Positions 1 to 64,000 of a stretch of 64,000 bases of DNA are shown here, one piece after another (the stretch's first letter is position 1; every line of letters starts with the position of its first letter). The stretch is from Moniliella sp. 'wahieum' (Eukaryota; Basidiomycota; Moniliellomycetes; Moniliellales; Moniliellaceae): NCBI GenBank assembly GCA_003971905.1, contig RSEE01000008.1:558001-622000 (forward strand). Reading direction: 5' to 3'. The notes under the pieces were generated by a model. It did not search any database and was not told the DNA's origin. It worked only from the letters and a program-made list of their open reading frames with translations. The position numbers and the translations under genes were made by a program.

Positions 1-422
1 AGTCGCCGCACCAGGGGTATGTCTCTCTCCTCAGGTGGGCCAAAGGGTCCGTACTCGGCTTCTCCGGACGAGGTGGAGCACCATGCTCAAGAGGGGGATA
101 CTCAAGAGGGTACGTTTGTGTTCGATGCACTTCTCTGGTCTCAGGATGCGATGGGCCATACCCGTCTGTTGGAGTCGGGCATTGCCAACTTGATCCTCGA
201 GGACACCATTTTGCCCGAAGACAAACTTGATCGATTTGTCACGCCAATCGTCAAGACACGGGATGGGCCGTTGCCAGGCCTCCTGCGCGCCGAGTTGCTT
301 GCTCGTGGCATCATTTCCGAAGGCGATGTGCGTGTTCAAGACCTTGTTCAACAGCCGGGGCGGTGGCGGATCTATTTGTGTAATGCAGTGCGGGGGTGTT
401 TGAGGTGGAATTGGCTACTTGA
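1..422 (+). CDS. 3' end of class IV aminotransferase-fold protein, 4-amino-4-deoxychorismate lyase-like
   Basis: The gene begins upstream of the window; only the C-terminal ~140 residues are present. Residues reading VFDALLWSQDAMGHTRLLES, then FVTPIVKTRDGPLPGLLRAE and LLARGIISEG match the C-terminal half of the PabC/ABZ2 aminodeoxychorismate lyase family (PLP enzymes that release p-aminobenzoate for folate synthesis), where 'G-LPG-RAELL' lines the PLP pocket. The family usually ends NSVRG-x-x-x-V-E-L. Here frame 1 reads CNAVRG and then loses similarity, while one base further on the sequence reads VFEVELAT and stops at 420-422. A G5 run at 392-396 sits exactly at the join, so one G appears to be missing. 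Family assignment comes from motif memory, not alignment; a branched-chain or D-amino-acid transaminase of the same fold is the alternative. Confidence 0.6.
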
Positions 423-657
423 TTGTCTATTGCACCTGTCCCCTGGCTTTTGCCAGAGGGGCTTTCCTTCTCTCTTGACGCGACACGATGCATCGTGTAT
501 CATAATATTTTGATCGTTTTGATGACTCTACGTCAAGTAGAACGATGCGTTGGTCGCGTAGGAGAACATCATCAGGACAAATAAAGGCATAACACGGGGG
601 GCGAGATAATAGACAGGTATTGAAAGAAGAGGGACAGGCTGAATACGGGTGAAGCAA

Positions 658-2774
658 TCAATATTCTCCCGAGACCGTAGAGGCATCATCGCGAGTGCTG
701 CTGGCCTCGGACGAGGCCATGGCGGTCGACTCTTCGGTCGCTTCGGTTACCCGCCCCAAACTGTATGCTCGGGACCGAGGGCGAGGCTGGTTTGGACCCC
801 ATTCGGGTACCTGGACAGCGGTCGAATGCGCTTGGGCCGACCTTTCCGCTTGCCAGGGCTGGGCCAAGAGAGTTTCAGGGTAATCTTCGTCCTGGGCTTC
901 AGACTCGGTCAGGTCGTCTTCATCCTGCACTTCAAGTTGGCTCGAGGACATTTCACTTGTCCTGGTCACTGTTTCCCCATCGCTACTCGTCACCTCTTCC
1001 TCAGGTGGAGGAGACGGCGGCCGAACATGTGCGCGTGTGGACGGGGACGTCTTGCCGGTACGGGATTCACTTCGGCTGCTTCCCCCCGTCTCAATACTTG
1101 AGCTGAATCGACCTTGGCTTGAGCCAGTGCTTCTCACCACCGAATCGGAACGAGAAGATGCACTGTCTTGGGTTATGACCTTGAGCGTGTTGGATGACCA
1201 CAGCGATACAAGCGCCCACAGGAAAAGTGCCACATTCAACTCTAGTCCCATAAATAGGGAGGTAAATACCAAAAAGGACAAGATGGGGTGGTAGTACAAC
1301 AACCACCTGTCATAAAATGAAACGGAGGTAAGTATGCAACCTAGAGGAGAGACAAATGGAGGCGTGTACGTACCGAAGACCCGTAATGTGAGCGTCAAAC
1401 CGGAGCACAGCACTTTGCGTTTGTAGTTCCCCACGAGACTGGCCCGAAGTGCCCAGCAACCCATCGGAGGAAGGCTGGAGATTGATTTGGATTGATTGGC
1501 GGGTGGAATCAAAGAGGTACGCGTCCGGCCGGCCCACAGTCAGTAAGCCAGACGTGACCCGTAGCGAAGTAGGTGTTGTCCATTGAGACCGCTCTTTGCC
1601 TACATCACGGTGGCTCACAGTACCCGGGTCGAGAAATCCGAGGGGCCCATGCGAGGGTTGCAGCACCTTCCTTCGTAACAGGGGCACCGATATAATTTGT
1701 GTCGGGATGGACCACATTGAAGCTGTCACAGGCGAGGAGCCTTGGGTACTGGAGCCACCACCGGCCATCCAAGTGAGCAGACTTGACATTGAAGGCTGGT
1801 TCATGACCCGAGAGAGCTGGCCAAAGCCCGAACGGGAGCAGGTTCTTGCAAAAGGATAGACTGGATGGGTTCACCCGTTAGCTGTTGATATGCACATACG
1901 GAAAAATACGTACTGGACGCGAAGCCCGCCAAACCGTGGACCCATTTGCGTTGTACAGCTCAAGTGTTGTCATAAAGTTACCCAGACCGACATTGGAAGC
2001 AGTGACTGGGACGATGAGGTCAAGAGTCACGTCATAGGCTTGGTCCTCAAGGAAAAAGGCATGTTGGCCATTGGGAAGCTCATCGCTGTCTACAAATTGG
2101 CTGTGTCGTGGTGTAATTCCCGGAACAAAGTGGAGATGTGCAAACGGCGCCTCCCCTCGCTTGATAAGCATGCCGTTAGTAGAAGTAGGCGACCAGCAAG
2201 CGAAGATCACGTACCCGTATTGGAGCCATACCACCTTCTTGGATCCCGCGTGAGGAGCCCAGACGCTTACAAAACCAACGTAGGCCAGGATGGCCATGAA
2301 TAGGGCGGCCACATAGAGAGAGGCCAAAACAAAAAGGCGCAGCACGAAACGATGCGTGCGGCGCGAGGTGATCATCCCGCCGACAAAAGCGGCCCAGACG
2401 AACGCAAGCGGGGCCACTACCGCGGTTTGGAACACAATTCCAGGCCACATTCGAACGGGGGGGACCGAAGCGTAGAGCGTTGCGCCAGTCTGGATTGCCT
2501 CCAGTGCCCTAGCCTCAACTTCGGATGCCAACTGTGAGTAACGATCATCGCGTGCCGGCACTTGCGGTGCTCTAGGCGGCTGGACTGGACTCTGCAGCCT
2601 CCCCGGGGGGTTGGAGGCGGGAGGTGCTTCCCCATTCGGGGGGCGGTGTGGGCTCTGGCGCCACGCCTGGGCGAGAGCGATGGGACATGGCGTGAGTGGT
2701 GTGTCAGTGCGTGGGGGGCGGGGGGCAAGTGGCGGTGGTGGTGGGCGGGGCAAGCGTGTGTGAATGGTGTGCAT
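658..2774 (-). CDS. Seipin (lipid-droplet biogenesis protein), multi-exon
   Basis: Seipin is an ER ring-forming protein at ER-lipid droplet contacts. Reading from the right: a proline-rich N-terminus, two hydrophobic stretches (FQTAVVAPLAFVWAAFVGG and LRLFVLASLYVAALFMAIL), the lumenal signature YDVTLDLIVPVTASNVGLG, the hallmark HITGLRWLLYYHP, the second membrane segment (LSFLVFTSLFMGLEL onward) and a long Ser/acidic cytosolic tail ending GEY. HITGLRWLLYYHP is created only by removing a 67-nt GTACGT..ACAG intron (1373-1307), which supports splicing. Another likely intron is 1913-1861 (GTACGT, CTAAC, CAG). A 114-nt in-frame GTACGT..ACAG segment (2214-2101, containing TACTAAC) may be a third. 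The exon between 1861 and 1373 changes frame, by an extra intron or an indel. The start at 2774 is the first in-frame ATG before the proline-rich region and is uncertain. Confidence 0.82.
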
Positions 2775-3578
2775 GTGAATGGGCAACAAGCATGAATCTG
2801 AGATCTTGGAGCTCTCCGTAACCCCCCAGGCGCCGGCCATCCGGTCTCCTTCTTTCAATGTTGTTATTGTTATTGTGCTCACAAGGAGGCCACCGGGCCC
2901 ACGGCCAGGCTTGGTTGCGGTAGGGTCACCACAGGTCCCCACCGATCGCCCATCATTGCATCGTCCACCAGCCACATCAACCACATCTCCCCACGCAGTG
3001 GCCTCTCCTTTCTTTTTCAGAGAAGCCAGCAGGCAGCAGGACGAACCCCATTTCTGCCACAATTCGGCGGCTATGCTCGTGTGGCTCTGCCCGGGGTCTG
3101 CTCTTCCGCCATGGGTGTCCTACGAACTCACGCACACCTCCCCCATTTCGCGCCTCAAGCAGGAAGCAGAGGGACAGGTCTTCCTGATCTACTACATTGC
3201 ATCGCTCCATGTTACAACAAATGATGTACATGATTGAATGGGTACTGGGACCGTCTGCAGAAGGTCTGCGCAGCCGACCCACTTCAGGATAATAGACCTG
3301 TCGCTAAAGAAGAAGAGAGCAAACAGACTACCTGAACGGATTCATTGTCGACAACGCCGACTCCGCCAACAAATCGCGCCAAGAGCAGTTTCGTTCGAGA
3401 CATTAGCACCCACCCGAGGTTCTACGCGCAACTTGCAACCCTGTTCGGTCTAGTCGGCCATTCCCATCTCCACAGCAACTGGGGACTCGATTCTCAAGGT
3501 AGTCGCGCGTTTTGGATCTCTTGGTTGTACCCTTTTTGGTACCTTGCAACAAGTAGACCTTCTTTCATGAGGCAGAGA
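2775..3578. other. Intergenic stretch, no supported gene
   Basis: Between the seipin start and the 3' end of the COX23-like gene there are a few open frames on both strands (for example 2779-3237 and 3345-3617 on +), but none shows a recognisable domain, and their composition does not look coding. A short + strand peptide near 3329-3404 looks somewhat protein-like but has an in-frame stop immediately upstream and no clear splice site. Confidence 0.4.
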
Positions 3579-3962
3579 CTAACCCCTTCCATGGAGTTTG
3601 TCCCACCAACGCTCTGAGGTCCACTTCTTTTTACAGATGCGACTGGGACAGAGGAAGGAAAAGGGGGGTGAGGTTAGGAGTGGACGGCTACATGCGGAGA
3701 ATGGGAAGAGCGCATACTAGTCTTCAAAGAAAATCATGCAGGCAGAGCGGTCACCTGGGTTATATTCGAGGCACGCCTTGGACGCCCGCGCGGCTAGTTC
3801 GCATGGGTCGGAGCTGGTGAACTTGCCGGCAAAGACTTCCCGGTAGTCGAGGGGGGTTTGGCGCAGCTCGCGCGACCTTGGATCCGTGCTGAGATCAGCA
3901 TGAGGCCTTCCGCGCGGAACGGGGATGGGGATGGGAGGCGCTTTGGACGGCGATTCGGTCAT
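3579..3962 (-). CDS. Twin CX9C mitochondrial protein, COX23/CHCHD7-like
   Basis: Predicted ~101-residue CHCH-domain protein of the mitochondrial intermembrane space. After a disordered N-terminus it reads FTSSDPCELAARASKACLEY and then SACMIFFEDYRICKKKW: C-x9-C followed by C-x9-C, the Mia40 import substrate signature. The spacing and the 'DPCE..A..S..CLE....D+S.C..FFE.YR.CKK.W' pattern fit Cox23 best (copper handling and cytochrome oxidase assembly). The second cysteine pair is completed only by removing a 75-nt intron (3717-3643, GTATGC, CTAAC, CCCAG); the short 3' exon ends WWDKLHGRG and stops at 3579. The start at 3962 gives MTESPSKAPP; no N-terminal presequence is needed for this class. 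It is divergently transcribed from the PPR-like mitochondrial gene 287 bp away. No frameshift was seen. Confidence 0.83.
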
Positions 3963-4110
3963 GGCGGTGGCGGTAGATGCAGATGGGAGGGAGGGCCCAA
4001 GCGCCGGTAGGCTTCTGATTACGGCTTCCGCATTATGTGCGTTGCGCCCCAGCCAGACGCTGGCGACTGGGATTCGGTGCAAGTGTTGGAGCGGCCGGGG
4101 CGGCTGGGCC

Positions 4111-4159
4111 TGAAGCTTGAAGCTTGAAGCGTTGAAATGTGAAATGTGAAACGTGAACA
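4111..4159. repeat. Seven-unit degenerate heptamer array in a divergent promoter
   Basis: Seven consecutive 7-mers can be read without a gap: tgaagct, tgaagct, tgaagcg, ttgaaat, gtgaaat, gtgaaac, gtgaaca. It lies between the starts of the COX23-like (3962, -) and PPR-like (4249, +) genes. It is one of many 7-bp arrays in this window; unit length is kept while sequence drifts. Confidence 0.85.
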
Positions 4160-4248
4160 ATCACACGTCCTTTAATTTTTGCAAGCAAGAAGTTCTTCGC
4201 AGTGCCCCCACCACCGCCGTTGCTACCACGAGTGGCGTCGACGAGAAG

Positions 4249-7200
4249 ATGCTGGGCATTGCTCTCCGTGCTGCCCGAAGTCGGCGCCTCGCAGTGGCTC
4301 CTGCTGCAGTTCGCCCACAGGGAATTGCCGCGTTCCATGCATCGGCTGCGCTGGCCGAGAAGGCCCGCCTCTCCCGCCGCGGCTTCACCATCCCCGGCCG
4401 CAGCAGCAGCCTCAAGCTCAGCCGCGCTAAAATCACGCCCGATCTCAACCTGCGCGTCCCCCCGTCCCAGCGAGAGAAGCGCGAGCGTGCCAGTCTCTCG
4501 GCAGTGCGCGAGCACTACTCAATCGGCCTCGGCAAGCTGTTGGCCCCCGTTCTCGACTCGACCACTACGCAAGGCGAGCGGCAGCGGGCTATGTTCCACG
4601 CAGCTTCCTTTTTTACCAACTCGACCCCTCGTGTGATCAAATTGTCCGACCCTGCGCTGTGGAACCAGATGCTGACTGCACTGGTGGCTGTCGGAGAGCG
4701 GCGGCACCCGATGAAACTCTTTGCCGTCATGAAGCGTAACGGCATCTACCCCGACATGGCCACCTTCACTTCTGTTTTTCGGTCCATGCGCCAGGAACTG
4801 CTACGCCTCGGGCGCGCTAGCGCTCCTAGCAACCCAGAAAATGAAGATAACCTTCCGGTTCCTTCCCATTCTGCTCCCAATTGGGAAAAGACGTTGGATC
4901 AGCGAGGCCCCGATGCCCAGCAGTGGATGCCTTCGTCAATGATCATCCAACACCAGTACTTTGTCGCCGCCTTGGAAAAGTTTCGCATCGCTGTGCTAGA
5001 TTTTTATCGCATGTCTCGCGGAGAGACAGTCGCCTCGACGGGACTGCCCTCACCAGTGCATTACAAGAACCAGCGTCGCAGCACCGGAAAGCACAATGCT
5101 ATGTTCAATGCCCCTCGGTCCCAACTGCAATATACCTAACGATGACCCTTCCGATGCAGCCTATGAGGCTGCGGCTTCCCGCGTCTCACGTCAATCCCAC
5201 GAGCGCTCCCGTGCCATGGCAAGGAACAAGACGTCCTCCCTTGGCCGGAGAGAAGCCGAGGTGCCCAACTTTCTTCCTGGGAGAGGTCAGGACCGTGCTC
5301 TCCTCTCTCCCAAGAATGGTCATCTCGTTTCTGTGAACTCAGACGAGACCCCGGATGATACCGAGTTGGCGGCGATGGACCCGGAATTCGAGGAGTACTC
5401 GGAAGAAATGGCGGCGGCCCAGCGTAGGTTGGACGCAAAAAGGACGATCCAAGCACGCTCCCTGCCACATCGGTTCAAGCCCTGGTTGAGCGGCAGCACA
5501 GCGAGCTGGACGAGGAGAGCCGTGGACATTTGACGCCATGGCAACGCATGTACTTGACCAAACGAAAAGCCTTGCTCCGCGCTGCGGAGCAATGGGACGA
5601 GTTGGCGAACGCTTACTCGTTGGCCATCGGACTGGGATCGATGCTCGGGCGACCCAATCAAGCCTGGGCAATGTACAGCAACATTTCCCTTCCCGGTGCT
5701 CGACGCGGACTTCCATGGCCTAGTGGTCTCATCTTTTACACTGTCCTGCGTCACTTGACTCCTGCCCCAAACGAGGCGCGTGACCTTGCTCGAGCTGAAC
5801 GCGCGGATCTTGCCGCCAAAGAGAAGAACCAAGGTCTGCGTCCGGACGAAATCATCTCCAACTTTGATCCCTACGCTGCCCTGGGGCCCAATGCACTGGA
5901 CAAGAGCTTGACGGCCCACGATGCGGCGAGGGTCACTCTCGAAATGTTGACGGGGGGATCGGGAGCCGGGCTAACGCCTACGGGCCGACCGTTTGAGGCC
6001 GACTCGAGCGATGGGAAAGAGATGCTGCTGCAGTGGCGGCCAAAGCTTCGCGCTGTGGTGGAGGACTGGCTGACCGTCCTTTACAAAACGGCTCGCACGG
6101 TGGATCCACCCGAAAAGTTCCTCAACTCAGTTTGGATGGACGCCCATGCTTTGAACCAAGTGGTGCATACTTTGACTCTAGTACGTTTCCCCTCCTCCTT
6201 TCTGATCCAACACGAGCTAACCTATTCTATATGCAGATGAATGACGAAAAGTCGGCCACTCTCGCGCTGCGCTTAGTGGCGGGCATGTTCAAGGTGTACG
6301 GCAACCTTCCTGTGCCTGTAAAGGAAGAACCACAGCCAGCCAAGCCAGACCCCGTCTCTGTTTCAGAGCTAGCCCCTGTTCCAGAGGGGACCTGGGATGC
6401 GCTCGCGGCAGCCGGTTTGGTCGAGCCCCCTCGTTTGAGATGGATCAAGAGGAGCGTCTTTCCCCGCGCAGCAGTCAGGAAGAAAAAGCGGACAACCCTT
6501 GGCTCACACCAACGGATATGGCAGAACAACGCAAGGCGGACCTGATGACCGAGGAGAGTGACTTTCCTGATGAGGTAGTGCGGGACCAAGACGCCAAGAA
6601 GTCGATTTGCCATGACAAGTGGCATGGAGCAACCGCCTTCACTGGCACAGAAGAGTTCGTCACCTCCATGTGATGCGCCCGACCCAGATGAGGATAAGCT
6701 GTGGAAAAAGGGCCGCGGCAGGTACCAAAAGGGGTTCAAGTCGGGTGGGAAGCACCGCTCTTTGGACCCATTCAAGCGGCGCGGCTACGTGCCCGAGGGA
6801 CAGGAGCTTGATCGCTTCCTTACGGGACCTCTCTTTGCTGAAAAGGGGGATGCGTTACCTGTGTACACGCGGCGGAGTGAGTTGCGGATGGAGCTGCGGA
6901 ACCCCAAGAACAAAGCTATGCTTCACCAGTTGCACACCAACATTATGGTCTGCAGCCACATTGTGGGTCGACCTGAGTTGTACTCCTGGTTGGCTGACCA
7001 CATGGGTGCTGCCGCTCCTAAGACACCGGAGGTGGATCTGCCGTCGATGACGCGCGGTATGTCGTCGGCACGGAGAAGGAAGGTGGCGGCCAAGCTGCAC
7101 AAGTACCCCTTCGGTCGGCCACCTACAATTCTTCCGTTCGACATGCGTCCATCACCCTTTGGACGGACACGGCACTGCGTACCCCTCCTGCTCGCGATGG

Positions 7201-7444
7201 TCAATTGGTTGCCCCAGGCTGGAACGAGTCGGGCGGGGAAAAGTCTCGGAACCGGCACAGGACCTTGGCCAAGGCCAACAGGGGTAAACTCCAGGGACGC
7301 TCTCTCGGCAACGGCAGGCTGGGTCACACAAGTGGGGAGGACGAGCTCAAGTCGGAATTTGCTCGGTTCAGTCAAACCCAGGAGGGAGAACCAGAGGTAT
7401 CGCCCGAGGACACGGCCTGGTCCACGCAACGCACCTGGGGTTGA
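4249..7444 (+). CDS. Mitochondrial pentatricopeptide-repeat (PPR)-like protein, several apparent frameshifts
   Basis: About 1,040 codons. The start at 4249 opens with an Arg/Ala/Ser-rich, acid-free leader (MLGIALRAARSRRLAVAPAA, then GIAAFHASAALAEKARLSRR), a typical mitochondrial presequence. Around residues 155-195, ALWNQMLTALVAVGERRHPM and LFAVMKRNGIYPDMATFTSV look like a PPR helix pair, suggesting mitochondrial RNA processing or translation. A real 56-nt intron lies at 6181-6236 (GTACGT, GCTAACC, GCAG), joining HTLTL to MNDEKSATLALRL. The coding frame otherwise shifts near 5110, at the A5 run 5437-5441, the C5 run 6426-6430, near 6655 and at the T3 run 7158-7160; protein-like sequence resumes at each point, so these look like indels rather than decay. 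The C-terminal half (KLWKKGRGRYQKGFKSGG, MLHQLHTNIMVCSHIVGRPE) is basic. No specific yeast orthologue is recognised. Confidence 0.7.
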
Positions 7445-7854
7445 CTCTTCTTCGCAGTCTTCGCGAAACTCGTTCCCTGGCCCAGCCAAGTTTGCCCCGT
7501 CCAAGTTTGCCCCGCCCAGGGGTCGTTCTTGATCTGGACTGGAGTACCTACCTGCCACCACTCGTGTGTCTTCTCATGTACGCCACTCATCGCACTTTCG
7601 GCATCATAAGACGATGGTTTCTTCACATTCATCTACACCACTATGGTTAGTTTAAATGGTGGCGGAGAGGACGATGCAGCCAGTTAACAAATGAAGCAAG
7701 ACAGTAGAAGGTAGAGGGCCAAGGTAGATGACATGGGGGCTGCACTTCATCAGGAACGATGGGCTAGGCGCCGAGAAAGCGACAATAGCATGCGCCCATC
7801 AAGTGTCATTCGACAAGGACGAGGGGGGCATGGAAGGTAACAGATCTTGACCTT

Positions 7855-8335
7855 TTAGTTGGAGCAGTCGCATCCCTGGCCCGTGGGGCAGTCACCAGAG
7901 ATGGTCGCGAAGGCCGAGTTCGTAGTGCAACCGCAGCCCTGGCCGGTAGGGCAGTCACCAGGTACGAAGGAAGGCCGAGAGAAGGAGGCAATGCCACGCG
8001 CATACAGCGCCGACGAAACAGGGGCCTTGACACTGGGACGAGAGGCAAACAGCCCCGTCTGGCGACCCAAAGAGAAAGACCGACCGTTGGAGCAGCCGCA
8101 GCCCGAGCCCGTGGGGCAGTCGCCCGGCACGGTCGAAGGCCGTGCCGAGTTGCTCGAAGAGCAATCACAGCCCTGGCCCGTGGGGCAGTCGCCCGCCTTG
8201 GCGAAAGCGCGTGCAGAGGCACTAAAGGTGCGCACCGTGGTCATTGCCATGGTACGGGACGTGCAGGAGCAGCCGCTGCCAGTGGGGCACTGTGAGTGCA
8301 GTGCGGAGCGCAGGTCGGAGCGTGGCAAGCATCAT
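7855..8335 (-). CDS. Cysteine-repeat (CPTGxGCxC x5) small protein with mitochondrial-type leader; metallothionein-like
   Basis: Five copies of a C-P-T-G-x-G-C-x-C unit are visible: QCPTGSGCSCTS, DCPTGQGCDCSSS, DCPTGSGCGCSNG, DCPTGQGCGCTTN and DCPTGQGCDCSN, the last directly before the stop at 7855. C-x5-C-x-C spacing suggests a soft-metal-binding metallothionein-like role (inference). The linkers are Arg/Ser/Ala-rich and acid-free (TTVRTFSASARAFAKAG; SALYARGIASFSRPSFVPG), resembling repeated mitochondrial presequences. The frame carrying all five units has no ATG before the first unit. ATGATG at 8335 begins MMLATLRPALRTALT, a good presequence, but is out of frame by one base near 8287, so either one indel is present or translation starts at 8250 (MAMTTVRTFSASARAF), leaving four units. 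I do not recognise the family. Confidence 0.65.
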
Positions 8336-9271
8336 GATGTCGGCGTGGGTGAAGCAGGAAAGTAGAGGAGTGGTGGGTTGGGGGTAGTGTGGTGGGAGAA
8401 AGCGAGACTTGGGAGGCGAAGCGCAGAAAAGGGGAGAAATACGGGTGGCGACACTCGGTGGCCCACCGGGGTCCAAGATCCAATCGATGGTGTGCCGCTG
8501 ATATCAGATGTCGATGTCAGCGATGCTGAAGATACGATCACACTGCCCCCGTGCCAGCATAAAATGAAATTGCATGGGACAAGCAATAGTTGCAGATGGT
8601 GTGATGCCGACTTGGGGTTTTTTATCCAGGTGCCGGCCTAGCCACCCCGCCAACCAAAATCCTACGGTCCAGGCCCTGCGCCCGCGAGCGCGAACGTTAA
8701 CGTGTGACGTGAACGCCGGGAGCAAAGAGCCCGACTGGCAATAGAAGCCCGAGTTGGCCACCGCAACTCCAATCACCGGCCGGCGGTCCTATTCTGAACA
8801 AGGGGGGAAGCGGGGGAGTATGCAGCTAGTTCGCCACCCCGGGCCCAAGGTCACACAGATTTGTGACTCATTTCTGTCGAAAAAAGCTGCAAAACGATAT
8901 GGCCTCGATGGATTGTGTGTGTTGTGATTTCCACCCACCATATCAGGGGAAAGAAGAACACAGTCGTCGGGATGGGACAAATAGAGTCAAAAGTGAATGC
9001 AGATGAAGAAGAGATCTTGTGTCCATCTCAAGAGGAAAAGTATACAACAGGAACAAAAAAGGAACGACAAGGCGGGAAAGAGATGAAGCTCACCAAACCT
9101 TGATATGACGGTATGGCGCCTACCTCCACGCGAAAGGCGGTGTGCGCGCGGTACGAATGATAGTGGAAAAATGCAGCGCGAGACCAGATAATACCAGCAG
9201 CGAAGAGACTCTTGACAGAGAGACCTTTACCCCCCCCCCCCTGCTTATTGTCGAAAACACGTATGACACCG
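8336..9271. other. Intergenic region, no supported gene
   Basis: Pyrimidine-rich presumed 5' leader of the cysteine-repeat gene, then AT-richer sequence. A short stretch near 8690-8720 (gcgaacgttaacgtgtgacg and flank) shows roughly 7-bp spaced AACG/GACG words. No convincing open frame. Confidence 0.4.
9230..9241. repeat. C12 homopolymer tract
   Basis: Uninterrupted run of twelve C just downstream of the stop of the proline-rich membrane protein gene. Run length in an assembly showing homopolymer errors is unreliable. Confidence 0.8.
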
Positions 9272-10420
9272 TTAAGCCGAAGGTTTAGCTTGGGGACTCA
9301 ATGTGGGACTGAGGGCAAACCAATCGCTCTCTGAAGAAAGAGCGCCTGAACGCGGAGTGAACCGGCCCGAAACAAGTTCAGCTTCATCCGCAGACTCTAG
9401 GGCCTCTGATGCGGGCAAATTCAATGCCGTGGGGGACTGAGGTGGGGTCATGTCGCTCCATGCAACCGAATCCGCCATGCCGACGGAGGGGGACACATTC
9501 TGGGAAGGCGTACTCAAACGGCGGGATGCATGATCATACCCGTCATCCGAGGAGTTCACCGTCACCTCGTTGCGGCTTTGAGTCAGGATTGGGTGCTGAG
9601 CACTTGCTCCCTCCAAGGGTGCAGCAGACACCAAGCTGGCGTCTGAGAAAACCGATTCGGAGCCCAGAAAGGTTACCGCGTTGTCCGACGAAGACAGGAT
9701 CGGATCCGTCAATGAGTGGCGAGGGGACGAACCCGATTCCGCAGCAGCCACAATGGGCACCTCCGCCCCTGCACTGGCCGAAAATTCTTGATCAACAGCA
9801 TCTAGTTCCGCATGCATAGCAGACATCCAAGCGTCAGCGCCATTGCCATCGCCTGTACCGTTCCCATGGCGGCGACGTGGTGCAGTTCCCAGAAGCAAAT
9901 TGACGCCCGAAGCATGAGCAGTCGTGCGCGAGGCCATACTTGTGGCTCCTTCAGCCGGGGACAGGTCGGACGCAGGAATGATAAACGGATTGCGGGGAAG
10001 AGGCGGGGGTGGAGGTCCGCGAACATGAGGTGGAAGAGGAGGAGGGGGAGGACCACGATCCCACAAAGCATTCGGAGAAGAGGGCAAGGGAGGCGATCCG
10101 TGAGCTTTCATTGGCAGCGGTGGGGGAGCAGGTTCGTCCTTGTCATGTTCCGAGTCTGTGTCGTCGGCGTCAAATAGGGTGCGTCCAGCGTCCCCATAGA
10201 CGTCCGTGGGCACATCCCATGGCTGGGGTGGAGGAGGGGGCCGGCGCTGGCGCATTTCGTATCCCGCAGAAACACCAGATTCGTAGGCCATCTGCAGCGC
10301 TCGTTCGCGGGCGCGGCGTTCGCGCTCAGGGCGAAGGATAAAGATGTCCACGGCAATCGCAGCCGCTGCGCCACCGGCCACACCAGCGAGGATCGCGAGG
10401 GAGATGGGGACAGGAAGCAT
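9272..10420 (-). CDS. Single-pass, proline-rich, Ser-rich protein of unknown function
   Basis: Uninterrupted frame of 382 residues from the ATG at 10420 to TAA at 9272. Residues ~1-30 form one hydrophobic helix (LPVPISLAILAGVAGGAAAA followed by IAVDIFIL), then a basic stretch RPERERRARERALQMAYESG, which by the positive-inside rule puts the rest in the cytosol or matrix. The body is disordered: polyproline tracts alternating with acidic DADDTDSEHDKDE, then a Ser/Thr-rich C-terminal half with SP/TP sites. Polyproline blocks (PPPPPLPPHVRGPPPPPLP) look like SH3 or WW ligands. A longer reading from a GTG at 10525 exists, but the ATG immediately before the membrane helix is preferred. No family recognised. 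Confidence 0.7.
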   Translation of the reverse strand: MLPVPISLAILAGVAGGAAAAIAVDIFILRPERERRARERALQMAYESGVSAGYEMRQRRPPPPPQPWDVPTDVYGDAGRTLFDADDTDSEHDKDEPAPPPLPMKAHGSPPLPSSPNALWDRGPPPPPLPPHVRGPPPPPLPRNPFIIPASDLSPAEGATSMASRTTAHASGVNLLLGTAPRRRHGNGTGDGNGADAWMSAMHAELDAVDQEFSASAGAEVPIVAAAESGSSPRHSLTDPILSSSDNAVTFLGSESVFSDASLVSAAPLEGASAQHPILTQSRNEVTVNSSDDGYDHASRRLSTPSQNVSPSVGMADSVAWSDMTPPQSPTALNLPASEALESADEAELVSGRFTPRSGALSSESDWFALSPTLSPQAKPSA

Positions 10421-10925
10421 CCGGTTGAAAGGAGCGGGAGGAGGGACGGGGAGGTGGGGGGCAGATGAAGGGGCTGTGAAGAGGCGGGCTGAGTGGACAG
10501 TGGCAAATGGGGGTGGCTGGGCCACTGAGTTATTACCACTTTTTACGCTGCTGCGGAGCCTGAGCGCACAGCCGGGTCCTCAGAGGCTGAGTACTTGCGT
10601 CGCCAATCGATAACTGATCATCGATCTCGATAACAGGCTCTTTCAACTTTCAAACCGCAAGCCAGTGCAGCCAGGAGGCGCCCCCGGCACCGCAGCACTG
10701 CACCGCATGCACCTTGCCCCTGCAGCCGAGCGCGGAACCAGGGCCTGCATCCGCGCCTCCCAGCAGCGCATGGTACTCGCCTGTGACTAGCGCTGAGGTA
10801 AGCGGGCGGTCACATGATGTGATGCATGCACCCCCGTCCCGACCCCCCCGCGGCACGCGTCGTGTCCACGCCAAGCATCCCCAGCGCGTCGGCACAGACC
10901 CACGCCCGACTCGTCATCCCCCCCG
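10421..10925. promoter_or_regulatory. Divergent promoter region between the proline-rich membrane protein and CENP-K genes
   Basis: About 500 bp separate the two divergent starts. No clear TATA box; C-rich near the CENP-K start. Nothing else supported. Confidence 0.35.
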
Positions 10926-12198
10926 ATGGACGTGCCGCTACATCTCGCGCCCGGCGTGGCTGCACGCGTACGCGCTGCCGCCGAGAAGCAGGCCGCCACC
11001 CGCTTTGCCCGTGCCTCTGCCGCCGCCACACCCCCAGCCGGCACGGTGGTCAAAGACGAGCCTGCCTCGCCCCCCGCCTCTGCCCCCGCCGACACGACAG
11101 CCGCCGCCGATGCCACCGCCAACATCCTTGCCCGCGAGGCAGCCAGGCCCGAGCGACCATCTGATCTGGACGACCAATCCCTCGTCCGTCTCCTGCGCGA
11201 GGTGCGAGAACTAAATGACCTGGAAGAGACTCAGGTGCACAAGGTGAGTACCGTGTCCCGTCCGCCTTGGCTCTTGCTTTTCTCTTGCTGCCGCCCTTAT
11301 ACTCACCCGCTCTGTGTCGGGCAGGCCTATGCCCAAATTCAATCCGAAATCCAAGCCGCCACCTCCTGGCTCCCGGCCTCGGGCCCCGAACGCGACCTAG
11401 TCCTGGCTTTGCTCGAGGCGGCCGAGGCGGAAGCGACGGTGGAGCAGCTGAACCAACGCGCTACCCAAGCCGGTGATCCTGAACCAACCTCTACCAAGGA
11501 CGACCTGAAAGGAACGGCGATTGGAGGTGGATGGGGCACGGCAGGTGCGCGCCATGTTCTGGCCCTGGACAGGCTGGGCAACGTGGTGCAGTCCTTGCGC
11601 GATGCGTCGAGCAGAGCTAACGCAGCAAGTCAAGGTCGCTGAGCAACGCTTGAGTCGCGCCCAAGAGCTGCATGTTGGACTAATCCAAGTAGCTGAAGGG
11701 CTGCAACAACGGCAGACTTTCTTGGCCCGCAAGCAAGCTCCACCTCTGGACGCCAAAGCGCAACGAGCGTATGTATCAAATTCCCACTACTGCACTTCTT
11801 CCTTGGGGGACCATGACTGACTCGGTTTTCCCTCGGCACAGGAGGCTCAAGAAACTCATTGCGTCCGCCGAGAGGAGAATGGAATGTTGGTTCAAGGCGT
11901 GATGACGGTGACCAAGGTCATGTTTGCTAAAAATGAAGCACGTTTACGGGTACAACTGCAAACGTTGCTGGAGGTACGTCGGGTCTGTTGATTTACGTCT
12001 GGGGTTAGTGTACTGACACCTAGGTAGTTCCTGATGAACCTGGCTTTTGAGCGTCCCACCGATCCTTACCTCACAGTGGGAGGGACTCGACAAGTCGAAG
12101 AGCATTTCCCCAAACCCTTAGTCTTCTTGCTCCGCGCCGGCATCGCCGTCCCTCATCCTCGCGATGCGCGTCGCATTCGTCTTGCTAGATTTGTCTAG
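10926..12198 (+). CDS. CENP-K-like inner kinetochore (CCAN) protein
   Basis: Identification rests on the C-terminus: LQTLLEFLMNLAFERPTDPY, then FLLRAGIAVPHPRDARRIRL, matching the conserved CENP-K tail (leucine-rich helix, 'P-DPY', 'LL+-GIA--HP-D--RIRL'). CENP-K works in the CENP-H/I/K module between CENP-A chromatin and the outer kinetochore. Upstream is a coiled-coil-like body (ELTQQVKVAEQRLSRAQELH) and an Ala/Pro-rich N-terminus. Introns: 11244-11324 (GTGAGT, 81 nt), probably 11545-11614 (GTGCGC; restores frame), 11769-11841 (GTATGT), and 11974-12027 (GTACGT..GGTAG), which exactly joins TLLE to FLMN. After 11841 the better frame (REENGMLVQGVMTV) is one base off the spliced frame, so one indel is likely there. 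The stop is TAG at 12196-12198. About 330-355 residues, longer than vertebrate CENP-K. Confidence 0.72.
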
Positions 12199-12317
12199 TT
12201 TCATTCAGATACTAATCGATCGTATTGGAATCTGAGTCGGCTAGGCTATGACAAGGGTGGTGCGGCAGTGCCTGGAATGTGAAGTTCAGAAAGATATGCA
12301 TAGTGGGCAAGTTCATC

Positions 12318-14154
12318 TCAAGCCCATGGGCTGGGCTCATCCGGTGGCCACACGCTTGATGGTATCGGTGCAGGCACAATCGGGGTAGGTTGCGTAGGCT
12401 GCTCATCGATTGGGGCATCTAGATCAACCAACGAGGCGTCGCCAGCAATGCCAGTCCCTGATCTGGGGATCGAAGGTGTCGGAACCGAGGAAGGGGCGGT
12501 TGCCGCCTCGGTTGCGGCGGCCGTCTGTTCAGCTTGCTTTGGGCGCTGCTGCCTCGCCCGCCACCTTGGTTGCGGCTGCAGCAAACTCTTCTTTTGAGCC
12601 TCTTGCTCGGCTGTGATTTCGGCCGAGCCATAGCGCGAACTAAGAGGCACAGAGGGAACCACATTCTGCTTGAGTCCCGAGGCCGCTGGCGAGCTAAATC
12701 CAGTGCTGGGACGCGATGGAGAAGCGGTCGCCGTAGGGCAAGGCGGTGTGGGGGTGGATGTAGGATGTGCCGTAGCAGAAGGTCGAGCGGTTGCTGTTGG
12801 CGTGGGAGTGGGTCCTGGGGCTTGGGTGGGACGAGGAGGGGCGGCAGTGGCAGTGTGGGATTGGTCGCGGTGCCTCAGATCAGCGGCAAAGGCTGCCGAA
12901 ACAGTGCGGGCCACATCGGCCCAAAGCATAGTACCCATCATTCTCTCCAGGCGAAAACATACCCCTGTGCGCCGAAATCTCGTCTGTCGCGCGGGTGTGA
13001 CAGCCGGGACAAAGGCATGATCCAGCGTGGTGTTGGCGGGCGGGAGAATGACAAACGTGCGTGACTCTTGGTCTTGGGACGAAGACGTAGGGGGGATCAG
13101 GGTATACCAGCAGCGGAAAAACACATTGTGGGTGCGTACCAGGCGTTCAGTTGCCTCATTCGCTCGGCATGCCCCGCAGAATCCCACAATGTTCCTACAA
13201 ATGCCATGTGCTCCGCCACCCAGGTATAGCTCTCCTCCAACGTCTGGGGTCGCGCACTCCAAGCGCCAGCGGCCAAGCCAAACCCGGCTACCGCCACCGC
13301 CGCTGCACCAGCTGCAGCCCACAAATATCCTCCTCCGGTGGAGGGGGAAGCTACCTCGAGAACTGCTAGAGCCTCCCCAACCAAACGCATCCCCAATGGC
13401 GGAGCTGACATCCCGTGCCGTTGACACATACTGGTTGGCTGTGTTGAAGGTGGAACCGATTGCGTTGCGAAAGACGTGTGGGTGAACGCCAAAATAAGGG
13501 GTATCAAACGCAAGTACTGCAAGGACACGGGGCCAAAGGTCGGGTAGAGAGTGGGTGGGAAGAGCGGATGCAGCAGCATCTTCGAGCAGCATACGAGCAG
13601 CATCCGTGATCACCAATCCGCCCATGGAGTGGCCGCAGAGGATGATGCGCACCGAGCCTTTTCCGCCTCCCCCGGGATGGGACTCGCGCCGGAGAACCAA
13701 GCGAGTCAGCCACTCGGAAAATGCCTGCACCGCATCCGCCAGCTGTCCCCTGGTGTCGTACGTGGGGTAGACGACACTCTCTACACGGGACAAGTGGGGA
13801 TAGGTAGCCCGGAGAACAGACTCGATCCGTGTAGGGAAGGGCCCAAAGGTACGCTCCGCACTGCCGCGAAACCCATGAACAAAGACAATGAGAAGCTCGA
13901 CCTTGTTTCCAGATTGCTTCACCCCTTCCCCCTGCAGCGGCTGCGGCAGCGGCTGCTTGAGCTGCTTCGGGAGCGGCAAAAGTGTCAAACTTCTCTTGCG
14001 CGTCTTCAAATTCAACGTCACTGTCCGCAGAGTCGTCAGAATCGGACGAAGGTGACTCGGGGGCAAATCGGGCGGGCTGCGAGGGACTGGAAGGTCCACC
14101 TCCAAAAGCTGCGGCAGCGGCGCGTGCCTCGGCCTCGGGATCCTCAGCACTCAT
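12318..14154 (-). CDS. Alpha/beta-hydrolase (DUF676/lipase-type serine esterase) with C-terminal Pro/Thr-rich tail
   Basis: About 610 codons. After an Ala/acidic N-terminus (MSAEDPEAEARAAAAAFGGG) come VELLIVFVHGFRGSAERTFG (oxyanion HG motif), YPTYDTRGQL, and the nucleophile elbow CGHSMGGLVITDAARMLLED, then LAFDTPYFGVHPHVF. This order is typical of fungal DUF676-like lipases and esterases. A hydrophobic stretch YLWAAAGAAAVAVAGFGLAA may anchor it in a membrane. It is followed by FFRCWYTLIPP, RTFVILPP and a probable catalytic His in the TLDHAFVP context. Single-base frame changes occur near 13925 (G/C run), at 13343-13347 (G5 on +) and near 13165; each time the matching family sequence continues in the neighbouring frame. 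The tail is low-complexity TP/SP-rich. Substrate unknown. Confidence 0.75.
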
Positions 14155-14627
14155 GTAATCCAAGGGTGCTGAGAAGGATGGCTTAGAGTTGGATGGAGGA
14201 CGGGATGCTACAGAGATAGCCGACGTTACCAGGTGGCAGTGGCGGGCCAGGCACTAGGTGTACTTAGGCGCTGCATGCGCTACGTGGCGCACAAGCGGAG
14301 CGCAGTTTCACTGGCTGCTTTTTTCTTTTTCTTTTTCGCATTTTCGTTTTTTACCCCAGGTCTGCCGCATATCCTCCTCTGAAGTGTACAAATGAGCCTA
14401 TCACGACGTCGATCGCGAAGGCCTATTTCAGGCTAGACAGATCCAATCCTTCCGCATCACTCCCAGCCACATACTTCTGGCATGCTCAACATTACCCATT
14501 GTGCAACGCAAGCCCGTATTAGCCCCTAAATACTTGCATTAATGGACGTCCTATACGGGAATACACGGCAGATAGAGCAGAGGAAAGAACATTTTGGTGT
14601 CATCTCTCGCTCGAGAGACATTAAGCT
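14155..14627. other. Intergenic region, no gene seen
   Basis: Contains a pyrimidine stretch (ctttttcgcattttcgtttt near 14330-14350) that may belong to the upstream region of the hydrolase gene, and no convincing open frame. Confidence 0.4.
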
Positions 14628-15443
14628 TTAAGCCTCCACTTCAGGAATCTTAGGGCCCTCTTGCTGTTCCCGCCATTCGCGCAAGGCTTCAATTGTGATG
14701 GCGTGCAGTCCATGCTCCTTGGCAAACGCAAGGCATGCGTCTCGGGCAGCAATACCGCCATCCTCGTTGGTGGGATCGACCAGTTCACACAACAGACCTG
14801 CGGGGGGCTGGCCTGTAGCAAAGCACAGATCTGTCGCAAACAGGGTAAGTATCCGACTCCCAGCGCGGAAACAACGATAGAAGGGAAGCAGGTAATAAGG
14901 AGCCGACAGAAATGGGTACTTACCAATGGCAGCTTCAGTGTGTCCCTGGCGCACCCGAGTGCCTCCGGGGCGGTAGCAGAGAGGGACGAGATGGCCAGGG
15001 CGGGTAAAGGACTCGGGGGTGGGCTTCTCCGGTGCCGGGGCCAACGAAGCCTGCGCGCCCTGAGCAAATCGTTTGGGGGGCGAAGGACGGACATGGGATG
15101 CGGTGGCGGCGAGCATGCGTGCGGTCAAAGCACGATCATGGGCCGAGATACCGGTAGTTGTGCCCTTGGCATAGTCAACGGTAACTGCATACGCAGTTCG
15201 GTTGCGGTCAGTGTTGGTGGTAACCATGGGAGGGATGTCGAGTGCATCAAGGACGGTGGGGTGGCAGGGGGCGCAAATGTAGCCAGAGGTGTGTTTGACG
15301 AAAAAGGCCATTTGGGCTTGGGTGATGGTCGAGCCCGAGATGATGAGGTCCCCTTCATTCTCCCGGTCTTCGCGGTCGAGCACGACGAGAAACTCGCCGC
15401 GGGCAAATGCCTCAAGGGCGTCGGGGATGGAGCTGAAGGACAT
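14628..15443 (-). CDS. RIB3: 3,4-dihydroxy-2-butanone 4-phosphate synthase (riboflavin biosynthesis)
   Basis: Converts ribulose 5-phosphate to L-3,4-dihydroxy-2-butanone 4-phosphate plus formate, supplying the four-carbon unit of riboflavin. The start at 15443 gives MSFSSIPDALEAFARGEFLV, as in other RibB/Rib3 proteins; the longer upstream frame is 5' leader. The active-site block DREDRENEGDLIISG, GISAHDRALTARML, RPGHLVPL and RQGHTEAAIG are all present, covering the acidic metal-binding loop and conserved His. The C-terminus has CELVDPTNEDGGIAARD. A 93-nt intron (14923-14831, GTAAGT..GACAG) interrupts after HTEAAI and preserves frame. About 240 residues, slightly long because of a proline-rich insert before RPGHLVPL. 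No frameshift. The enzyme is soluble, usually cytosolic and Mg-dependent. Confidence 0.95.
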   Translation of the reverse strand: MSFSSIPDALEAFARGEFLVVLDREDRENEGDLIISGSTITQAQMAFFVKHTSGYICAPCHPTVLDALDIPPMVTTNTDRNRTAYAVTVDYAKGTTTGISAHDRALTARMLAATASHVRPSPPKRFAQGAQASLAPAPEKPTPESFTRPGHLVPLCYRPGGTRVRQGHTEAAIGKYPFLSAPYYLLPFYRCFRAGSRILTLFATDLCFATGQPPAGLLCELVDPTNEDGGIAARDACLAFAKEHGLHAITIEALREWREQQEGPKIPEVEA

Positions 15444-15694
15444 GGAGGAGGGCGGGGTGAAGGGCAGAGGAGGGATGGCCAGACGGGGGGGGTATAGGGA
15501 GACGGTGGAAGAAGGGCAGGTGTGAGGCGTGAGGCTCCGGTCAGGTGGCGGGAGCGCGGACATGCGCAGCCAGAAGCGTGGCGTGCGGTTTCGGACCTTC
15601 GTTTTCACACCCGGTCTCATTCCCTGGTCGGGTTGGCTCAATTCGGGCGTACCACGCCGGGGACAAGGCCTAAGGGTGACCGGTGATTAGCGCT

Positions 15695-15715
15695 GTGACA
15701 TGTGACATGTGATGA
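15695..15715. repeat. Three-unit heptamer array (gtgacat, gtgacat, gtgatga)
   Basis: Short tandem 7-mers upstream of RIB3, in the divergent interval between RIB3 and the CoA-transferase. The word GTGACAT / ATGTCAC recurs at 23488, 31378, 38670, 40640, 41135, 42266 and 44095. Confidence 0.7.
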
Positions 15716-16081
15716 GGTGGTTTGCATTAGGTCAGCAGCAAGGCATCACCGGTCCCTAAGCTGGATGACATCATCGATCATCCTGGGGCATCGTAGGCCA
15801 TGGTCACAGCCTGGGACAGCTTGCCTGTTGCATGCATTACACCGGCTGTCGGAGCGGAGCGGCCGGACCGGTGTGACGATGATCACCGACCAGCCAGCCG
15901 GGCTTAAAGCCGGATGCATGACGCCGCAAGGATGGTTGGGGCAAGCTAGTCGCTATCCATGTCCATCAGCGTTTGTGGGGCAGCTGCTCCACTTTAATAC
16001 CCTCAGTGTTGCGCCTCATTCATGCACACACACCACCAGCCTCTCGCATCCTCCCACCACCACTCTCCGGTCTCCTTTGCC

Positions 16082-17464
16082 ATGCCGCCGCCCCTGACCG
16101 GACTCAAGGTGGTTGAGTTCGCGGGCCTAGCGCCAGGCCCCTTTGCCGGCATGGTCTTGGCCGACTTTGGTGCAGACGTTGTGCGTGTCGATGTTCCGCT
16201 GGCACCAAACCATGCCCCCAACAACGTCAACCTCGACACGCTGACCCGCCGGAAGCGCAGCGTCGCCCTTTCTCCCAAAACGCCGCAAGGGCTCCAAACT
16301 CTCAAACGCCTCATCTCCCAGGCCGACGTCCTTATCGATCCCTTCCGCCCGGGGGTAATGGAGCGTCTCGGTTTGGGTCCTGACGTCTTCCTGGCTCTCG
16401 ACGGTGGCTTGAACCAAGGGTTGATCTACGCCCGCATCACTGGGTTCCAGCGGCAAGGGCCCTACGCCAAGATGGCCGGACACGACATCAACTACCTTGC
16501 TCTGTCGGGGTTGTCCATGCTGGGAACACGGCAGTACCGACAAATTACCTCTGATGGACAGACAACCTGGAGGGCAGAGACGCCCCCGCCCTCACCTCCA
16601 AACTTTCTCATGGCCGACTTTGGGGGCGGTGCTATGATGTGTGTCATGGGCATCTTGATGGCCTTGTTGGCTCGCTCCAGTCGTCAGCAAGGTGGGCAAG
16701 TGGTGGAGGCCGACATGGTTTCGGGAGTGCGGTATCTCTCCACTTTCTTCCTTCAAAGTAGCTATCGCATGAACGACATTTCCTCCAACGGAGGATCGAT
16801 TTTTGGTGACGGTTCTGATGACCCAGTCGGTGAAGGAAGGGGCTCTGGATTTTTGGAGGGAGAGGCCCCCTGGTACGCGGTGTACAGAGCCAAGGACGGG
16901 TTCATGTCAGTAGGAGCGCTCGAGCCCAAGTTTTTTGCTACGATGCTAGCATTGGCTGCCCAATCTGAACCTGATCTAGTACAAAAACACGCTGGACCTG
17001 CGTTGGACCCCAAGAACCAGCGCAACCGCCTATATTGGCCTCAACTGAGAGCCTATCTCGCGGAAGTGTTTGCGCGGAGAACCAGGGCCGGGTGGACGAA
17101 GGTCTTTCTTGGCTCGGACGCCTGTGTTGCCGCCGTCCTTACAAGGGACGAAGCCAACGGGGGTGTCTATCGTTCCGGGAACCACCTCTGACTCATTTAC
17201 TCAAGGTGTCCTGCCCCCCGTTCCTCAGGACAGTAGAGCCCAACTCAAGGAAGATGACCAGCCAGTGCCACCCGGTGTGAGTCCACGTTTGAGCCGTACC
17301 CCTGCATTGACGCCTCCGGGATCTGCGGGTCTCTGGCCGAGACTCAAGAGCTGCCTCAGTTGCTCTTGACTGCGGGACAGGACACCGAAGAAGTTCTTCA
17401 TGATTGGCTCGGGTTTAACTCTCACGAAGCCAGACTCATCGTGGCTGCCCAGGCCAAACTCTGA
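16082..17464 (+). CDS. Family III CoA-transferase, alpha-methylacyl-CoA racemase-like (CaiB/BaiF/AMACR)
   Basis: Starts at 16082 with MPPPLTGLKVVEFAGLAPGP followed by FAGMVLADFGADVVRVD, the diagnostic N-terminus of the family (CoA-binding Rossmann-like domain). RKRSVALSPKTPQG, DVLIDPFRPGVMERLGLGPD, ITGFQRQGPYAKMAGHDINY (the conserved GHD-(I/L)NY segment containing the catalytic Asp) and ADFGGGAMMCVMGILMALLA follow. AMACR epimerises (2R)/(2S)-methyl-branched acyl-CoAs for peroxisomal or mitochondrial beta-oxidation. The last ~110 codons change frame twice: at the G5 run 17159-17163 and near 17330. Conserved tail pieces continue (PGVSPRLSRTP; ETQELPQLLLTAGQDTEEVL; HDWLGFNSHEARLIVAAQAK), and the stop is 17462-17464. 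About 460 residues. The terminal AKL resembles a PTS1 peroxisomal signal, read in the corrected frame, which fits the family's location. Confidence 0.88.
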
Positions 17465-17863
17465 GTTTCGGCAGTGACCCTTGAATCATGAATTTCGTTG
17501 GGTTTTGCTGATGCCCATCATCATCGGGCAAGCGCATGTTGAAGACGGTGAGAAACGTGACATGCATGGCCGGGGACAAGTGACAACACCTTTCGGATGT
17601 CTCAGCTTTCTTCTAACGTGCTCTAGGTTTTGCAGACCTACTATGAAGACCTGAATGGGGCACTGTAGAGGATAGGTGTAGTCTTATTAGAGTTAAATAT
17701 TCCAACTACGCCAAACAGAACCCTCATGAGGGAGGCCAGGGGCCCTTTCTCAGTCTAGTTCATCTGGAATGGAATCATGGAAAGCTGTAGAACAAGAACA
17801 AAATTGCCGTCGACCTGTTTACTGTGGTGCGCTGGGAAGCTTGCAGCATGCGGTGAAGATGGT

Positions 17864-20124
17864 TTACTGGTTGTCTTCCAAGATTAGATCCGCCAACCTC
17901 GGCGATGCCATATGTGATGGTCATGAGGTGTTGGGACATGGACAGGGGCGGGACAGAGGAGTCCACGACTCGGAGTCCATCCGTGTTGTACACCCGCAGT
18001 CGCTCGTCCACCACCCACCGTACTTGAGAGGCAATTGAGAGCACGAACTGCTAGGATGGTATTCAGTCCCAAAATGTTGTTGAATGAACGTGTTCCAATC
18101 ATCTTCAGATTGAACATTGGTCCCCGGCGATGTCTCTGTCCCCGTAAACTCATTCAAGGGGGCCGAATTGCCAAGCTGGCGAGCCAACTGGCACCCATGC
18201 CGAAGAATTTGCAGGTCGATCGCGTTACGCACATAGGACGCATCAACCACGGGGTGATCAAACGCATTGGTCGAATTAATCTTGACCGATCCTTGCGACG
18301 TGGGGTGCTGCAGACCGCACTGGATATTCATGTTCCCCCACGAGATTGACCACAAGATCTCCACCGCCGGCGCATCCGCCGCAAAAACCGTATGAGCAAT
18401 CTCTTGCAGTGCCGCCTTGTACCCAGCCTTCACCGTAGACGGAGCATCATACTCGTCTACAAACTGGTCAATGTTCGAGGAAATGTTGTTGATTGCCCAA
18501 TCGAGCTGGAGCAATTTGGAAAGAGGAGTGTACAGCACCGCCGAGTTAACATAGCTGTTGTTCACCGCGCTGGACGTCACCTCATCGGGTGGCATGGCGA
18601 TGGAGCTGTTCTTGGGCCGGAAGGTCACCCCCCCACTAAGGTGGTCTTGCAGGTGATAGCCCACGCCGGGCACATCCGCAACTTGAGTGATATTGAGAGG
18701 ATCAAGAATTGATTTGTCTGCCACGCCAGAGAGCTGCAACAGCTGAGGCGATCCAATCACGCCAGCAGCCAAGATGACTTCTTTGGCGGCATGGACTGTG
18801 TGTGTTTTGGCGTCGGGCTGCTGAGCAAGTTGGACACCAGTTGCCCGCGGCGTGGATCCGGACGTGTCAAACACAATCTTAGTGGCTTGATGGGAGGTGA
18901 GGACGTGCAGGTTCGACCGCTGCAGAGGCTCGAGGAAGGCTGTGCGAGAGAAAGAGCGGGTCCAATTGGAAGGGTTGATGCTGCTCAAGGCGAGGAAGGG
19001 CCCCGAATTGTTTCCACCATAAGGGTCTTGGTTGATGGGGATGCCCGACTGATTCTCGGCAGATTGTAGGAAGGCACCTACTGAAGGATACTCGATTCCA
19101 GGCCATGTGTGGTGGATGCCCACGGAATTGGTCCCATGGGAGCTCATGTTGTAAGGAATAAGAGTAGAGTTGTGACCGGACACACCCTTGTGCATCTCAC
19201 TTTCGATTCCGCTTTGGGGAGGAGAAAAGTTTTCGCTCTTCTTCATCGCGTTATGCACCTTATCCCACCCCCACAGCTGCTGGGCATCATCTCCCAGTGA
19301 CGAGAGCATATTTGCCCAGGCCTCTTGCTCCACCTCCGCTTGGCGTACGAGATACATGCCGTTAATTGCGCTCGACCCCCCCAACGTCTTGCCCCTGGGC
19401 CAGGGTACCGTGCGGCCTTGTAGACCACTTTGCTTGGTAGTGACATATTGCCAATCTTTCGAGGTGCCCACGGATGAGTTGTACAACTTCAAACAGATGT
19501 TGAGGTTAGCTTTCGAGTATAGAAATCCGAGAACACATGGCTCTCGGGAGAGAGAGGCAGCAGGAGAGAGGGCGTACCAAAGCATTGGGGGTGGTGAGCG
19601 TCGTGTCATGCAAGTTGGCATTGCCAGCCTCCAGGACAACTACGGTGTTGGACGGGTCGGCCGATAGACGATTTGCCAGCGTCAGTCCAGCAGTACCGCC
19701 ACCGACAATGACTGTAGGTAGTACAAAAAAGGCATACACATATGAAATACGTTAGCGTACCAAGTCATATATTGCATACACATGTGCGCACACGGTCTGT
19801 TGATCTCGTGCGTTCTCAATGATCAGGACGGAGGGAAGGAGATGGAAGAAGCGATTACGCACCATAGTCAAAGGTTTGACCATCAAAGGGGATGGCATTG
19901 TTGGATATTCCGGCAGGTGGGGTGGCGCGGGCGCCTGCATGACGATTGATCCGTCGCTCAAAGCGGGACGAGAATGAAGAGGGGTAATGATAATGGTTGT
20001 CCGCAGCTTGAACCGGCGTGCTTGCCACAGCAAAGAGGGTGGCGATGGCAGTGATGGCGAGAGTAAGGTGACGAGCGAGACGCGGCGACGCGTGTCTGCG
20101 TTCTGCTGCTTGGATACGTGCCAT
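17864..20124 (-). CDS. GMC-family FAD-dependent oxidoreductase, secreted or membrane (aryl-alcohol/glucose/choline oxidase group)
   Basis: The start at 20124 (MARIQAAERRHASPRLARHL) leads into a hydrophobic signal-like segment (TLAITAIATLFAVASTPVQA). A 151-nt intron (19862-19712, GTGCGT..CTACAG) joins FDY to VIVGGGTAGLTLANRLSADP, the ADP-binding GxGxxG motif; a 91-nt intron (19577-19487, GTACGC, GCTAACC, GAAG) joins TTPNAL to LYNSSVG. Then GRTVPWPRGKTLGGSSAING (GMC signature 1), AAKEVILAAGVIGSPQLLQL (signature 2), YHPSSSC with the first catalytic His, and SSVPPLSMSQHLMTITYGIA with the second. The final ~60 codons need two single-base corrections (near 18040 and 17890) to end ADLILEDNQ at 17864. 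About 670 residues; many N-x-S/T sites fit secretion. Substrate unknown. Confidence 0.88.
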
Positions 20125-21242
20125 GATACAGATATATGGGACGCGGTGTCGGTGGTTGTACAGTTGAAAAAGAAGGGAGGAGAGAAGGCGGGGAGGGGGG
20201 GGGGTAGAAGCGGCGGCGGTGGATAGCAGCCCGAGTGGTAGCAGCAATCGTCGTCACAGAAGGTACGGACGACCCACTGTGCAAGAAAGAGATGGGATGG
20301 AGAGAGGACACCGGATGGATTCCATCATCTTATACCATCCACACAACACGACGTACCACCACTACTGCGCCACATCCCTCCATGCATCGACCCTGGTCAT
20401 CCGTGTGTGATAGCGCCCATTCACCAGCTCGTTGATTGTAAAGGTGCAGTGGCACTGCCGTGGCGCTTTCGGTGGCGCTGGTGGGGTCTTCGCACCCGGC
20501 GGGTGGGGCTCCAACCGCACGGGGGCAGTGCTCAGCCCTGTCTCCGCGGAACAGGATTTATATTTTGTAGCCGAGTTCCTCAGACGTGTCAATCATACTC
20601 TTCCGTTTGTGGAGCTAAGCGCTAAGCACTGCGAAGCCCGATGCAAATAGTATGTGCTGCGGCCTGCTGTGGCAGAGGCTGTGGCTGCTCCACCACACGT
20701 CTCCGCCTTTAAGCCCAGGGGCGATCCTCAGGCCTACGGCCTCAAGCTGAGGCCTCACCGGCACCGGGCCATAGCCGCACAGACGACCTGATTGTGGACG
20801 AGAGGAACGAAGGACAGTGCTGTATTGCTGGCGCTTATTTCTTGGCGCTTTTTTGTGATGTGCATCAACGTATCAACGTTGTTGAACGTTGAGCGCGTTG
20901 AGCCATGATCAAGTGGGTTACTGCTAAGCGTTAACATCAACAGTATATATAACTGCTGTTACATCATTCGGACAACCCTAGCCTCTGTTCTCCGCGCTAT
21001 GAAGACCTAAGGGCCTAAGATCTAATAACTTCTCGCGGGCGCAGTTCGATGTCATGATCGACATGATCAGCGGAGTGACGCCCACTTTTAAAACGTTGGG
21101 CTCTTATTGGGCTTACGCGCTTACGCGTTACGCGTATTCTACGCGCTATATCAATAGCCTCTGTTGCTGTAGCCAGACGCATCCTATTGCACACAGCTTT
21201 TTTATGAATTTCGGAACAGCAGCGGATATGAGAGAATCGGAG
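20125..21242. other. Repeat-rich intergenic region without a gene
   Basis: Upstream of the GMC oxidoreductase. Contains short 7-bp tandem words: gctaagc x2 (20614-20627), a GTTGAGC/ATCAACG cluster (about 20867-20902) and a five-unit array gcttacg, cgcttac, gcgttac, gcgtatt, ctacgcg (21111-21145). A GGCCTCA-rich stretch lies at 20713-20755. No open frame looks coding. Confidence 0.55.
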
Positions 21243-21665
21243 ACCTGAAGTCCGGATGGTCATCGAGGGTGATGCAATCACACGGATGGTGGTGGTGGTC
21301 TATGTCATAGTTTGGCTGATCTCGCCCCCATTTTCAATTTCTTCGTCTCGAGCGTCTCGCTCCTTCCCTGTTTCTTCCACTTCGCACCATGTCAACTGTT
21401 CTTGCTTTTCCCCACGAACGATTGCTACACCCCTTGGCCTAGTCCGATCCTGGTCTCCCTCGCCTTAGCCCCGACTGTGACAGTCTAAGCCAGCCAGCAA
21501 CCCCTTACAGAGGAACATCAAGCTTCAAGTCGCGAGTCGCTACCACGGTCTAGTTTAAACTGCGACGGAACAATAAGGAAAAACAGGAGAAAGAAGACAA
21601 CGGAACTCCTATAGGCATGAGTGCATGAGGAGGAACCGAAGGGACGTTGGACAAAGCGTGAACCA
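21243..21665 (-). mobile_element. 5'-truncated LINE 3'-end fragment (copy A), interrupted by a solo LTR
   Basis: Segments 21243-21297 and 21488-21665 match, in the same order, a sequence at 33757-33975 (same orientation) and at ~23950-24190 (opposite orientation). Shared words include gagggtgatgcaatc, cagaggaacatcaagc and gaggaactgaagggac-like sequence. All copies lose similarity just beyond ggac(t/c)ccaggtctc, which I take as the common 3' end; in copy A this is near 21243. In the longest copy this block lies 3' of a decayed reverse-transcriptase reading frame, so it is interpreted as a LINE 3' UTR. The right boundary is approximate. Confidence 0.6.
21303..21482. mobile_element. Solo LTR, 180 bp, with 5-bp target site duplication
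   Basis: Begins TGTCATAG and ends CTGTGACA, short inverted termini with the canonical TG..CA of LTR retrotransposons. It is flanked by GTCTA on both sides (21298-21302 and 21483-21487). The same sequence occurs inverted at 23616-23799. The element splits a repeat that is continuous in the related copies (ggtctaagcc in copy B), which confirms it as an insertion with a 5-bp duplication. No internal retroelement genes are present. Confidence 0.8.
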
Positions 21666-22009
21666 CCCGGTGGGTCATCAACATATACCCCAATCAGTAC
21701 AATCGGTACTCAGTACTTGGTACTCAATCTCTCGTACCCCCTCGGGGTTGCTAAAACCCACCACATTCGCTCGGAATAGGATGAATGTTTTGCAGTAGAG
21801 CGTTACGCCTTGGGCTTCACCGGTCATCCCTTTTCACTTTTAACTAGTTACTGGTCATGATGTATGGCCAGCCGAGACGAACAAATAGCCTGTCTCTTTC
21901 TTGGGCGAGCTCAAGGTGTGGATGGATGTACGGATAGAAGAGGACAAGCATCTTGCTGTGGTACGGTTTACTCTTGCTGTTATGTTTTTCATTTTGGCGA
22001 AAATATCAA

Positions 22010-22106
22010 GTTCCATTAGCTCAGTTGGCTAGAGCGTCCGACTGTTACACAGACGGCCTGTGCCCTATGGCATCGGGAGGTCGTTGGTTCGAGCCCAACA
22101 TGGAAC
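22010..22106 (+). tRNA. tRNA-Asn(GTT) with 24-nt intron
   Basis: Acceptor GTTCCAT pairs with ATGGAAC. The D-stem is GCTC/GAGC, the anticodon stem TCCGA/TCGGG, and the loop CT-GTT-A..A gives anticodon GTT. The intron at 22048-22071 lies between positions 37 and 38 as usual. The T-arm is GTTGG-TTCGAGC-CCAAC. A T-rich Pol III terminator follows immediately (tcttttt). It lies between the two inverted solo LTRs. Confidence 0.93.
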
Positions 22107-22654
22107 GTTCTTTTTGCTCCTTAACCAATTTTTCTTCGCTCCTTTTTCACTGCACACTCTTCGCTACGAGAATGGGTCGCTCAGCGGGTTGAGGCTCAAC
22201 AAGCATTTTGCGAACGCCTTGTTGACACCATTCATCATCGCATCATCAGGGTAATCCTGAACCTATTCGATCTAACATCGATCAAGCTAACGATATGTAT
22301 AGGGTAGAGGTTCACCATGATCAGGAGCTATGTAGGAAGGAGCTATGTATAACGGCGTGGCCTCCCGAGCGATGACAACCTTGATTGACGGGGCGGAGAG
22401 GGGGCCAGTCCTCTGGCTCGTTGGAATAGGGCTAGAGGCGTAGGCCCGAAGCGAGAGCTTCGTACCTTGGACGCATTCACTATGGGGGGCCCTACACTTT
22501 CCGGATCCCCTTCTCACCAAACTAAACGGCATCCATCATCGCCATTTCTGAATTTCGATCCACTTGAAGGCACTGGGCTGGCGCCTCGCATAGGCCTTCA
22601 CTACAAGGTGGTGAAACGAAGTTGAGAAGTGGGATGGACCATAACAAGCGGAAT
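22107..22654. other. Intergenic region between tRNA-Asn and the cyclophilin gene
   Basis: No coding frame of substance. A partial direct repeat of caggagctatgta/aaggagctatgta occurs near 22320-22350. Confidence 0.4.
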
Positions 22655-23193
22655 TTAGACCGTGCCCGCCTTGTCAATCACGATCTTTCCCTTGGTCGCA
22701 CCGCTTTGAGAGCCAAGCTTCTCGATCTCCTTGACCACATCAAAGCCCTCGACTACCTCGCCAAAGACGACGTGCTTGCCGTCCAGCCAGGGAGTGGTGA
22801 CAGTGGTGATGAAGAACTGGCTGCCGTTCGTGTTGGGGCCAGCGTTGGCCATCGAGAGAAGGCCAGGGCGGTCGTGGCGGATGCGGAAGTTCTCATCGGG
22901 AAGGTGCGGCCGTAGATGGACTTGCCTCCAGTGCCGTTGAAGTTGGTAAAGTCACCGCCTTGGAGCATAAAGTGAGGAATGACACGGTGGAAGATCGAGC
23001 CCTCGTAGCCAAAGCCATGCTTCTTGGTGGCCAACTCACGGAAGTTCTGCGCCGTCTTAGGCACCTGCTGGTCGTACAACTTGAACACAATCCGACCCAG
23101 CGGCGAGCCGTTGACCGAGGTGTCAAAGAAGACGTTCGAGTCCTTGAGGATCCGGGCCGTCGAAGCAAACTGCCGCACAAAGGAGGGACGCAT
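22655..23193 (-). CDS. Cyclophilin-type peptidyl-prolyl cis-trans isomerase, probably mitochondrial
   Basis: About 179 residues. N-terminus [20 protein letters not shown] is basic and acid-poor, resembling a mitochondrial presequence (CypD/Cpr3 type), then [20 protein letters not shown]. The catalytic core is clear: [16 protein letters not shown] (Arg and Phe of the active site), [22 protein letters not shown] and [12 protein letters not shown] (Trp of the cyclosporin pocket). The frame breaks once at 22898-22900 (GGG on +): the upstream frame reads GRTFP and the next frame continues [20 protein letters not shown], so one base is missing. The stop is TAA at 22655-22657. Proline isomerase in protein folding. 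Confidence 0.92.
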
Positions 23194-23487
23194 CTCTGGC
23201 GGGCGTAAATGTCAGCATTCATAGTGCAACGCGATAGAGTACGCGTGTTGGCTGCAAGTGTAGCTAGGTGTAGCTGCCTTATTCCCCTGTACACGAGAGA
23301 GACATACTTTACCAGCAAGAGGTCGGAGTGGTGGTGAAGAGATGAGCCGGGTCGGCTTCTTGTAGAAGGAAATGGGACCGGGACAAACCTAACCCCTAGC
23401 CCACCCTTCTCAACCCTAGGGGAAGCTTGGTAAGCAACCCAACCCTACTCCTCAACGCCCGTGCACCAGCCACTCCTGCGTCACGTA

Positions 23488-23515
23488 GTGACGTGTGACA
23501 TGTGACATGCGACAG
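23488..23515. repeat. Four-unit heptamer array (gtgacgt, gtgacat, gtgacat, gcgacag)
   Basis: Perfect 7-bp phasing, followed at once by other 7-bp spaced words (cactagt x2, then GAAGCTT words up to about 23573). Confidence 0.75.
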
Positions 23516-23615
23516 TCACTGGAGCCACTAGTCACTAGTCACGTGAAGCTTGAAGAGCTTGAAGCTTGACTAGTTTTGCGCGCCTGGTCTTGCGGCATTA
23601 TCAAAAACCGCCTCT

Positions 23616-23799
23616 TGTCACAGTCGGGGCTAAGGCGAGGGAGACCAGAATCGGACTAGGCCAAGCAGTGTAGCAATCGTTCGTGGGGAAGAAGCAAGAA
23701 CAGTTGACATGGTGCGAAGTGGAAGAAACAGGGAAGGAGCGAGACGCTCGAGACGAAGAAATTGAAAATGGGGGCGAGATCAGTTAAACTATTACGACA
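23616..23799. mobile_element. Solo LTR, second copy, inverted relative to 21303-21482
   Basis: Starts TGTCACAGTCGGGGCTAAGG and ends ATTACGACA. It is the reverse complement of the 21303-21482 LTR with scattered differences. Flanks are CCTCT (23611-23615) and CCTCC (23800-23804), a 4/5 matching candidate 5-bp duplication. The two LTRs form an inverted pair around tRNA-Asn and the cyclophilin gene, a possible substrate for inversion. Confidence 0.75.
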
Positions 23800-23949
23800 C
23801 CTCCTGAAGAGCGGCGATAGGAAAGAGCTTCATCTGCGTTCCAGAGAGGGTGGAGGTATATTTGCAGCGTCTCCGAGTTTTCGGAACCCATATCCATGAC
23901 ATAGTGGCTGCAATATGCTTGTTCTCTCGCGATTCCATCAAGTTCTTGT

Positions 23950-24190
23950 GTGTTGAGCCACCAGGTGGCTCGTGCTTTGGCCAATGTCCCTTCAGTTCTC
24001 CTCAGGCCTGGGAGTTCCCTTGTTTTCTATCCTGTTTTTCCTTGTTCCGCAGCTTAGCCCCTGGTGGCGACTCGCTGCTTGATGTTCCTCTGTGGGCGTT
24101 GCTGGTTGGCTTAGACCACCACCATTACCAGTGCGATTGCATCACCCTCGAGGACCATCTGGACTCCAGGTCTCATCATTGTGCGTGCTT
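23950..24190 (+). mobile_element. LINE 3'-end fragment (copy B)
   Basis: Reverse complement of the 33757-33975 block; words ggctcgtgctttggccaatg, gcttgatgttcctctgtggg, gattgcatcaccctcgagg and ggactccaggtctcatc are shared. Similarity ends at the same ggtctc(atc) position as in the other copies. The left boundary is approximate. Confidence 0.6.
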
Positions 24191-24654
24191 CAATTACCTC
24201 TGTTTTCCAATACATACCACCTGTGTATTACGTCTATTAGCAAACTCCCTCGATCCAATATCGTCAGGTATTCCGTACGCTTTGGGGGTTCCTCCCCCAC
24301 CTCGTTTCTGTCGCCTTCCTCCCCAGCAGAGGAGGGATTGAACTTTATGCCAGGAATGGAATGCATATGAGCTTTTGACGACCGGCTAATTCTGCCCTGA
24401 CTCTCTGATCGTGAGGAGTGTACCCCGTACTCATTTGAGTAATGCTACACCAATGGCACTAGGCTTTTTTTGCGACAACAGATGGTGAGGTGGAACGAGG
24501 TTCCAAAGGAGCATCCGAAATAAATACATGTCGGTGTTTGCTGAGCTAGTGAAGGTGTTTGGGACATAGTGTGGTGCAGGGGAGTACCGACGACCCTCGT
24601 GCTGCAAAGATCCTTTGATAGTGTTTATCCTATGCCCATCTATATAGATATCGC

Positions 24655-24990
24655 TCTCAAGAGCCGTTTTTCCCCCTGGTTTTGACGACGCGAGGATACT
24701 ACGGCACCAAGACGGCGGGCAAGTTGTTCGCGCATTGGAAGGAGTTGGCTACTAAGTCTCAGTGGAAATGGTTCCTCGCTCGGATGTCAACCACGTTCCT
24801 CCGTGTCCACACGCGCTTCCTAGGGTACGGGACCGGATGGCGTGAGCCGGAGGGTCCTGATATCCTGGCGATCCCCCTGGTCCCTTGACCCTGGTGGCGC
24901 CCCCAAGTAACCCCCGCAAGATGAACGGTTAGGTTTAGACGTAGCGTTCCCCCTGTCCCAGCCTTAAGCTCTGTCAATGAAATGGACGTG
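24655..24990 (+). mobile_element. LINE fragment carrying the end of the reverse-transcriptase ORF
   Basis: Translates in part to KLFAHWKELATKSQWKWFLA then FLRVHTRFLGYG, nearly identical to a peptide in the 34.1-34.4 kb LINE (inverted). The nucleotide match runs from ctcaagagccg to about gtcaatgaaatggacg. The upstream peptide TTRGYYGTKTAGK corresponds to the 'F-PLV-TT-GG' element near the end of LINE ORF2 proteins. No complete gene remains. Confidence 0.65.
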
Positions 24991-26514
24991 GTCGATATCG
25001 CTTGAATGCATTTTTTGGCTTGTGTCCGCACCCAATCCAAAAGTTGGGCCCGTTTTGCACGAGGCTGTGCGAGAACCAGAGCTGACCTGCTGTGGTGACT
25101 CCACACTGGCCTTTTGGTCTGTCGGAGCAAATAAGCACAGCACACGCCGGATGAGCTCGATGATCGATGACCGCCGAGACGCAGCTCGAGAGCAAGCCGG
25201 GTATATAGGCGCAGCGCTTTCTTTTTGTCCCTTAATCTTGAGCACTCTCTCTGAGTAAAAGAGGATATAATGACGCGGGGTTTTGGCGCTGGTAAGTAAA
25301 AAGTGCTTTAGTTGAGCGCTATATAGTGGGGATGAGTTCGATGAGTCCAGCGTGAGGATGTGCATAGCATTGCCGCCCCCACGCGCCCAATCCAATCAAG
25401 AAGTTGCTCGCCCAACAGATGATACTCGCCATCAGACCAGAGCCCCTCAGGGCCTCAGGCCTCACCCTCACCCGGGGAAGAGAGATATGACGTCATACTT
25501 CTGAATACATATGCCGCTCGTGCGCTGAGCGTAATTTATAGTGGGTGCAGTTCTGATGGAGCCCTTTTCTTAGTGTGACCAGGTGCTTCCGACGGTTCGG
25601 GGCGGGCGGAAGCGCCAAACGTGTGTTGTACGATAGGCGATAGGCATAGGCCATGCTGGGGCGGGCCCACCAGTTATAAAACGGTGTGACTTGGCCAAAC
25701 CAGATGGAAGGTGATGCAGACGATGATGCCTGTGATGCACTTGATGCTGCGGATGATTCCGATGATTAGGATGATTTGATAGGCAAAACACGTTACAGCC
25801 TGGCCCCGATGGGGCCATCGCGGGCCCGGCCATCCGCCGCCAGACTATCGTCGTGCCGAGAGGGCGCAAGGATGAGAAGCTCTTCAACCGATAGCAATAT
25901 CAATTGGCGAGGCTGTTCAGCGGTTGAGAGTTGAGATGCACCGTCGAACTTTATGGCCTGAGGCCCAGGGCTATCGGCGCGGGAGGGAGTGGCGGGAGTT
26001 TAGATTTGGGGATCGAATTGGGCTGGGCTGCACACTCGCTGCGCCGAGACAAGTCTTCTTCCGGGCGCCGTCGAGAGGATGGGGAAGACCAGCACCCCAC
26101 ATTAACCTGCCACCCTGCTGACGCGTGACGGCGCTACCCAGTCCATCTCAGATCTCACAACCAGACGTCGGGGCAGCGGGGATGCGTGATGGGGGGGTGC
26201 TGAGCCCAGGCACGGGGCGAGTGGCTTGGCTGTGGGTGTGGTTGTGCCCTGTGCCCTCCAGCAGCAGGCCGCGTACATCACGCGTCAAATGTCGCGTTGA
26301 ACGTTGAGATTGGGATCTGAGATCTTACACTGCCGCCCGCCCTTGCAGCTGCGTGCGCTTGTCGGCGCAGGCGGGCAGTGTACAGTGGCCCCACGCTGGT
26401 TGTGCGCTCGCCTGCGCACGGGCAGAGGGCGGCACCACAGCGCAGACCGAGCAAGACGGAGCAGCACACAGCACGGCGCCTGCCACGGCCAGACGCGGCC
26501 GCTTCCGCGGGCGG
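24991..26514. other. Gene-free region with degenerate repeats
   Basis: A minus-strand frame at 24964-25395 shows some protein-like composition but no recognised domain, and it abuts LINE sequence. GGCCTCA-type words occur near 25444-25476. Nothing else supported. Confidence 0.45.
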
Positions 26515-26556
26515 CGTGAGCGTGACGCGTGACGCGTGACACTGTCAGGTGACGCT
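26515..26556. repeat. Six-unit heptamer array (cgtgagc, gtgacgc x2, gtgacac, tgtcagg, tgacgct)
   Basis: 7-bp phased units 5' of the acetyltransferase-MSS4 gene. Confidence 0.7.
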
Positions 26557-26814
26557 CATGCGTCGGCGTGTTCCTTGGGCGTGGCGGCGGATTTGGTTGC
26601 TGCGGCGGTTGGTATTTGTGGTTAGTATGTTCGTCCTCGCCGCCGCCGCTGCACCACCCCCGTGCGCTTTTTTTTTGCCGCCGCCACCGCCAGCGCTGAG
26701 CGGGAGGCTGTCCTCGCCACCACCGCCCCGCCTGCCGCCTGCCCCCCCTCCGCCTCGCCATGACAGCCGTGTCCCGCTGCGCCTAGCCCTCCAGCCGTGC
26801 CCGCCGCCCACAAC

Positions 26815-29615
26815 ATGAACCCCGCCTCTCTCTTCCGCCGCCGCCCACCACCATCGCCCGCACCGCCCTCAGCGGCGCACCCCCCCGCGCCCCGACTCCG
26901 AATCCCCCTGTCGTCTCTCGCCGACGGCGGCTCCGTCCACCGCGTTTCAAGCATCTCCCAGCGCCTGCGCAGCGTCCAGGCCGGCATGGCCAACTCCGGT
27001 CCCATGCCCATCCACACCGCAAACGACCGTCGCCCCAGTACATCCACCGCACGCCGCCTGGTCGCCACCAGCCCCAACCGGTTGGCTCCAACCCAGACCT
27101 CGCCCTTATTGGCAGGCACCTCTCCAGATGCCGTGTCCTCGCTCCCGCCCCGCCGCCTGACGGAGGCACATCGCCCTCGACGTTGGGTTCTGGCTTGTTC
27201 CGAAGTCGCTTTTCCTTTTTCCCCTCCCACCGTCGTCGCTCCTCCTACGGCCCAGGAAAGGTCAAACCTGGTTCACTGCGTCACTCCTACTCGACCACCG
27301 CAATGGCCCCCCCCCACCGCCCCGACCCGCCCCCTGAAACTGTGCCGATTTCCCCGCGCAAGACAAGCAATGCTTCTTCGCGCATGAACGGCAGTGGCGT
27401 ACTGGCGCCTGCACAAGCACAAGCACAAGTACAAACACAAGCCGACCCGCTACTCCCTTCCTTGTCCAGCTCGGCCCCTGCCCCCCCGATGCACCGCCAG
27501 CACACACTACCCGCCACCATTCCCTCTCCCGCAGTGCCATATCCGACTCGCATGCGCTTCAACTTGTACCCAACCAGTCCAACGCGTTTATGCCGTCGTC
27601 GCGGCGCCACGTCTCGCTCAGCCCGGATCAGGTGCGGCGGATCAGCCAGGATGGACTGAGCGCACAGCAATTCCCCTCCCCTCCCCGGCGTCGTGCGTCG
27701 GTGGCCTTGGCCGCCTCGGTGCCCTCGGTGTCCCGCACCCGCACCAAAACCCTTCTGTCTCGGGGCGTGCCCGCACGTTCGTCGTCCATGCAGGTTGACC
27801 CCTCGACCGGGCCCTCTCTCTCCTCGGTCTCACCAGAGCCCGCTGTGGTGCCCTTGGACACGTTTGACAACAAGGCGACATTTGACTTTGTCCGTCCGGA
27901 TGAGTTGAAGCGGGTGTACATGATCGAAAGCCAATCGCGGGCACCGGACGAAGTGGTGCCGTTCCCACTGTTCCAATACCGTCTTAGCCGTGCTCCGTTT
28001 CTATTTGTGGGCGCCTACATGCATTCCACTTTGGGTCGGCGGCCGTTGTTGCGCGAGAAGGATAATGGGTCCGGAGAAGAAGCGTCGGTGGGCGCGGGAT
28101 CGGCTCGCACGACCGCATCCAAACCAACGTTTGCCTCCACAGCTTCAATGCCCACTAAACGCATCTTGGTCGGATACGTGTGTGCTACCCCCCCCCGTTT
28201 ACGGTGAACGCAATCAAGGTACATGACGATGGGCCTGACGCTCGCACAATGTGCATTCATTCGGTTGTAGTTCAAGATGCCTTTCGTGGCCGCGGCATTG
28301 GCAAGGGGATGGTGGAAACCCTGATGGCCTGGGTACGGGACGCTGAACTGGGCCAAGGCCAGACCGTCGTTCGTGCCACTGAACGCGGCACGACCCAAGT
28401 GGCCGGAACGAGTCTTTCAAACGACGTGATCATCCGACATCGTGGGTTGGAAGAAGCGGCGGTCCTGTCCCATTCGGATACGATCCCCTTCTTTCTCAAG
28501 TGTGGTTTCCATCTGGTCGGAATGAGTTACGTGCAAACGGGTACCGAGCAAGAGTGGTACGAGCTCCGGCGCGACATTGTACCGCCCGACACTATGGCCC
28601 CGTGGGACCCACACTGGGCGGATGAAGATGCCAAAGTACTCGAGCCGCAGTTCCTACGTTCCCTCCAAGTATCTGCTGCTCGTCGGACCGAGCGGCAGCT
28701 TCAGCAGCTGTCCATCTCCACTGCCACCGATGGCTCGAACGCTGAGCCAGCGGATATGTACCTTTCTCCTCTGAGTGATGTATTTGCCATCTCGCCCACC
28801 TCTTCGCCCATCCCGGTCTCCAGCAAAGGCACTCTCCCGCCCTCTGGTACGTGTCCGCCTTTACCATCCATTTTTGGATTACTGATTCCTCTGCTTTACA
28901 GGCTGCGATGCTGTTGGCTCGTCGGACAACTCGGAGGGTGGGACAACTGCGCTGCCCTCCCGCAAGTCCCCTGGTGGACAGGCCTCGTCCCGCGTGGAGT
29001 CCCGTGTAGAGTCCCGTGTGGGGTCCCGCGCTGCCTCCACCTCCTTCCCGGGTCCCATCCCTCTCGCCCAGCCCAGCACCCAGAGCTGGGCTGCTGTGTA
29101 CGGCAATGCGTTGGCAAGCAAAACGTTTGCCGAGGATGTCAAGCGCTCGAGGCACGCCTGGTCGACCGCACGCTCGGCACCAACGTACCGGAGATCTACT
29201 GCCCTCGGCCCGAATGCGGCGCGTTGCTAATGCGCCCAGATCGGGTGCTGTACAACAGCCGCGAATGTGGGCCGCTCGCCGCCCCCGAGGCCGGCTTGGT
29301 TAGCACCATGCCGCTTCCGCAAGCCCCCTCGATGCCGGCGGGACTGCAATCGACCAATGCGCCTGCCCTGACTTTGCTGGCGTTTTGGACGACCCCGACC
29401 TCTCGTTCTGTGGTATTGCGCTGACCGAAGAGGTGGCGTGGAAATGGGGAGGGAGCGAGCGGACCGAAAGCGAGGTCCGGTTGCCAATCCGGTTCTTGAC
29501 CTGCGCGTCCTGTGGCTGTGGACCCCTGGGCTACACCTTACTTCCGCTCGACCCATCCGACGAGCAGGAGTACCTCGTCGCGGCCGATCGGGTGCGGTAC
29601 AATTTTGGCGGATGA
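26815..29615 (+). CDS. AANAT-type GNAT N-acetyltransferase fused to a C-terminal MSS4/DSS4 (RABIF) domain
   Basis: About 900 codons. The N-terminal third is disordered, Ser/Pro/Arg-rich. From ~27,880: FDFVRPDELKRVYMIESQSR, FLFVGAYMHS, KRILVGYVCATP, then CIHSVVVQDAFRGRGIGKGM (acetyl-CoA binding motif A) and IPFFLKCGFHLVGMSYVQTG with EWYELRRDI: the arylalkylamine/polyamine N-acetyltransferase pattern (yeast Paa1). A 55-nt intron (28847-28901, GTACGT..TTTACAG) joins a Ser-rich linker ending NALASKTFAEDVKR to RLVDRTLGTNVPEIYCPRPE, and the protein ends RFLTCASCGCGPLGYTLL..EYLVAADRVRYNFGG, the MSS4 zinc domain (C-x4-C, C-x2-C) that chaperones or activates Rab GTPases. Single-base breaks are at about 27150, 27530, C9 28188-28196, about 29140 and T4 29393-29396. 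No ATG opens the MSS4 part separately. Confidence 0.72.
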
Positions 29616-31088
29616 TCCGAGGAGCCGTCGTGGCCACCGCCTGAACCTGCGGTAGGCGTTTTGGTGGTCTCGCTCCATGTTGTCGGGTTCACTCTTTGTT
29701 TTTGTCTCCTTTCGGGGACTGAGTGTCGATCCCTCTGTTTCCCCACCACCTACCCTCGCTACCTTCTCTCTGGCCGCACGACCCCCCCCCCTTTAATATA
29801 TATCGCCTCTGAGCCAACCGCTCGGCCAACGTTCCTTTGCGTTGACTTCGCTCTGATGTTTTCTGTTCTGTTCTATTCGTTTTCTACGATGGGCTGCGGC
29901 CGCCAAGCGAGCCAAAAGGTCGCGCTACCACCCTGTTTTCTGGCATTATCTAGGTCGGATTCCATTTCCCTGCCTATCCGTTGCAGCTCTTTCGTCCGCC
30001 TCTTTTGCGTCGTGCCTGCGCCGGCGCCGGGGCTGGGGACAGTATCCATACTCCGCGTCGTGGACAGGTTCTGTTTTTCTGTGTCTCCGTGGTGGGTTCA
30101 GCTTTAATCTATATCGTGTGCCTCCCCCTGCCATACTAGCTGGGCAGATGGGCAGACTGGTCGGGTTGAGTCGGATGAGTACTGAGTAACAGTGAGTCGG
30201 CGGGGGGAATTGCTTAGGGTGCCGACACAACCTCGCTAAAGGTAATGACCATGGCAAGTAAGCTGGCACGTTACCCCGCAGTTCGGGGACCCGCCCTTCA
30301 ACGGATCTGGAACCTACACACGCTGCTCCGCCCTCAGAGGGTTTGAGCTGGGGCCCTAGCACGCAGGCGGCCACCCAAACCACATAGAGGGTATCTCCTC
30401 GTCTCTACTGCAGCTCGGTTCAACCAGGATCTGATCTGAGACCAGACATATCGTGCGTGGCTCGGTTGACCGTCCAACAAGGGTATGTACACTGGCTAAA
30501 CTACTACAGTAGCGGCTCCGGTCTCGGGGCCCTTCCCATGACAGCGATTGGGATACAGAGACGACATCAAGGGAAGCAGAGAGGGTGAGTTCATATATAT
30601 CATCGTCAGCCTTCCACCTACTCTGGCAGTCATCCTGACGCACCAGAGGCAAAAAGTGAAGAAACTATACTCGCTGGACAGCCGCTGGTTGTCTATATGT
30701 TTTCCCAGTGCACCCTCACGGGCATATACATCTTCAGTGGTGCCGGAGTCTAACGTTCCCATGGCCACTAAGGTCTTCCTCTGTTGAGCCTTCTTCAGTA
30801 TAGTGGACAACACCCCCCTACACCGACAGACACAGCAGTTCCAAAAAAGCTGCCGCCGCGACAGTGGCTCTTCCCATCTGACGGCAGAGCAGCTTCTGCT
30901 GTCTATCCAGGGGGCCTCCCTAGGTAGGGATTCAGCGCCCTTCCCCCTCTCATACCCCTTCCCGATCCAACAGCAAGGAAGAATCCTTTGCCTATCCCCT
31001 CGGTCGTGCCCATAGCTACTTCGACGAGAGCAGGAATGCTGGGTGAGGTTATATGAGGTGAGCCTATTAGTGAGACAAGCGTGCATAT
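29616..31088. other. Gene-free region
   Basis: Pyrimidine-rich 3' flank of the acetyltransferase gene with a C8 tract near 29782, then sequence with no recognisable coding frame or repeat on either strand. Confidence 0.45.
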
Positions 31089-31184
31089 GGCATCGTGGTG
31101 TAGTTGGTTTATCACGTATCCTTAACAAGGGCATAGCGTACTTGATAACGGATAAGGTCCCCGGTTCGAGCCCGGGCGAAGTCA
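31089..31184 (+). tRNA. tRNA-Val(AAC) with 21-nt intron
   Basis: GTGGTGTAGTTGG..TATCAC D-arm, anticodon stem TATCC/GGATA, loop TT-AAC-A..C, intron 31128-31148, T-arm CCCGG-TTCGAGC-CCGGG and discriminator A. The acceptor GGCATCG/CGAAGTC has one A-A mismatch at the fourth pair and the D-loop carries an extra T, so function should be viewed with slight caution. Six T follow as terminator. Confidence 0.88.
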
Positions 31185-31377
31185 TGATTTTTTGTATCCA
31201 ATATCCATTTCACTCCCGATCATGAGCAGGTGATCCCCCCCCTCGTCTCTCTACGATGTCATGTGGCACCCTGCAGAGCATCTTTTTGTGAGTTGACTCC
31301 ATACTACAGGGACAATCGGCCTGGCGACGACCTTAGTCAGGCATTTGCACATTTCAACTCCCCTTTCCCCATGGGGA

Positions 31378-31512
31378 TGCGTCACATGTCACATGCATGT
31401 CACAGCTCATGTCACAGCTCATGTCACAGCTCATGTCACAGCCGGTGTGACATGTGGTCGCACGTGGCTCATGTCACAGCCCATGTCACATGTGATCGCA
31501 CGTGTCACGTCG
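31378..31512. repeat. TGTCAC-rich tandem array (7- and 12-bp units)
   Basis: Starts with tcacatg units in 7-bp phase, then three copies of the 12-mer cagctcatgtca, then inverted forms (ggtgtgacatgtgg) and gtgatcgcacgtgtcacg. It is the longest TGTCAC/GTGACA cluster in the window and is rich in CACATGTG-like E-box palindromes. Confidence 0.75.
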
Positions 31513-31861
31513 CACTCCTAGTAAGTGGGTGCGTCCCCCTCGCATCAAGAGATCCAGTCGAGGATGATATTCAATGCCTCCTCTCTCACCCCCCACAGCG
31601 GGGACATACCACGCAGCTTCATCCCCACGGGCATTCCTAGATCCCTACTCTCCAGCGTGCAACGGCGCCTTGGGTCAAACACTTGCCTGGCCGACTCCAA
31701 TCCAGTTAAATATACCGCTGCCCCCTCCACTTCCAGCCCTCCTCCTCACCACTACCATCCACCCATCCATCCCCTCGCCTACCCGCTACCCGGTCACATT
31801 ACGCCCTGCCCGCTCCCCCGTCTCTTCACGACCATGATACCTGCATCAAGCAACGCGGCCC

Positions 31862-33367
31862 ATGTCAGCGACAGTACGCCGCTCCATTCCAGCGCCACGC
31901 GCACCCTTCCGATATGGAGAGGTCGATGACATCTTCCAATCTGACGTCTTTGACCGGCCGGCAAAGCGAGTATATATCCTTCTTCCTTTCGCTCACACTG
32001 GGAGACACAACCATACAACACGAAAGAACAGCTTCCGACGGTCCGTCCAACGTTCACTCCGAGTTACCAGCTCCCCCGCCGCGGCTGCTTCACCCAGCCC
32101 AACAAGGGCCAAGCGCCCGTTGTTTCGTTCCTGCGGGACGAGGATGAGGGAGAGGGAGAGGACACGGAGACTCGTTCCCCCCGTCCTACCAAGGAGCTGC
32201 GCTCAAAACCTCCCCCCAAACCGGAGCCCAAGTGGAAGTCAAAGGTCAAGGCTACCTTGCGCCGCGAGCGGGTGGAGGTACCCGCGGCGAACGATTTCTC
32301 TTTCGGCCACGTACCCAACAGAATCATGATCAGAGGCGCAGGCGCAACGGAAGCGTACCGCCATGTTCAATGCAGACCTTGAGGCGATCCTAGATCGGTT
32401 TGAACAAAATCTCCAACACTTTGGTGCCAAAGCTTGTGGGACGACAATAACACAACCTCCTTATCCGAATCTTCAGAAGATGAGTGGGACGGGGAGGTGA
32501 GCGAGGAATACTCTGAGCCCGATGAGTGCTCGGTGCAGGAGCTGATCTTCATGGGGGCACCATGCCTGTTTGGTCTGAACGACGATTTCTTCTGTCCCAC
32601 CTAGTCCGAGAAAGAGGACGAGACGGACACAACCAACAGTGGACCACCAAGCCCACACCTTGAGTGCCCTTTGATTATCCCACCCTTCTCCGCATTGGCG
32701 GAGGAGGAGGTGAATAAAGTTGCCTCGGCAAGCAACGATGACCCTCCGAGTCCTACACTTCCGCTTTTGGCCCCCGACGAGACTGATTCGTGTGAAGAAA
32801 ACGAAAGTGATGGGCGCCTCTTCCCTCACCCTGATCCCCTTCGCCCCGTCGTCCCAGGTTGTGCACAGACGAACGGCGACAGGTTCCGCCCCTTCGGGCA
32901 TGGTACCCTTCTTTCTTCCCAATACACACTGCAGGAGTTTGCAGCGCAGCAAGTGGGAGGCCCATCGCTCCACCATCTGTCCAAGAAGCAGCAAAGCAAG
33001 CTTTTCAACGGCCCGGAACCACCAAGAGTTGTAACCGAAGAGCAGCGCCCTTGGAGAAGGACCAGCGGAGCCTGGTGGTGTGGCGCATGGAGGCAGGCTG
33101 CTCAAATGGCCATGCGAGCCAGCTCACCTTGACGAGGCCAAGATGCTGACTGAGTTTGACTGCAGTGTTACATTGCCAATGCCCCATAACCGGCAAGCCG
33201 GGTGCTTGGGCATCGAGCTGGTCCCGCTGGATAACACGGGGCGGTACTGGTCCCCTTGTTTGACCAAGAAAATGGAGGTGGATGCACACTACTTGGCCCA
33301 ACCTGGAGCCTGGCCTCCACCTCTTTGTCGTGGCCTTGATCGACGTGACTACTTTTTTCTCACCTGA
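31862..33367 (+). CDS. Unrecognised acidic/disordered protein with a conserved-looking C-terminal part
   Basis: Start MSATVRRSIPAPRAPFRYGE. A 62-nt intron (31970-32031) keeps frame into LPTVRPTFTPSYQLPRRGCF and RDEDEGEGEDTETRSPRPTK with a basic patch KPEPKWKSKVKATLRRERVE. After a shift near 32330 comes TAMFNADLEAILDRFEQNLQ, and after the A3 run 32429-32431, SLWDDNNTTSLSESSEDEWD. A 108-nt GTGAGC..CCTAG segment (32497-32604) is probably an intron because it removes an in-frame TAG and joins acidic DGE to SEKEDETDTT. Then LPLLAPDETDSCEENESDGR, LLSSQYTLQEFAAQQVGG and, after further shifts near 33050, MLTEFDCSVTLPMPHNRQAG with IELVPLDNTGRYWSPCL. I do not recognise a family. Exon structure between shifts is uncertain. 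Confidence 0.5.
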
Positions 33368-33756
33368 GCAAAAAAGGCGGAAGAGCACTCAATGTATGTA
33401 GTGCATATGCATTGCTCTACTTTTCCCCTTTCGGTGACCTCTCGATGACTTCAATGTCAACTACCCTCCGTCTCCCCAAGTGTGGTTGAGACCCCCCCAT
33501 CCCCTCCCATCGTATGGGTGTACACCGCCCTTCCGTGTCTCGTTCTAGAATCGTATGATGGTTTGCCTGGTCCAATTCGTCCACGACTCTAAAGATATAT
33601 AGAGAGTAGAAATAGGAGACCGATGAACTCGCCGTCAGCAGAAAAAGGTATCTCGTCTCCATCCCCATCTCCATGGGTTAACGTGCTGTCGTCCCCGACG
33701 CATCCCACTTGAAGAGCATACCGATTAACACATCCTTTGGGGTGCATGGCCAAGGA

Positions 33757-35720
33757 TGAGACCTGGAGTCCTGATGGTCCTTGAGGGTGATGCAATCGCA
33801 CTTGTGGTGGCGGTGTGGCAACCAGCAATGACTACAGAGGAACATCAAGCAAAGACTAGCCCTCAAGGGCTAAGCTGCAGGACAAGGAGGAAAACAAGAG
33901 AGAGAAAACAGCGGAACTCATAGGCCTGAGGAGGAACTGAAGGGACATTGGCCAAAGCACGAGCCCCTAGCTCAACAGCCAACACCTTATCGCTCACACC
34001 CTCCTGAACCAATGGCATCCGGCGACCTTTTATCTCTGGATTGCGTCCATATCATTGACAGGGGAATCGCTACGTCTAAACCGAACCGTTCATCTTGCGG
34101 GGGTTACTTGGAAGCGCCACCAAGGTTAAGGAACCAGGGGGATCGCCAGGATATCAGGACCCTCTGGTTCTCGCCATCCGGTCCGTACCCTAGGAAGCGC
34201 GTGTGGACACGGATGAACGTGGTTGACATCTGAGCGAGGAACCATTTCCACTGAGACTTAGTAGCCAAATCCTTCCAATGCGCAAACATTTGCCCGCCTT
34301 CTTGGTGCCATAGTATCCTCGTGTCGTCAAAACCAGGGGGGAAAACGGCTCTTGAGTGCGTCCCTGGTACTTGGCGTTCTTGTCGCATTCTGCTTGTTCA
34401 AGCAGCCGAAACAGCTCCTTCTCCCGTTCCAAGGGCGTCGCGGTGCTCTCATGCACCACCCTCCGGTACGCGCTCTGCGCCTCCTGCATTTCCGTGTCGC
34501 GCAGCGTGTGGTCTACCTCTATTCCGGATCCTCCGATTGCTCCAGGCCCAATCACACGGTAGTCAGTGCGCTGTGCGTAGACCTCCCCCGGTCAACCATC
34601 TCGACTCATCACTTCATTCTTTCCACCGCCAAGACATCTTGCTCGCCATATTGGCGACATAGTATCATCGTGTCGTCATAACCAGAGAGGAGAAGCGTTC
34701 TTGGATGCGCCCCTGGCCCTTGACATGCTTTCTTTGTTCCAACAGTCAAAGTAGTTCATTCTCCCGCCGTTCCAAAGATGTTGCAGTTCGCTCATGCACC
34801 TCCCTCTACGCTCGTTGTCGAGGTGGGACCTGGGGAGGGAGCGCACGAGCTGCAAGATGGGCTCCCACACCGACTCGTAATGCACCACACTTGGACTGGG
34901 TGCGAGGGCAGGCCATGACATGCTCAAGGGAGGGCATGTCTCCACACTTGCACATGCGGCGCGTGAAACGGCTCAAGATGCGAAGCTGGAGACCAATCTG
35001 AACTGTGGAGCGTCTTGAGCAGCTCCTGTCGGCTCTTCTCCCACACCTAATGCGCCCCGCCCACGCAAGTACCCAGGACCACCAGCCCATCCTCCCGGAT
35101 TTGGGCCCGATCCCGTCCGACGCACGTGCAAAGGTTGAGTGCGAGGCCTGGCGATCCTGATCACTCGAACAATGCCGGTGGCATACCGCCATCGGTAGTT
35201 CATCCCCCCACAGGCGATGAGGCGGATCACAACCGGAAGCAGGGCCGTGGCAGATGCACTTGGTGGGCAGGCCCACCCCAACGTCTTGTCTGAATGTGCG
35301 GATCAAACGGACAAGTCACGTTGGTCCAAATCCAACGGAGACTGTCCGGCGCGTCGGCCAGGGCGGTGCCTGGCGGAGCGACACGCACTCCATGGGTGGT
35401 AGGATGAGTGCGGCAGATGGTGGTGCCAAAGGCTGTGGCCCAACGGAGCTTCAACCCGTTCGCCTCTCCAAGTCTAACCCTACTCTTCGTATCTATGACC
35501 AACCCTCCTCTCCAGTGTGGAACGGCCTCTTTGCACTTGGTATATACTCTCCAGCATTGACGCAACGCCTGGTTATTATTATGGTACCCACAGTCTTCGC
35601 AATCCTTCCGAATAGCTCCACCACCAAGCAGACACAGTCAGCCGGCGTGATGGCAAGGTTTCTGGGCAGGGGAACCACGATGGGCGCCTCACCACAGCCG
35701 ACTCTCGGGCCGGCCCAAGA
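33757..35720 (-). mobile_element. Decayed LINE (L1/Tad-like non-LTR retrotransposon), 3' half
   Basis: On the minus strand the order is that of a LINE ORF2 C-terminus. A fragment reads GLKLRWATAFGTTICRTHPT (like the post-RT 'LR-ATGAFRTTP' segment), then MCKCGDMPSLEHVMACPRTQ (C-x-C-x8-H-x4-C, the terminal CCHC-like motif of ORF2), then ECDKNAKYQGRTQEPFSPLV and LTTRGYYGTKKAGK with FAHWKDLATKSQWKWFLAQM. The 3' UTR-like block 33975-33757 is shared with copies A and B. Frames are broken by stops and shifts, and an internal duplication (about 34310-34460 versus 34660-34800) is visible. No intact reverse-transcriptase active site was found; this is a dead remnant. Confidence 0.72.
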
Positions 35721-37389
35721 CTGATTCAAAGGGGGTCAACATGCAACACCCCACGGAAGAGGGAGAGATAGCGGGCCAATCCATCACTGGTAGCCCAAAC
35801 TTGGTCGCCACGCACTGCGATCATGATCAGGAGTGCTCTGCATCTATCAGGAGATTGAGATGGGGGAAAGGATGAGGATCATCTTCATCGAATGGAAAGG
35901 GGATGAGAGGAATATATGCCTTGGAGAAGAAGAGAACATGCGAGCTAACTAAGTCACACGGAGAAAGAAAGGGGAGCACAACAGGCGAAGGGGGAAAACA
36001 GGGTCTAGAACAAATCAGGAACCAGTCAACCTGGTGACTAGAAGAGGTGCGTCTGATCCCGACAGCATCCGTCACCCTCATCCCCCCTCGTGCGCCGAAG
36101 TGGGGTTTGGGACGGACAAAACAGTCGCCTGTGGCACAGCAACTAAGTAAAAGATGTACATGAGATGGCGTACCTATACTTCAGCTACCCACAGTTCCAT
36201 CTCCCATACCCCTTGGATTCTCAACGTGCTACCCAACTATATCTATGAGGTACAAACACAACAGCGAAACGATGACGGAGGCGGAGCATGGGCAGGAGCG
36301 GAGGGAAGGGAGGATGGAATTGCGCACTGACATGTCACGAACTGTAATTACGCCGACAGATCAATTCCGAGCTCAGCTAATACTCCCCTCCTTGCACCCC
36401 ATGTAGGCACGGATTAGTAGGATCAGCCTTAATTGTCCAGGCAACAGGTCTCATGGGCTTCACGACTTCATTTGGGACTCAGGTGAGAGAGTGAGTGGTG
36501 CAAGGCAATGGGTAGAAGATCCGTCCCATAGCCTGGCGACATAGGAGCCAGAGGATCGGATTGACGCCAGGGGTGTGATCCGGTCCGAAGTGTAGTGGAG
36601 GTGTAGTGTATAATCGAGGGCGGAGAACGGGGCCAACACTGACATCTCCTATGAAGATAAGGCCCAAGACCCTAAGACAAGCAGAACGGCAAGATGCGAG
36701 AAGACCGTAGTAGAGAGCTAAGGGGGGGGGACAAAAGGTATACATCCAGATGGGAGCAAATAGCAGCAGGGGGAGAGCGAAAGAAAAAGAAAAAAGAGGA
36801 GAGGAAAAGACGTGAAGCATCGCGAGGACATTAGGTACGTGGTTGACCCAGGGCCCGTGCCACGGCATGCACGTGAGGTGAACGTTCAACGTGCAGTGCA
36901 GCGCAAGGCCCTGCGATCGCCCCTCCCCCCACAGCAGTAGGCAGCAAGAGGGGTAAGGGGTAGAGGACAAGGGACAAGGGACAAGGGACAAGGGACAAGG
37001 GACAAGGGACAAGGGACAAGGGACAAGGCAAGAAGAGAGAAGACACAGTTCCCGCCCGTCGGGAGGGGTGGACAAGAGGGCGCACGAGGGAGAGGAAGAG
37101 CAAGTTCTTGGCGAGAGACGAAGAATCAACAGGGAACAAGGCAGAAAAAAAGGAGAAAAGAAAACGCGGCAATGAAAATGGAACGGGGCGAAAACTGTGG
37201 TATCAGGCGCGGATGAGAAACGAGGGCGAGGGGCGAGGGCGCGAGAGGACGGGGGGGGGGGGGAGATGGTGGGATAAGAGCCACGAATGCGCCACAGGAT
37301 AGGAGCCACGAATGCGTTACACCTCACGAAGGGACCCAAGCTCACCACACGCGATGGGGGATGAGAAGCGCTTTCATCGGTGCGGTGCA
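35721..37389. other. Gene-free region with a heptamer satellite
   Basis: Mostly unremarkable sequence; a long minus-strand frame at 36479-37399 is open only because it translates the GGACAAG array. A G13 run lies at 37251-37263. Confidence 0.5.
36965..37027. repeat. Nine perfect copies of the heptamer GGACAAG
   Basis: The cleanest heptamer array of the window: nine uninterrupted 7-bp units. Not telomeric in sequence or position. Confidence 0.92.
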
Positions 37390-39104
37390 TCACGCCCACT
37401 TGGCTGCGGCCGAGATGGAGGGTTGCAGGGGAGACTTGAGCAGCCCATGCGGATGAGAAAGTTGAGACTGTTGTCCGGGGAGAAAGATGGAGGGGGCGGG
37501 GGTGAAGGCGCTAGGGGAGAGAATGTCCATAGAAGTGCAGGCCGATGTGGAGCTGGCAGAAGAGTAGGAGAGACGCGGGACCTCGCCTACGCTAGGCCCG
37601 GTGCTACACCGCGAGGCGGAGGGGGGAAAACTGTGAAACCCCCCCGCCGAGGAGGAGCTAGGCGTGTACCCGGTCCCATTGGACGGTCGGGCGGGGGAGA
37701 TGGAAGCACGGTGGCTGGAGGTGCGGGACGTGCGCGTGGCAGCCGTCACGGGCGGGCCACCAATCGTCGACGCGCGAGACGAACGCGGGGGAACCAAGAG
37801 GGGATCCCTGAACTCGGCCGAGCAGCCCGTTCACTGTACGTCCGCGCCGGTTGCACCATATGCGCTCGGGGCGAAGTGCTACTGCTGGCAGCACTCAAGC
37901 TGTGCCGTCCGGGTTGCTGCTGCGGCGAGGGAAAGGTACCACTGATGGGAGCCGACAAGCGCCAACTGGCCCGAGACCGAGGCGGGGCACCTTCGTCGTA
38001 CAGTGGTGCCACTGCCGCCGTGCCGACGGCCGAGGAAGTGGCCCGAGGCGAGCGCGGTGCAACGCAGGCGAGATAAAGGTAATGTTCCAAGTTGGTAGTG
38101 GGGTCGTTGAGCGACTTGGTAAACGCGGCCAGCTCCGTCGGGTCGACATTGACCTTGTAGTTGAGGAAGCCAAACAGTTCCCGCTCCATGTGGTTGATCT
38201 CCTCGAGCGAAAAGAGGCCCTGGCCAACGATGGTCCAGCTCTTGTTGCTGTACGTGTCGTCACAGATGGACTTGCTGGAGAGCATCATGGCGCTAATGAA
38301 GAGGGGGTGACCACTGCTGCCCCGAGCGGCGGGGAAGTGCTGCTTGAGACGCTTGAGGAGATAGAGGGTATGGTACGTCACCTCCTCGGGAAGGCGGGTG
38401 CGGTACAGCGCATAGGCGACAAATTGGGCCAGTTGGGGCGCCGGCTTTTGCGAAGCACCCACCCTGGGAGCCGATCCGTCACGGCTCGTGCTGGGGCAGC
38501 CAAACAGGAGATTGACAAACCGTTCGCACAAGAGCGAAATATCTGCCGGGGGGGAGCGGAAGAAGAAAGACAGGGGGATCACCCGGTCAGCGCTGCTGAG
38601 CACTTTTTTTTTTTTTTTCTCACAAGCCCCGACAGGGTAAAAGAAAGGGGTGCGGTGACAGCCACAGGCGTGGCTGTCACATGTCACACCAAGTCATACC
38701 CGATGAAGGCGGGGAAGCGGAGGAAAGAACGTACCCCTGAATCCGTAATAGGGATCATAGTCACGCTTGCGCTCGGACTTGGTCGTCGACGATGCCTGGG
38801 CAGAGGCAGATGAGGACGACGGGCGCGTGGCTGGCGGGGCTCGAGACGTCTTTTCGGGGACGGTGGACGCAGGCGGGAGATGGCCGAGGCGGAGGCAGCG
38901 GATGGGTCGCGGCGATGGAAGAAGGTGCGAGCGGTTGTCGGGGGTGGCGGCAGCTGGCGCGGCGGAGGCGTTAGCGGACGCGATGGCAACCGCTGCTCCG
39001 GCACTGGAGCGGGCCGAGGTGCTGGCATGGCGCACACGGCGGGCGGAGGAGGAGCGGGTGGCCCAGGCCGGTACAGACACAGCAGCCATGACGGATGGAT
39101 GCAC
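37390..39104 (-). CDS. PCL-type cyclin (Pcl1/Pho80-related)
   Basis: About 505 codons. Exon 1 (MHPSVMAAVSVPAWATRSSS start; MAAVSV at 39089 is an alternative) is Ala/Ser-rich and ends KRDYDPYYGFR. A 192-nt intron (38734-38543, GTACGT..CGGCAG, containing a T15 tract on the + strand) joins to DISLLCERFVNLLFGCPS. The cyclin box follows: QLAQFVAYALYRTRLPEEVT, LYLLKRLKQHFPAARGSSGH, ISAMMLSSKSICDDTYSNKS, GLFSLEEINHMERELFGFLN. This matches the PCL family that activates Pho85/CDK5-like kinases in G1 and phosphate signalling. The C-terminal tail is Ser/Pro/Thr-rich and needs one base correction at the C run near 37788 to read on to SISAAAKWA. Regulation by phosphorylation of the tail is plausible but not shown. 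Confidence 0.82.
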
Positions 39105-41206
39105 GAGGAGGGAGCGCCGGAGGGTGTGGGTGGTGCTGGTGCTGGTGGCGGTGGTGGTGCTGGGGGGGATGGGAAAGAGGAGGAAGGAGAGGGTCGGACC
39201 GACAGGAGGCGGGACGGAGAGGAGTTAGTTATAGGCGCGTGGGTGCGGCGTGCGCCGAGGCAGAGCGCAGGGCAGCCCGGGGGCCGCAGGCAGGCGCAGG
39301 CGCACCCTGGGCCGGCCACACCCCACACTGACCCCGCCCGGCACGGCACCACAGCTCCTGGGTCTCAGTGTGCAATGCAATCTCCCCTCCGAAGCTTCTG
39401 CCAGGCACTCTGCCCGGGCCCTGGCCAGCGCGGCCACACGCCTGCCTGCGCTGCCCTGCGCCCGCCTGCGCCCGCCTGCGCCCTCCTGCGCCCCCTGCGC
39501 CTGCCTGCGCCTGCCTGCGCCTGCCTGCGCCCTGTGCTGGGGTGCCACACCCACACCTTGCCCCGTGCGTTGCCTCCGGCGCGCGTCATCCATCACCCGC
39601 TCAGCGCTCGACCTCAGCGCCAACCCCCTGCCGACCCCCTGCAGATTGCATCGCCTGAATCAGCGATCGACAATCGCCGATCATCGATCATCGACCATCA
39701 TCCATCCATCATCGATCATCCTCATGCATCCTCGATCACCCATCGTGCATCAGCGGCAGGCGCCCCGGCCAGTGCACTGGTGCAGTTGCCACCCGCCAGA
39801 GAATGCACCGGGTACGCCACACCACGCCACGCCCCTCCACGCCACGCCACACCCCCCACCCATCGCACACCGCCGGTCGCACACCCACCGTCCCAGCGTG
39901 TACCCTGGCGCACCACGGGTGGGCCGCGTGCGCTGGCCTACCCTGGCCAACCCACGCCTACCCACCCCTACCCTGCTAACTGGAACGCCACGTAGGCCCT
40001 CTTCTTGCAGCTTGCAGGCGGCCTAGCATAGATCATCCATGCTCCGCCGCGCGTCCGTGTCAGCCGTTCCTTGCCTGCCCTGTGGGACGAAGCGCGAGGG
40101 CGCTCCTGCAGGTTCCTGCCTCTTTTACTGCCTGGGGTGCAGTTTGAACGCTCCTCATGCATCGATTGTCGATCATCCATCATCGCACAGTTTGTGAGCC
40201 GCATTTCCGGGCGCATGGTGGCTTGCAGCTGGCAGGACTTGGGCCATGGCGTCAGTCTTCCAGCTTGAGCCGTCTGGGTTGCATCCTGGTAAGTATGCCG
40301 ATCAGCATGCCGTGGATACAGTCAGCGTCGTGCGGAGGCACCCAGCAAGCGCCAAAAGCGCGTAGGCTAACCGCTAAGCGCCTGAGCCTCAGGCCTCGCA
40401 CACCATGCCGGACTAGGCCCTACTACCTACTAGGCATCCAGCTCATTCACACGCCGCCAGAGATCTGATATCTGAGGACGAGCGTGGAGGAGCGCGGAGC
40501 CTGGAGGAGGCTTCAACTACCTTAAACCCTGCCGCTGCCTGCCCTCGACACGTCCAACATAACTTTTGAAAACATCCAATATCCAGAGCTTCCGCCTTCC
40601 ACGTCTTCCCCTCCCAGGCCCCAAAACTCACACTCATGTCACACTCACCGCCACATATCATGTATCACATGATACGCCACATGTCACACGCCAATCACCG
40701 TGTATCACGCTTTGGTTACCCTACTCGCAGCTTCTCGCGGTTGCCAGGTATTGCACAATGCTCTCACAATTCGCGCAGTTCGTTGTTGTGCACACTCTCC
40801 AGGACGATGATGTTCGGCCGTTCTTTGTTATCTTGGCATCGGCCTATCTCGCGCCTGTCTCTTCCCTCAGGGCATCAGCGCCTGCAGTGCGCCAGCGGCT
40901 CTTTTCTCCGGCGTCGCTTTTTTCGGACGGCGCTTTCATCCGCCGCGCGTCTATATCCCCCCGTAGACCATGCGTCCCAAACAGCGTCACAGTCTCTCTC
41001 AACTGGCCGCCATGCAATCTTCCCACAGCTGCGGGAATCCTTTCAACAGCTCGCGGGTCCACGTGATGACGAGTTACCTAGTTACTAATTACTAGTTTAC
41101 TACTAACCAACTCAGCCGCGCACTCACGGTACTCACGTGTCACATGTCACGCCCTGTCACAACTACCACGCTCTCCTGGTCTGGCGTGGTTTCTCTCCCG
41201 CTCGAC

Positions 41207-41234
41207 GCGTTACGCGTTGCGCGTTAGGCGTTAT
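41207..41234. repeat. Four-unit heptamer array (gcgttac, gcgttgc, gcgttag, gcgttat)
   Basis: Exact 7-bp phase; related CGTTACG words recur near 21111, 41790 and 44007. Confidence 0.75.
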
Positions 41235-41863
41235 TGGACCCTAGGTGTTAAGCGTTTTTACCACATAACCCGTTTCCTTTTTTCAATGTTCCTGGGCACT
41301 ATCGTATAGTGTTGGATCTTCTGGCAGGCGTCCATCGCTATTGCGTGTCGCCACACCTCAGACCTCACGCCAGTCACGCAGTACTAGTGCAGATAGTTTT
41401 TACTGATACCGAGTATCGAGTGAAGTCTGAGGTCTGTGGCAAGATCCAATCTTCGTCTCGCGCACTAGGCCTTTTCAGACAGCGCCGCAACAAAGCAACC
41501 ATATACCCTAGGCTCCGCCGTCTTGGTCGCTGGGCCAGTGCTCAGCGCTCAACCGCTGCCGCGGTGCCGGGCCCACGTAGCCTGGCAAAATTTGACTTGT
41601 CGAATGGGCGGGTGGGTCGCGTGGCGGTGGCGGACTGTGGGGTGTGGCTACGGTGTGCGCGGCGCCCAGGTGCGCTATAGTAGGTGCACTCTGGTGGTGC
41701 GCTTCGTGGCCGGTGGCCCCCAATTCAACATGGCTCCACGGCCCCCGTTGAAGGCTACCGTACACGTACGCACATGGGCGAAGTGCTAACGCGTTGCACG
41801 TTACACGCTAAGTACGTTAATCGTTAAACCCGCGTCTACTACACGGTATGCATGGTATGCACA

Positions 41864-41902
41864 GTGCATCATGTGCATCATGCATCATGCATCATGCATC
41901 AG
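41864..41902. repeat. GCATCAT heptamer array
   Basis: gcatcat x3 plus gcatcag in perfect 7-bp phase (41875-41902), preceded by a 9-bp variant gtgcatcat. The same word pair occurs at 42903-42916. Confidence 0.8.
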
Positions 41903-42265
41903 GTCCCGGGCTGAGACCTGAGCCTCAGGTGCCACACAACATACATCAGATAGGACTGGTGACATCACAGGTGGCCATGCGATTGCATACCGTAGAATCG
42001 GGCCGACCGGAGCATTAGGCCGCGGTGGGCCACCGAGTCGTGGTGTTGTAGCGTACTGGGGCGTGGCGTCGCCCGGTGCGTGGCAGAGCAGGGGCTGCGC
42101 GAGAGGGCGGAGCGTGACGCACGGAGGGAGTGTGGCCTATCACGCAGGGCCGTCGGGACTGATCAACTTGACAGATCTGTGGCTGCCGGGTGCGCTTTTT
42201 TGCTCCGCACCGGAGTATAGGATGCGTGCTACAGCGAGTGACGAGCTAGTGACTACTGACGTGGA

Positions 42266-42321
42266 ATGTCACATGTCACATGTCACATGTCACATATCAC
42301 AAGCCACATGCCACCTGTCAC
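42266..42321. repeat. Eight-unit ATGTCAC heptamer array
   Basis: atgtcac x4, then atatcac, aagccac, atgccac, ctgtcac: eight consecutive 7-mers, the first four identical and the rest drifting while the spacing stays exact. Confidence 0.9.
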
Positions 42322-43593
42322 GTCTCAGGAGATTCGCGTCACGGAGACATGTTGAATTGGAGCCACATCTGTGATGCCTGTGACATATGAATTCCAGAGC
42401 CACATGTGATGGTGGTAGGTATATAGCAGCCCCTAGTTACTAGTTCGGCCGCATCTTCGTGTCAAGGATGGTGTGGGATGGCGGATGGCGAGGCAGGTAG
42501 GGTGTAGCATATCCAGCAAATGCTGCGAGCCCTCGCCTGTCGTCGCTCCCCGCAGTGCGGAGTGCTCGTGGTGGGTGCAGGTACTGCACCCCCCTTTTCA
42601 TCCTGTCCTACACAATTTTCTCTGGGAGCTCAGGCTGAGCAGCGCTCCGCCTGAGCGCCGCGCATCACGTGCCACAATGAATCGCACGCGTCATCGTCGG
42701 CATAATTGATCCTTCTTTGCTCTCCAAGAAACCCATTCTCGATTCTCCATTCTTCCAACCTCCGTCTTTCTGCGCGGAGCACGCAGGCACCGCGGCAAGA
42801 AGGCGGGCAGTGTGCGAGGCATTGCATGCTCCCCCACGTCCGAGCCATAATAGCTGGTCACCGGTCACTAGGATCTGTATCCGCGCATCCGACATCATGT
42901 TGCATCATGCATCAGGCCTCAGGCCTCAGCTGAGGCCTCATGTGCATCGGGCCCAGGTCGATCCCAACATCAGGCCATCAGGCCTATCAGGCCCTGCCCA
43001 GGCTAGGCCTGAGGCCCCTGAGGCCCGAGGCCGGATGCAGGCCTGATGCGCCTGATGCACCTGGTGCCTGGGTCTGAGGGGCCTGAGTGAGGGATGCATG
43101 ATGGAGGGTCGTTAATCGATAATCACTCAATTGCTGACTGTACCGTCGAGTATTGTAGTGGCGTCCTGGTCCATCCGGCTATGGACACCGCATGGATGCT
43201 AAAGCGTTTAGAACAGCAGCGCAGGCGATCGATTGCGGGTGAGATGGGCATTGATGGTAGGAAGTAGGACGAGGGCTACAGGAGAAGGTTTGGCTTATGC
43301 GGGTACGCGCGCCGGAGCCCGCGGAGCCTCGGGGCTAGTGAGGCCAGGCTGGAAGTGCACCGCGATCGGTGAGGCTAGTCACCGTGGCAACAGTATACCA
43401 AGTACTGAGATACTCAGACTGAGTTGCCATTAATGGACTGAGCGAGTACTGGGTGCCTGAGATATGTCAGCCGGAGGTGCGAGGACAGGACACATACCGC
43501 ATGGGCGCGCTGCCCTGACTCATACACTCTTGATTAATCGTAACGCGTGTAGCGCGTAATCGACGTAAGATTGGTGTTGATCGAGTTGATCGG

Positions 43594-43621
43594 TTGAGCG
43601 GTGAGCGGTGAGCGCGTGAGC
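43594..43621. repeat. Four-unit heptamer array (ttgagcg, gtgagcg x2, cgtgagc)
   Basis: 7-bp phased, following looser GTTGATC words. Confidence 0.75.
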
Positions 43622-44006
43622 GACAGATGATCGATCGGTGGAATTAGCGATCCCGCCTTCTTGGGCGATCATATGGATCCGGCCTCTGAAGAGCTGGAAG
43701 CTTCAAAGCCCAGAGGCCCCCACGCCCCCAGTCCCTCAAGGGCATCAGGCCCTCAGGGGTCTCAGGGTGCTCACGCGCTACGAGCGATCCTCGTCAGCTT
43801 AACCACGGCGAAAACCGTACTCTACCCTACTCTATCGGCCAGCCCCCGCACAAGAGAGCCCATACTACATACATACTCATCCATATCTCAGATCTCACAT
43901 CTCGCAACCCCGATAGGTACCTTTTAATAGAGCGCGTCACGCCTCATCAGGGCCTCAGGGCCTTTTAGCTGCTAAGGCCCTAAAGGCCTAGGGGGCTTAA
44001 TTCAGA

Positions 44007-44054
44007 CGTAACGCGTAACGCATACTAAGGGCCGTAAGGCGTAAGGCATAAGGG
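44007..44054. repeat. Two adjacent heptamer arrays (cgtaacg x2; gtaaggc x2, ataaggg)
   Basis: Two unrelated 7-mers, each tandem, at 44007-44020 and 44034-44054. Confidence 0.65.
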
Positions 44055-44846
44055 ATTCTCAGCACGCTCAGCGCTGCTCGCAACGCTCACAGGGTCACAT
44101 GTCACTTGTCAGGAGGCCACAGGAGAGGACGTCTCTTGGCCTTCGTCGGTTGCCGGGCCTCTGGCCCTCAGGGCCTCAGGTCCTTCTCGATTGTTCGACG
44201 GCCCTCCATGTCAGGGCTTCCTGTTGTCAGGGCCTTCGGGTATGCCAGGTATCCCCTCGGGCGCGTTAGGAGGGGGCGTTAGGGAGGCCTCGCGCGCCTC
44301 AGGGCCTCAAAAAGTGGGAGCGTCAGACTTGAGTACGTTGAGTCCCTTAGGCCTCGGGGGCTGCCGGGACGGTGGGACCTGTCCATATATGTCAGCGCGT
44401 CAGCCCATGGCCAGGGAGGGCATATTGGAAGGAATGAACCGGCAGGACCCGGGCTTGAGCTATTACCAGCGCCACTCCGCCAGTGTGGGCGACAGGGGAG
44501 GGAAGGGTAGAGCTGGCAGACGATGGAATATGGAGGGCAAAAGGGAGAAGGAAAAAGACCGAGTGTCGCGGCGGCCTCAGTCAGTGGTGTCTGTCTCGCT
44601 TTTGTCCATTCTGTGGCGCAGCTCTAGCAAAGTTTTTAGTGCTGAGAGCGTGCGCTCTAAGATTTAACGCAAGGCTTAGCGCTTAGCAAGCTCAAGTGGC
44701 GCCGAGTAGCACTTGCGCCTTAAAGCTTAGTATGTGATGTTTAGCCTTGGTACTTATTGTACGATGAAGCTTATTGGAGCTTGACTAGCTCGACGCTTGA
44801 GAGCGCAAAGCCTATGGGACTGGGGCCTCAGGCCCTTGAAGCCATA

Positions 44847-45014
44847 GAAGCTTGAAGCTCGAAGCTTGCTTTTGGGGTCTGAGGTTCTGAGTTCTGTGGC
44901 GGATGCATGATGTATACATGGCGCAGGTGAGATCGACGGCAAAACTGGCTGGCGTCGGTACTTGAAGCTCCAAGCTCCAAGCTCCAAAAGCTCGAAGCTC
45001 CAAGCTCCAAGCCT
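44847..45014. repeat. GAAGCTT / CAAGCTC heptamer arrays
   Basis: gaagctt, gaagctc, gaagctt (44847-44867) and gaagctc, caagctc x2, a 9-bp variant, gaagctc, caagctc, caagcct (44964-45014), all 7-bp units but one. Confidence 0.8.
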
Positions 45015-45677
45015 GCTGTTCACAAGCGCAAAGCTCTAATCTACAAAGCTCCAACCTCCGTGTGGCTGGCACGAGCGGGCCCTGTCTCTGATGGACGCCT
45101 GGCTCCTCTGTGCGTGGCGCTCTGATGTTTATTCGTCTCACACACCCGCGGCTGAATCAGCCGTACAGAGTATAACCGGCCGTGGTTATAACATCCGCGC
45201 CCCCCATAGGCCTCGGGGCCTCAGGCTCTCCGGACCAATATGATGCAAACGATGACAGGAGGCGGGGGAGAGGAGCGAGGAGGGCTTGGGTATACTTGGG
45301 TCGCTGCCTGTCACTGCTCTCTGGTACCCTGGATGTGGGACACGGACATGCCATTGCACGTTGCAGCGTCACCTTCATGCTCCAAAGGTTGACCAGCCAA
45401 CCAAGACCAAAATGCAAGAAGCAGACTCAACGCGTATGATGCGGACCATCTCTCACCTCCTCCCTCCCACTCACCTCACCAGTTCACTAGTGAGCCTGCC
45501 CACTAAGCCTCCCTCCTCACTTTTTGCATATTGGCGTTGTAACATGGGAGTTGCGGGGACTAGAATGATATCGATTAGCTCGCGTAGCCCCATAGCAAGC
45601 TCCTGGACGAGGCAGGCCGGTCTAATCTGGGCGGTCTACCTCGTACCGTACACGCATCGTGCCTGCTGAATCCGTAC

Positions 45678-48042
45678 TCATCGAGCCAGCCGATCATCCT
45701 CCATGTCCTGCAGCGCGATCTGCTCCCATGGGGGGTGAGGGTCATGCCGATGTTCGCGCGCATAGTGAGCACGCGCATACTCCTCTCGCATCCGATGGTC
45801 CGCACGCGCATCGCTCGCCGCGACGGTTGCCCCGCTTGCGCCGGGAGGCTCTAGGCCTGTGCTCCCCGCGGCCAGCGGGGACAGCGGCAGGAAGCCCACT
45901 CCGGGGAGGGCGGACGAGAGGGAATGGGGGTGCAGGTGCCGGAGCGCAACACGGCGCCAGCAAGGGCAGGACGACTGGTGCTGGTCGCCTCGGTGTCTTC
46001 GGGGGTAGGCGGACGGGTGGGCACCCAGCTGGTGGAAAAGGGGACAGCACTTGCGCCCGTCAGTGGGGTCGTGGCCAGGCGCGGACTGCCACGGTTGCGC
46101 GACAGACTACTGCCCCCCTTGCGACGCAGCAGGCCTCCCAGCGCACCCAAGGGCGGAGGAAGCGAATAGATCAAGCGCGCACGCAATTGCCGTCGCGCCG
46201 ACGGCCGCATCCGCCCAACTCTCCACACGAGCAGGACCAGCAGCAACAGCGCCAGCAAAATAAAGATCACGACGTGACTGCTGTACAATATTGGGAGCGC
46301 GCGCACTAGTTCGGGAGCAGGCGCAGGTGCAGGCGCAGGCGCGGAAACTGTGATGGTCGTCTGTACGTCCTGGGTGAATGTGGTAATAGGGGTGGGAACA
46401 ATGACTTGGGTGGTTCGTGCAAGGTCGGGGGATGCTGATGAGGATGGTGGAGAGACGGGGGACGGGGAAGCTGGATGAGGTTCGATGGACGTTTTGGGTC
46501 GCCGGTGTTTGGTGAGCCAGTTCCAGAGCGGGATCCAGTTGCCCAAGCCAGGAGCATTGTCGCCCACTTGTCCCGCCACGTCCACCGGTACGTCTGCCAG
46601 CGATCCAGGTGCGGGCGGTATGGACCCAGCCGCCTCGAGCACGGCCTTACCCAGTGTCCACGACACGGAAAGTCCATGCACATCGTTGACACTCTGGAAC
46701 AAGAGGTTTTTGTCCTCGGCCTTATCTTGAGCGGCGGTTGCGTGGACAATGTGGGACGTATTCCCTGTCCCGGTTAGATGGCGCGGCAGGCCAATCCCTT
46801 CGTGGAGGACGGTCGTCATCCATGCCGCTTTGAAGCACTGCATTTTCACGCGTCCTTCGTCCACCGTGGACGCATATTTTCCTTGCTCATAGTTGGACTT
46901 GAGGCGGGACCAAGGGGAGGCGCAATAGTCCACTGCAGCTTGCTGGAAGCCCGCCCAGTCGTATACGCCCCCGAGTCGGAAAATGTCATGGGAGGAATAC
47001 CAGTACTCGCTGCGCCGATAAAGTGATTGACACTAAAGTCGATCGTGGGAACGTGCACGCCATAGAAAAGGCAGGGCGGGCGAGCACATTCGGCTTCCTT
47101 GCGCAACAGAGGTTTGAGCACTTCCAGACACTTTTCAAACGACCCACTGCCCCGTAGGACGCCAGTGCCGTGCGCCACATCCAACCCGCGTGGCAGACAG
47201 GGATCCTCCCTGTCCCCGCTTCCACCGATCGCCTCCGTGTACCGTTCTCGTGCTTGGTTCGTCCCAAAGCCAAGAAATGTGGTGACAAACACATTGGGGT
47301 GAGCGTCGGTGCCATCGAGAAGGCGGAGATTGATCGTTGTCAGCTCGTCCTCCTGACGAGCCTCCTCGCCCCCGCCCGACAGGGCGAGTGCTGCCGGTGA
47401 AGGCTCAAACGCAATCTGTGTGCTGGCGCCACCCATATCGAGGAAGCCATATTTGGATTGGGGCTGGGCCGCGGCCACCGGATCGTTGGCGTTGGTGGGG
47501 AAGCGGAAGCCGTCCATGAGATAGTTGGTTGTAATCCAGCCCAGCAGGCCCTCCTGCTCCCCGGTGATGACCTGGACGTGCTGCCGGCAAGCGGCTTGGG
47601 ACGAGCCGACATCAAAGGGGGTGCGGTTGATGAGGTAGGTGCAGGTGCGGCCCAGCAGCGCTTCGCGCTGCCAGTCGGGCAGGAGACGCAGGCCGGCGGT
47701 GGCCAAGACGTAGACGGGGGTCTGGGCCAGCTGGGCGCGGGGCACGACCGAGCGCGCATGGGTAAAGAGCGGATCCAAGTACGCGTCGACCTTGTCGGGC
47801 GTCTCGGCCAGCGCGCTGAGGCCGGGCTCGACCTTGAGCTGCCACGCCTGGGCGCTGCCGGGGGGGGTGCCCTTCTCGACGGCGGGCAGGACGCGGGGGG
47901 AGTGGCGGGAGCGGATGCGGTCGGCGCGCTGGAGACGCACGTCGCGCCACGAGTACACCTGCACGCGCGAGCCGCTGCTGCCGGCATCGACGACGACGAC
48001 GTAGCGCCGGTCCCGCGTCCAGGGCGAGGCGGCCGGCGGCAT
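45678..48042 (-). CDS. GDA1/CD39-family apyrase (nucleoside diphosphatase), Ynd1-like, Golgi membrane
   Basis: About 785 codons. N-terminal VVVVDAGSSGSRVQVYSW (apyrase conserved region 1), VYVLATAGLRLLP (ACR2), ITGEQEGLLGWITTNYLMDG (ACR3), YGFLDMGGASTQIAFEPSP (ACR4) and a later FSDSG segment. There is no hydrophobic segment before ACR1, but a C-terminal one (HVVIFILLALLLLVLLVWRV) is followed by a basic tail, the Ynd1 topology with the catalytic domain in the Golgi lumen, where it turns NDPs from glycosylation into NMPs. Two single-base breaks: the C5 run 46968-46972 (next frame gives VYDWAGFQQAAVDYCASPW) and near 45900 (next frame continues VGFLPLSPLAAG to the stop at 45678). The cytosolic tail is Pro/Thr-rich. 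Confidence 0.9.
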
Positions 48043-48483
48043 GCGGGCGTGGCGGTGTGGGAGCCGGAATTAGGCTGGGCGCGGGCGGGCTTGGCGCCGA
48101 GGCGGCGCTGCGCTGCAGGGGGCTGGGCATAAGTGCATAAGTGCATAGGCTAGCGGCGGGAGCGGAACGGCGCGCAGCGGAACGGCGTGCGCGGCGAGGG
48201 GCGAGGCGCAGCAGGGGGCAGTGGTGCGGTCGCCGCGTGCCGCGTGCCGCGGGGCAGGAGGCGTGTGTGGCGGGGCGAGCGGCAGGGCCGGGGCGCTGGG
48301 CTGGGCTGCGCTGTGTGGGCTGGGCGGCGCTGTGCTGGGCTGCTGCCGCGCCTGCTCTGCTCGGCCTGGCTGCCCTCGCGCCTCGGCCCGCGACGATCCT
48401 CGAGCCCAGGGCAGGCCAGCCAGTAAGCAGCACGCCCCTCCAGTGCTCCCCCCCACCATTCCCTCCCCCCCCCCTCACTCACC
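48043..48483. promoter_or_regulatory. Divergent promoter region between apyrase and RAS genes
   Basis: 441 bp of GC-rich sequence. Short GGGCTGGG/CTGTGCTGGGCTG repeats are visible near 48296-48345. The 50 bp before the RAS ATG are C-rich. No TATA box. Confidence 0.4.
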
Positions 48484-49223
48484 ATGTCTGGCGTCATGCC
48501 CGCCCAGTTCTTGCGCGAGTACAAGTTGGTCGTCGTCGGCGGGGGCGGCGTCGGCAAGAGCGCGCTCACCATCCAGTTCATCCAGTCCCACTTTGTCGAC
48601 GAGTACGACCCCACCATTGAGGACTCGTACCGCAAGCAGTGTGTCATCGACGACGAGGTCCCCTCCTCGACGTCCTCGACACCGCCGGCCAGGAAGAGTA
48701 TTCGGCCATGCGCGAACAGTACATGCGCACCGGCGAGGGCTTCCTGCTGGTCTACTCGATCACCAGCCGCAACTCGTTCGACGAGATCTCCCTCTTCCAC
48801 CAGCAGATCCTCCGAGTCAAGGACAAGGACCGTTTCCCGGTCGTTGTCGTTGCCAACAAGTGCGACCTGGAGTACGAGCGGCAGGTCGGCTCCCACGAGG
48901 GCCGCGAGCTGGCCAAGATGTTTGGCTGCCGCTTCACCGAAACCAGCGCCAAGCAGCGCATCAATGTCGACGAGGCCTTCTATAACCTGGTCCGCGAGAT
49001 CCGCCGCTTCAACCGTGAGCAAGGCGCCGGGCATAGCGGATTGGGCGGCGCCGCGGGCTCCGGGTACGGTGCAGGCGCGGGTGTTGGCGCGGGTGCCGGG
49101 GCCGGGGCAGGCGCGGGCGGGCCGACCCAGTCCGGCGCCGGGATCGCTGGAGGGATGCAGCACATGCACACGGACGATGGCCACCAAAATGCTGGCTGCT
49201 GTGGCGGATGCATCATCCTCTAA
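48484..49223 (+). CDS. RAS1: Ras small GTPase (Ras1-type)
   Basis: About 246 residues. P-loop [14 protein letters not shown], switch [17 protein letters not shown], switch [34 protein letters not shown] (NKxD) and [10 protein letters not shown] (SAK). The second Gly of the P-loop replaces the animal Ala and is usual in fungal Ras. The hypervariable region is a long Gly/Ala repeat (GAGAGAGAG-like) followed by a His-rich patch and CCGGCIIL: a CaaX box with Leu at the end (geranylgeranyl preference) and extra Cys for palmitoylation. The frame breaks at the C4 run 48660-48663, between VIDDEV and LLDVLDTAG; one missing C restores it, so the gene is very unlikely to be truly broken. It lies 5 kb upstream of the RasGAP gene. 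Confidence 0.93.
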
Positions 49224-49917
49224 TCCATGCAATGGGTCCTGTGCCTGAATCCGCGCCCTTTGCCTTCCCTCGCCTTCCACTCCTCGATCTTCCCATCGCC
49301 CCGCTCCGCGTGTTGCCCAGCTCGCCCAAAAGACTATTCTGCTTCGTCGGGGAGCTTCTCACCCCGCCTCAGCGCATGGTCCCAGCCCCCTCCCCCCTTC
49401 TCGAAGGGATGGTTGGCTCTGGTGCTCCGCCTGTATACCACTCCCCTCTTTTCGCTCCTTTTGGCCCGGCTCCTTGACTTCTCTTTTCTTCATGGCGCTC
49501 CCAGTCTGGAGGCTAGCTTATTCGTCTGCTGGTTCTCTCGACCGTCCTGTCGTTTCTCTTTTTTTGTCCATCTTTTTTCCTGCCCCGGAATGGAGTCCCC
49601 TCCCAGCCGTTGGTTTTGGGGTCTTGTTATTAGCTTTGAGTTATCTGCACACCGCCATAGAGGGCACGCCTTTCTTGTCTCTTTCTCGCCTTGGTGCTTG
49701 AAGGTGGTTTGGTGCTGCGTATTGAATTCAACAACCCAACACCCAACGAGGGGGGAGCTCTGCACATAGGTTGTGCAAGCCAATCGCCCAACGCCCATCA
49801 GGGGTGCTTACCTAACATCCTCCGCGCCCTCCACGCCGACGCTTGGTACTTCGTCCCGCTTAGTTCTAGCCAGCGGACCACCACCACGGCACCCGCCCCT
49901 GTTCCCATCCTTTAGCA

Positions 49918-50872
49918 TGGCTCGCTCGCCTTCCTCCATGGGTGTACGCGAGCAGGACTTGTTCCTTGACTCGTCCATTCGGGATTGGGTTTTGATCCCG
50001 ATTACCATTGTCATGGTTCTGGTGGGTGTGCTACGGAGCAATGTGCTGCAGCTGCTGCAGAGTGCGCCCAAGCGCGGCCAGCTGGCCAAGATCCGGGAGC
50101 AACGTGTTTTGATTCGCTCTCAGGCACTACAATCCAACCTCTTCTACCTCCCTCCTGACGTCTTTCTCGCTCGCCGTCAGGCTCTCATCGACGCCTTTAC
50201 CAATGGCGACTACGTCGCTTCCTCCGACGAGGGCAAGACGGACGAGCCCAAGAACCCCATGGACGCTGCCAACATGGACGGCATGATGGGCATGCTGAAG
50301 AATAACATGGTCATGATGGTGCCTCAGACGGTCATCATGGGCTGGATCAACTTTTTCTTTAATGGCTTTGTCTTGAGTACGTCCGCCCCTTCCCCCCCCC
50401 CCTTTCGGCATCCCGCCTTGAGGCACGGCTGACCCTTCATCGAAGCACGACTGCCCTTTCCGCTCACGTTGCGCTTCAAGCCGATGATGCAGCGGGGAAT
50501 TGATACGCCCGATATGGACGTGGCATGGGTGTCGAGTTTGTCGTGGTACTTTCTCAACCTGTTTGGGCTGACTGCGGTGTACCGCCTGGTGCTTGGGGAC
50601 GATGCGGCGATGGCCGAGGGAGCGCGGGACATGGCTTCCATGGGCGCCATGTCGGCCGGAGCAGGTGGCATGCCCGCCATGCCTGGCGCGCCAGGCCCGG
50701 ACGCTGCCAAGCTCCAAGCGGGGGAGAAGGACAATCTGTCGATTGCGGCCGCTCCCACGCTCGCGGCGTTGGGCGCGATGGCGCGTGCACCTTCGCTCGG
50801 TGAGCCGCGCGCGCGCGCGCATGGGCAGGCGATGGAATCGAGGACCGCGTGCTGGCGCTGTATGAAGACTAA
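49918..50872 (+). CDS. EMC3: ER membrane protein complex subunit 3
   Basis: About 295 residues. Starts [20 protein letters not shown] then [20 protein letters not shown] (first membrane helix), the basic coiled segment [40 protein letters not shown], and after a 69-nt intron (50377-50445, GTACGT..CGAAG) [20 protein letters not shown] and [18 protein letters not shown]3 is the Oxa1-superfamily insertase core of the EMC, inserting tail-anchored and polytopic proteins in the ER. The C-terminus reaches [11 protein letters not shown] and TAA at 50870-50872 only after a one-base change within the (GC)n repeat at about 50806-50820. It is convergent with MIC10. Confidence 0.93.
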
Positions 50873-51008
50873 GGCCAAGGGTACCCAGAGCGGGTCCAAT
50901 GTCACGTGTGCTACTCGTTGTTGAACTATGTGGTGGCTCATATCATGCACAGGGGGAGGCGTAGAACAGATAAAAGCAGCTTGCATTTTGGGACAAGAGG
51001 GAGCCGAT

Positions 51009-51610
51009 TCAGACCAGGTGCTTGCCGCTGGTCTCGGGCGTGGTAGCCTTTTGCGCGCGAGCCAAGAGATCGTTGGCCGAGTCCTTAGCAAAGGAGGCTT
51101 GGGTAGCCGCCTGCGCCGCTTCCTTTTCAACATCTTGCGCCGCGTCCACTGCCTTGACAGCGCCCGTCGTCGTTGCCTGGGCAACCGCGGGAAAGGCGGC
51201 ATCGACAACCGGCTTGGCGATCGGCGCTGCACCCGGCGTGCTCCCCTCTGGGGTGGCCACAATTGGAACCGACGGCACCACACGCACCCCGGGCAGCGCA
51301 GTCGGGTTGAAGCTCCGCTCGCAATCGGTCCAGCTCTGGCCAATGCCAAAGCCCGTGCCGATCCAGACGGGCCATGCACGGCCTGGCCAGCGAGCAGGTT
51401 AGCGTCCGGCCTGCTTAGCTGGGAAGGGGGAGGAGGGGGAGGAGGGGGAGAGGCGGCGGGGGACGTACGCTTGAAGAGCACCACCGAGGCCAGCACACCC
51501 GCCGAGAAGGAGAGGCCGGTGGTGACGAGCGCATTGCTCAGACAGACATCCGCCTTGTAGCGCACAATGTCCTCGGACGGGACAGTCGGGGGGACTTGGA
51601 CGCCAGACAT
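51009..51610 (-). CDS. MIC10: MICOS complex subunit MIC10
   Basis: About 171 residues. Exon 1: SEDIVRYKADVCLSNALVTT and GLSFSAGVLASVVLFKR, the first glycine-rich membrane helix. An 86-nt intron (51468-51383, GTACGT, GCTAACC, GCCAG) is removed to give KRRAWPVWIGTGFGIGQSWT and DCERSFN, the basic loop and second helix with the GxGxGxG-like motif used for oligomerisation at cristae junctions. The following C-terminal extension (~95 residues: GVRVVPSVPIVATPEG, then Ala/Thr/Gln-rich KAVDAAQDVEKEAAQAATQA) is much longer than in animal or yeast Mic10 and resembles a helical, apolipoprotein-like repeat. Start 51610, stop 51009. No frameshift. Confidence 0.9.
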
Positions 51611-51860
51611 GCTTGGGCAGCGGTGGTGGTTCGCTAGCCTTGGCCCGCCGCGGCCGCGAGCTTGGGCTGTGCACCGGCAGCGGCAGGCCAGCGGCCGGTC
51701 GCAGCTGTTCCCGATGACCTAAGCTCCTGCTCCTGCGGACTGACGGCGGCACGTGCTGGCACCGCGCAACTGGACGCTTTGAAACGCGCCCGATTAATAA
51801 CCCTCTGCCTCCCACCCGGGCACATCCGGAGGGCCCCCAGGTCAAACAATCAAAAAAGGA

Positions 51861-51951
51861 TGACGAGAGTGGGATTCGAACCCACGCCCCGGAGGACTGC
51901 GGTTAGGGGAGCTCCTTAACACAGCGCGTTAGACCACTTCGCTATCTCGCC
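51861..51951 (-). tRNA. tRNA-Leu(AAG) with 11-nt intron
   Basis: Minus strand: acceptor GGCGAGA/TCTCGTC, D-arm GCGAAGTGGTCTAACGCG, anticodon stem CTGTG/CGCAG with loop TT-AAG-G..C, intron 51913-51903, long variable arm (TCCTCCGGGGCG, class II) and T-arm TGGG-TTCGAAT-CCCA. A run of six T follows on the minus strand (51858-51853) as Pol III terminator. Confidence 0.93.
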
Positions 51952-52204
51952 TTGACTGCGTTGTCGAACAGCAACGCAAATATGCCACTCTTCGTAAGGC
52001 CTTTGGCCCTCGGATCGGCTTGAGCGGATATTTCTCAGCGGAAGAATTCCCCGCTCAGTTCCAGTGACTTCGCTCGGACGTGACGGCGTGGACGATAGAT
52101 CAAACTCCGTGTACCTCCCTATATGATAACGCTTCTGCCGGTTATGGACATCTTACAGGGTCCTCCGCCTGCCACCACCATCCCGCGTGCACCACTTGCT
52201 CACC

Positions 52205-53048
52205 ATGTCAGCCTATGGAACCGTCGCCCGTCCCACGTCGACCAAGTACCCACTCCCATTGCCCTCCCTTGCGTTCCCGCTCAAGGCACCGCAGGGGGCG
52301 TACAATGCGCTTGTCTTTCTCCACTTTCACCATCCCTCTGCTCTTTTCTCAGGGGCGATGCCTGCTAGTGAAGAAGGCAAAAAGGCGGTAGAGGCGCATC
52401 GTCTGCCTGCCGGCTGGAGGGAAAAGCTGTACCAGACCTTCCAGGGTGTCCTCAAGGAGGGAAAGACTTACCCGCAGTACGGCCCCTTGAGTGCGGATGA
52501 GTTTGACCGCTACTATCTCGACTACGACTTGATCGTCGGCGTCTTGGCTTCCGACTCGTCTGTCACAGCGGAGGACCAGAGCGGCAAGGTGTACGATGAA
52601 AGCAAACTGGGGCCCTTGGCACAGATTGACCCCGAGCGCATTGCAGTATTCTACTACGTCAAGGTAAGAAGCTCTTTTCCGCCTCCCCTGTTTTGACAAG
52701 GACGCTGACCCCCTCCGTTAGCCCAACTACCCTGGCCGCTCCTCCCACCTTTGCAATGGTGGATTTGTTGTGGCTCCTCATGTCCAGGGGGGCGGTGTGG
52801 GCTCAACGGCCGGCCGTTCGTTCCTCTACTTTGCCCCGCGTCTGGGCTACCGGGGCAGTGTGTTTAACCTGGTGTATGCCACCAACGAGGCTTCTTCGCG
52901 CATCTGGGACCGTCTCGGCTTTACGCGTGTTGGCAAGATCCCTGAGGCTGGCAAGCTTGTGACCAAGGACGGCTCGGAACAGTATGTCGATGCCTGGGTC
53001 ATTCACGGCGACTTTAAAAAGCTTGCCCCCGAGGTGGCGCAGGACTGA
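52205..53048 (+). CDS. GNAT N-acetyltransferase, Mpr1-like
   Basis: About 261 residues, no frameshift. The start at 52205 gives MSAYGTVARPTSTKYPLPLP. The N-terminal half is family-specific (LPAGWREKLYQTFQGVLKEG). A 58-nt intron (52664-52721, GTAAGA..GTTAG) after FYYVK joins PNYPGRSSHLCNGGFVVAPH, then VQGGGVGSTAGRSFLYFAPR (acetyl-CoA loop Q-x-x-G-x-G), LGYRGSVFNLVYATNEASSR, IWDRLGFTRVGKIPEAGKL. 'APxLGY..SVFNLVY.TN.AS.RIWD.LGF' is the pattern of yeast Mpr1 and its fungal relatives, which acetylate proline analogues and protect against oxidative stress. Substrate here is inferred by family only. Confidence 0.85.
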
Positions 53049-54261
53049 GCGCATGCAATGTCGGTTTTTGCCCTGCCTGAGGCGCTGTTTCGGTCTTCGC
53101 ATATACTAGCATTGCATGCCAGTTCGTCACAGGTATGTCCCCGTGGTGGAAACCGGGGGCCGAAAGGTGAACCCTTGTCATGCGTAGACGTGCCTGACGT
53201 GCGGGCCGGACGGCCCGATTGGGGGATTAGGCCGTAGGCCTTAGTTTGGGCCAGGAGTGGAATGGTTGATTTCCATATGGCAGTAACAGCATCTGGACAG
53301 TATCTGGGTGGGGTTGGTGTAGAGGGATGAAGATTGGGCTCAGCAGTGGGTAGTAGAAGCTTGGCAGCTTCGGTATGTGGCGGGTTTTTTGCGGAGTCGA
53401 GACGTCAGCCTGAGACCAGAGGGAAGCGGGAATGCTCTTTCTGAACGGATTGCAGAGTGACTACTAGTGATGCGTTTGGTCGGCGAATAGATATGAGACG
53501 TGGCTAGGGGTGGTGCAGTGGGGTGTGCGCAGTTGAGATCATTAGTAGCGAGACAATCAAGCTCAAGTTGGCGTGCACGATGCCCAGCCTAGTCGTGGAT
53601 GCTGGAGGGTGCAGGAATGAAATTTGAAGGCCATCCCAGCGACCACGCGGGTTGGGGTGCTGGCTGGTGCCGCGCAGCCGGTGGGACTGCACGGGGCTGG
53701 TGGGAACGTCTGGAAAATCGCCGAGTACTCCATCGCCGAACGGCCCACCATGCTGGCCGGCGACCAGCTGGGATGGTTGCACCGGGGGTGCTCGCCTGCA
53801 GCGGCCCTTGCAGGAGGGAGGTGCGTAGGTCGGCCAAGCGATGCAAGGCGCGCTGGAAACTGGGGCGACGGACGACAGCAGGCAGCTGCCCAGCCAGAGC
53901 AGCGCGCGCCGGCAGCACTGAGACGCAGCACTCAGACTGAGTCGACAGTAATCAAGCGCTCCCGCTCAGCACACAGCCAGAGCTGCCGGGTCTGAGACGT
54001 CCGTGCTCCCTCTGCGTTCCTGCAGCCGCGGCCAGCGTGGCGCGTCCCGACACCCCCCGCACCAGCCCAGCCTCCCGCCACACACCGCCCCCCTGCCGCC
54101 CGCACTCCCCGTCGCCGGCAGCAGCCCAGCACCCGCCGCCGCCGCCCCACTGCCCCGCTGCGGCCCCCCCGGCCACACTCAGCCCGTGCCCGCAGCGTGT
54201 GGCGCGCTCGCCAGCTTCTTCCAGCCGGCCCCGCCACCTCTGCCCCCCCACCCCCACCACC
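53049..54261. other. Intergenic region upstream of the RasGAP gene, no gene seen
   Basis: Several short frames on both strands but none with domain-like content. The last 250 bp before the RasGAP ATG are extremely C-rich, a pyrimidine-rich leader as seen before other genes here. Confidence 0.45.
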
Positions 54262-57200
54262 ATGGATCGGCCCGAGTCCGATTCGCCCCTCGCCGCCGAG
54301 ATGGCCGGCAGCACGGCCGGCCATCCGTCCGGCGCCCTCGGCGTGCCCTCTGCCGGCGCCATGGCCCGTCCCACCGCCCCCTCCATCGCCTCCACCACCG
54401 CCAACTCTCTCGCCGCCCACCCCGGCCTGGCCGACCAGCTCGCCTCCTCCTACGCCCCCTCTTCCACCCGCGTCGACGATGCGTCTTCCATCGCCAAGAC
54501 CGCGCTCGCCTCCAAGCCTGCCCGTCGCGCCTCCCTCGACGCACTGCCCACGGCCATCGCCGACCCCTCCGCGCCCGGCGCTGCTCTGGTGCGCGCCATC
54601 TTTACCCGCATTTCCGACCGCGTACGTGGCATTCGATCGTGCTCCCATGCCTCTCTCTCCGTTGCTGACCGTTTCTCCCGTAGCTTCCTGCCAAGTCTGG
54701 CTGGCGGCTTACTACGCTCGAGTGCGACCCGATGGTGCGCAAGCAAGTTGCCAACTTGGTCGAGCTAGCCCCGCACGCGCTGCCTCTCATCCTCCACGAA
54801 CTCCTCCAGCAGCTTGATGCGCTGAACCGTGCTCTTCACACCGTTGCTGAGGACTCGATTGCTGGATTGGATCTGCTGGCGTCCCAGCTGTTTCTCGTCA
54901 AGATCCTAGTAGCCTGTCTCTTCAGCCACTGGCGCACCACCAACGACTCTCTCCGCCCTAACCAGGGCATCGACCCCTCAACCTCGACCGGTGCCCCCGC
55001 CACCGGCGAGGGTTGGGACGATCCTCTCCCTCTTGATGATGCCTTGGCCCGCCGCGCGGTGGCCCTCATGGCAGCCTACCTTCGCCATGCTGCTGCCCGG
55101 GAAGATTCGGGCCTGTTCATCGACCCTGCTATGCTCGATGCGCCTAAGCCTCAGGCCGCTAGCAAGGGCGCCTCTTCCCGTGGCCGGGATGCACTGCAGC
55201 GTCTCGGAGGCCGTGGAGGGCGCAAGGAGGACGATGCGGACGCAAAGGAAGCCGAGAAGGAGGATCGTCTTTTGGACGGCCCTCACCTACTCCTCTACGG
55301 TGGAGGTGCACCTCTCTTCTCCCTTCTTCCTTCCTTCCCCCCCTCGCTAACGCCTTTGGTTCCGGCGTTCCACGCCTGCCCAACGACGGCACCTCCCCCC
55401 CGAGTTTAACCGCGCTTGGATGGAGGCTACACCCTCGCTCGGCGATACGCCCAGCGAGGCGGCTGCTGCACGTGGTGACCTCGACACTCTCCCCACCGTT
55501 GTGGCCGATCTAAGCAAGCATGCCGCCATGGTTCTCTTCTACTTATCTTCGTCCAACTGGGGTGTTGTCTTTAACCGTCTGCGGCAGCGCTTCACCATCC
55601 TCGCCGCGCAAGGACGCAACCCCGCTACGGCCGTGCACCCGGATGACCTCGCTGCCGCCTTGGGTGATTTGCGGATCCTGGAAGCGATCAACGCGACCAA
55701 ACCGCGCCTGGGCGTTGTCCTGGCCGAACTCAACAATGTCTTTCTCCACTTCCGCCGGCCGGCGCAAGTGGCCACAGCAATTACGCTGCGGAGGATGATC
55801 TGGTCTTTATCCTCTATCGTCCGAGCGAGTTTGCTGCCCTGTACCAGTCCAACCGTCGCTTGGATGGTGGGCCTGACGCGCTTTTCGACCAAATCGCCAC
55901 TGCATCCGAGTCCCATGTAGGCGGCAAGCGGCGTGCTGTTTTCTGGCCCGTCATGTCTTCCCTGTTGGCCTTGTGCCCCGACCTGGTTGCGCGCCTGGTT
56001 GCTGGCGAAGGCCGGAAGCTGGTTGTCGCCAGCGCAGGCAAAAAGCATGCGTTTTACGATGCTCTGCGCAAGCAACTGCGCCAAGGCGCCAAGCCCGCTT
56101 CGCCCCCTGACGCCCCGGCTCATGCCGGGGTGGATCTGGTTGTGGCGGCGGCCTATACCCGTTCCTCGGATGCGGCCTTGCGCCTGGTTGTGCCGGATCT
56201 CGAGCCGGAGCTGCGGGACCGGGTGTTTACTCCTCTTCGTCTGGCCGCGGGGGCAGGGGGAGCACGCGCGGACGAGGTTGCGCTTGCGTCGGAACTGCTT
56301 GCTGCTCTCTACGCCCTCGACCCTGCGCGTACCGCCGCTGAGATCATTCCCGGCTGTCTGGCCGACAAGGCCACGACAAGCGCCAAGATCATGCTGACCA
56401 AAGCAGCCTTGCGCTTATCCGCCGGGCCCGGCCGAGTCTCGTGGCGCCCCTCGCTGTCGAGCCTTTATGGATTGATTGCGCTTCCTCTCCGGCACATGTT
56501 CAAGGAGACTGCGCATGCGATCACCCGCCAAGCTGGTGGACTTCCCAGCAGCAATGGCTCGGGCGCCTTGTCGCCTTCGCAGTCTGCCGCCTCGTTGTCC
56601 ACCTCGGGCAAACTTTCCTTTACGCGCGGCTCGGTCGCAGGCCAGCCGGGGCTCTCGCCTGCCGCGGTGGCCGCAGCCAATGCGGCCGACCCGCCGGCGC
56701 GCCGGCGGGAACTGCTGATCTACATCCTGCACTTGTGGCAAGCCGAGTTTACACTTTGCACCCATGGGATGGGCAAAGACCATCGTCCGCGGCCTCCGCC
56801 CGAGGTTCGTGCACCTTGGTCCCACGATTCGTTCTGGGCCGATGTACGCAACGTGGACACGCCGCTCAGCTTGGCTTGGGCCGTCGGCTTCACGGCCCAA
56901 GCGCATGGGTGGGAAAAAGTTGCTCCAGCCGCGTTGGGCGTGCTGATGATTCCGATCTGGCGGCCGGGCAAGGAATTGCAACCGTACCTGCTGGCTGCAC
57001 GGGAGAGCGTGACGCCTTATTTGCTTTTGGCATTTTACGAGCGGATCATGTGGGCCGACTCGCCGTACACGCGTCGCCTTTACCTTCACCTGACGCACAA
57101 TGTCTTGCTCGCCCGCCTCACCCACCCAGGGAAGGATGCGACGCTTGGTCCAGCTGGCGGTGGAGCAATTGGCCCCACGGCCGCCGCTGCGGCCCAAAGT

Positions 57201-60200
57201 GCGCGGGAAGCCATCCTGGCAGCCGAAGCGGTTGAAGCCGAGGTGGCGGTCTTGCTCACGCTCTGCTCGGCGGAGACCGACATTTCGCATGGCGCGGCGC
57301 AGCTGGCGCGGCTCATGGTGGACATTCACGATGCGCACGGAACGCCGCTGCCGGCAGCGTGGCGGTCGTTTTATCTCCATGCCGAAAAAGTTTCGTCGCC
57401 CTTCGCTGGCCGGGTGGCGCAGCAGCGCACGCTCCGTCAAGCCTTGGCCGAGGTCTCTGAGGTGGGCGGCCTGGGACCGACGCAAGGTGCTCGGGGCGCC
57501 TGGACCGAGGCGTACCGTCGTTGGGGTACCCTAACCCAAATTGTTGCCCGGCCCATGGCAGCCGACATGAGCGACACGGCGCAGGACAAGGCTGCGTACT
57601 GGCACAACCTCACTGCGTTCTTGGCCAGCTTGGGCGGCGCCGTGTCGTTGCCGCACCCGGAAGAGAAGGCGCTCGCGCTTGTCTCGCCTAAATTGCCCGG
57701 CGTCGGAGACGAGGCTGACGCGGCCACGCTCGTCGACACGTATGTGCAGGAAATGGTCGACTTGCTTGTCAGCGACTCGCTCTGGGTGCGCGACAAGGTC
57801 AAGTCGACACTAGGCCAGGACTTGGGCGTAAAGCTAGCGGCGCTGCTGCTTAAGCAGGTGCATATTGTGCTCTCCGAGTTCTTTGATAAGCACACGGGTC
57901 TTCCACGTCCGTCGGACATGTTTACGGTGTTCATTGAACAGTCCATTGCCGTGGTGGAGGCCATGTTGGCGCGGATGCCACTGCGGGTCGCGCCGCAGGA
58001 AGAAGGCGAGGAAGCTGAAGAAGGCGAAGGTCCGCTGCGGGTCGACATTGGGTCGCTGATGGTATTGTATGTCGAGTACGCCAATGCGTTGGGCAAAAAG
58101 GAGCAGCCGCTGCGGATCAAGTTGGCAGTGGCGCAGTTGTGCGCTACGCTGCTGAAGCACAAGGCATCGTTTGCCTTTAGCAACGAGCTGCCGGTGCGCA
58201 ACCGCTTGTTCCAGGCGCTGGTCACCTGGACGTCCGAGTCGGTACGTTTTTCCCCCGGGATCGATGTGTGCGTGGACGTGTGACTGACCCAAGGAACGAA
58301 GATGGACGAGGGCGGCACGGGTAAGCTGCCCAGCCGGAGCATTCAGCGCGAGCTCGATGTGGCCTGCTTGCGGACCGTGTCAATGCTGCTAGAGAACCTG
58401 CCTTTGATTCTGGCCGACGACGCACTGGTGCTGGACGACAAAGTCGAGTGGGCCAAGTCGCGCCAGTTCAGCATGTACTTCAACTACTTCCTCAAGGTGT
58501 TCAATCGTGCCAAGGACGCCGAGGCGAGCGCGGCTGCGCGCGCGATCGCCGCCAGTGGCGTGTCGGGCCCCGTTGCCGAAGCGCGGCGCGCGCAAGGCGC
58601 GGTGTTGGTCAACGAGAGAGGTACTGCAAGAGTCGGCGATCCAGGCCCTGAGTAACTTGTTGGCGGCCAACATCGATTCGGGCTTGCAACACTCTCTCCC
58701 GCTCGCCTACAAGGACGATCTGCGGATCCGGACTGTCTTTATGCAGATCATGACCAATGTCTTGCGCCAGGGAGCCCAGTTTGACGACCTGGACCGCCTC
58801 AACTCGACGCGGCAACAGCAAAACCAACTCGCCGAGCTGATCGCTGACCCGGGCATGCAGCTCGCCCTCTCCATCTGCCAGATTTGCCGCGGATTTGAGG
58901 CGGAGAGCTTGGACTGTGTCCTGCTCTCTCTTTTCGATTCACGTGGGGAGGTGCTTCGCTTCCTGGGATTGGCGTTGCGGGAAGAGATTGAGCGCACGCC
59001 GTCTGAGGAGATGGTGTTCCGGACCAACTCCTTCCGCACACGCTTGCTTAGCGTGTATGCGCGCATGCACGGTTACGAGTATCTCCGCGCCACCGTTGGC
59101 CCTCTGATCATCGACTTTGCTGCGCGGGCTCAGGGCGTGTCGTTTGAGATTGACCCTGCCAAGATCGACGCATCCGAGGTCGGCGGGCAAGCGGCGGCCG
59201 AGGCCATCTTGGCCGCGAACCAGGCGCGCTTGGAGGAGATGACGCAGGCGTTCATTGACGCCATCTGCTCGTCGGCGGCCAAGTTACCGCCGGTGCTGGG
59301 CGAGTTGTGCCGGCAGATTCGTGGTCTGATGGACAACAAGTTCCCCGAGGCGCGGTACCAAGGTGTGGGAGGCTTCATGTTCCTCCGCTTCATTTCGCCT
59401 GCCATTGTGGCTCCGCAGCTTATCGACCTTAACTTGGCACCGGGAGCGCGGGAGATGCGGCGCGGGGGCTGTTGCTCGTGTCAAAGATCTTGCAGACGCT
59501 GGCGTCCAACACGGTGCTCGCAACCCACAAGGAGGGCTTCATGACTCGCATGAACGATTTCCTCAAACGCAATGTGTGGAAGGTGACACGTTTCCTGGAC
59601 CAGGTGAGCGACGTGAAACCACTCGAACAGACTTTGACGACGGTGCCCGACGGTGCCGCCTCCAGTGGCGCTGCCACGGCCGCCGGCGCAACGGCCGCAG
59701 CCGGGGCGCAGAACTCCATCTTTGCGGTGGGCTACCAGGTTACCGAGTCGGATGAGCATACGTTGCACAAGTTCCTGTTTGACAATGTGGACAAGCTAGG
59801 CAAGGACTTGCTGGCACGCTCGGCTGCTGCGCGCGCCGAGGGGAACACTGCCGTCGCCGACGACGCAAAGCGAGCGTACGATGGATGTGTGTGGTGCTCG
59901 CCGAGATGGGCGACTACGAGTTGGACATCAATGCGCTTGGCCTCGGCACGGGCCCGGGCGGCAGACCGGACGGAGCGGCGTACCGTGAGTTTATGCGGCG
60001 CAATGCGGGCGTCATGTCGACACCTCGGCGTTTACCAACATCCTGCGTGTTGGCCCGCCAGGAGCGAGTGGGCGGCCGGTGCTGTATTACTCTGTGGCGG
60101 CGGTGCGTGCAGCGACGGTGGACTTTGAGGCTCTGATCGTGTATGCGATGCAGTTGCTCCAGCACTTCCTCCACCGCGAGTTTGACCTGTTGGTCGATAT

Positions 60201-63200
60201 GACGTGCATGACAGCCGAGAACTGGATCCCGCACCAATGGATGCTCTTTTGGAGCACGCTCATGCCCTCTGACATTCGCGAGAATCTGCGCACCGTGATT
60301 GTGCTCAACGCCAACATTGCTGCCCGCGAGTGCATCTACCCCTACTTCCAGCATGATCCCGAGAAGGCTGGTCCGGCCCCTCCCGACAGCATCTTTGCCT
60401 TCCTCAGCGGCAAGAGCGTCAACTTTGTCCACACCCTCGACGAGCTCCAGCGGTTCATCCCCCGTCGTGACATTGCTCTCGCTCCGGCCACGAGCGCCAT
60501 CCTCCACTCCCCTGTCGAGACGTCCATTGCGACTGCCCCTGATTGCGCACTACCGTGCCCTCGTGCCCGTGGCGTTCAAGACGAGTGGCGAGTATCTGCA
60601 GATCACTTCCCTCAAACCGCAGGAGATGTGGGTTGGTATGGCGGCCGCGACGAATGAGGTGATCCACTTTGCCGACATTGACGACATTTGCCCTGCTTCG
60701 GCCCGTGGGGAGGAGACCACTTTCCTGATCACCTGCAAAGCAGGCCAGACCGTCTTCCTCTTCCACTCCCAGGACCGCACGGAGATTGTGCAGGCGCTTC
60801 GTCAGGCCAAGGCCCGCATTACCCGCGTCGCCCCAGCCCCTGGCGCTGCCACGGCAGAGCGGACACTGATGCCCAGCGACGTGCCGGGCACACTGCTCAA
60901 TATGGCCCTGCTCAACCTCGGCAGCGGAGACTATGCGCTGCGGGTGAGCGCGTACAACCTCCTCTTCGCCTTGTCTACCTCGTTCAGCTTCACTGCTTCC
61001 CACGCACGCCGCCGGCTGCTCTCAGTCCGTGGTCTGGGGCTGCCTGCCACCACTGCCAGCTTTGCTGCCGAACTCAGCCGCGACTTTGCCACCTCGGCAC
61101 CCACCGTCACGCTCGAGTTCCTCGTGTCCTTCTTTGAGGGCTTTGATGTCTCGACCGCAGACCAGAAGGCCGCGGCACTGCAGTACATGGTGCCCTGGTT
61201 GACCAACCTCGCTCTCTTCACTCACTCGAGTCGCGCCCAGCAAGCTGAATACACTAAGCGTATCAAGGTGATCCTCTCCCACCTGGTCAAGATCACGGTT
61301 CAAGAGCCCGATGTGTACTCGCTGATGCAGCGTTTGGTCTGGGCACATGTCACCAAGTTGGATCCCCTCCTGCCCATATTACTGGACGTGTTTGTCGAGG
61401 CGGCGATTGATGCTGGCATCGAGACTGCCGCGTTTGAGGCGGTGGCTGAGACGCTGGCCTCCTTTGCATCCTTCAACATGCGTGGCAAGCTGCTTGCCCG
61501 TCTACGGCGGACAATCGCCAAGACAAGTAAGGCGCTTGGTGCCAACCCCTATGCCGATGCCCAGGTGTGGCTGGAGCTCGCCACGCTGGTCCGCTTCAAT
61601 GTGGTGCTCTCTTTCACCTCGCGGGCTGAGCTGATGCTATTCTTGCCCGAATCGATCCACGTTCTTCTTCTCCTGGCCGGGACCGGACCAGACGTGATGC
61701 GCCGTGGGACGCGCACTGCATTGGTCAACCTGGCTCACTCGCTGTGTACTGACGACTCTCGGCATGCACGTGGGGGCGAGAGCGGGCTGGGTGCTGGGCC
61801 GACGGACCCGGTAGGCGGTGCACCGGTCCCGCTGACGGCCAGCAAACTGCGCAGTGCTCTGCTCTTCTTTGCCAGCAACGACACGTCCCCTCTTTGGCCT
61901 GCCCAAGGAGGAAGGCGACGATTGCCCCGACCCCTTTACCGGGACCATGGTGGTGGATACCTCGGAGCCAACGATTGAGCAGATTGAGCAGCTTTCGTCT
62001 CGCGTCTTGCCCTTGTTGGACCTTGCTGCGCCCAGCACCGACACGGCCAACGCGTGGCGCGCTCGCCTGGTGAGCCTCGTGACCAGTACCGCGTTCCAGT
62101 ACAACCCGCACGTTCAGTCTCGCGCCTTTGTCTTGCTCGGTGCCCTGGCCCAGGGCGAGATCGACGACGATCTCATGTACCAGATCTTGGTTTCGCTCCG
62201 TGGCGCCATGCTCGAATGGGGTGCCAATGCCAACCCGGGACCTCTGGCTTCGATTGTGACCTGTCTGGCTAAGGTTGTCCGCGCCCTCCCACCCCAGAGC
62301 AAGTACCTGCCTCAGATGGCCTGGGTGGCCATTGCGATGCTCGAGACGAGTGTGCCTGAGATCTTCAGTGCGGCTGCGCAGCTGCTCAATGCAGCGCTGT
62401 CCACCCTGGCGGCCGTGCAATTGCCCCTCGCGGCTGGCCTGGACCCGCTCACGTTCCTCCTCGAGGCCCGCAACGAGTTCCGCGATGCCTCGTGCCGTCT
62501 CGACGATGAAGCCGGGGTGGACTTTGAGATTGACTTTGGCTTTGCGCTGGCGGCACTGCTCGTGCGTGGTCTGCGGGACAGCACAACACGGGCAACGACG
62601 GTGGGTGGAGGTGCTTCTGTGCCTACTCCGCGTCTCCTCGACTAATGAGAAGGAGAACGGTGAGGCCGGGCGAGGCAGCAAAGTGTCACCGGCCGCGGTG
62701 GGCTTGTTCGTCGCTTTACTGCCCTCAGCTACCAGTGAGAGCGGACTGGCATCACTCTCCTCGACTGGGATTGCCAGTAATGTGGTGGAGGCAGCGGTCA
62801 AGGCGCGCAGGGAAGGGGAATGGTCTCTCGCCTCTTTGCTCTTGCCAGTCGACAATAAGCAAGCGCTCCTGGTCACTGCACTGCTGGCAGCATTGCTTGA
62901 CCACGCTCAGGACGAGGATGAAAAGGTGCTGCTTTACACGCTGCTGCGCGACATGGCGGTGGCCAAGCCCGCCATCTTGTCTATCATGTACGTTTGTCTT
63001 CCCGTCTGCGTTACATTTTTTTTCGCTCAGCTTTTACTGACTGTCCGGACTGAACGGGTACGAGTGGGTTGCTGCTGGAATGCAGACCGAAATTGAGTCG
63101 TCGACGAACGAACTGATTTTGGACGCAGTGCAGGCCATTACGTCGGTGGCGGTGTGCGAGCCGGTGGTGGCCGCCCAGGCGGCGGAGACGGCACGGCGCG

Positions 63201-63361
63201 GTGGTCTCGGTGCTTACCTCGATGAAGCTGGGTTTGCCTCCTTCCTTGAGTGTGGTGCGTTCAGCGCGGCGCCAGAGTTGGACGAGACTCAGCGTGTGCT
63301 GGTCGCTCGGTTGGCTGCCGCGTTGCTAGCGGGCGCCATCGATGCGGGGGCGCATGATTAA
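54262..63361 (+). CDS. Neurofibromin/IRA-type Ras GTPase-activating protein
   Basis: About 2,950 codons. Start MDRPESDSPLAAEMAG. Introns 54622-54683 and 58242-58301 (both GTACGT) keep frame; a third GTACGT donor is at 62988 with an uncertain acceptor near 63064 or 63085. The N-terminal half is helical repeat. The GAP domain (58.65-59.6 kb) has VFRTNSFRTRLLSVYARMHG (arginine finger in FRTNS) and GGFMFLRFISPAIVAPQLID (FLR motif). Then the NF1 Sec14-like module (60.0-60.45 kb: RPVLYYSVAAVRAATVDFEA, HREFDLLVDMT) and PH-like part (PQEMWVGMAAATNEVIHFAD). The rest is ARM/HEAT-like. It inactivates Ras. Single-base breaks occur near 55395, 55770, 58618, G5 59464-59468, 59885, 60005, 60530, 61890 and 62640; homologous sequence continues across each. 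Confidence 0.9.
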
Positions 63362-64000
63362 GTCATTTTTTGCATGGCAACGCTCCCTCTCTCAAACCTC
63401 TCACCAAGTGACTCCTTGCCTGGGCTCGATCCATCATTATCCACATGATATCCCCCTCTCACGCTACAGCTGGGCTGGGCCTACTTTGCCACTGCTCCGA
63501 GTGCTGCAGCTGGTTGGCCCGCCTCTGTGCCTTTGTTCCCTAGTTCGCCCGCGTATGTTTTTACCTACGATGGCACCCTGGTTTCGCGACATGTTTCCTC
63601 TTCTTTGCTCTATCTTTCCTGATTTTTTGGCTCTTTGAATGGATTGAATGTTCCGTGGGTTTGGAGTAGTTGAACAGATCGCACGTTCAACGTTCAACCA
63701 ACGAATGTAATAACAGCGTATAACCGGTAGCCCGTTCAACTGGCACCATGTGGGCATGTTGTGACGTGGAGATGTGAGCTTCGGAACAAGACAGCAGTTG
63801 TGTGCTGCATCGACACTACTAGGCCACTGCTTTATTCTGGCTCCTGCGCCTTCCCTTCGTAACGTTCTGGTCTTCCCTTAACCAATCTTCACGTCATGAA
63901 CCGGCACCGCTGCCACACTCGATACTTTGTCGGGGTTACCGACCAGATCCCTAGCTCTTTCAGTGGGTCGGGGGTCGGATCTCTGATTGCGAACAGGTGC
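63362..64000. other. 3' flank of the RasGAP gene, no gene seen
   Basis: Pyrimidine-rich 3' region. A tandem 7-mer pair acgttca x2 is at 63684-63697. No coding frame of substance to the window end. Confidence 0.4.

Follow-up and report, generated by a model that had tools for sequence, protein, structure and literature searches.

Why should short tandem arrays of many different sequences, lying between genes, share a single unit length of 7 bp? The question arises from the window, a stretch of 64,000 nucleotides of Moniliella sp. 'wahieum' (contig RSEE01000008.1, positions 558,001 to 622,000), for which an initial annotation had listed such arrays, regarded their units as unrelated, and proposed a dedicated duplication process, such as a 7-nt stagger, acting on non-coding DNA. 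The arrays are present where they were listed, and 7 bp is the favoured tandem-unit length outside long ORFs. At lag 7 the window has 26 runs of 8 or more matching bases, compared with 1.3 ± 1.1 across 40 shuffles, and no other lag from 2 to 30 gives as many (lag 6, 18; lag 9, 17; lag 8, 8). The proposed histogram of unit lengths was approximated by genome-wide pattern counts and a 314-kb sample, 0.5% of the genome, consisting of the window and 25 loci of 10 kb (L005, L021 and others are included in every 314-kb count; L001 and L002 are left out), and it shows an excess at 7 bp over shuffles. Exact two-copy 7-bp duplications in this sample number 161 outside and 55 within long ORFs (200 aa or more; shuffled total 23.1), compared with 128 and 179 for 6 bp (83.9), 23 and 14 for 8 bp (6.5), and 18 and 18 for 9 bp (1.3). 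A pattern of four TGA spaced at period 7 is found 6448 times genome-wide, against 1198 for the reversed pattern; the corresponding counts at period 8 are 420 and 147.

The units are not, however, unrelated. In some rotation, 14 of the 19 listed consist of TNA and a 4-bp palindrome, as do 2.7% of random heptamers. Three further units are one base off this rule, which says little because 28% of random heptamers are too, and two are two bases off, namely GCTTACG (at 21111, where the repeat is mainly of 8 bp) and GGACAAG x9 (36965). Among isolated products the most frequent has 12 bp and reads x'TNA.x.x'TNA, where x is the reverse complement of the dinucleotide x'; the seven inserted bases comprise two reverse-complement bases and five re-copied ones. 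This product occurs 333 times in 314 kb (both strands, overlaps counted) against ~0.7 in shuffles, while the same 12-bp geometry with the loops ANT, CNG and GNC occurs 7, 9 and 9 times, respectively. When stems of 1-4 and loops of 1-8 bases are scanned, stem 2 with loop TNA, at period 7, stands out, and the period-7 peaks at stem 1/loop 5 and stem 3/loop 1 represent largely identical elements. Merging gives 190 product loci in 314 kb. The product accounts for 91 of the 161 exact 7-bp duplications outside ORFs, and it is depleted in long ORFs. The N4 spacer is palindromic in 235 of 435 TGA-N4-TGA and 43 of 96 TAA-N4-TAA occurrences, compared with 11% (41/380) for the next-best flanking trinucleotide, and all 16 palindromes are found as spacers, unevenly, from AGCT (42) to TATA (2). 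Weaker forms beginning with TNA are seen at period 8 (28/62) and period 9 (34/65). The part of the initial proposal that stands is therefore a specific insertion process, distinct from ordinary slippage of arbitrary units, that sets a fixed length mainly outside long ORFs; the supposed independence of the units does not.

The isolated cases reveal the form of the basic event. Isolated TRA pairs at lag 7 (n = 420) include 97 one-sided 12-mers, 32 full 7+7 duplications (x'TRAx x'TRAx), 31 with the junction palindrome only and 22 with the left hairpin only; a single pair has two heptamers without a palindromic junction. One-sided forms at control lags amount to 12/265 (lag 8), 18/392 (lag 9) and 4/261 (lag 10). 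Single isolated x'TNAx barely exceeds expectation (TGA, 0.077 vs 0.069; TAA, 0.076 vs 0.064), so symmetry of the source site is not required. In a set of 73 symmetric exact duplications, run lengths 7 (14 bp) and 12 (19 bp, i.e., 12+7) are joint modes with 14 cases each. In some long arrays TGA is constant while the spacers drift, a view biased by the fact that arrays were found via TRA spacing. Mixed-palindrome arrays were rejected as a separate signal, adjacent different palindromes being near chance in the systematic sample (6 vs 51 palindrome/non-palindrome pairs); 11 further mixed pairs in L028-L047, loci picked by eye from genome-wide period-7 TGA matches, were kept out of the statistics. 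In a viral collection, three 19-mers match 2, 39 and 3 stretches; with the matches masked, TNA loops form 31 of 217 such forms at 44 viral loci, a poor control because the loci were chosen by matching arrays.

Table 1. Heptamer arrays and related elements in the window (positions counted from its first nucleotide; C23, contig carrying a second copy of the region).
Positions	Strand	Element	Remarks
4111..4129		TGAAGCT array (TGA+AGCT)	drifted TGA-N4 units onward to 4157
14621..14632		12-bp element TTAAGCTTTAAG	within ORF of at least 200 aa
15675..15686	+	12-bp element GGTGACCGGTGA	at edge of ORF of at least 200 aa
15694..15712		19-bp array TGTGACATGTGACATGTGA (TGA+CATG)	
15771..15782	-	12-bp element TCATCGATCATC (TGA+TCGA)	
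20614..20627		GCTAAGC, two full copies (TAA+GCGC)	
20881..20892	+	12-bp element GTTGAACGTTGA	
21121..21132	-	12-bp element TTACGCGTTACG	adjoins 8-bp repeat (21111)
21518..21529	-	12-bp element CTTGA.AG.CTTGA (- strand)	within ~230-bp repeat family; derived insertion
23488..23569		cluster: TGTGACA x2, AGTCACTAGTCA, two TGAAGCT-type elements	
25159..25170	+	GATGATCGATGA	net 7 bases longer than C23 copy; two aligners differ on gap placement
25453..25464	+	12-bp element CCTCAGGCCTCA	
26119..26157		two 12-bp elements, TGACGCGTGACG and TCTCAGATCTCA	
26296..26307	+	12-bp element GTTGAACGTTGA	
26521..26539		19-bp array CGTGACGCGTGACGCGTGA (TGA+CGCG)	
30176..30187	-	12-bp element TGAGTACTGAGT	
31382..31393	-	TCACATGTCACA element	adjoins 12-bp-period array
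38675..38688		TGTCACA x2	within ORF of at least 200 aa; departs from non-coding rule
39679..39720		GATCATC elements (TGA+TCGA)	within ORF of at least 200 aa
41138..41149		TGTCACATGTCA element	
41205..41233		degenerate TTA+CGCG array	
41540..41551	+	12-bp element GCTCAGCGCTCA	
41876..41901		CATCATG array (TGA+TGCA)	C23 array shorter (16-base gap)
42250..42256	+	7-base insertion relative to C23	AGTGA/CG vs AGTGA.CT.ACTGA/CG, one mismatch
42267..42294		TGTCACA array (TGA+CATG)	C23 array shorter (13-base gap)
42856..42867	+	12-bp element GGTCACCGGTCA	
42903..42928		mixed array, TCA+TGCA then TCA+GGCC	
43113..43124		12-bp element TAATCGATAATC	
43595..43622		TGAGCGG array	one base off rule
43886..43897	+	TCTCA.GA.TCTCA	C23 has TCTCA/CA only; perfect polymorphic 7-base difference
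44007..44020		CGTAACG x2 (TAA+CGCG)	
44674..44687		GCTTAGC x2 (TTA+GCGC)	
44847..44868		GAAGCTT array (TGA+AGCT)	
44965..45012		AAGCTCC array	one base off TCA+AGCT
63685..63698		GTTCAAC x2 (TGA+ACGT)	

The region has a second copy on another contig (C23), ~5% diverged, and the two copies differ by this very product. Six of the 11 seven-base indels between them fit it within one mismatch, as do 3.8% of random stretches, and the other five miss it by at least two mismatches; none of the six eight-base, five six-base or eight five-base indels fits within one mismatch. The length-7 peak alone is modest (5 bases, 8 indels; 6, 5; 7, 11; 8, 6; 9, 7). Longer indels match within one mismatch in 2/7 (9 bases), 1/1 (10), 1/2 (11), 2/3 (12) and 3/3 (13) cases, these being mostly array changes. 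Past the insert, the sequence resumes as in the uninserted copy. In the perfect case (w43885), x'TNA is followed on C23 by CA and not by x, as a fold-back origin allows. Mismatches are confined to the right copy in three allelic cases (w42250, w44338 and w44659, the last with three mismatches).

At two repeat-family loci the product was gained, not lost; polarity is assigned at these two and not for the remaining indels. Neither the C23 counterpart nor any of the six other copies of the family that were read (one has TAA) carries the insert at w21518; C23 has an insert at the counterpart of w23963 that the window lacks, as do the other copies of the family read at that site. Genome-wide, the exact w21518 insert occurs in 7 of 144 exact site matches, and these seven copies may constitute one subfamily. 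A non-TNA analogue beside the w21518 site has no occurrence genome-wide, and at CATCA, another TNA site in the family, 219 exact site matches stand against no exact insertion.

We give about an even chance to the reading that the arrays stem from a self-templated insertion error whose geometry is fixed. At a fork, gap or broken end, DNA synthesis would pause right after NNTNA; the new 3' end would fold back with TNA as a three-base loop and copy NN into its reverse complement x. Synthesis would then go back to the template at the start of those five bases and re-copy x'TNA, yielding x'TNA.x.x'TNA and a gain of seven bases (2+5), with a 4-bp palindrome always between two TNA because x' directly follows x. 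Once two copies are present, slippage by one 7-base unit, which can fold as a mini-hairpin with a 2-bp stem and a 3-base loop, would lengthen the arrays. Fold-back, template return and slippage are all steps that we infer from the products. Base pairing alone fails to explain the T..A specificity, because C..G and G..C should serve equally. A three-base loop on a two-base stem is a poor primer, which counts against fold-back, as do the 32 full duplications against ~6 expected from chance flanks. Junction-palindrome-only cases are in slight excess at lag 7 (7.4% vs 4.9-5.4% at lags 8-10) and left-hairpin-only cases are not (5.2% vs 2.3-8.4%), a pattern that suits palindromic extension of the right copy at least equally with a left-copy hairpin; the mismatches confined to the right copy point the opposite way. 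Somewhat more tentatively, the lineage may have a DNA polymerase or end-processing enzyme, dedicated to the task or altered, that recognises NNTNA 3' ends and imposes the two-base fold-back and five-base re-copy, acting as a sequence-specific mutator that continuously rewrites its non-coding DNA.

The main rival is transposon excision, which we regard as unlikely: an element with a 5-bp NNTNA target duplication leaves, its flank is sealed as a hairpin and opened two bases off, and NNTNA.x.NNTNA remains. The letters left behind would be identical (5+2 bases), and the small surplus of junction-only cases fits such a footprint. However, the usual transposase targets are symmetric, whereas a 5-bp target with TNA at one end only is not, and the two repeat copies with target duplications readable by eye have TAGAC and AGAGC rather than NNTNA. 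The 190 merged loci would demand very many precise two-base outcomes, and the bases between the copies match the flanking dinucleotide in all 16 kinds rather than deriving from element ends. When inverted ends were scanned for flanks consisting of identical x'TNAx heptamers, 786 pairs came up, the best-scoring being mostly other arrays. A transposon with a 7-bp target duplication was rejected, as the best 15 of these 786 pairs are mostly other arrays; repeats of ~180, 230, 340 and 850 bp found by self-comparison show no flanking heptamers by eye.

Ordinary slippage of heptamers that fold into the same mini-hairpin, starting from chance seeds, is less probable still. It accounts for array growth and the joint modes at run lengths 7 and 12, and would account for covariation within long arrays, but it cannot produce isolated 12-mers from one copy, and these 1.7-copy forms are in large excess (97 at lag 7 vs 12 at lag 8, 18 at lag 9 and 4 at lag 10). 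Other complementary loops do not expand, the insertions at single-copy NNTNA (w43885, w21518) copied no pre-existing tandem repeat, and the two polarised gains speak against it as well. Staggered 7-nt breaks, filled and ligated, as initially suggested, fit the 32 isolated full duplications, but such full duplication is not the commonest basic event: the 12-bp one-sided forms outnumber it threefold, and single x'TRAx shows hardly any enrichment. We consider this origin very improbable. Slightly more doubtful even than this is selection for a protein- or RNA-binding motif with TRA every seven bases and a palindromic spacer, serving a dimeric transcription factor or providing stop codons in all frames. 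Retention of TGA while spacers drift in some long arrays would agree with it, though arrays chosen by TRA spacing are a biased set; the occurrence of all 16 spacers, uneven though it is, and the inserts within repeat-family copies argue against it. All-frame stop codons were rejected, as TAG is not enriched in the window (2/27 palindromic).

How does such an error relate to known systems? In P nucleotides and the excision footprints of hAT- and RAG-type elements, a few palindromic bases are added between the two copies of the target; in this genome the addition has a constant length of two bases and is linked to TNA at one end. No matching element came to light in the heptamer-flank scan or in repeat-copy flanks inspected by eye within the 314 kb. 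In templated (snap-back) insertions by polymerase theta, a 3' end folds back and the templates are short, while length and sequence vary; the first two features are shared, but here the length and sequence rule is fixed. The available part of one survey reports no clear polymerase theta homolog in Basidiomycota or Ascomycota (PMC9779921). Our PF00476 search gave no match; as it also missed the mitochondrial family-A polymerase that fungi are expected to have, it was blind to POLQ. The nearest known kind is the short template-switch mutation (four-point model), which, in the portions of the reports available, shares the insertion of a short reverse-complement copy of adjacent sequence followed by template return. 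Those reports include events that return to the template ahead of the point where they began (PMC7954356; PMC8794818). The median copied fragment in apes is 12 bases (PMC7954356), whereas here the fragment is two bases, with a 5-base re-copy and a required T-N-A. Expansion of hairpin-forming repeats such as CNG triplets shares a foldable single strand with a unit of palindrome plus odd base, but in this genome a variety of unit sequences forms afresh, in place of the growth of a single unit. Titles and abstract openings (most subscription journals lying outside this scope) describe no such heptamers, six 14-base words have no literature match, and "heptanucleotide" and "7 bp" are absent from the accessible text of PMC12699852. 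The evidence points to a fixed-geometry DNA-copying error for which no earlier description was found.

An apparent coincidence of repeat lengths thus becomes a simple, testable mutation rule. If the rule holds in strains, it would offer a clean natural assay for template switching, short palindromic spacers would arise in one step with no need for compensatory changes, and the question would be raised of which polymerase acts in a group said to be without polymerase theta.

The 7-bp tandem arrays of the initial annotation are recovered by Tandem Repeats Finder, and 7 is the favoured length in the window, where long matches are most numerous at lag 7 (26 vs 1.3 in local dinucleotide shuffles). 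A 314-kb sample was built from the window (558001-622000 of contig C8; assembly of 69.5 Mb in 223 contigs) and 25 stretches of 10 kb regularly placed on C1-C10, with ORFs of at least 200 aa as the coding proxy throughout. Exact duplications outside these ORFs number 161 at 7 bp, 128 at 6 bp and 23 at 8 bp, while inside them 6 bp leads (179 vs 55 of 7 bp). Given these counts and the lag-7 excess, the preference for 7 bp is real, chiefly outside long ORFs, and the non-coding bias proposed for the units is borne out.

The units had been described as unrelated. Instead, they share a common form, TNA (N, any base) followed by a 4-bp palindrome, to which 14 of the 19 listed units conform exactly, 3 with one base off and 2 with two. 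The N4 of TGA-N4-TGA is palindromic in 235 of 435 cases and that between TAA pairs in 43 of 96; the next-best trinucleotide, strand mirrors excluded, is TGG (41/380). All 16 palindromes are seen as spacers, from AGCT (42) down to TATA (2). Outside ORFs, 91 of the 161 exact duplications of 7 bp belong to this class, which covers 2.7% of all heptamers; inside ORFs, 15 of 55 do. Genome-wide, TGTGACATGTGA occurs 2638 times (reversed control, 6) and TGAAGCTTGAAGCTTGA 2270 times vs 0. Long ORFs hold 39.6% of the TNA triplets in the sample and 26 (13.7%) of its 190 merged elements (5 of 35 in the window); purging from genes is expected, because 7 added bases cause a frameshift. A GMC oxidoreductase in the window has a top relative at 66% identity; its best named relatives among the best 120 of 6240 matches, at 48-50% identity, are Ascosphaera species and Ustilaginomycotina (e.g., Tilletiaria, Testicularia). 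On this thin, single-gene evidence the fungus is probably smut-like, within the basidiomycetes.

For 160 isolated palindromic units, high lag-7 identity is confined to the stretch between 2 bases before the first TRA (TGA or TAA) and 2 after the second. When 420 isolated TRA pairs at lag 7 are sorted by which dinucleotides are complementary, 44 have the left flank only, 53 the right only (the left form on the opposite strand), 32 both and 31 neither; one has two symmetric heptamers without a palindromic junction. Since one-sided forms dominate, the commonest product is x'TNA.x.x'TNA (12 bp), x being the reverse complement of the dinucleotide x'. One-sided forms make up 12/265, 18/392 and 4/261 at control lags 8, 9 and 10; the raised count at lag 14 (38/334) is expected, as 14 is two units. 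In a scan of stems of 1-4 and loops of 1-8 over the 314 kb, stem 2 with loop TNA stands out (333, counting both strands and overlaps, vs about 0.7), and other periods show smaller excesses (e.g., stem 1, loop 4, period 6: 701 vs 216). Swapping the loop ends from T..A gives 7 (A..T), 9 (C..G) and 9 (G..C). The middle base is identical between both copies in 333 of 363. Period-8 and period-9 forms, in which TNA is followed by one or two additional bases, are rarer and likewise often start with TNA (28/62 and 34/65). The lone heptamer x'TNAx shows almost no enrichment.

A search with window DNA finds a collinear second copy on contig C23 of the same assembly (87-91%, gaps counted), with substitutions at 5.3% of 15,026 aligned bases; this diverged copy suggests that the assembly may hold two sub-genomes, haplotypes or a hybrid. 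Indels of 5, 6, 7, 8 and 9 bases between the copies number 8, 5, 11, 6 and 7. The 11 seven-base indels include 2 perfect matches to the product (null 2.0%) and 4 that differ from it by one mismatch (null 1.8%); 2 are two mismatches off, 2 three off and 1 is without fit. None of the eight-base (0/6), six-base (0/5) or five-base (0/8) indels fits within one mismatch. A further perfect case, at 25157, was split by the indel-count aligner and is a 7-base gap in another alignment. At 43885 the copies differ as TCTCA/CA vs TCTCA.GA.TCTCA/CA. At 21518 (- strand), within a repeat family, CTTGA/TG stands against CTTGA.AG.CTTGA/TG; the insert is absent from the C23 counterpart and from all 6 other readable family copies (that in L024 has TAA; L005 is unreadable there). 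A second polarised gain lies on C23, opposite 23963, with its middle base altered. On these sequence comparisons, the 7-base product is gained. Genome-wide, the 16-base word of the 21518 site has 144 exact matches and the exact insert is found in 7, which could stem from fewer events; an equivalent insertion at a non-TNA site beside it (one control) is found 0 times. Another TNA site of the family has 0 exact inserts vs 219 exact matches of its 15-base word, which disfavours a uniform insertion rate.

Repeats, indels and other features in the window and related stretches
Feature	Location	Remarks
C23 counterpart of window	G000:C23:256300-282100	some repeat insertions in just one copy
~180-bp TG...CA repeat, LTR-like	window 21304-21482, 23616-23795	21304 copy nested in another repeat, 5-bp duplication TAGAC, missing on C23
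~230-bp repeat family	window 23949-24182, 33751-33988, 21240-21680	
~340-bp repeat	window 24652-24993	dozens of copies, 94-100% identity (among 40 candidates scored); probably recently active, given this identity and its absence from the C23 copy
GGACAAG x9.1	window 36965-37028	100% identical; plain satellite outside the TNA+palindrome rule
12-, 6-, 13-base indels vs C23	window 42921, 41546, 21705	resemble snap-back copies, inverted around TCA/TGA; not covered by the 7-base rule
tRNA-Val (AAC), 98 bases	window 31088-31185	intron probable
Stretch related to tRNA-Val gene	L020 1742-1844	
TGTCACA/TGTGACA heptamer arrays	L051 1293-1423, L052 9130-9490	paired in inverted orientation at spacings of about 100 and 320 bp; AT-richer IMG/VR contigs

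The 2 + 5 rule would be the expected trace of a fold-back followed by return to the template. A 3' end in ...x'TNA would fold back with a three-base loop and gain 2 reverse-complement bases, after which synthesis would return to the template ahead of x' and re-copy 5 bases. Slippage in 7-base steps would then extend the 12-base seed into arrays, in keeping with the many arrays of 19 bp, which account for 14 of the 73 symmetric exact duplications, the same number as plain two-copy ones. The same letters would follow from a break with 5-base overlapping ends (NNTNA on both sides), one of which gains 2 palindromic bases; some transposon footprints are of this kind. A slight excess of TRA pairs with the junction palindrome only (31/420) speaks for such a break, whereas the presence of TNA at one end only and three allelic cases with mismatches in the right copy only favour fold-back; the evidence choosing between the two is mixed. 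The T..A requirement is accounted for by neither, and an enzyme with a T..A preference is the simplest guess. A passage in PMC9779921 states that a clear polymerase theta homolog is absent from Basidiomycota and Ascomycota; the family-A polymerase search made here was blind, with no match even to the expected mitochondrial enzyme.

The nearest described class is that of short template-switch mutations, for which a passage on great apes gives a median copied fragment of 12 bases (PMC7954356). A limited literature search found no description of TNA-bound 7-base insertions, and these insertions are classed here as a variant form of templated insertion; the enzyme-specific interpretation is the bold alternative.
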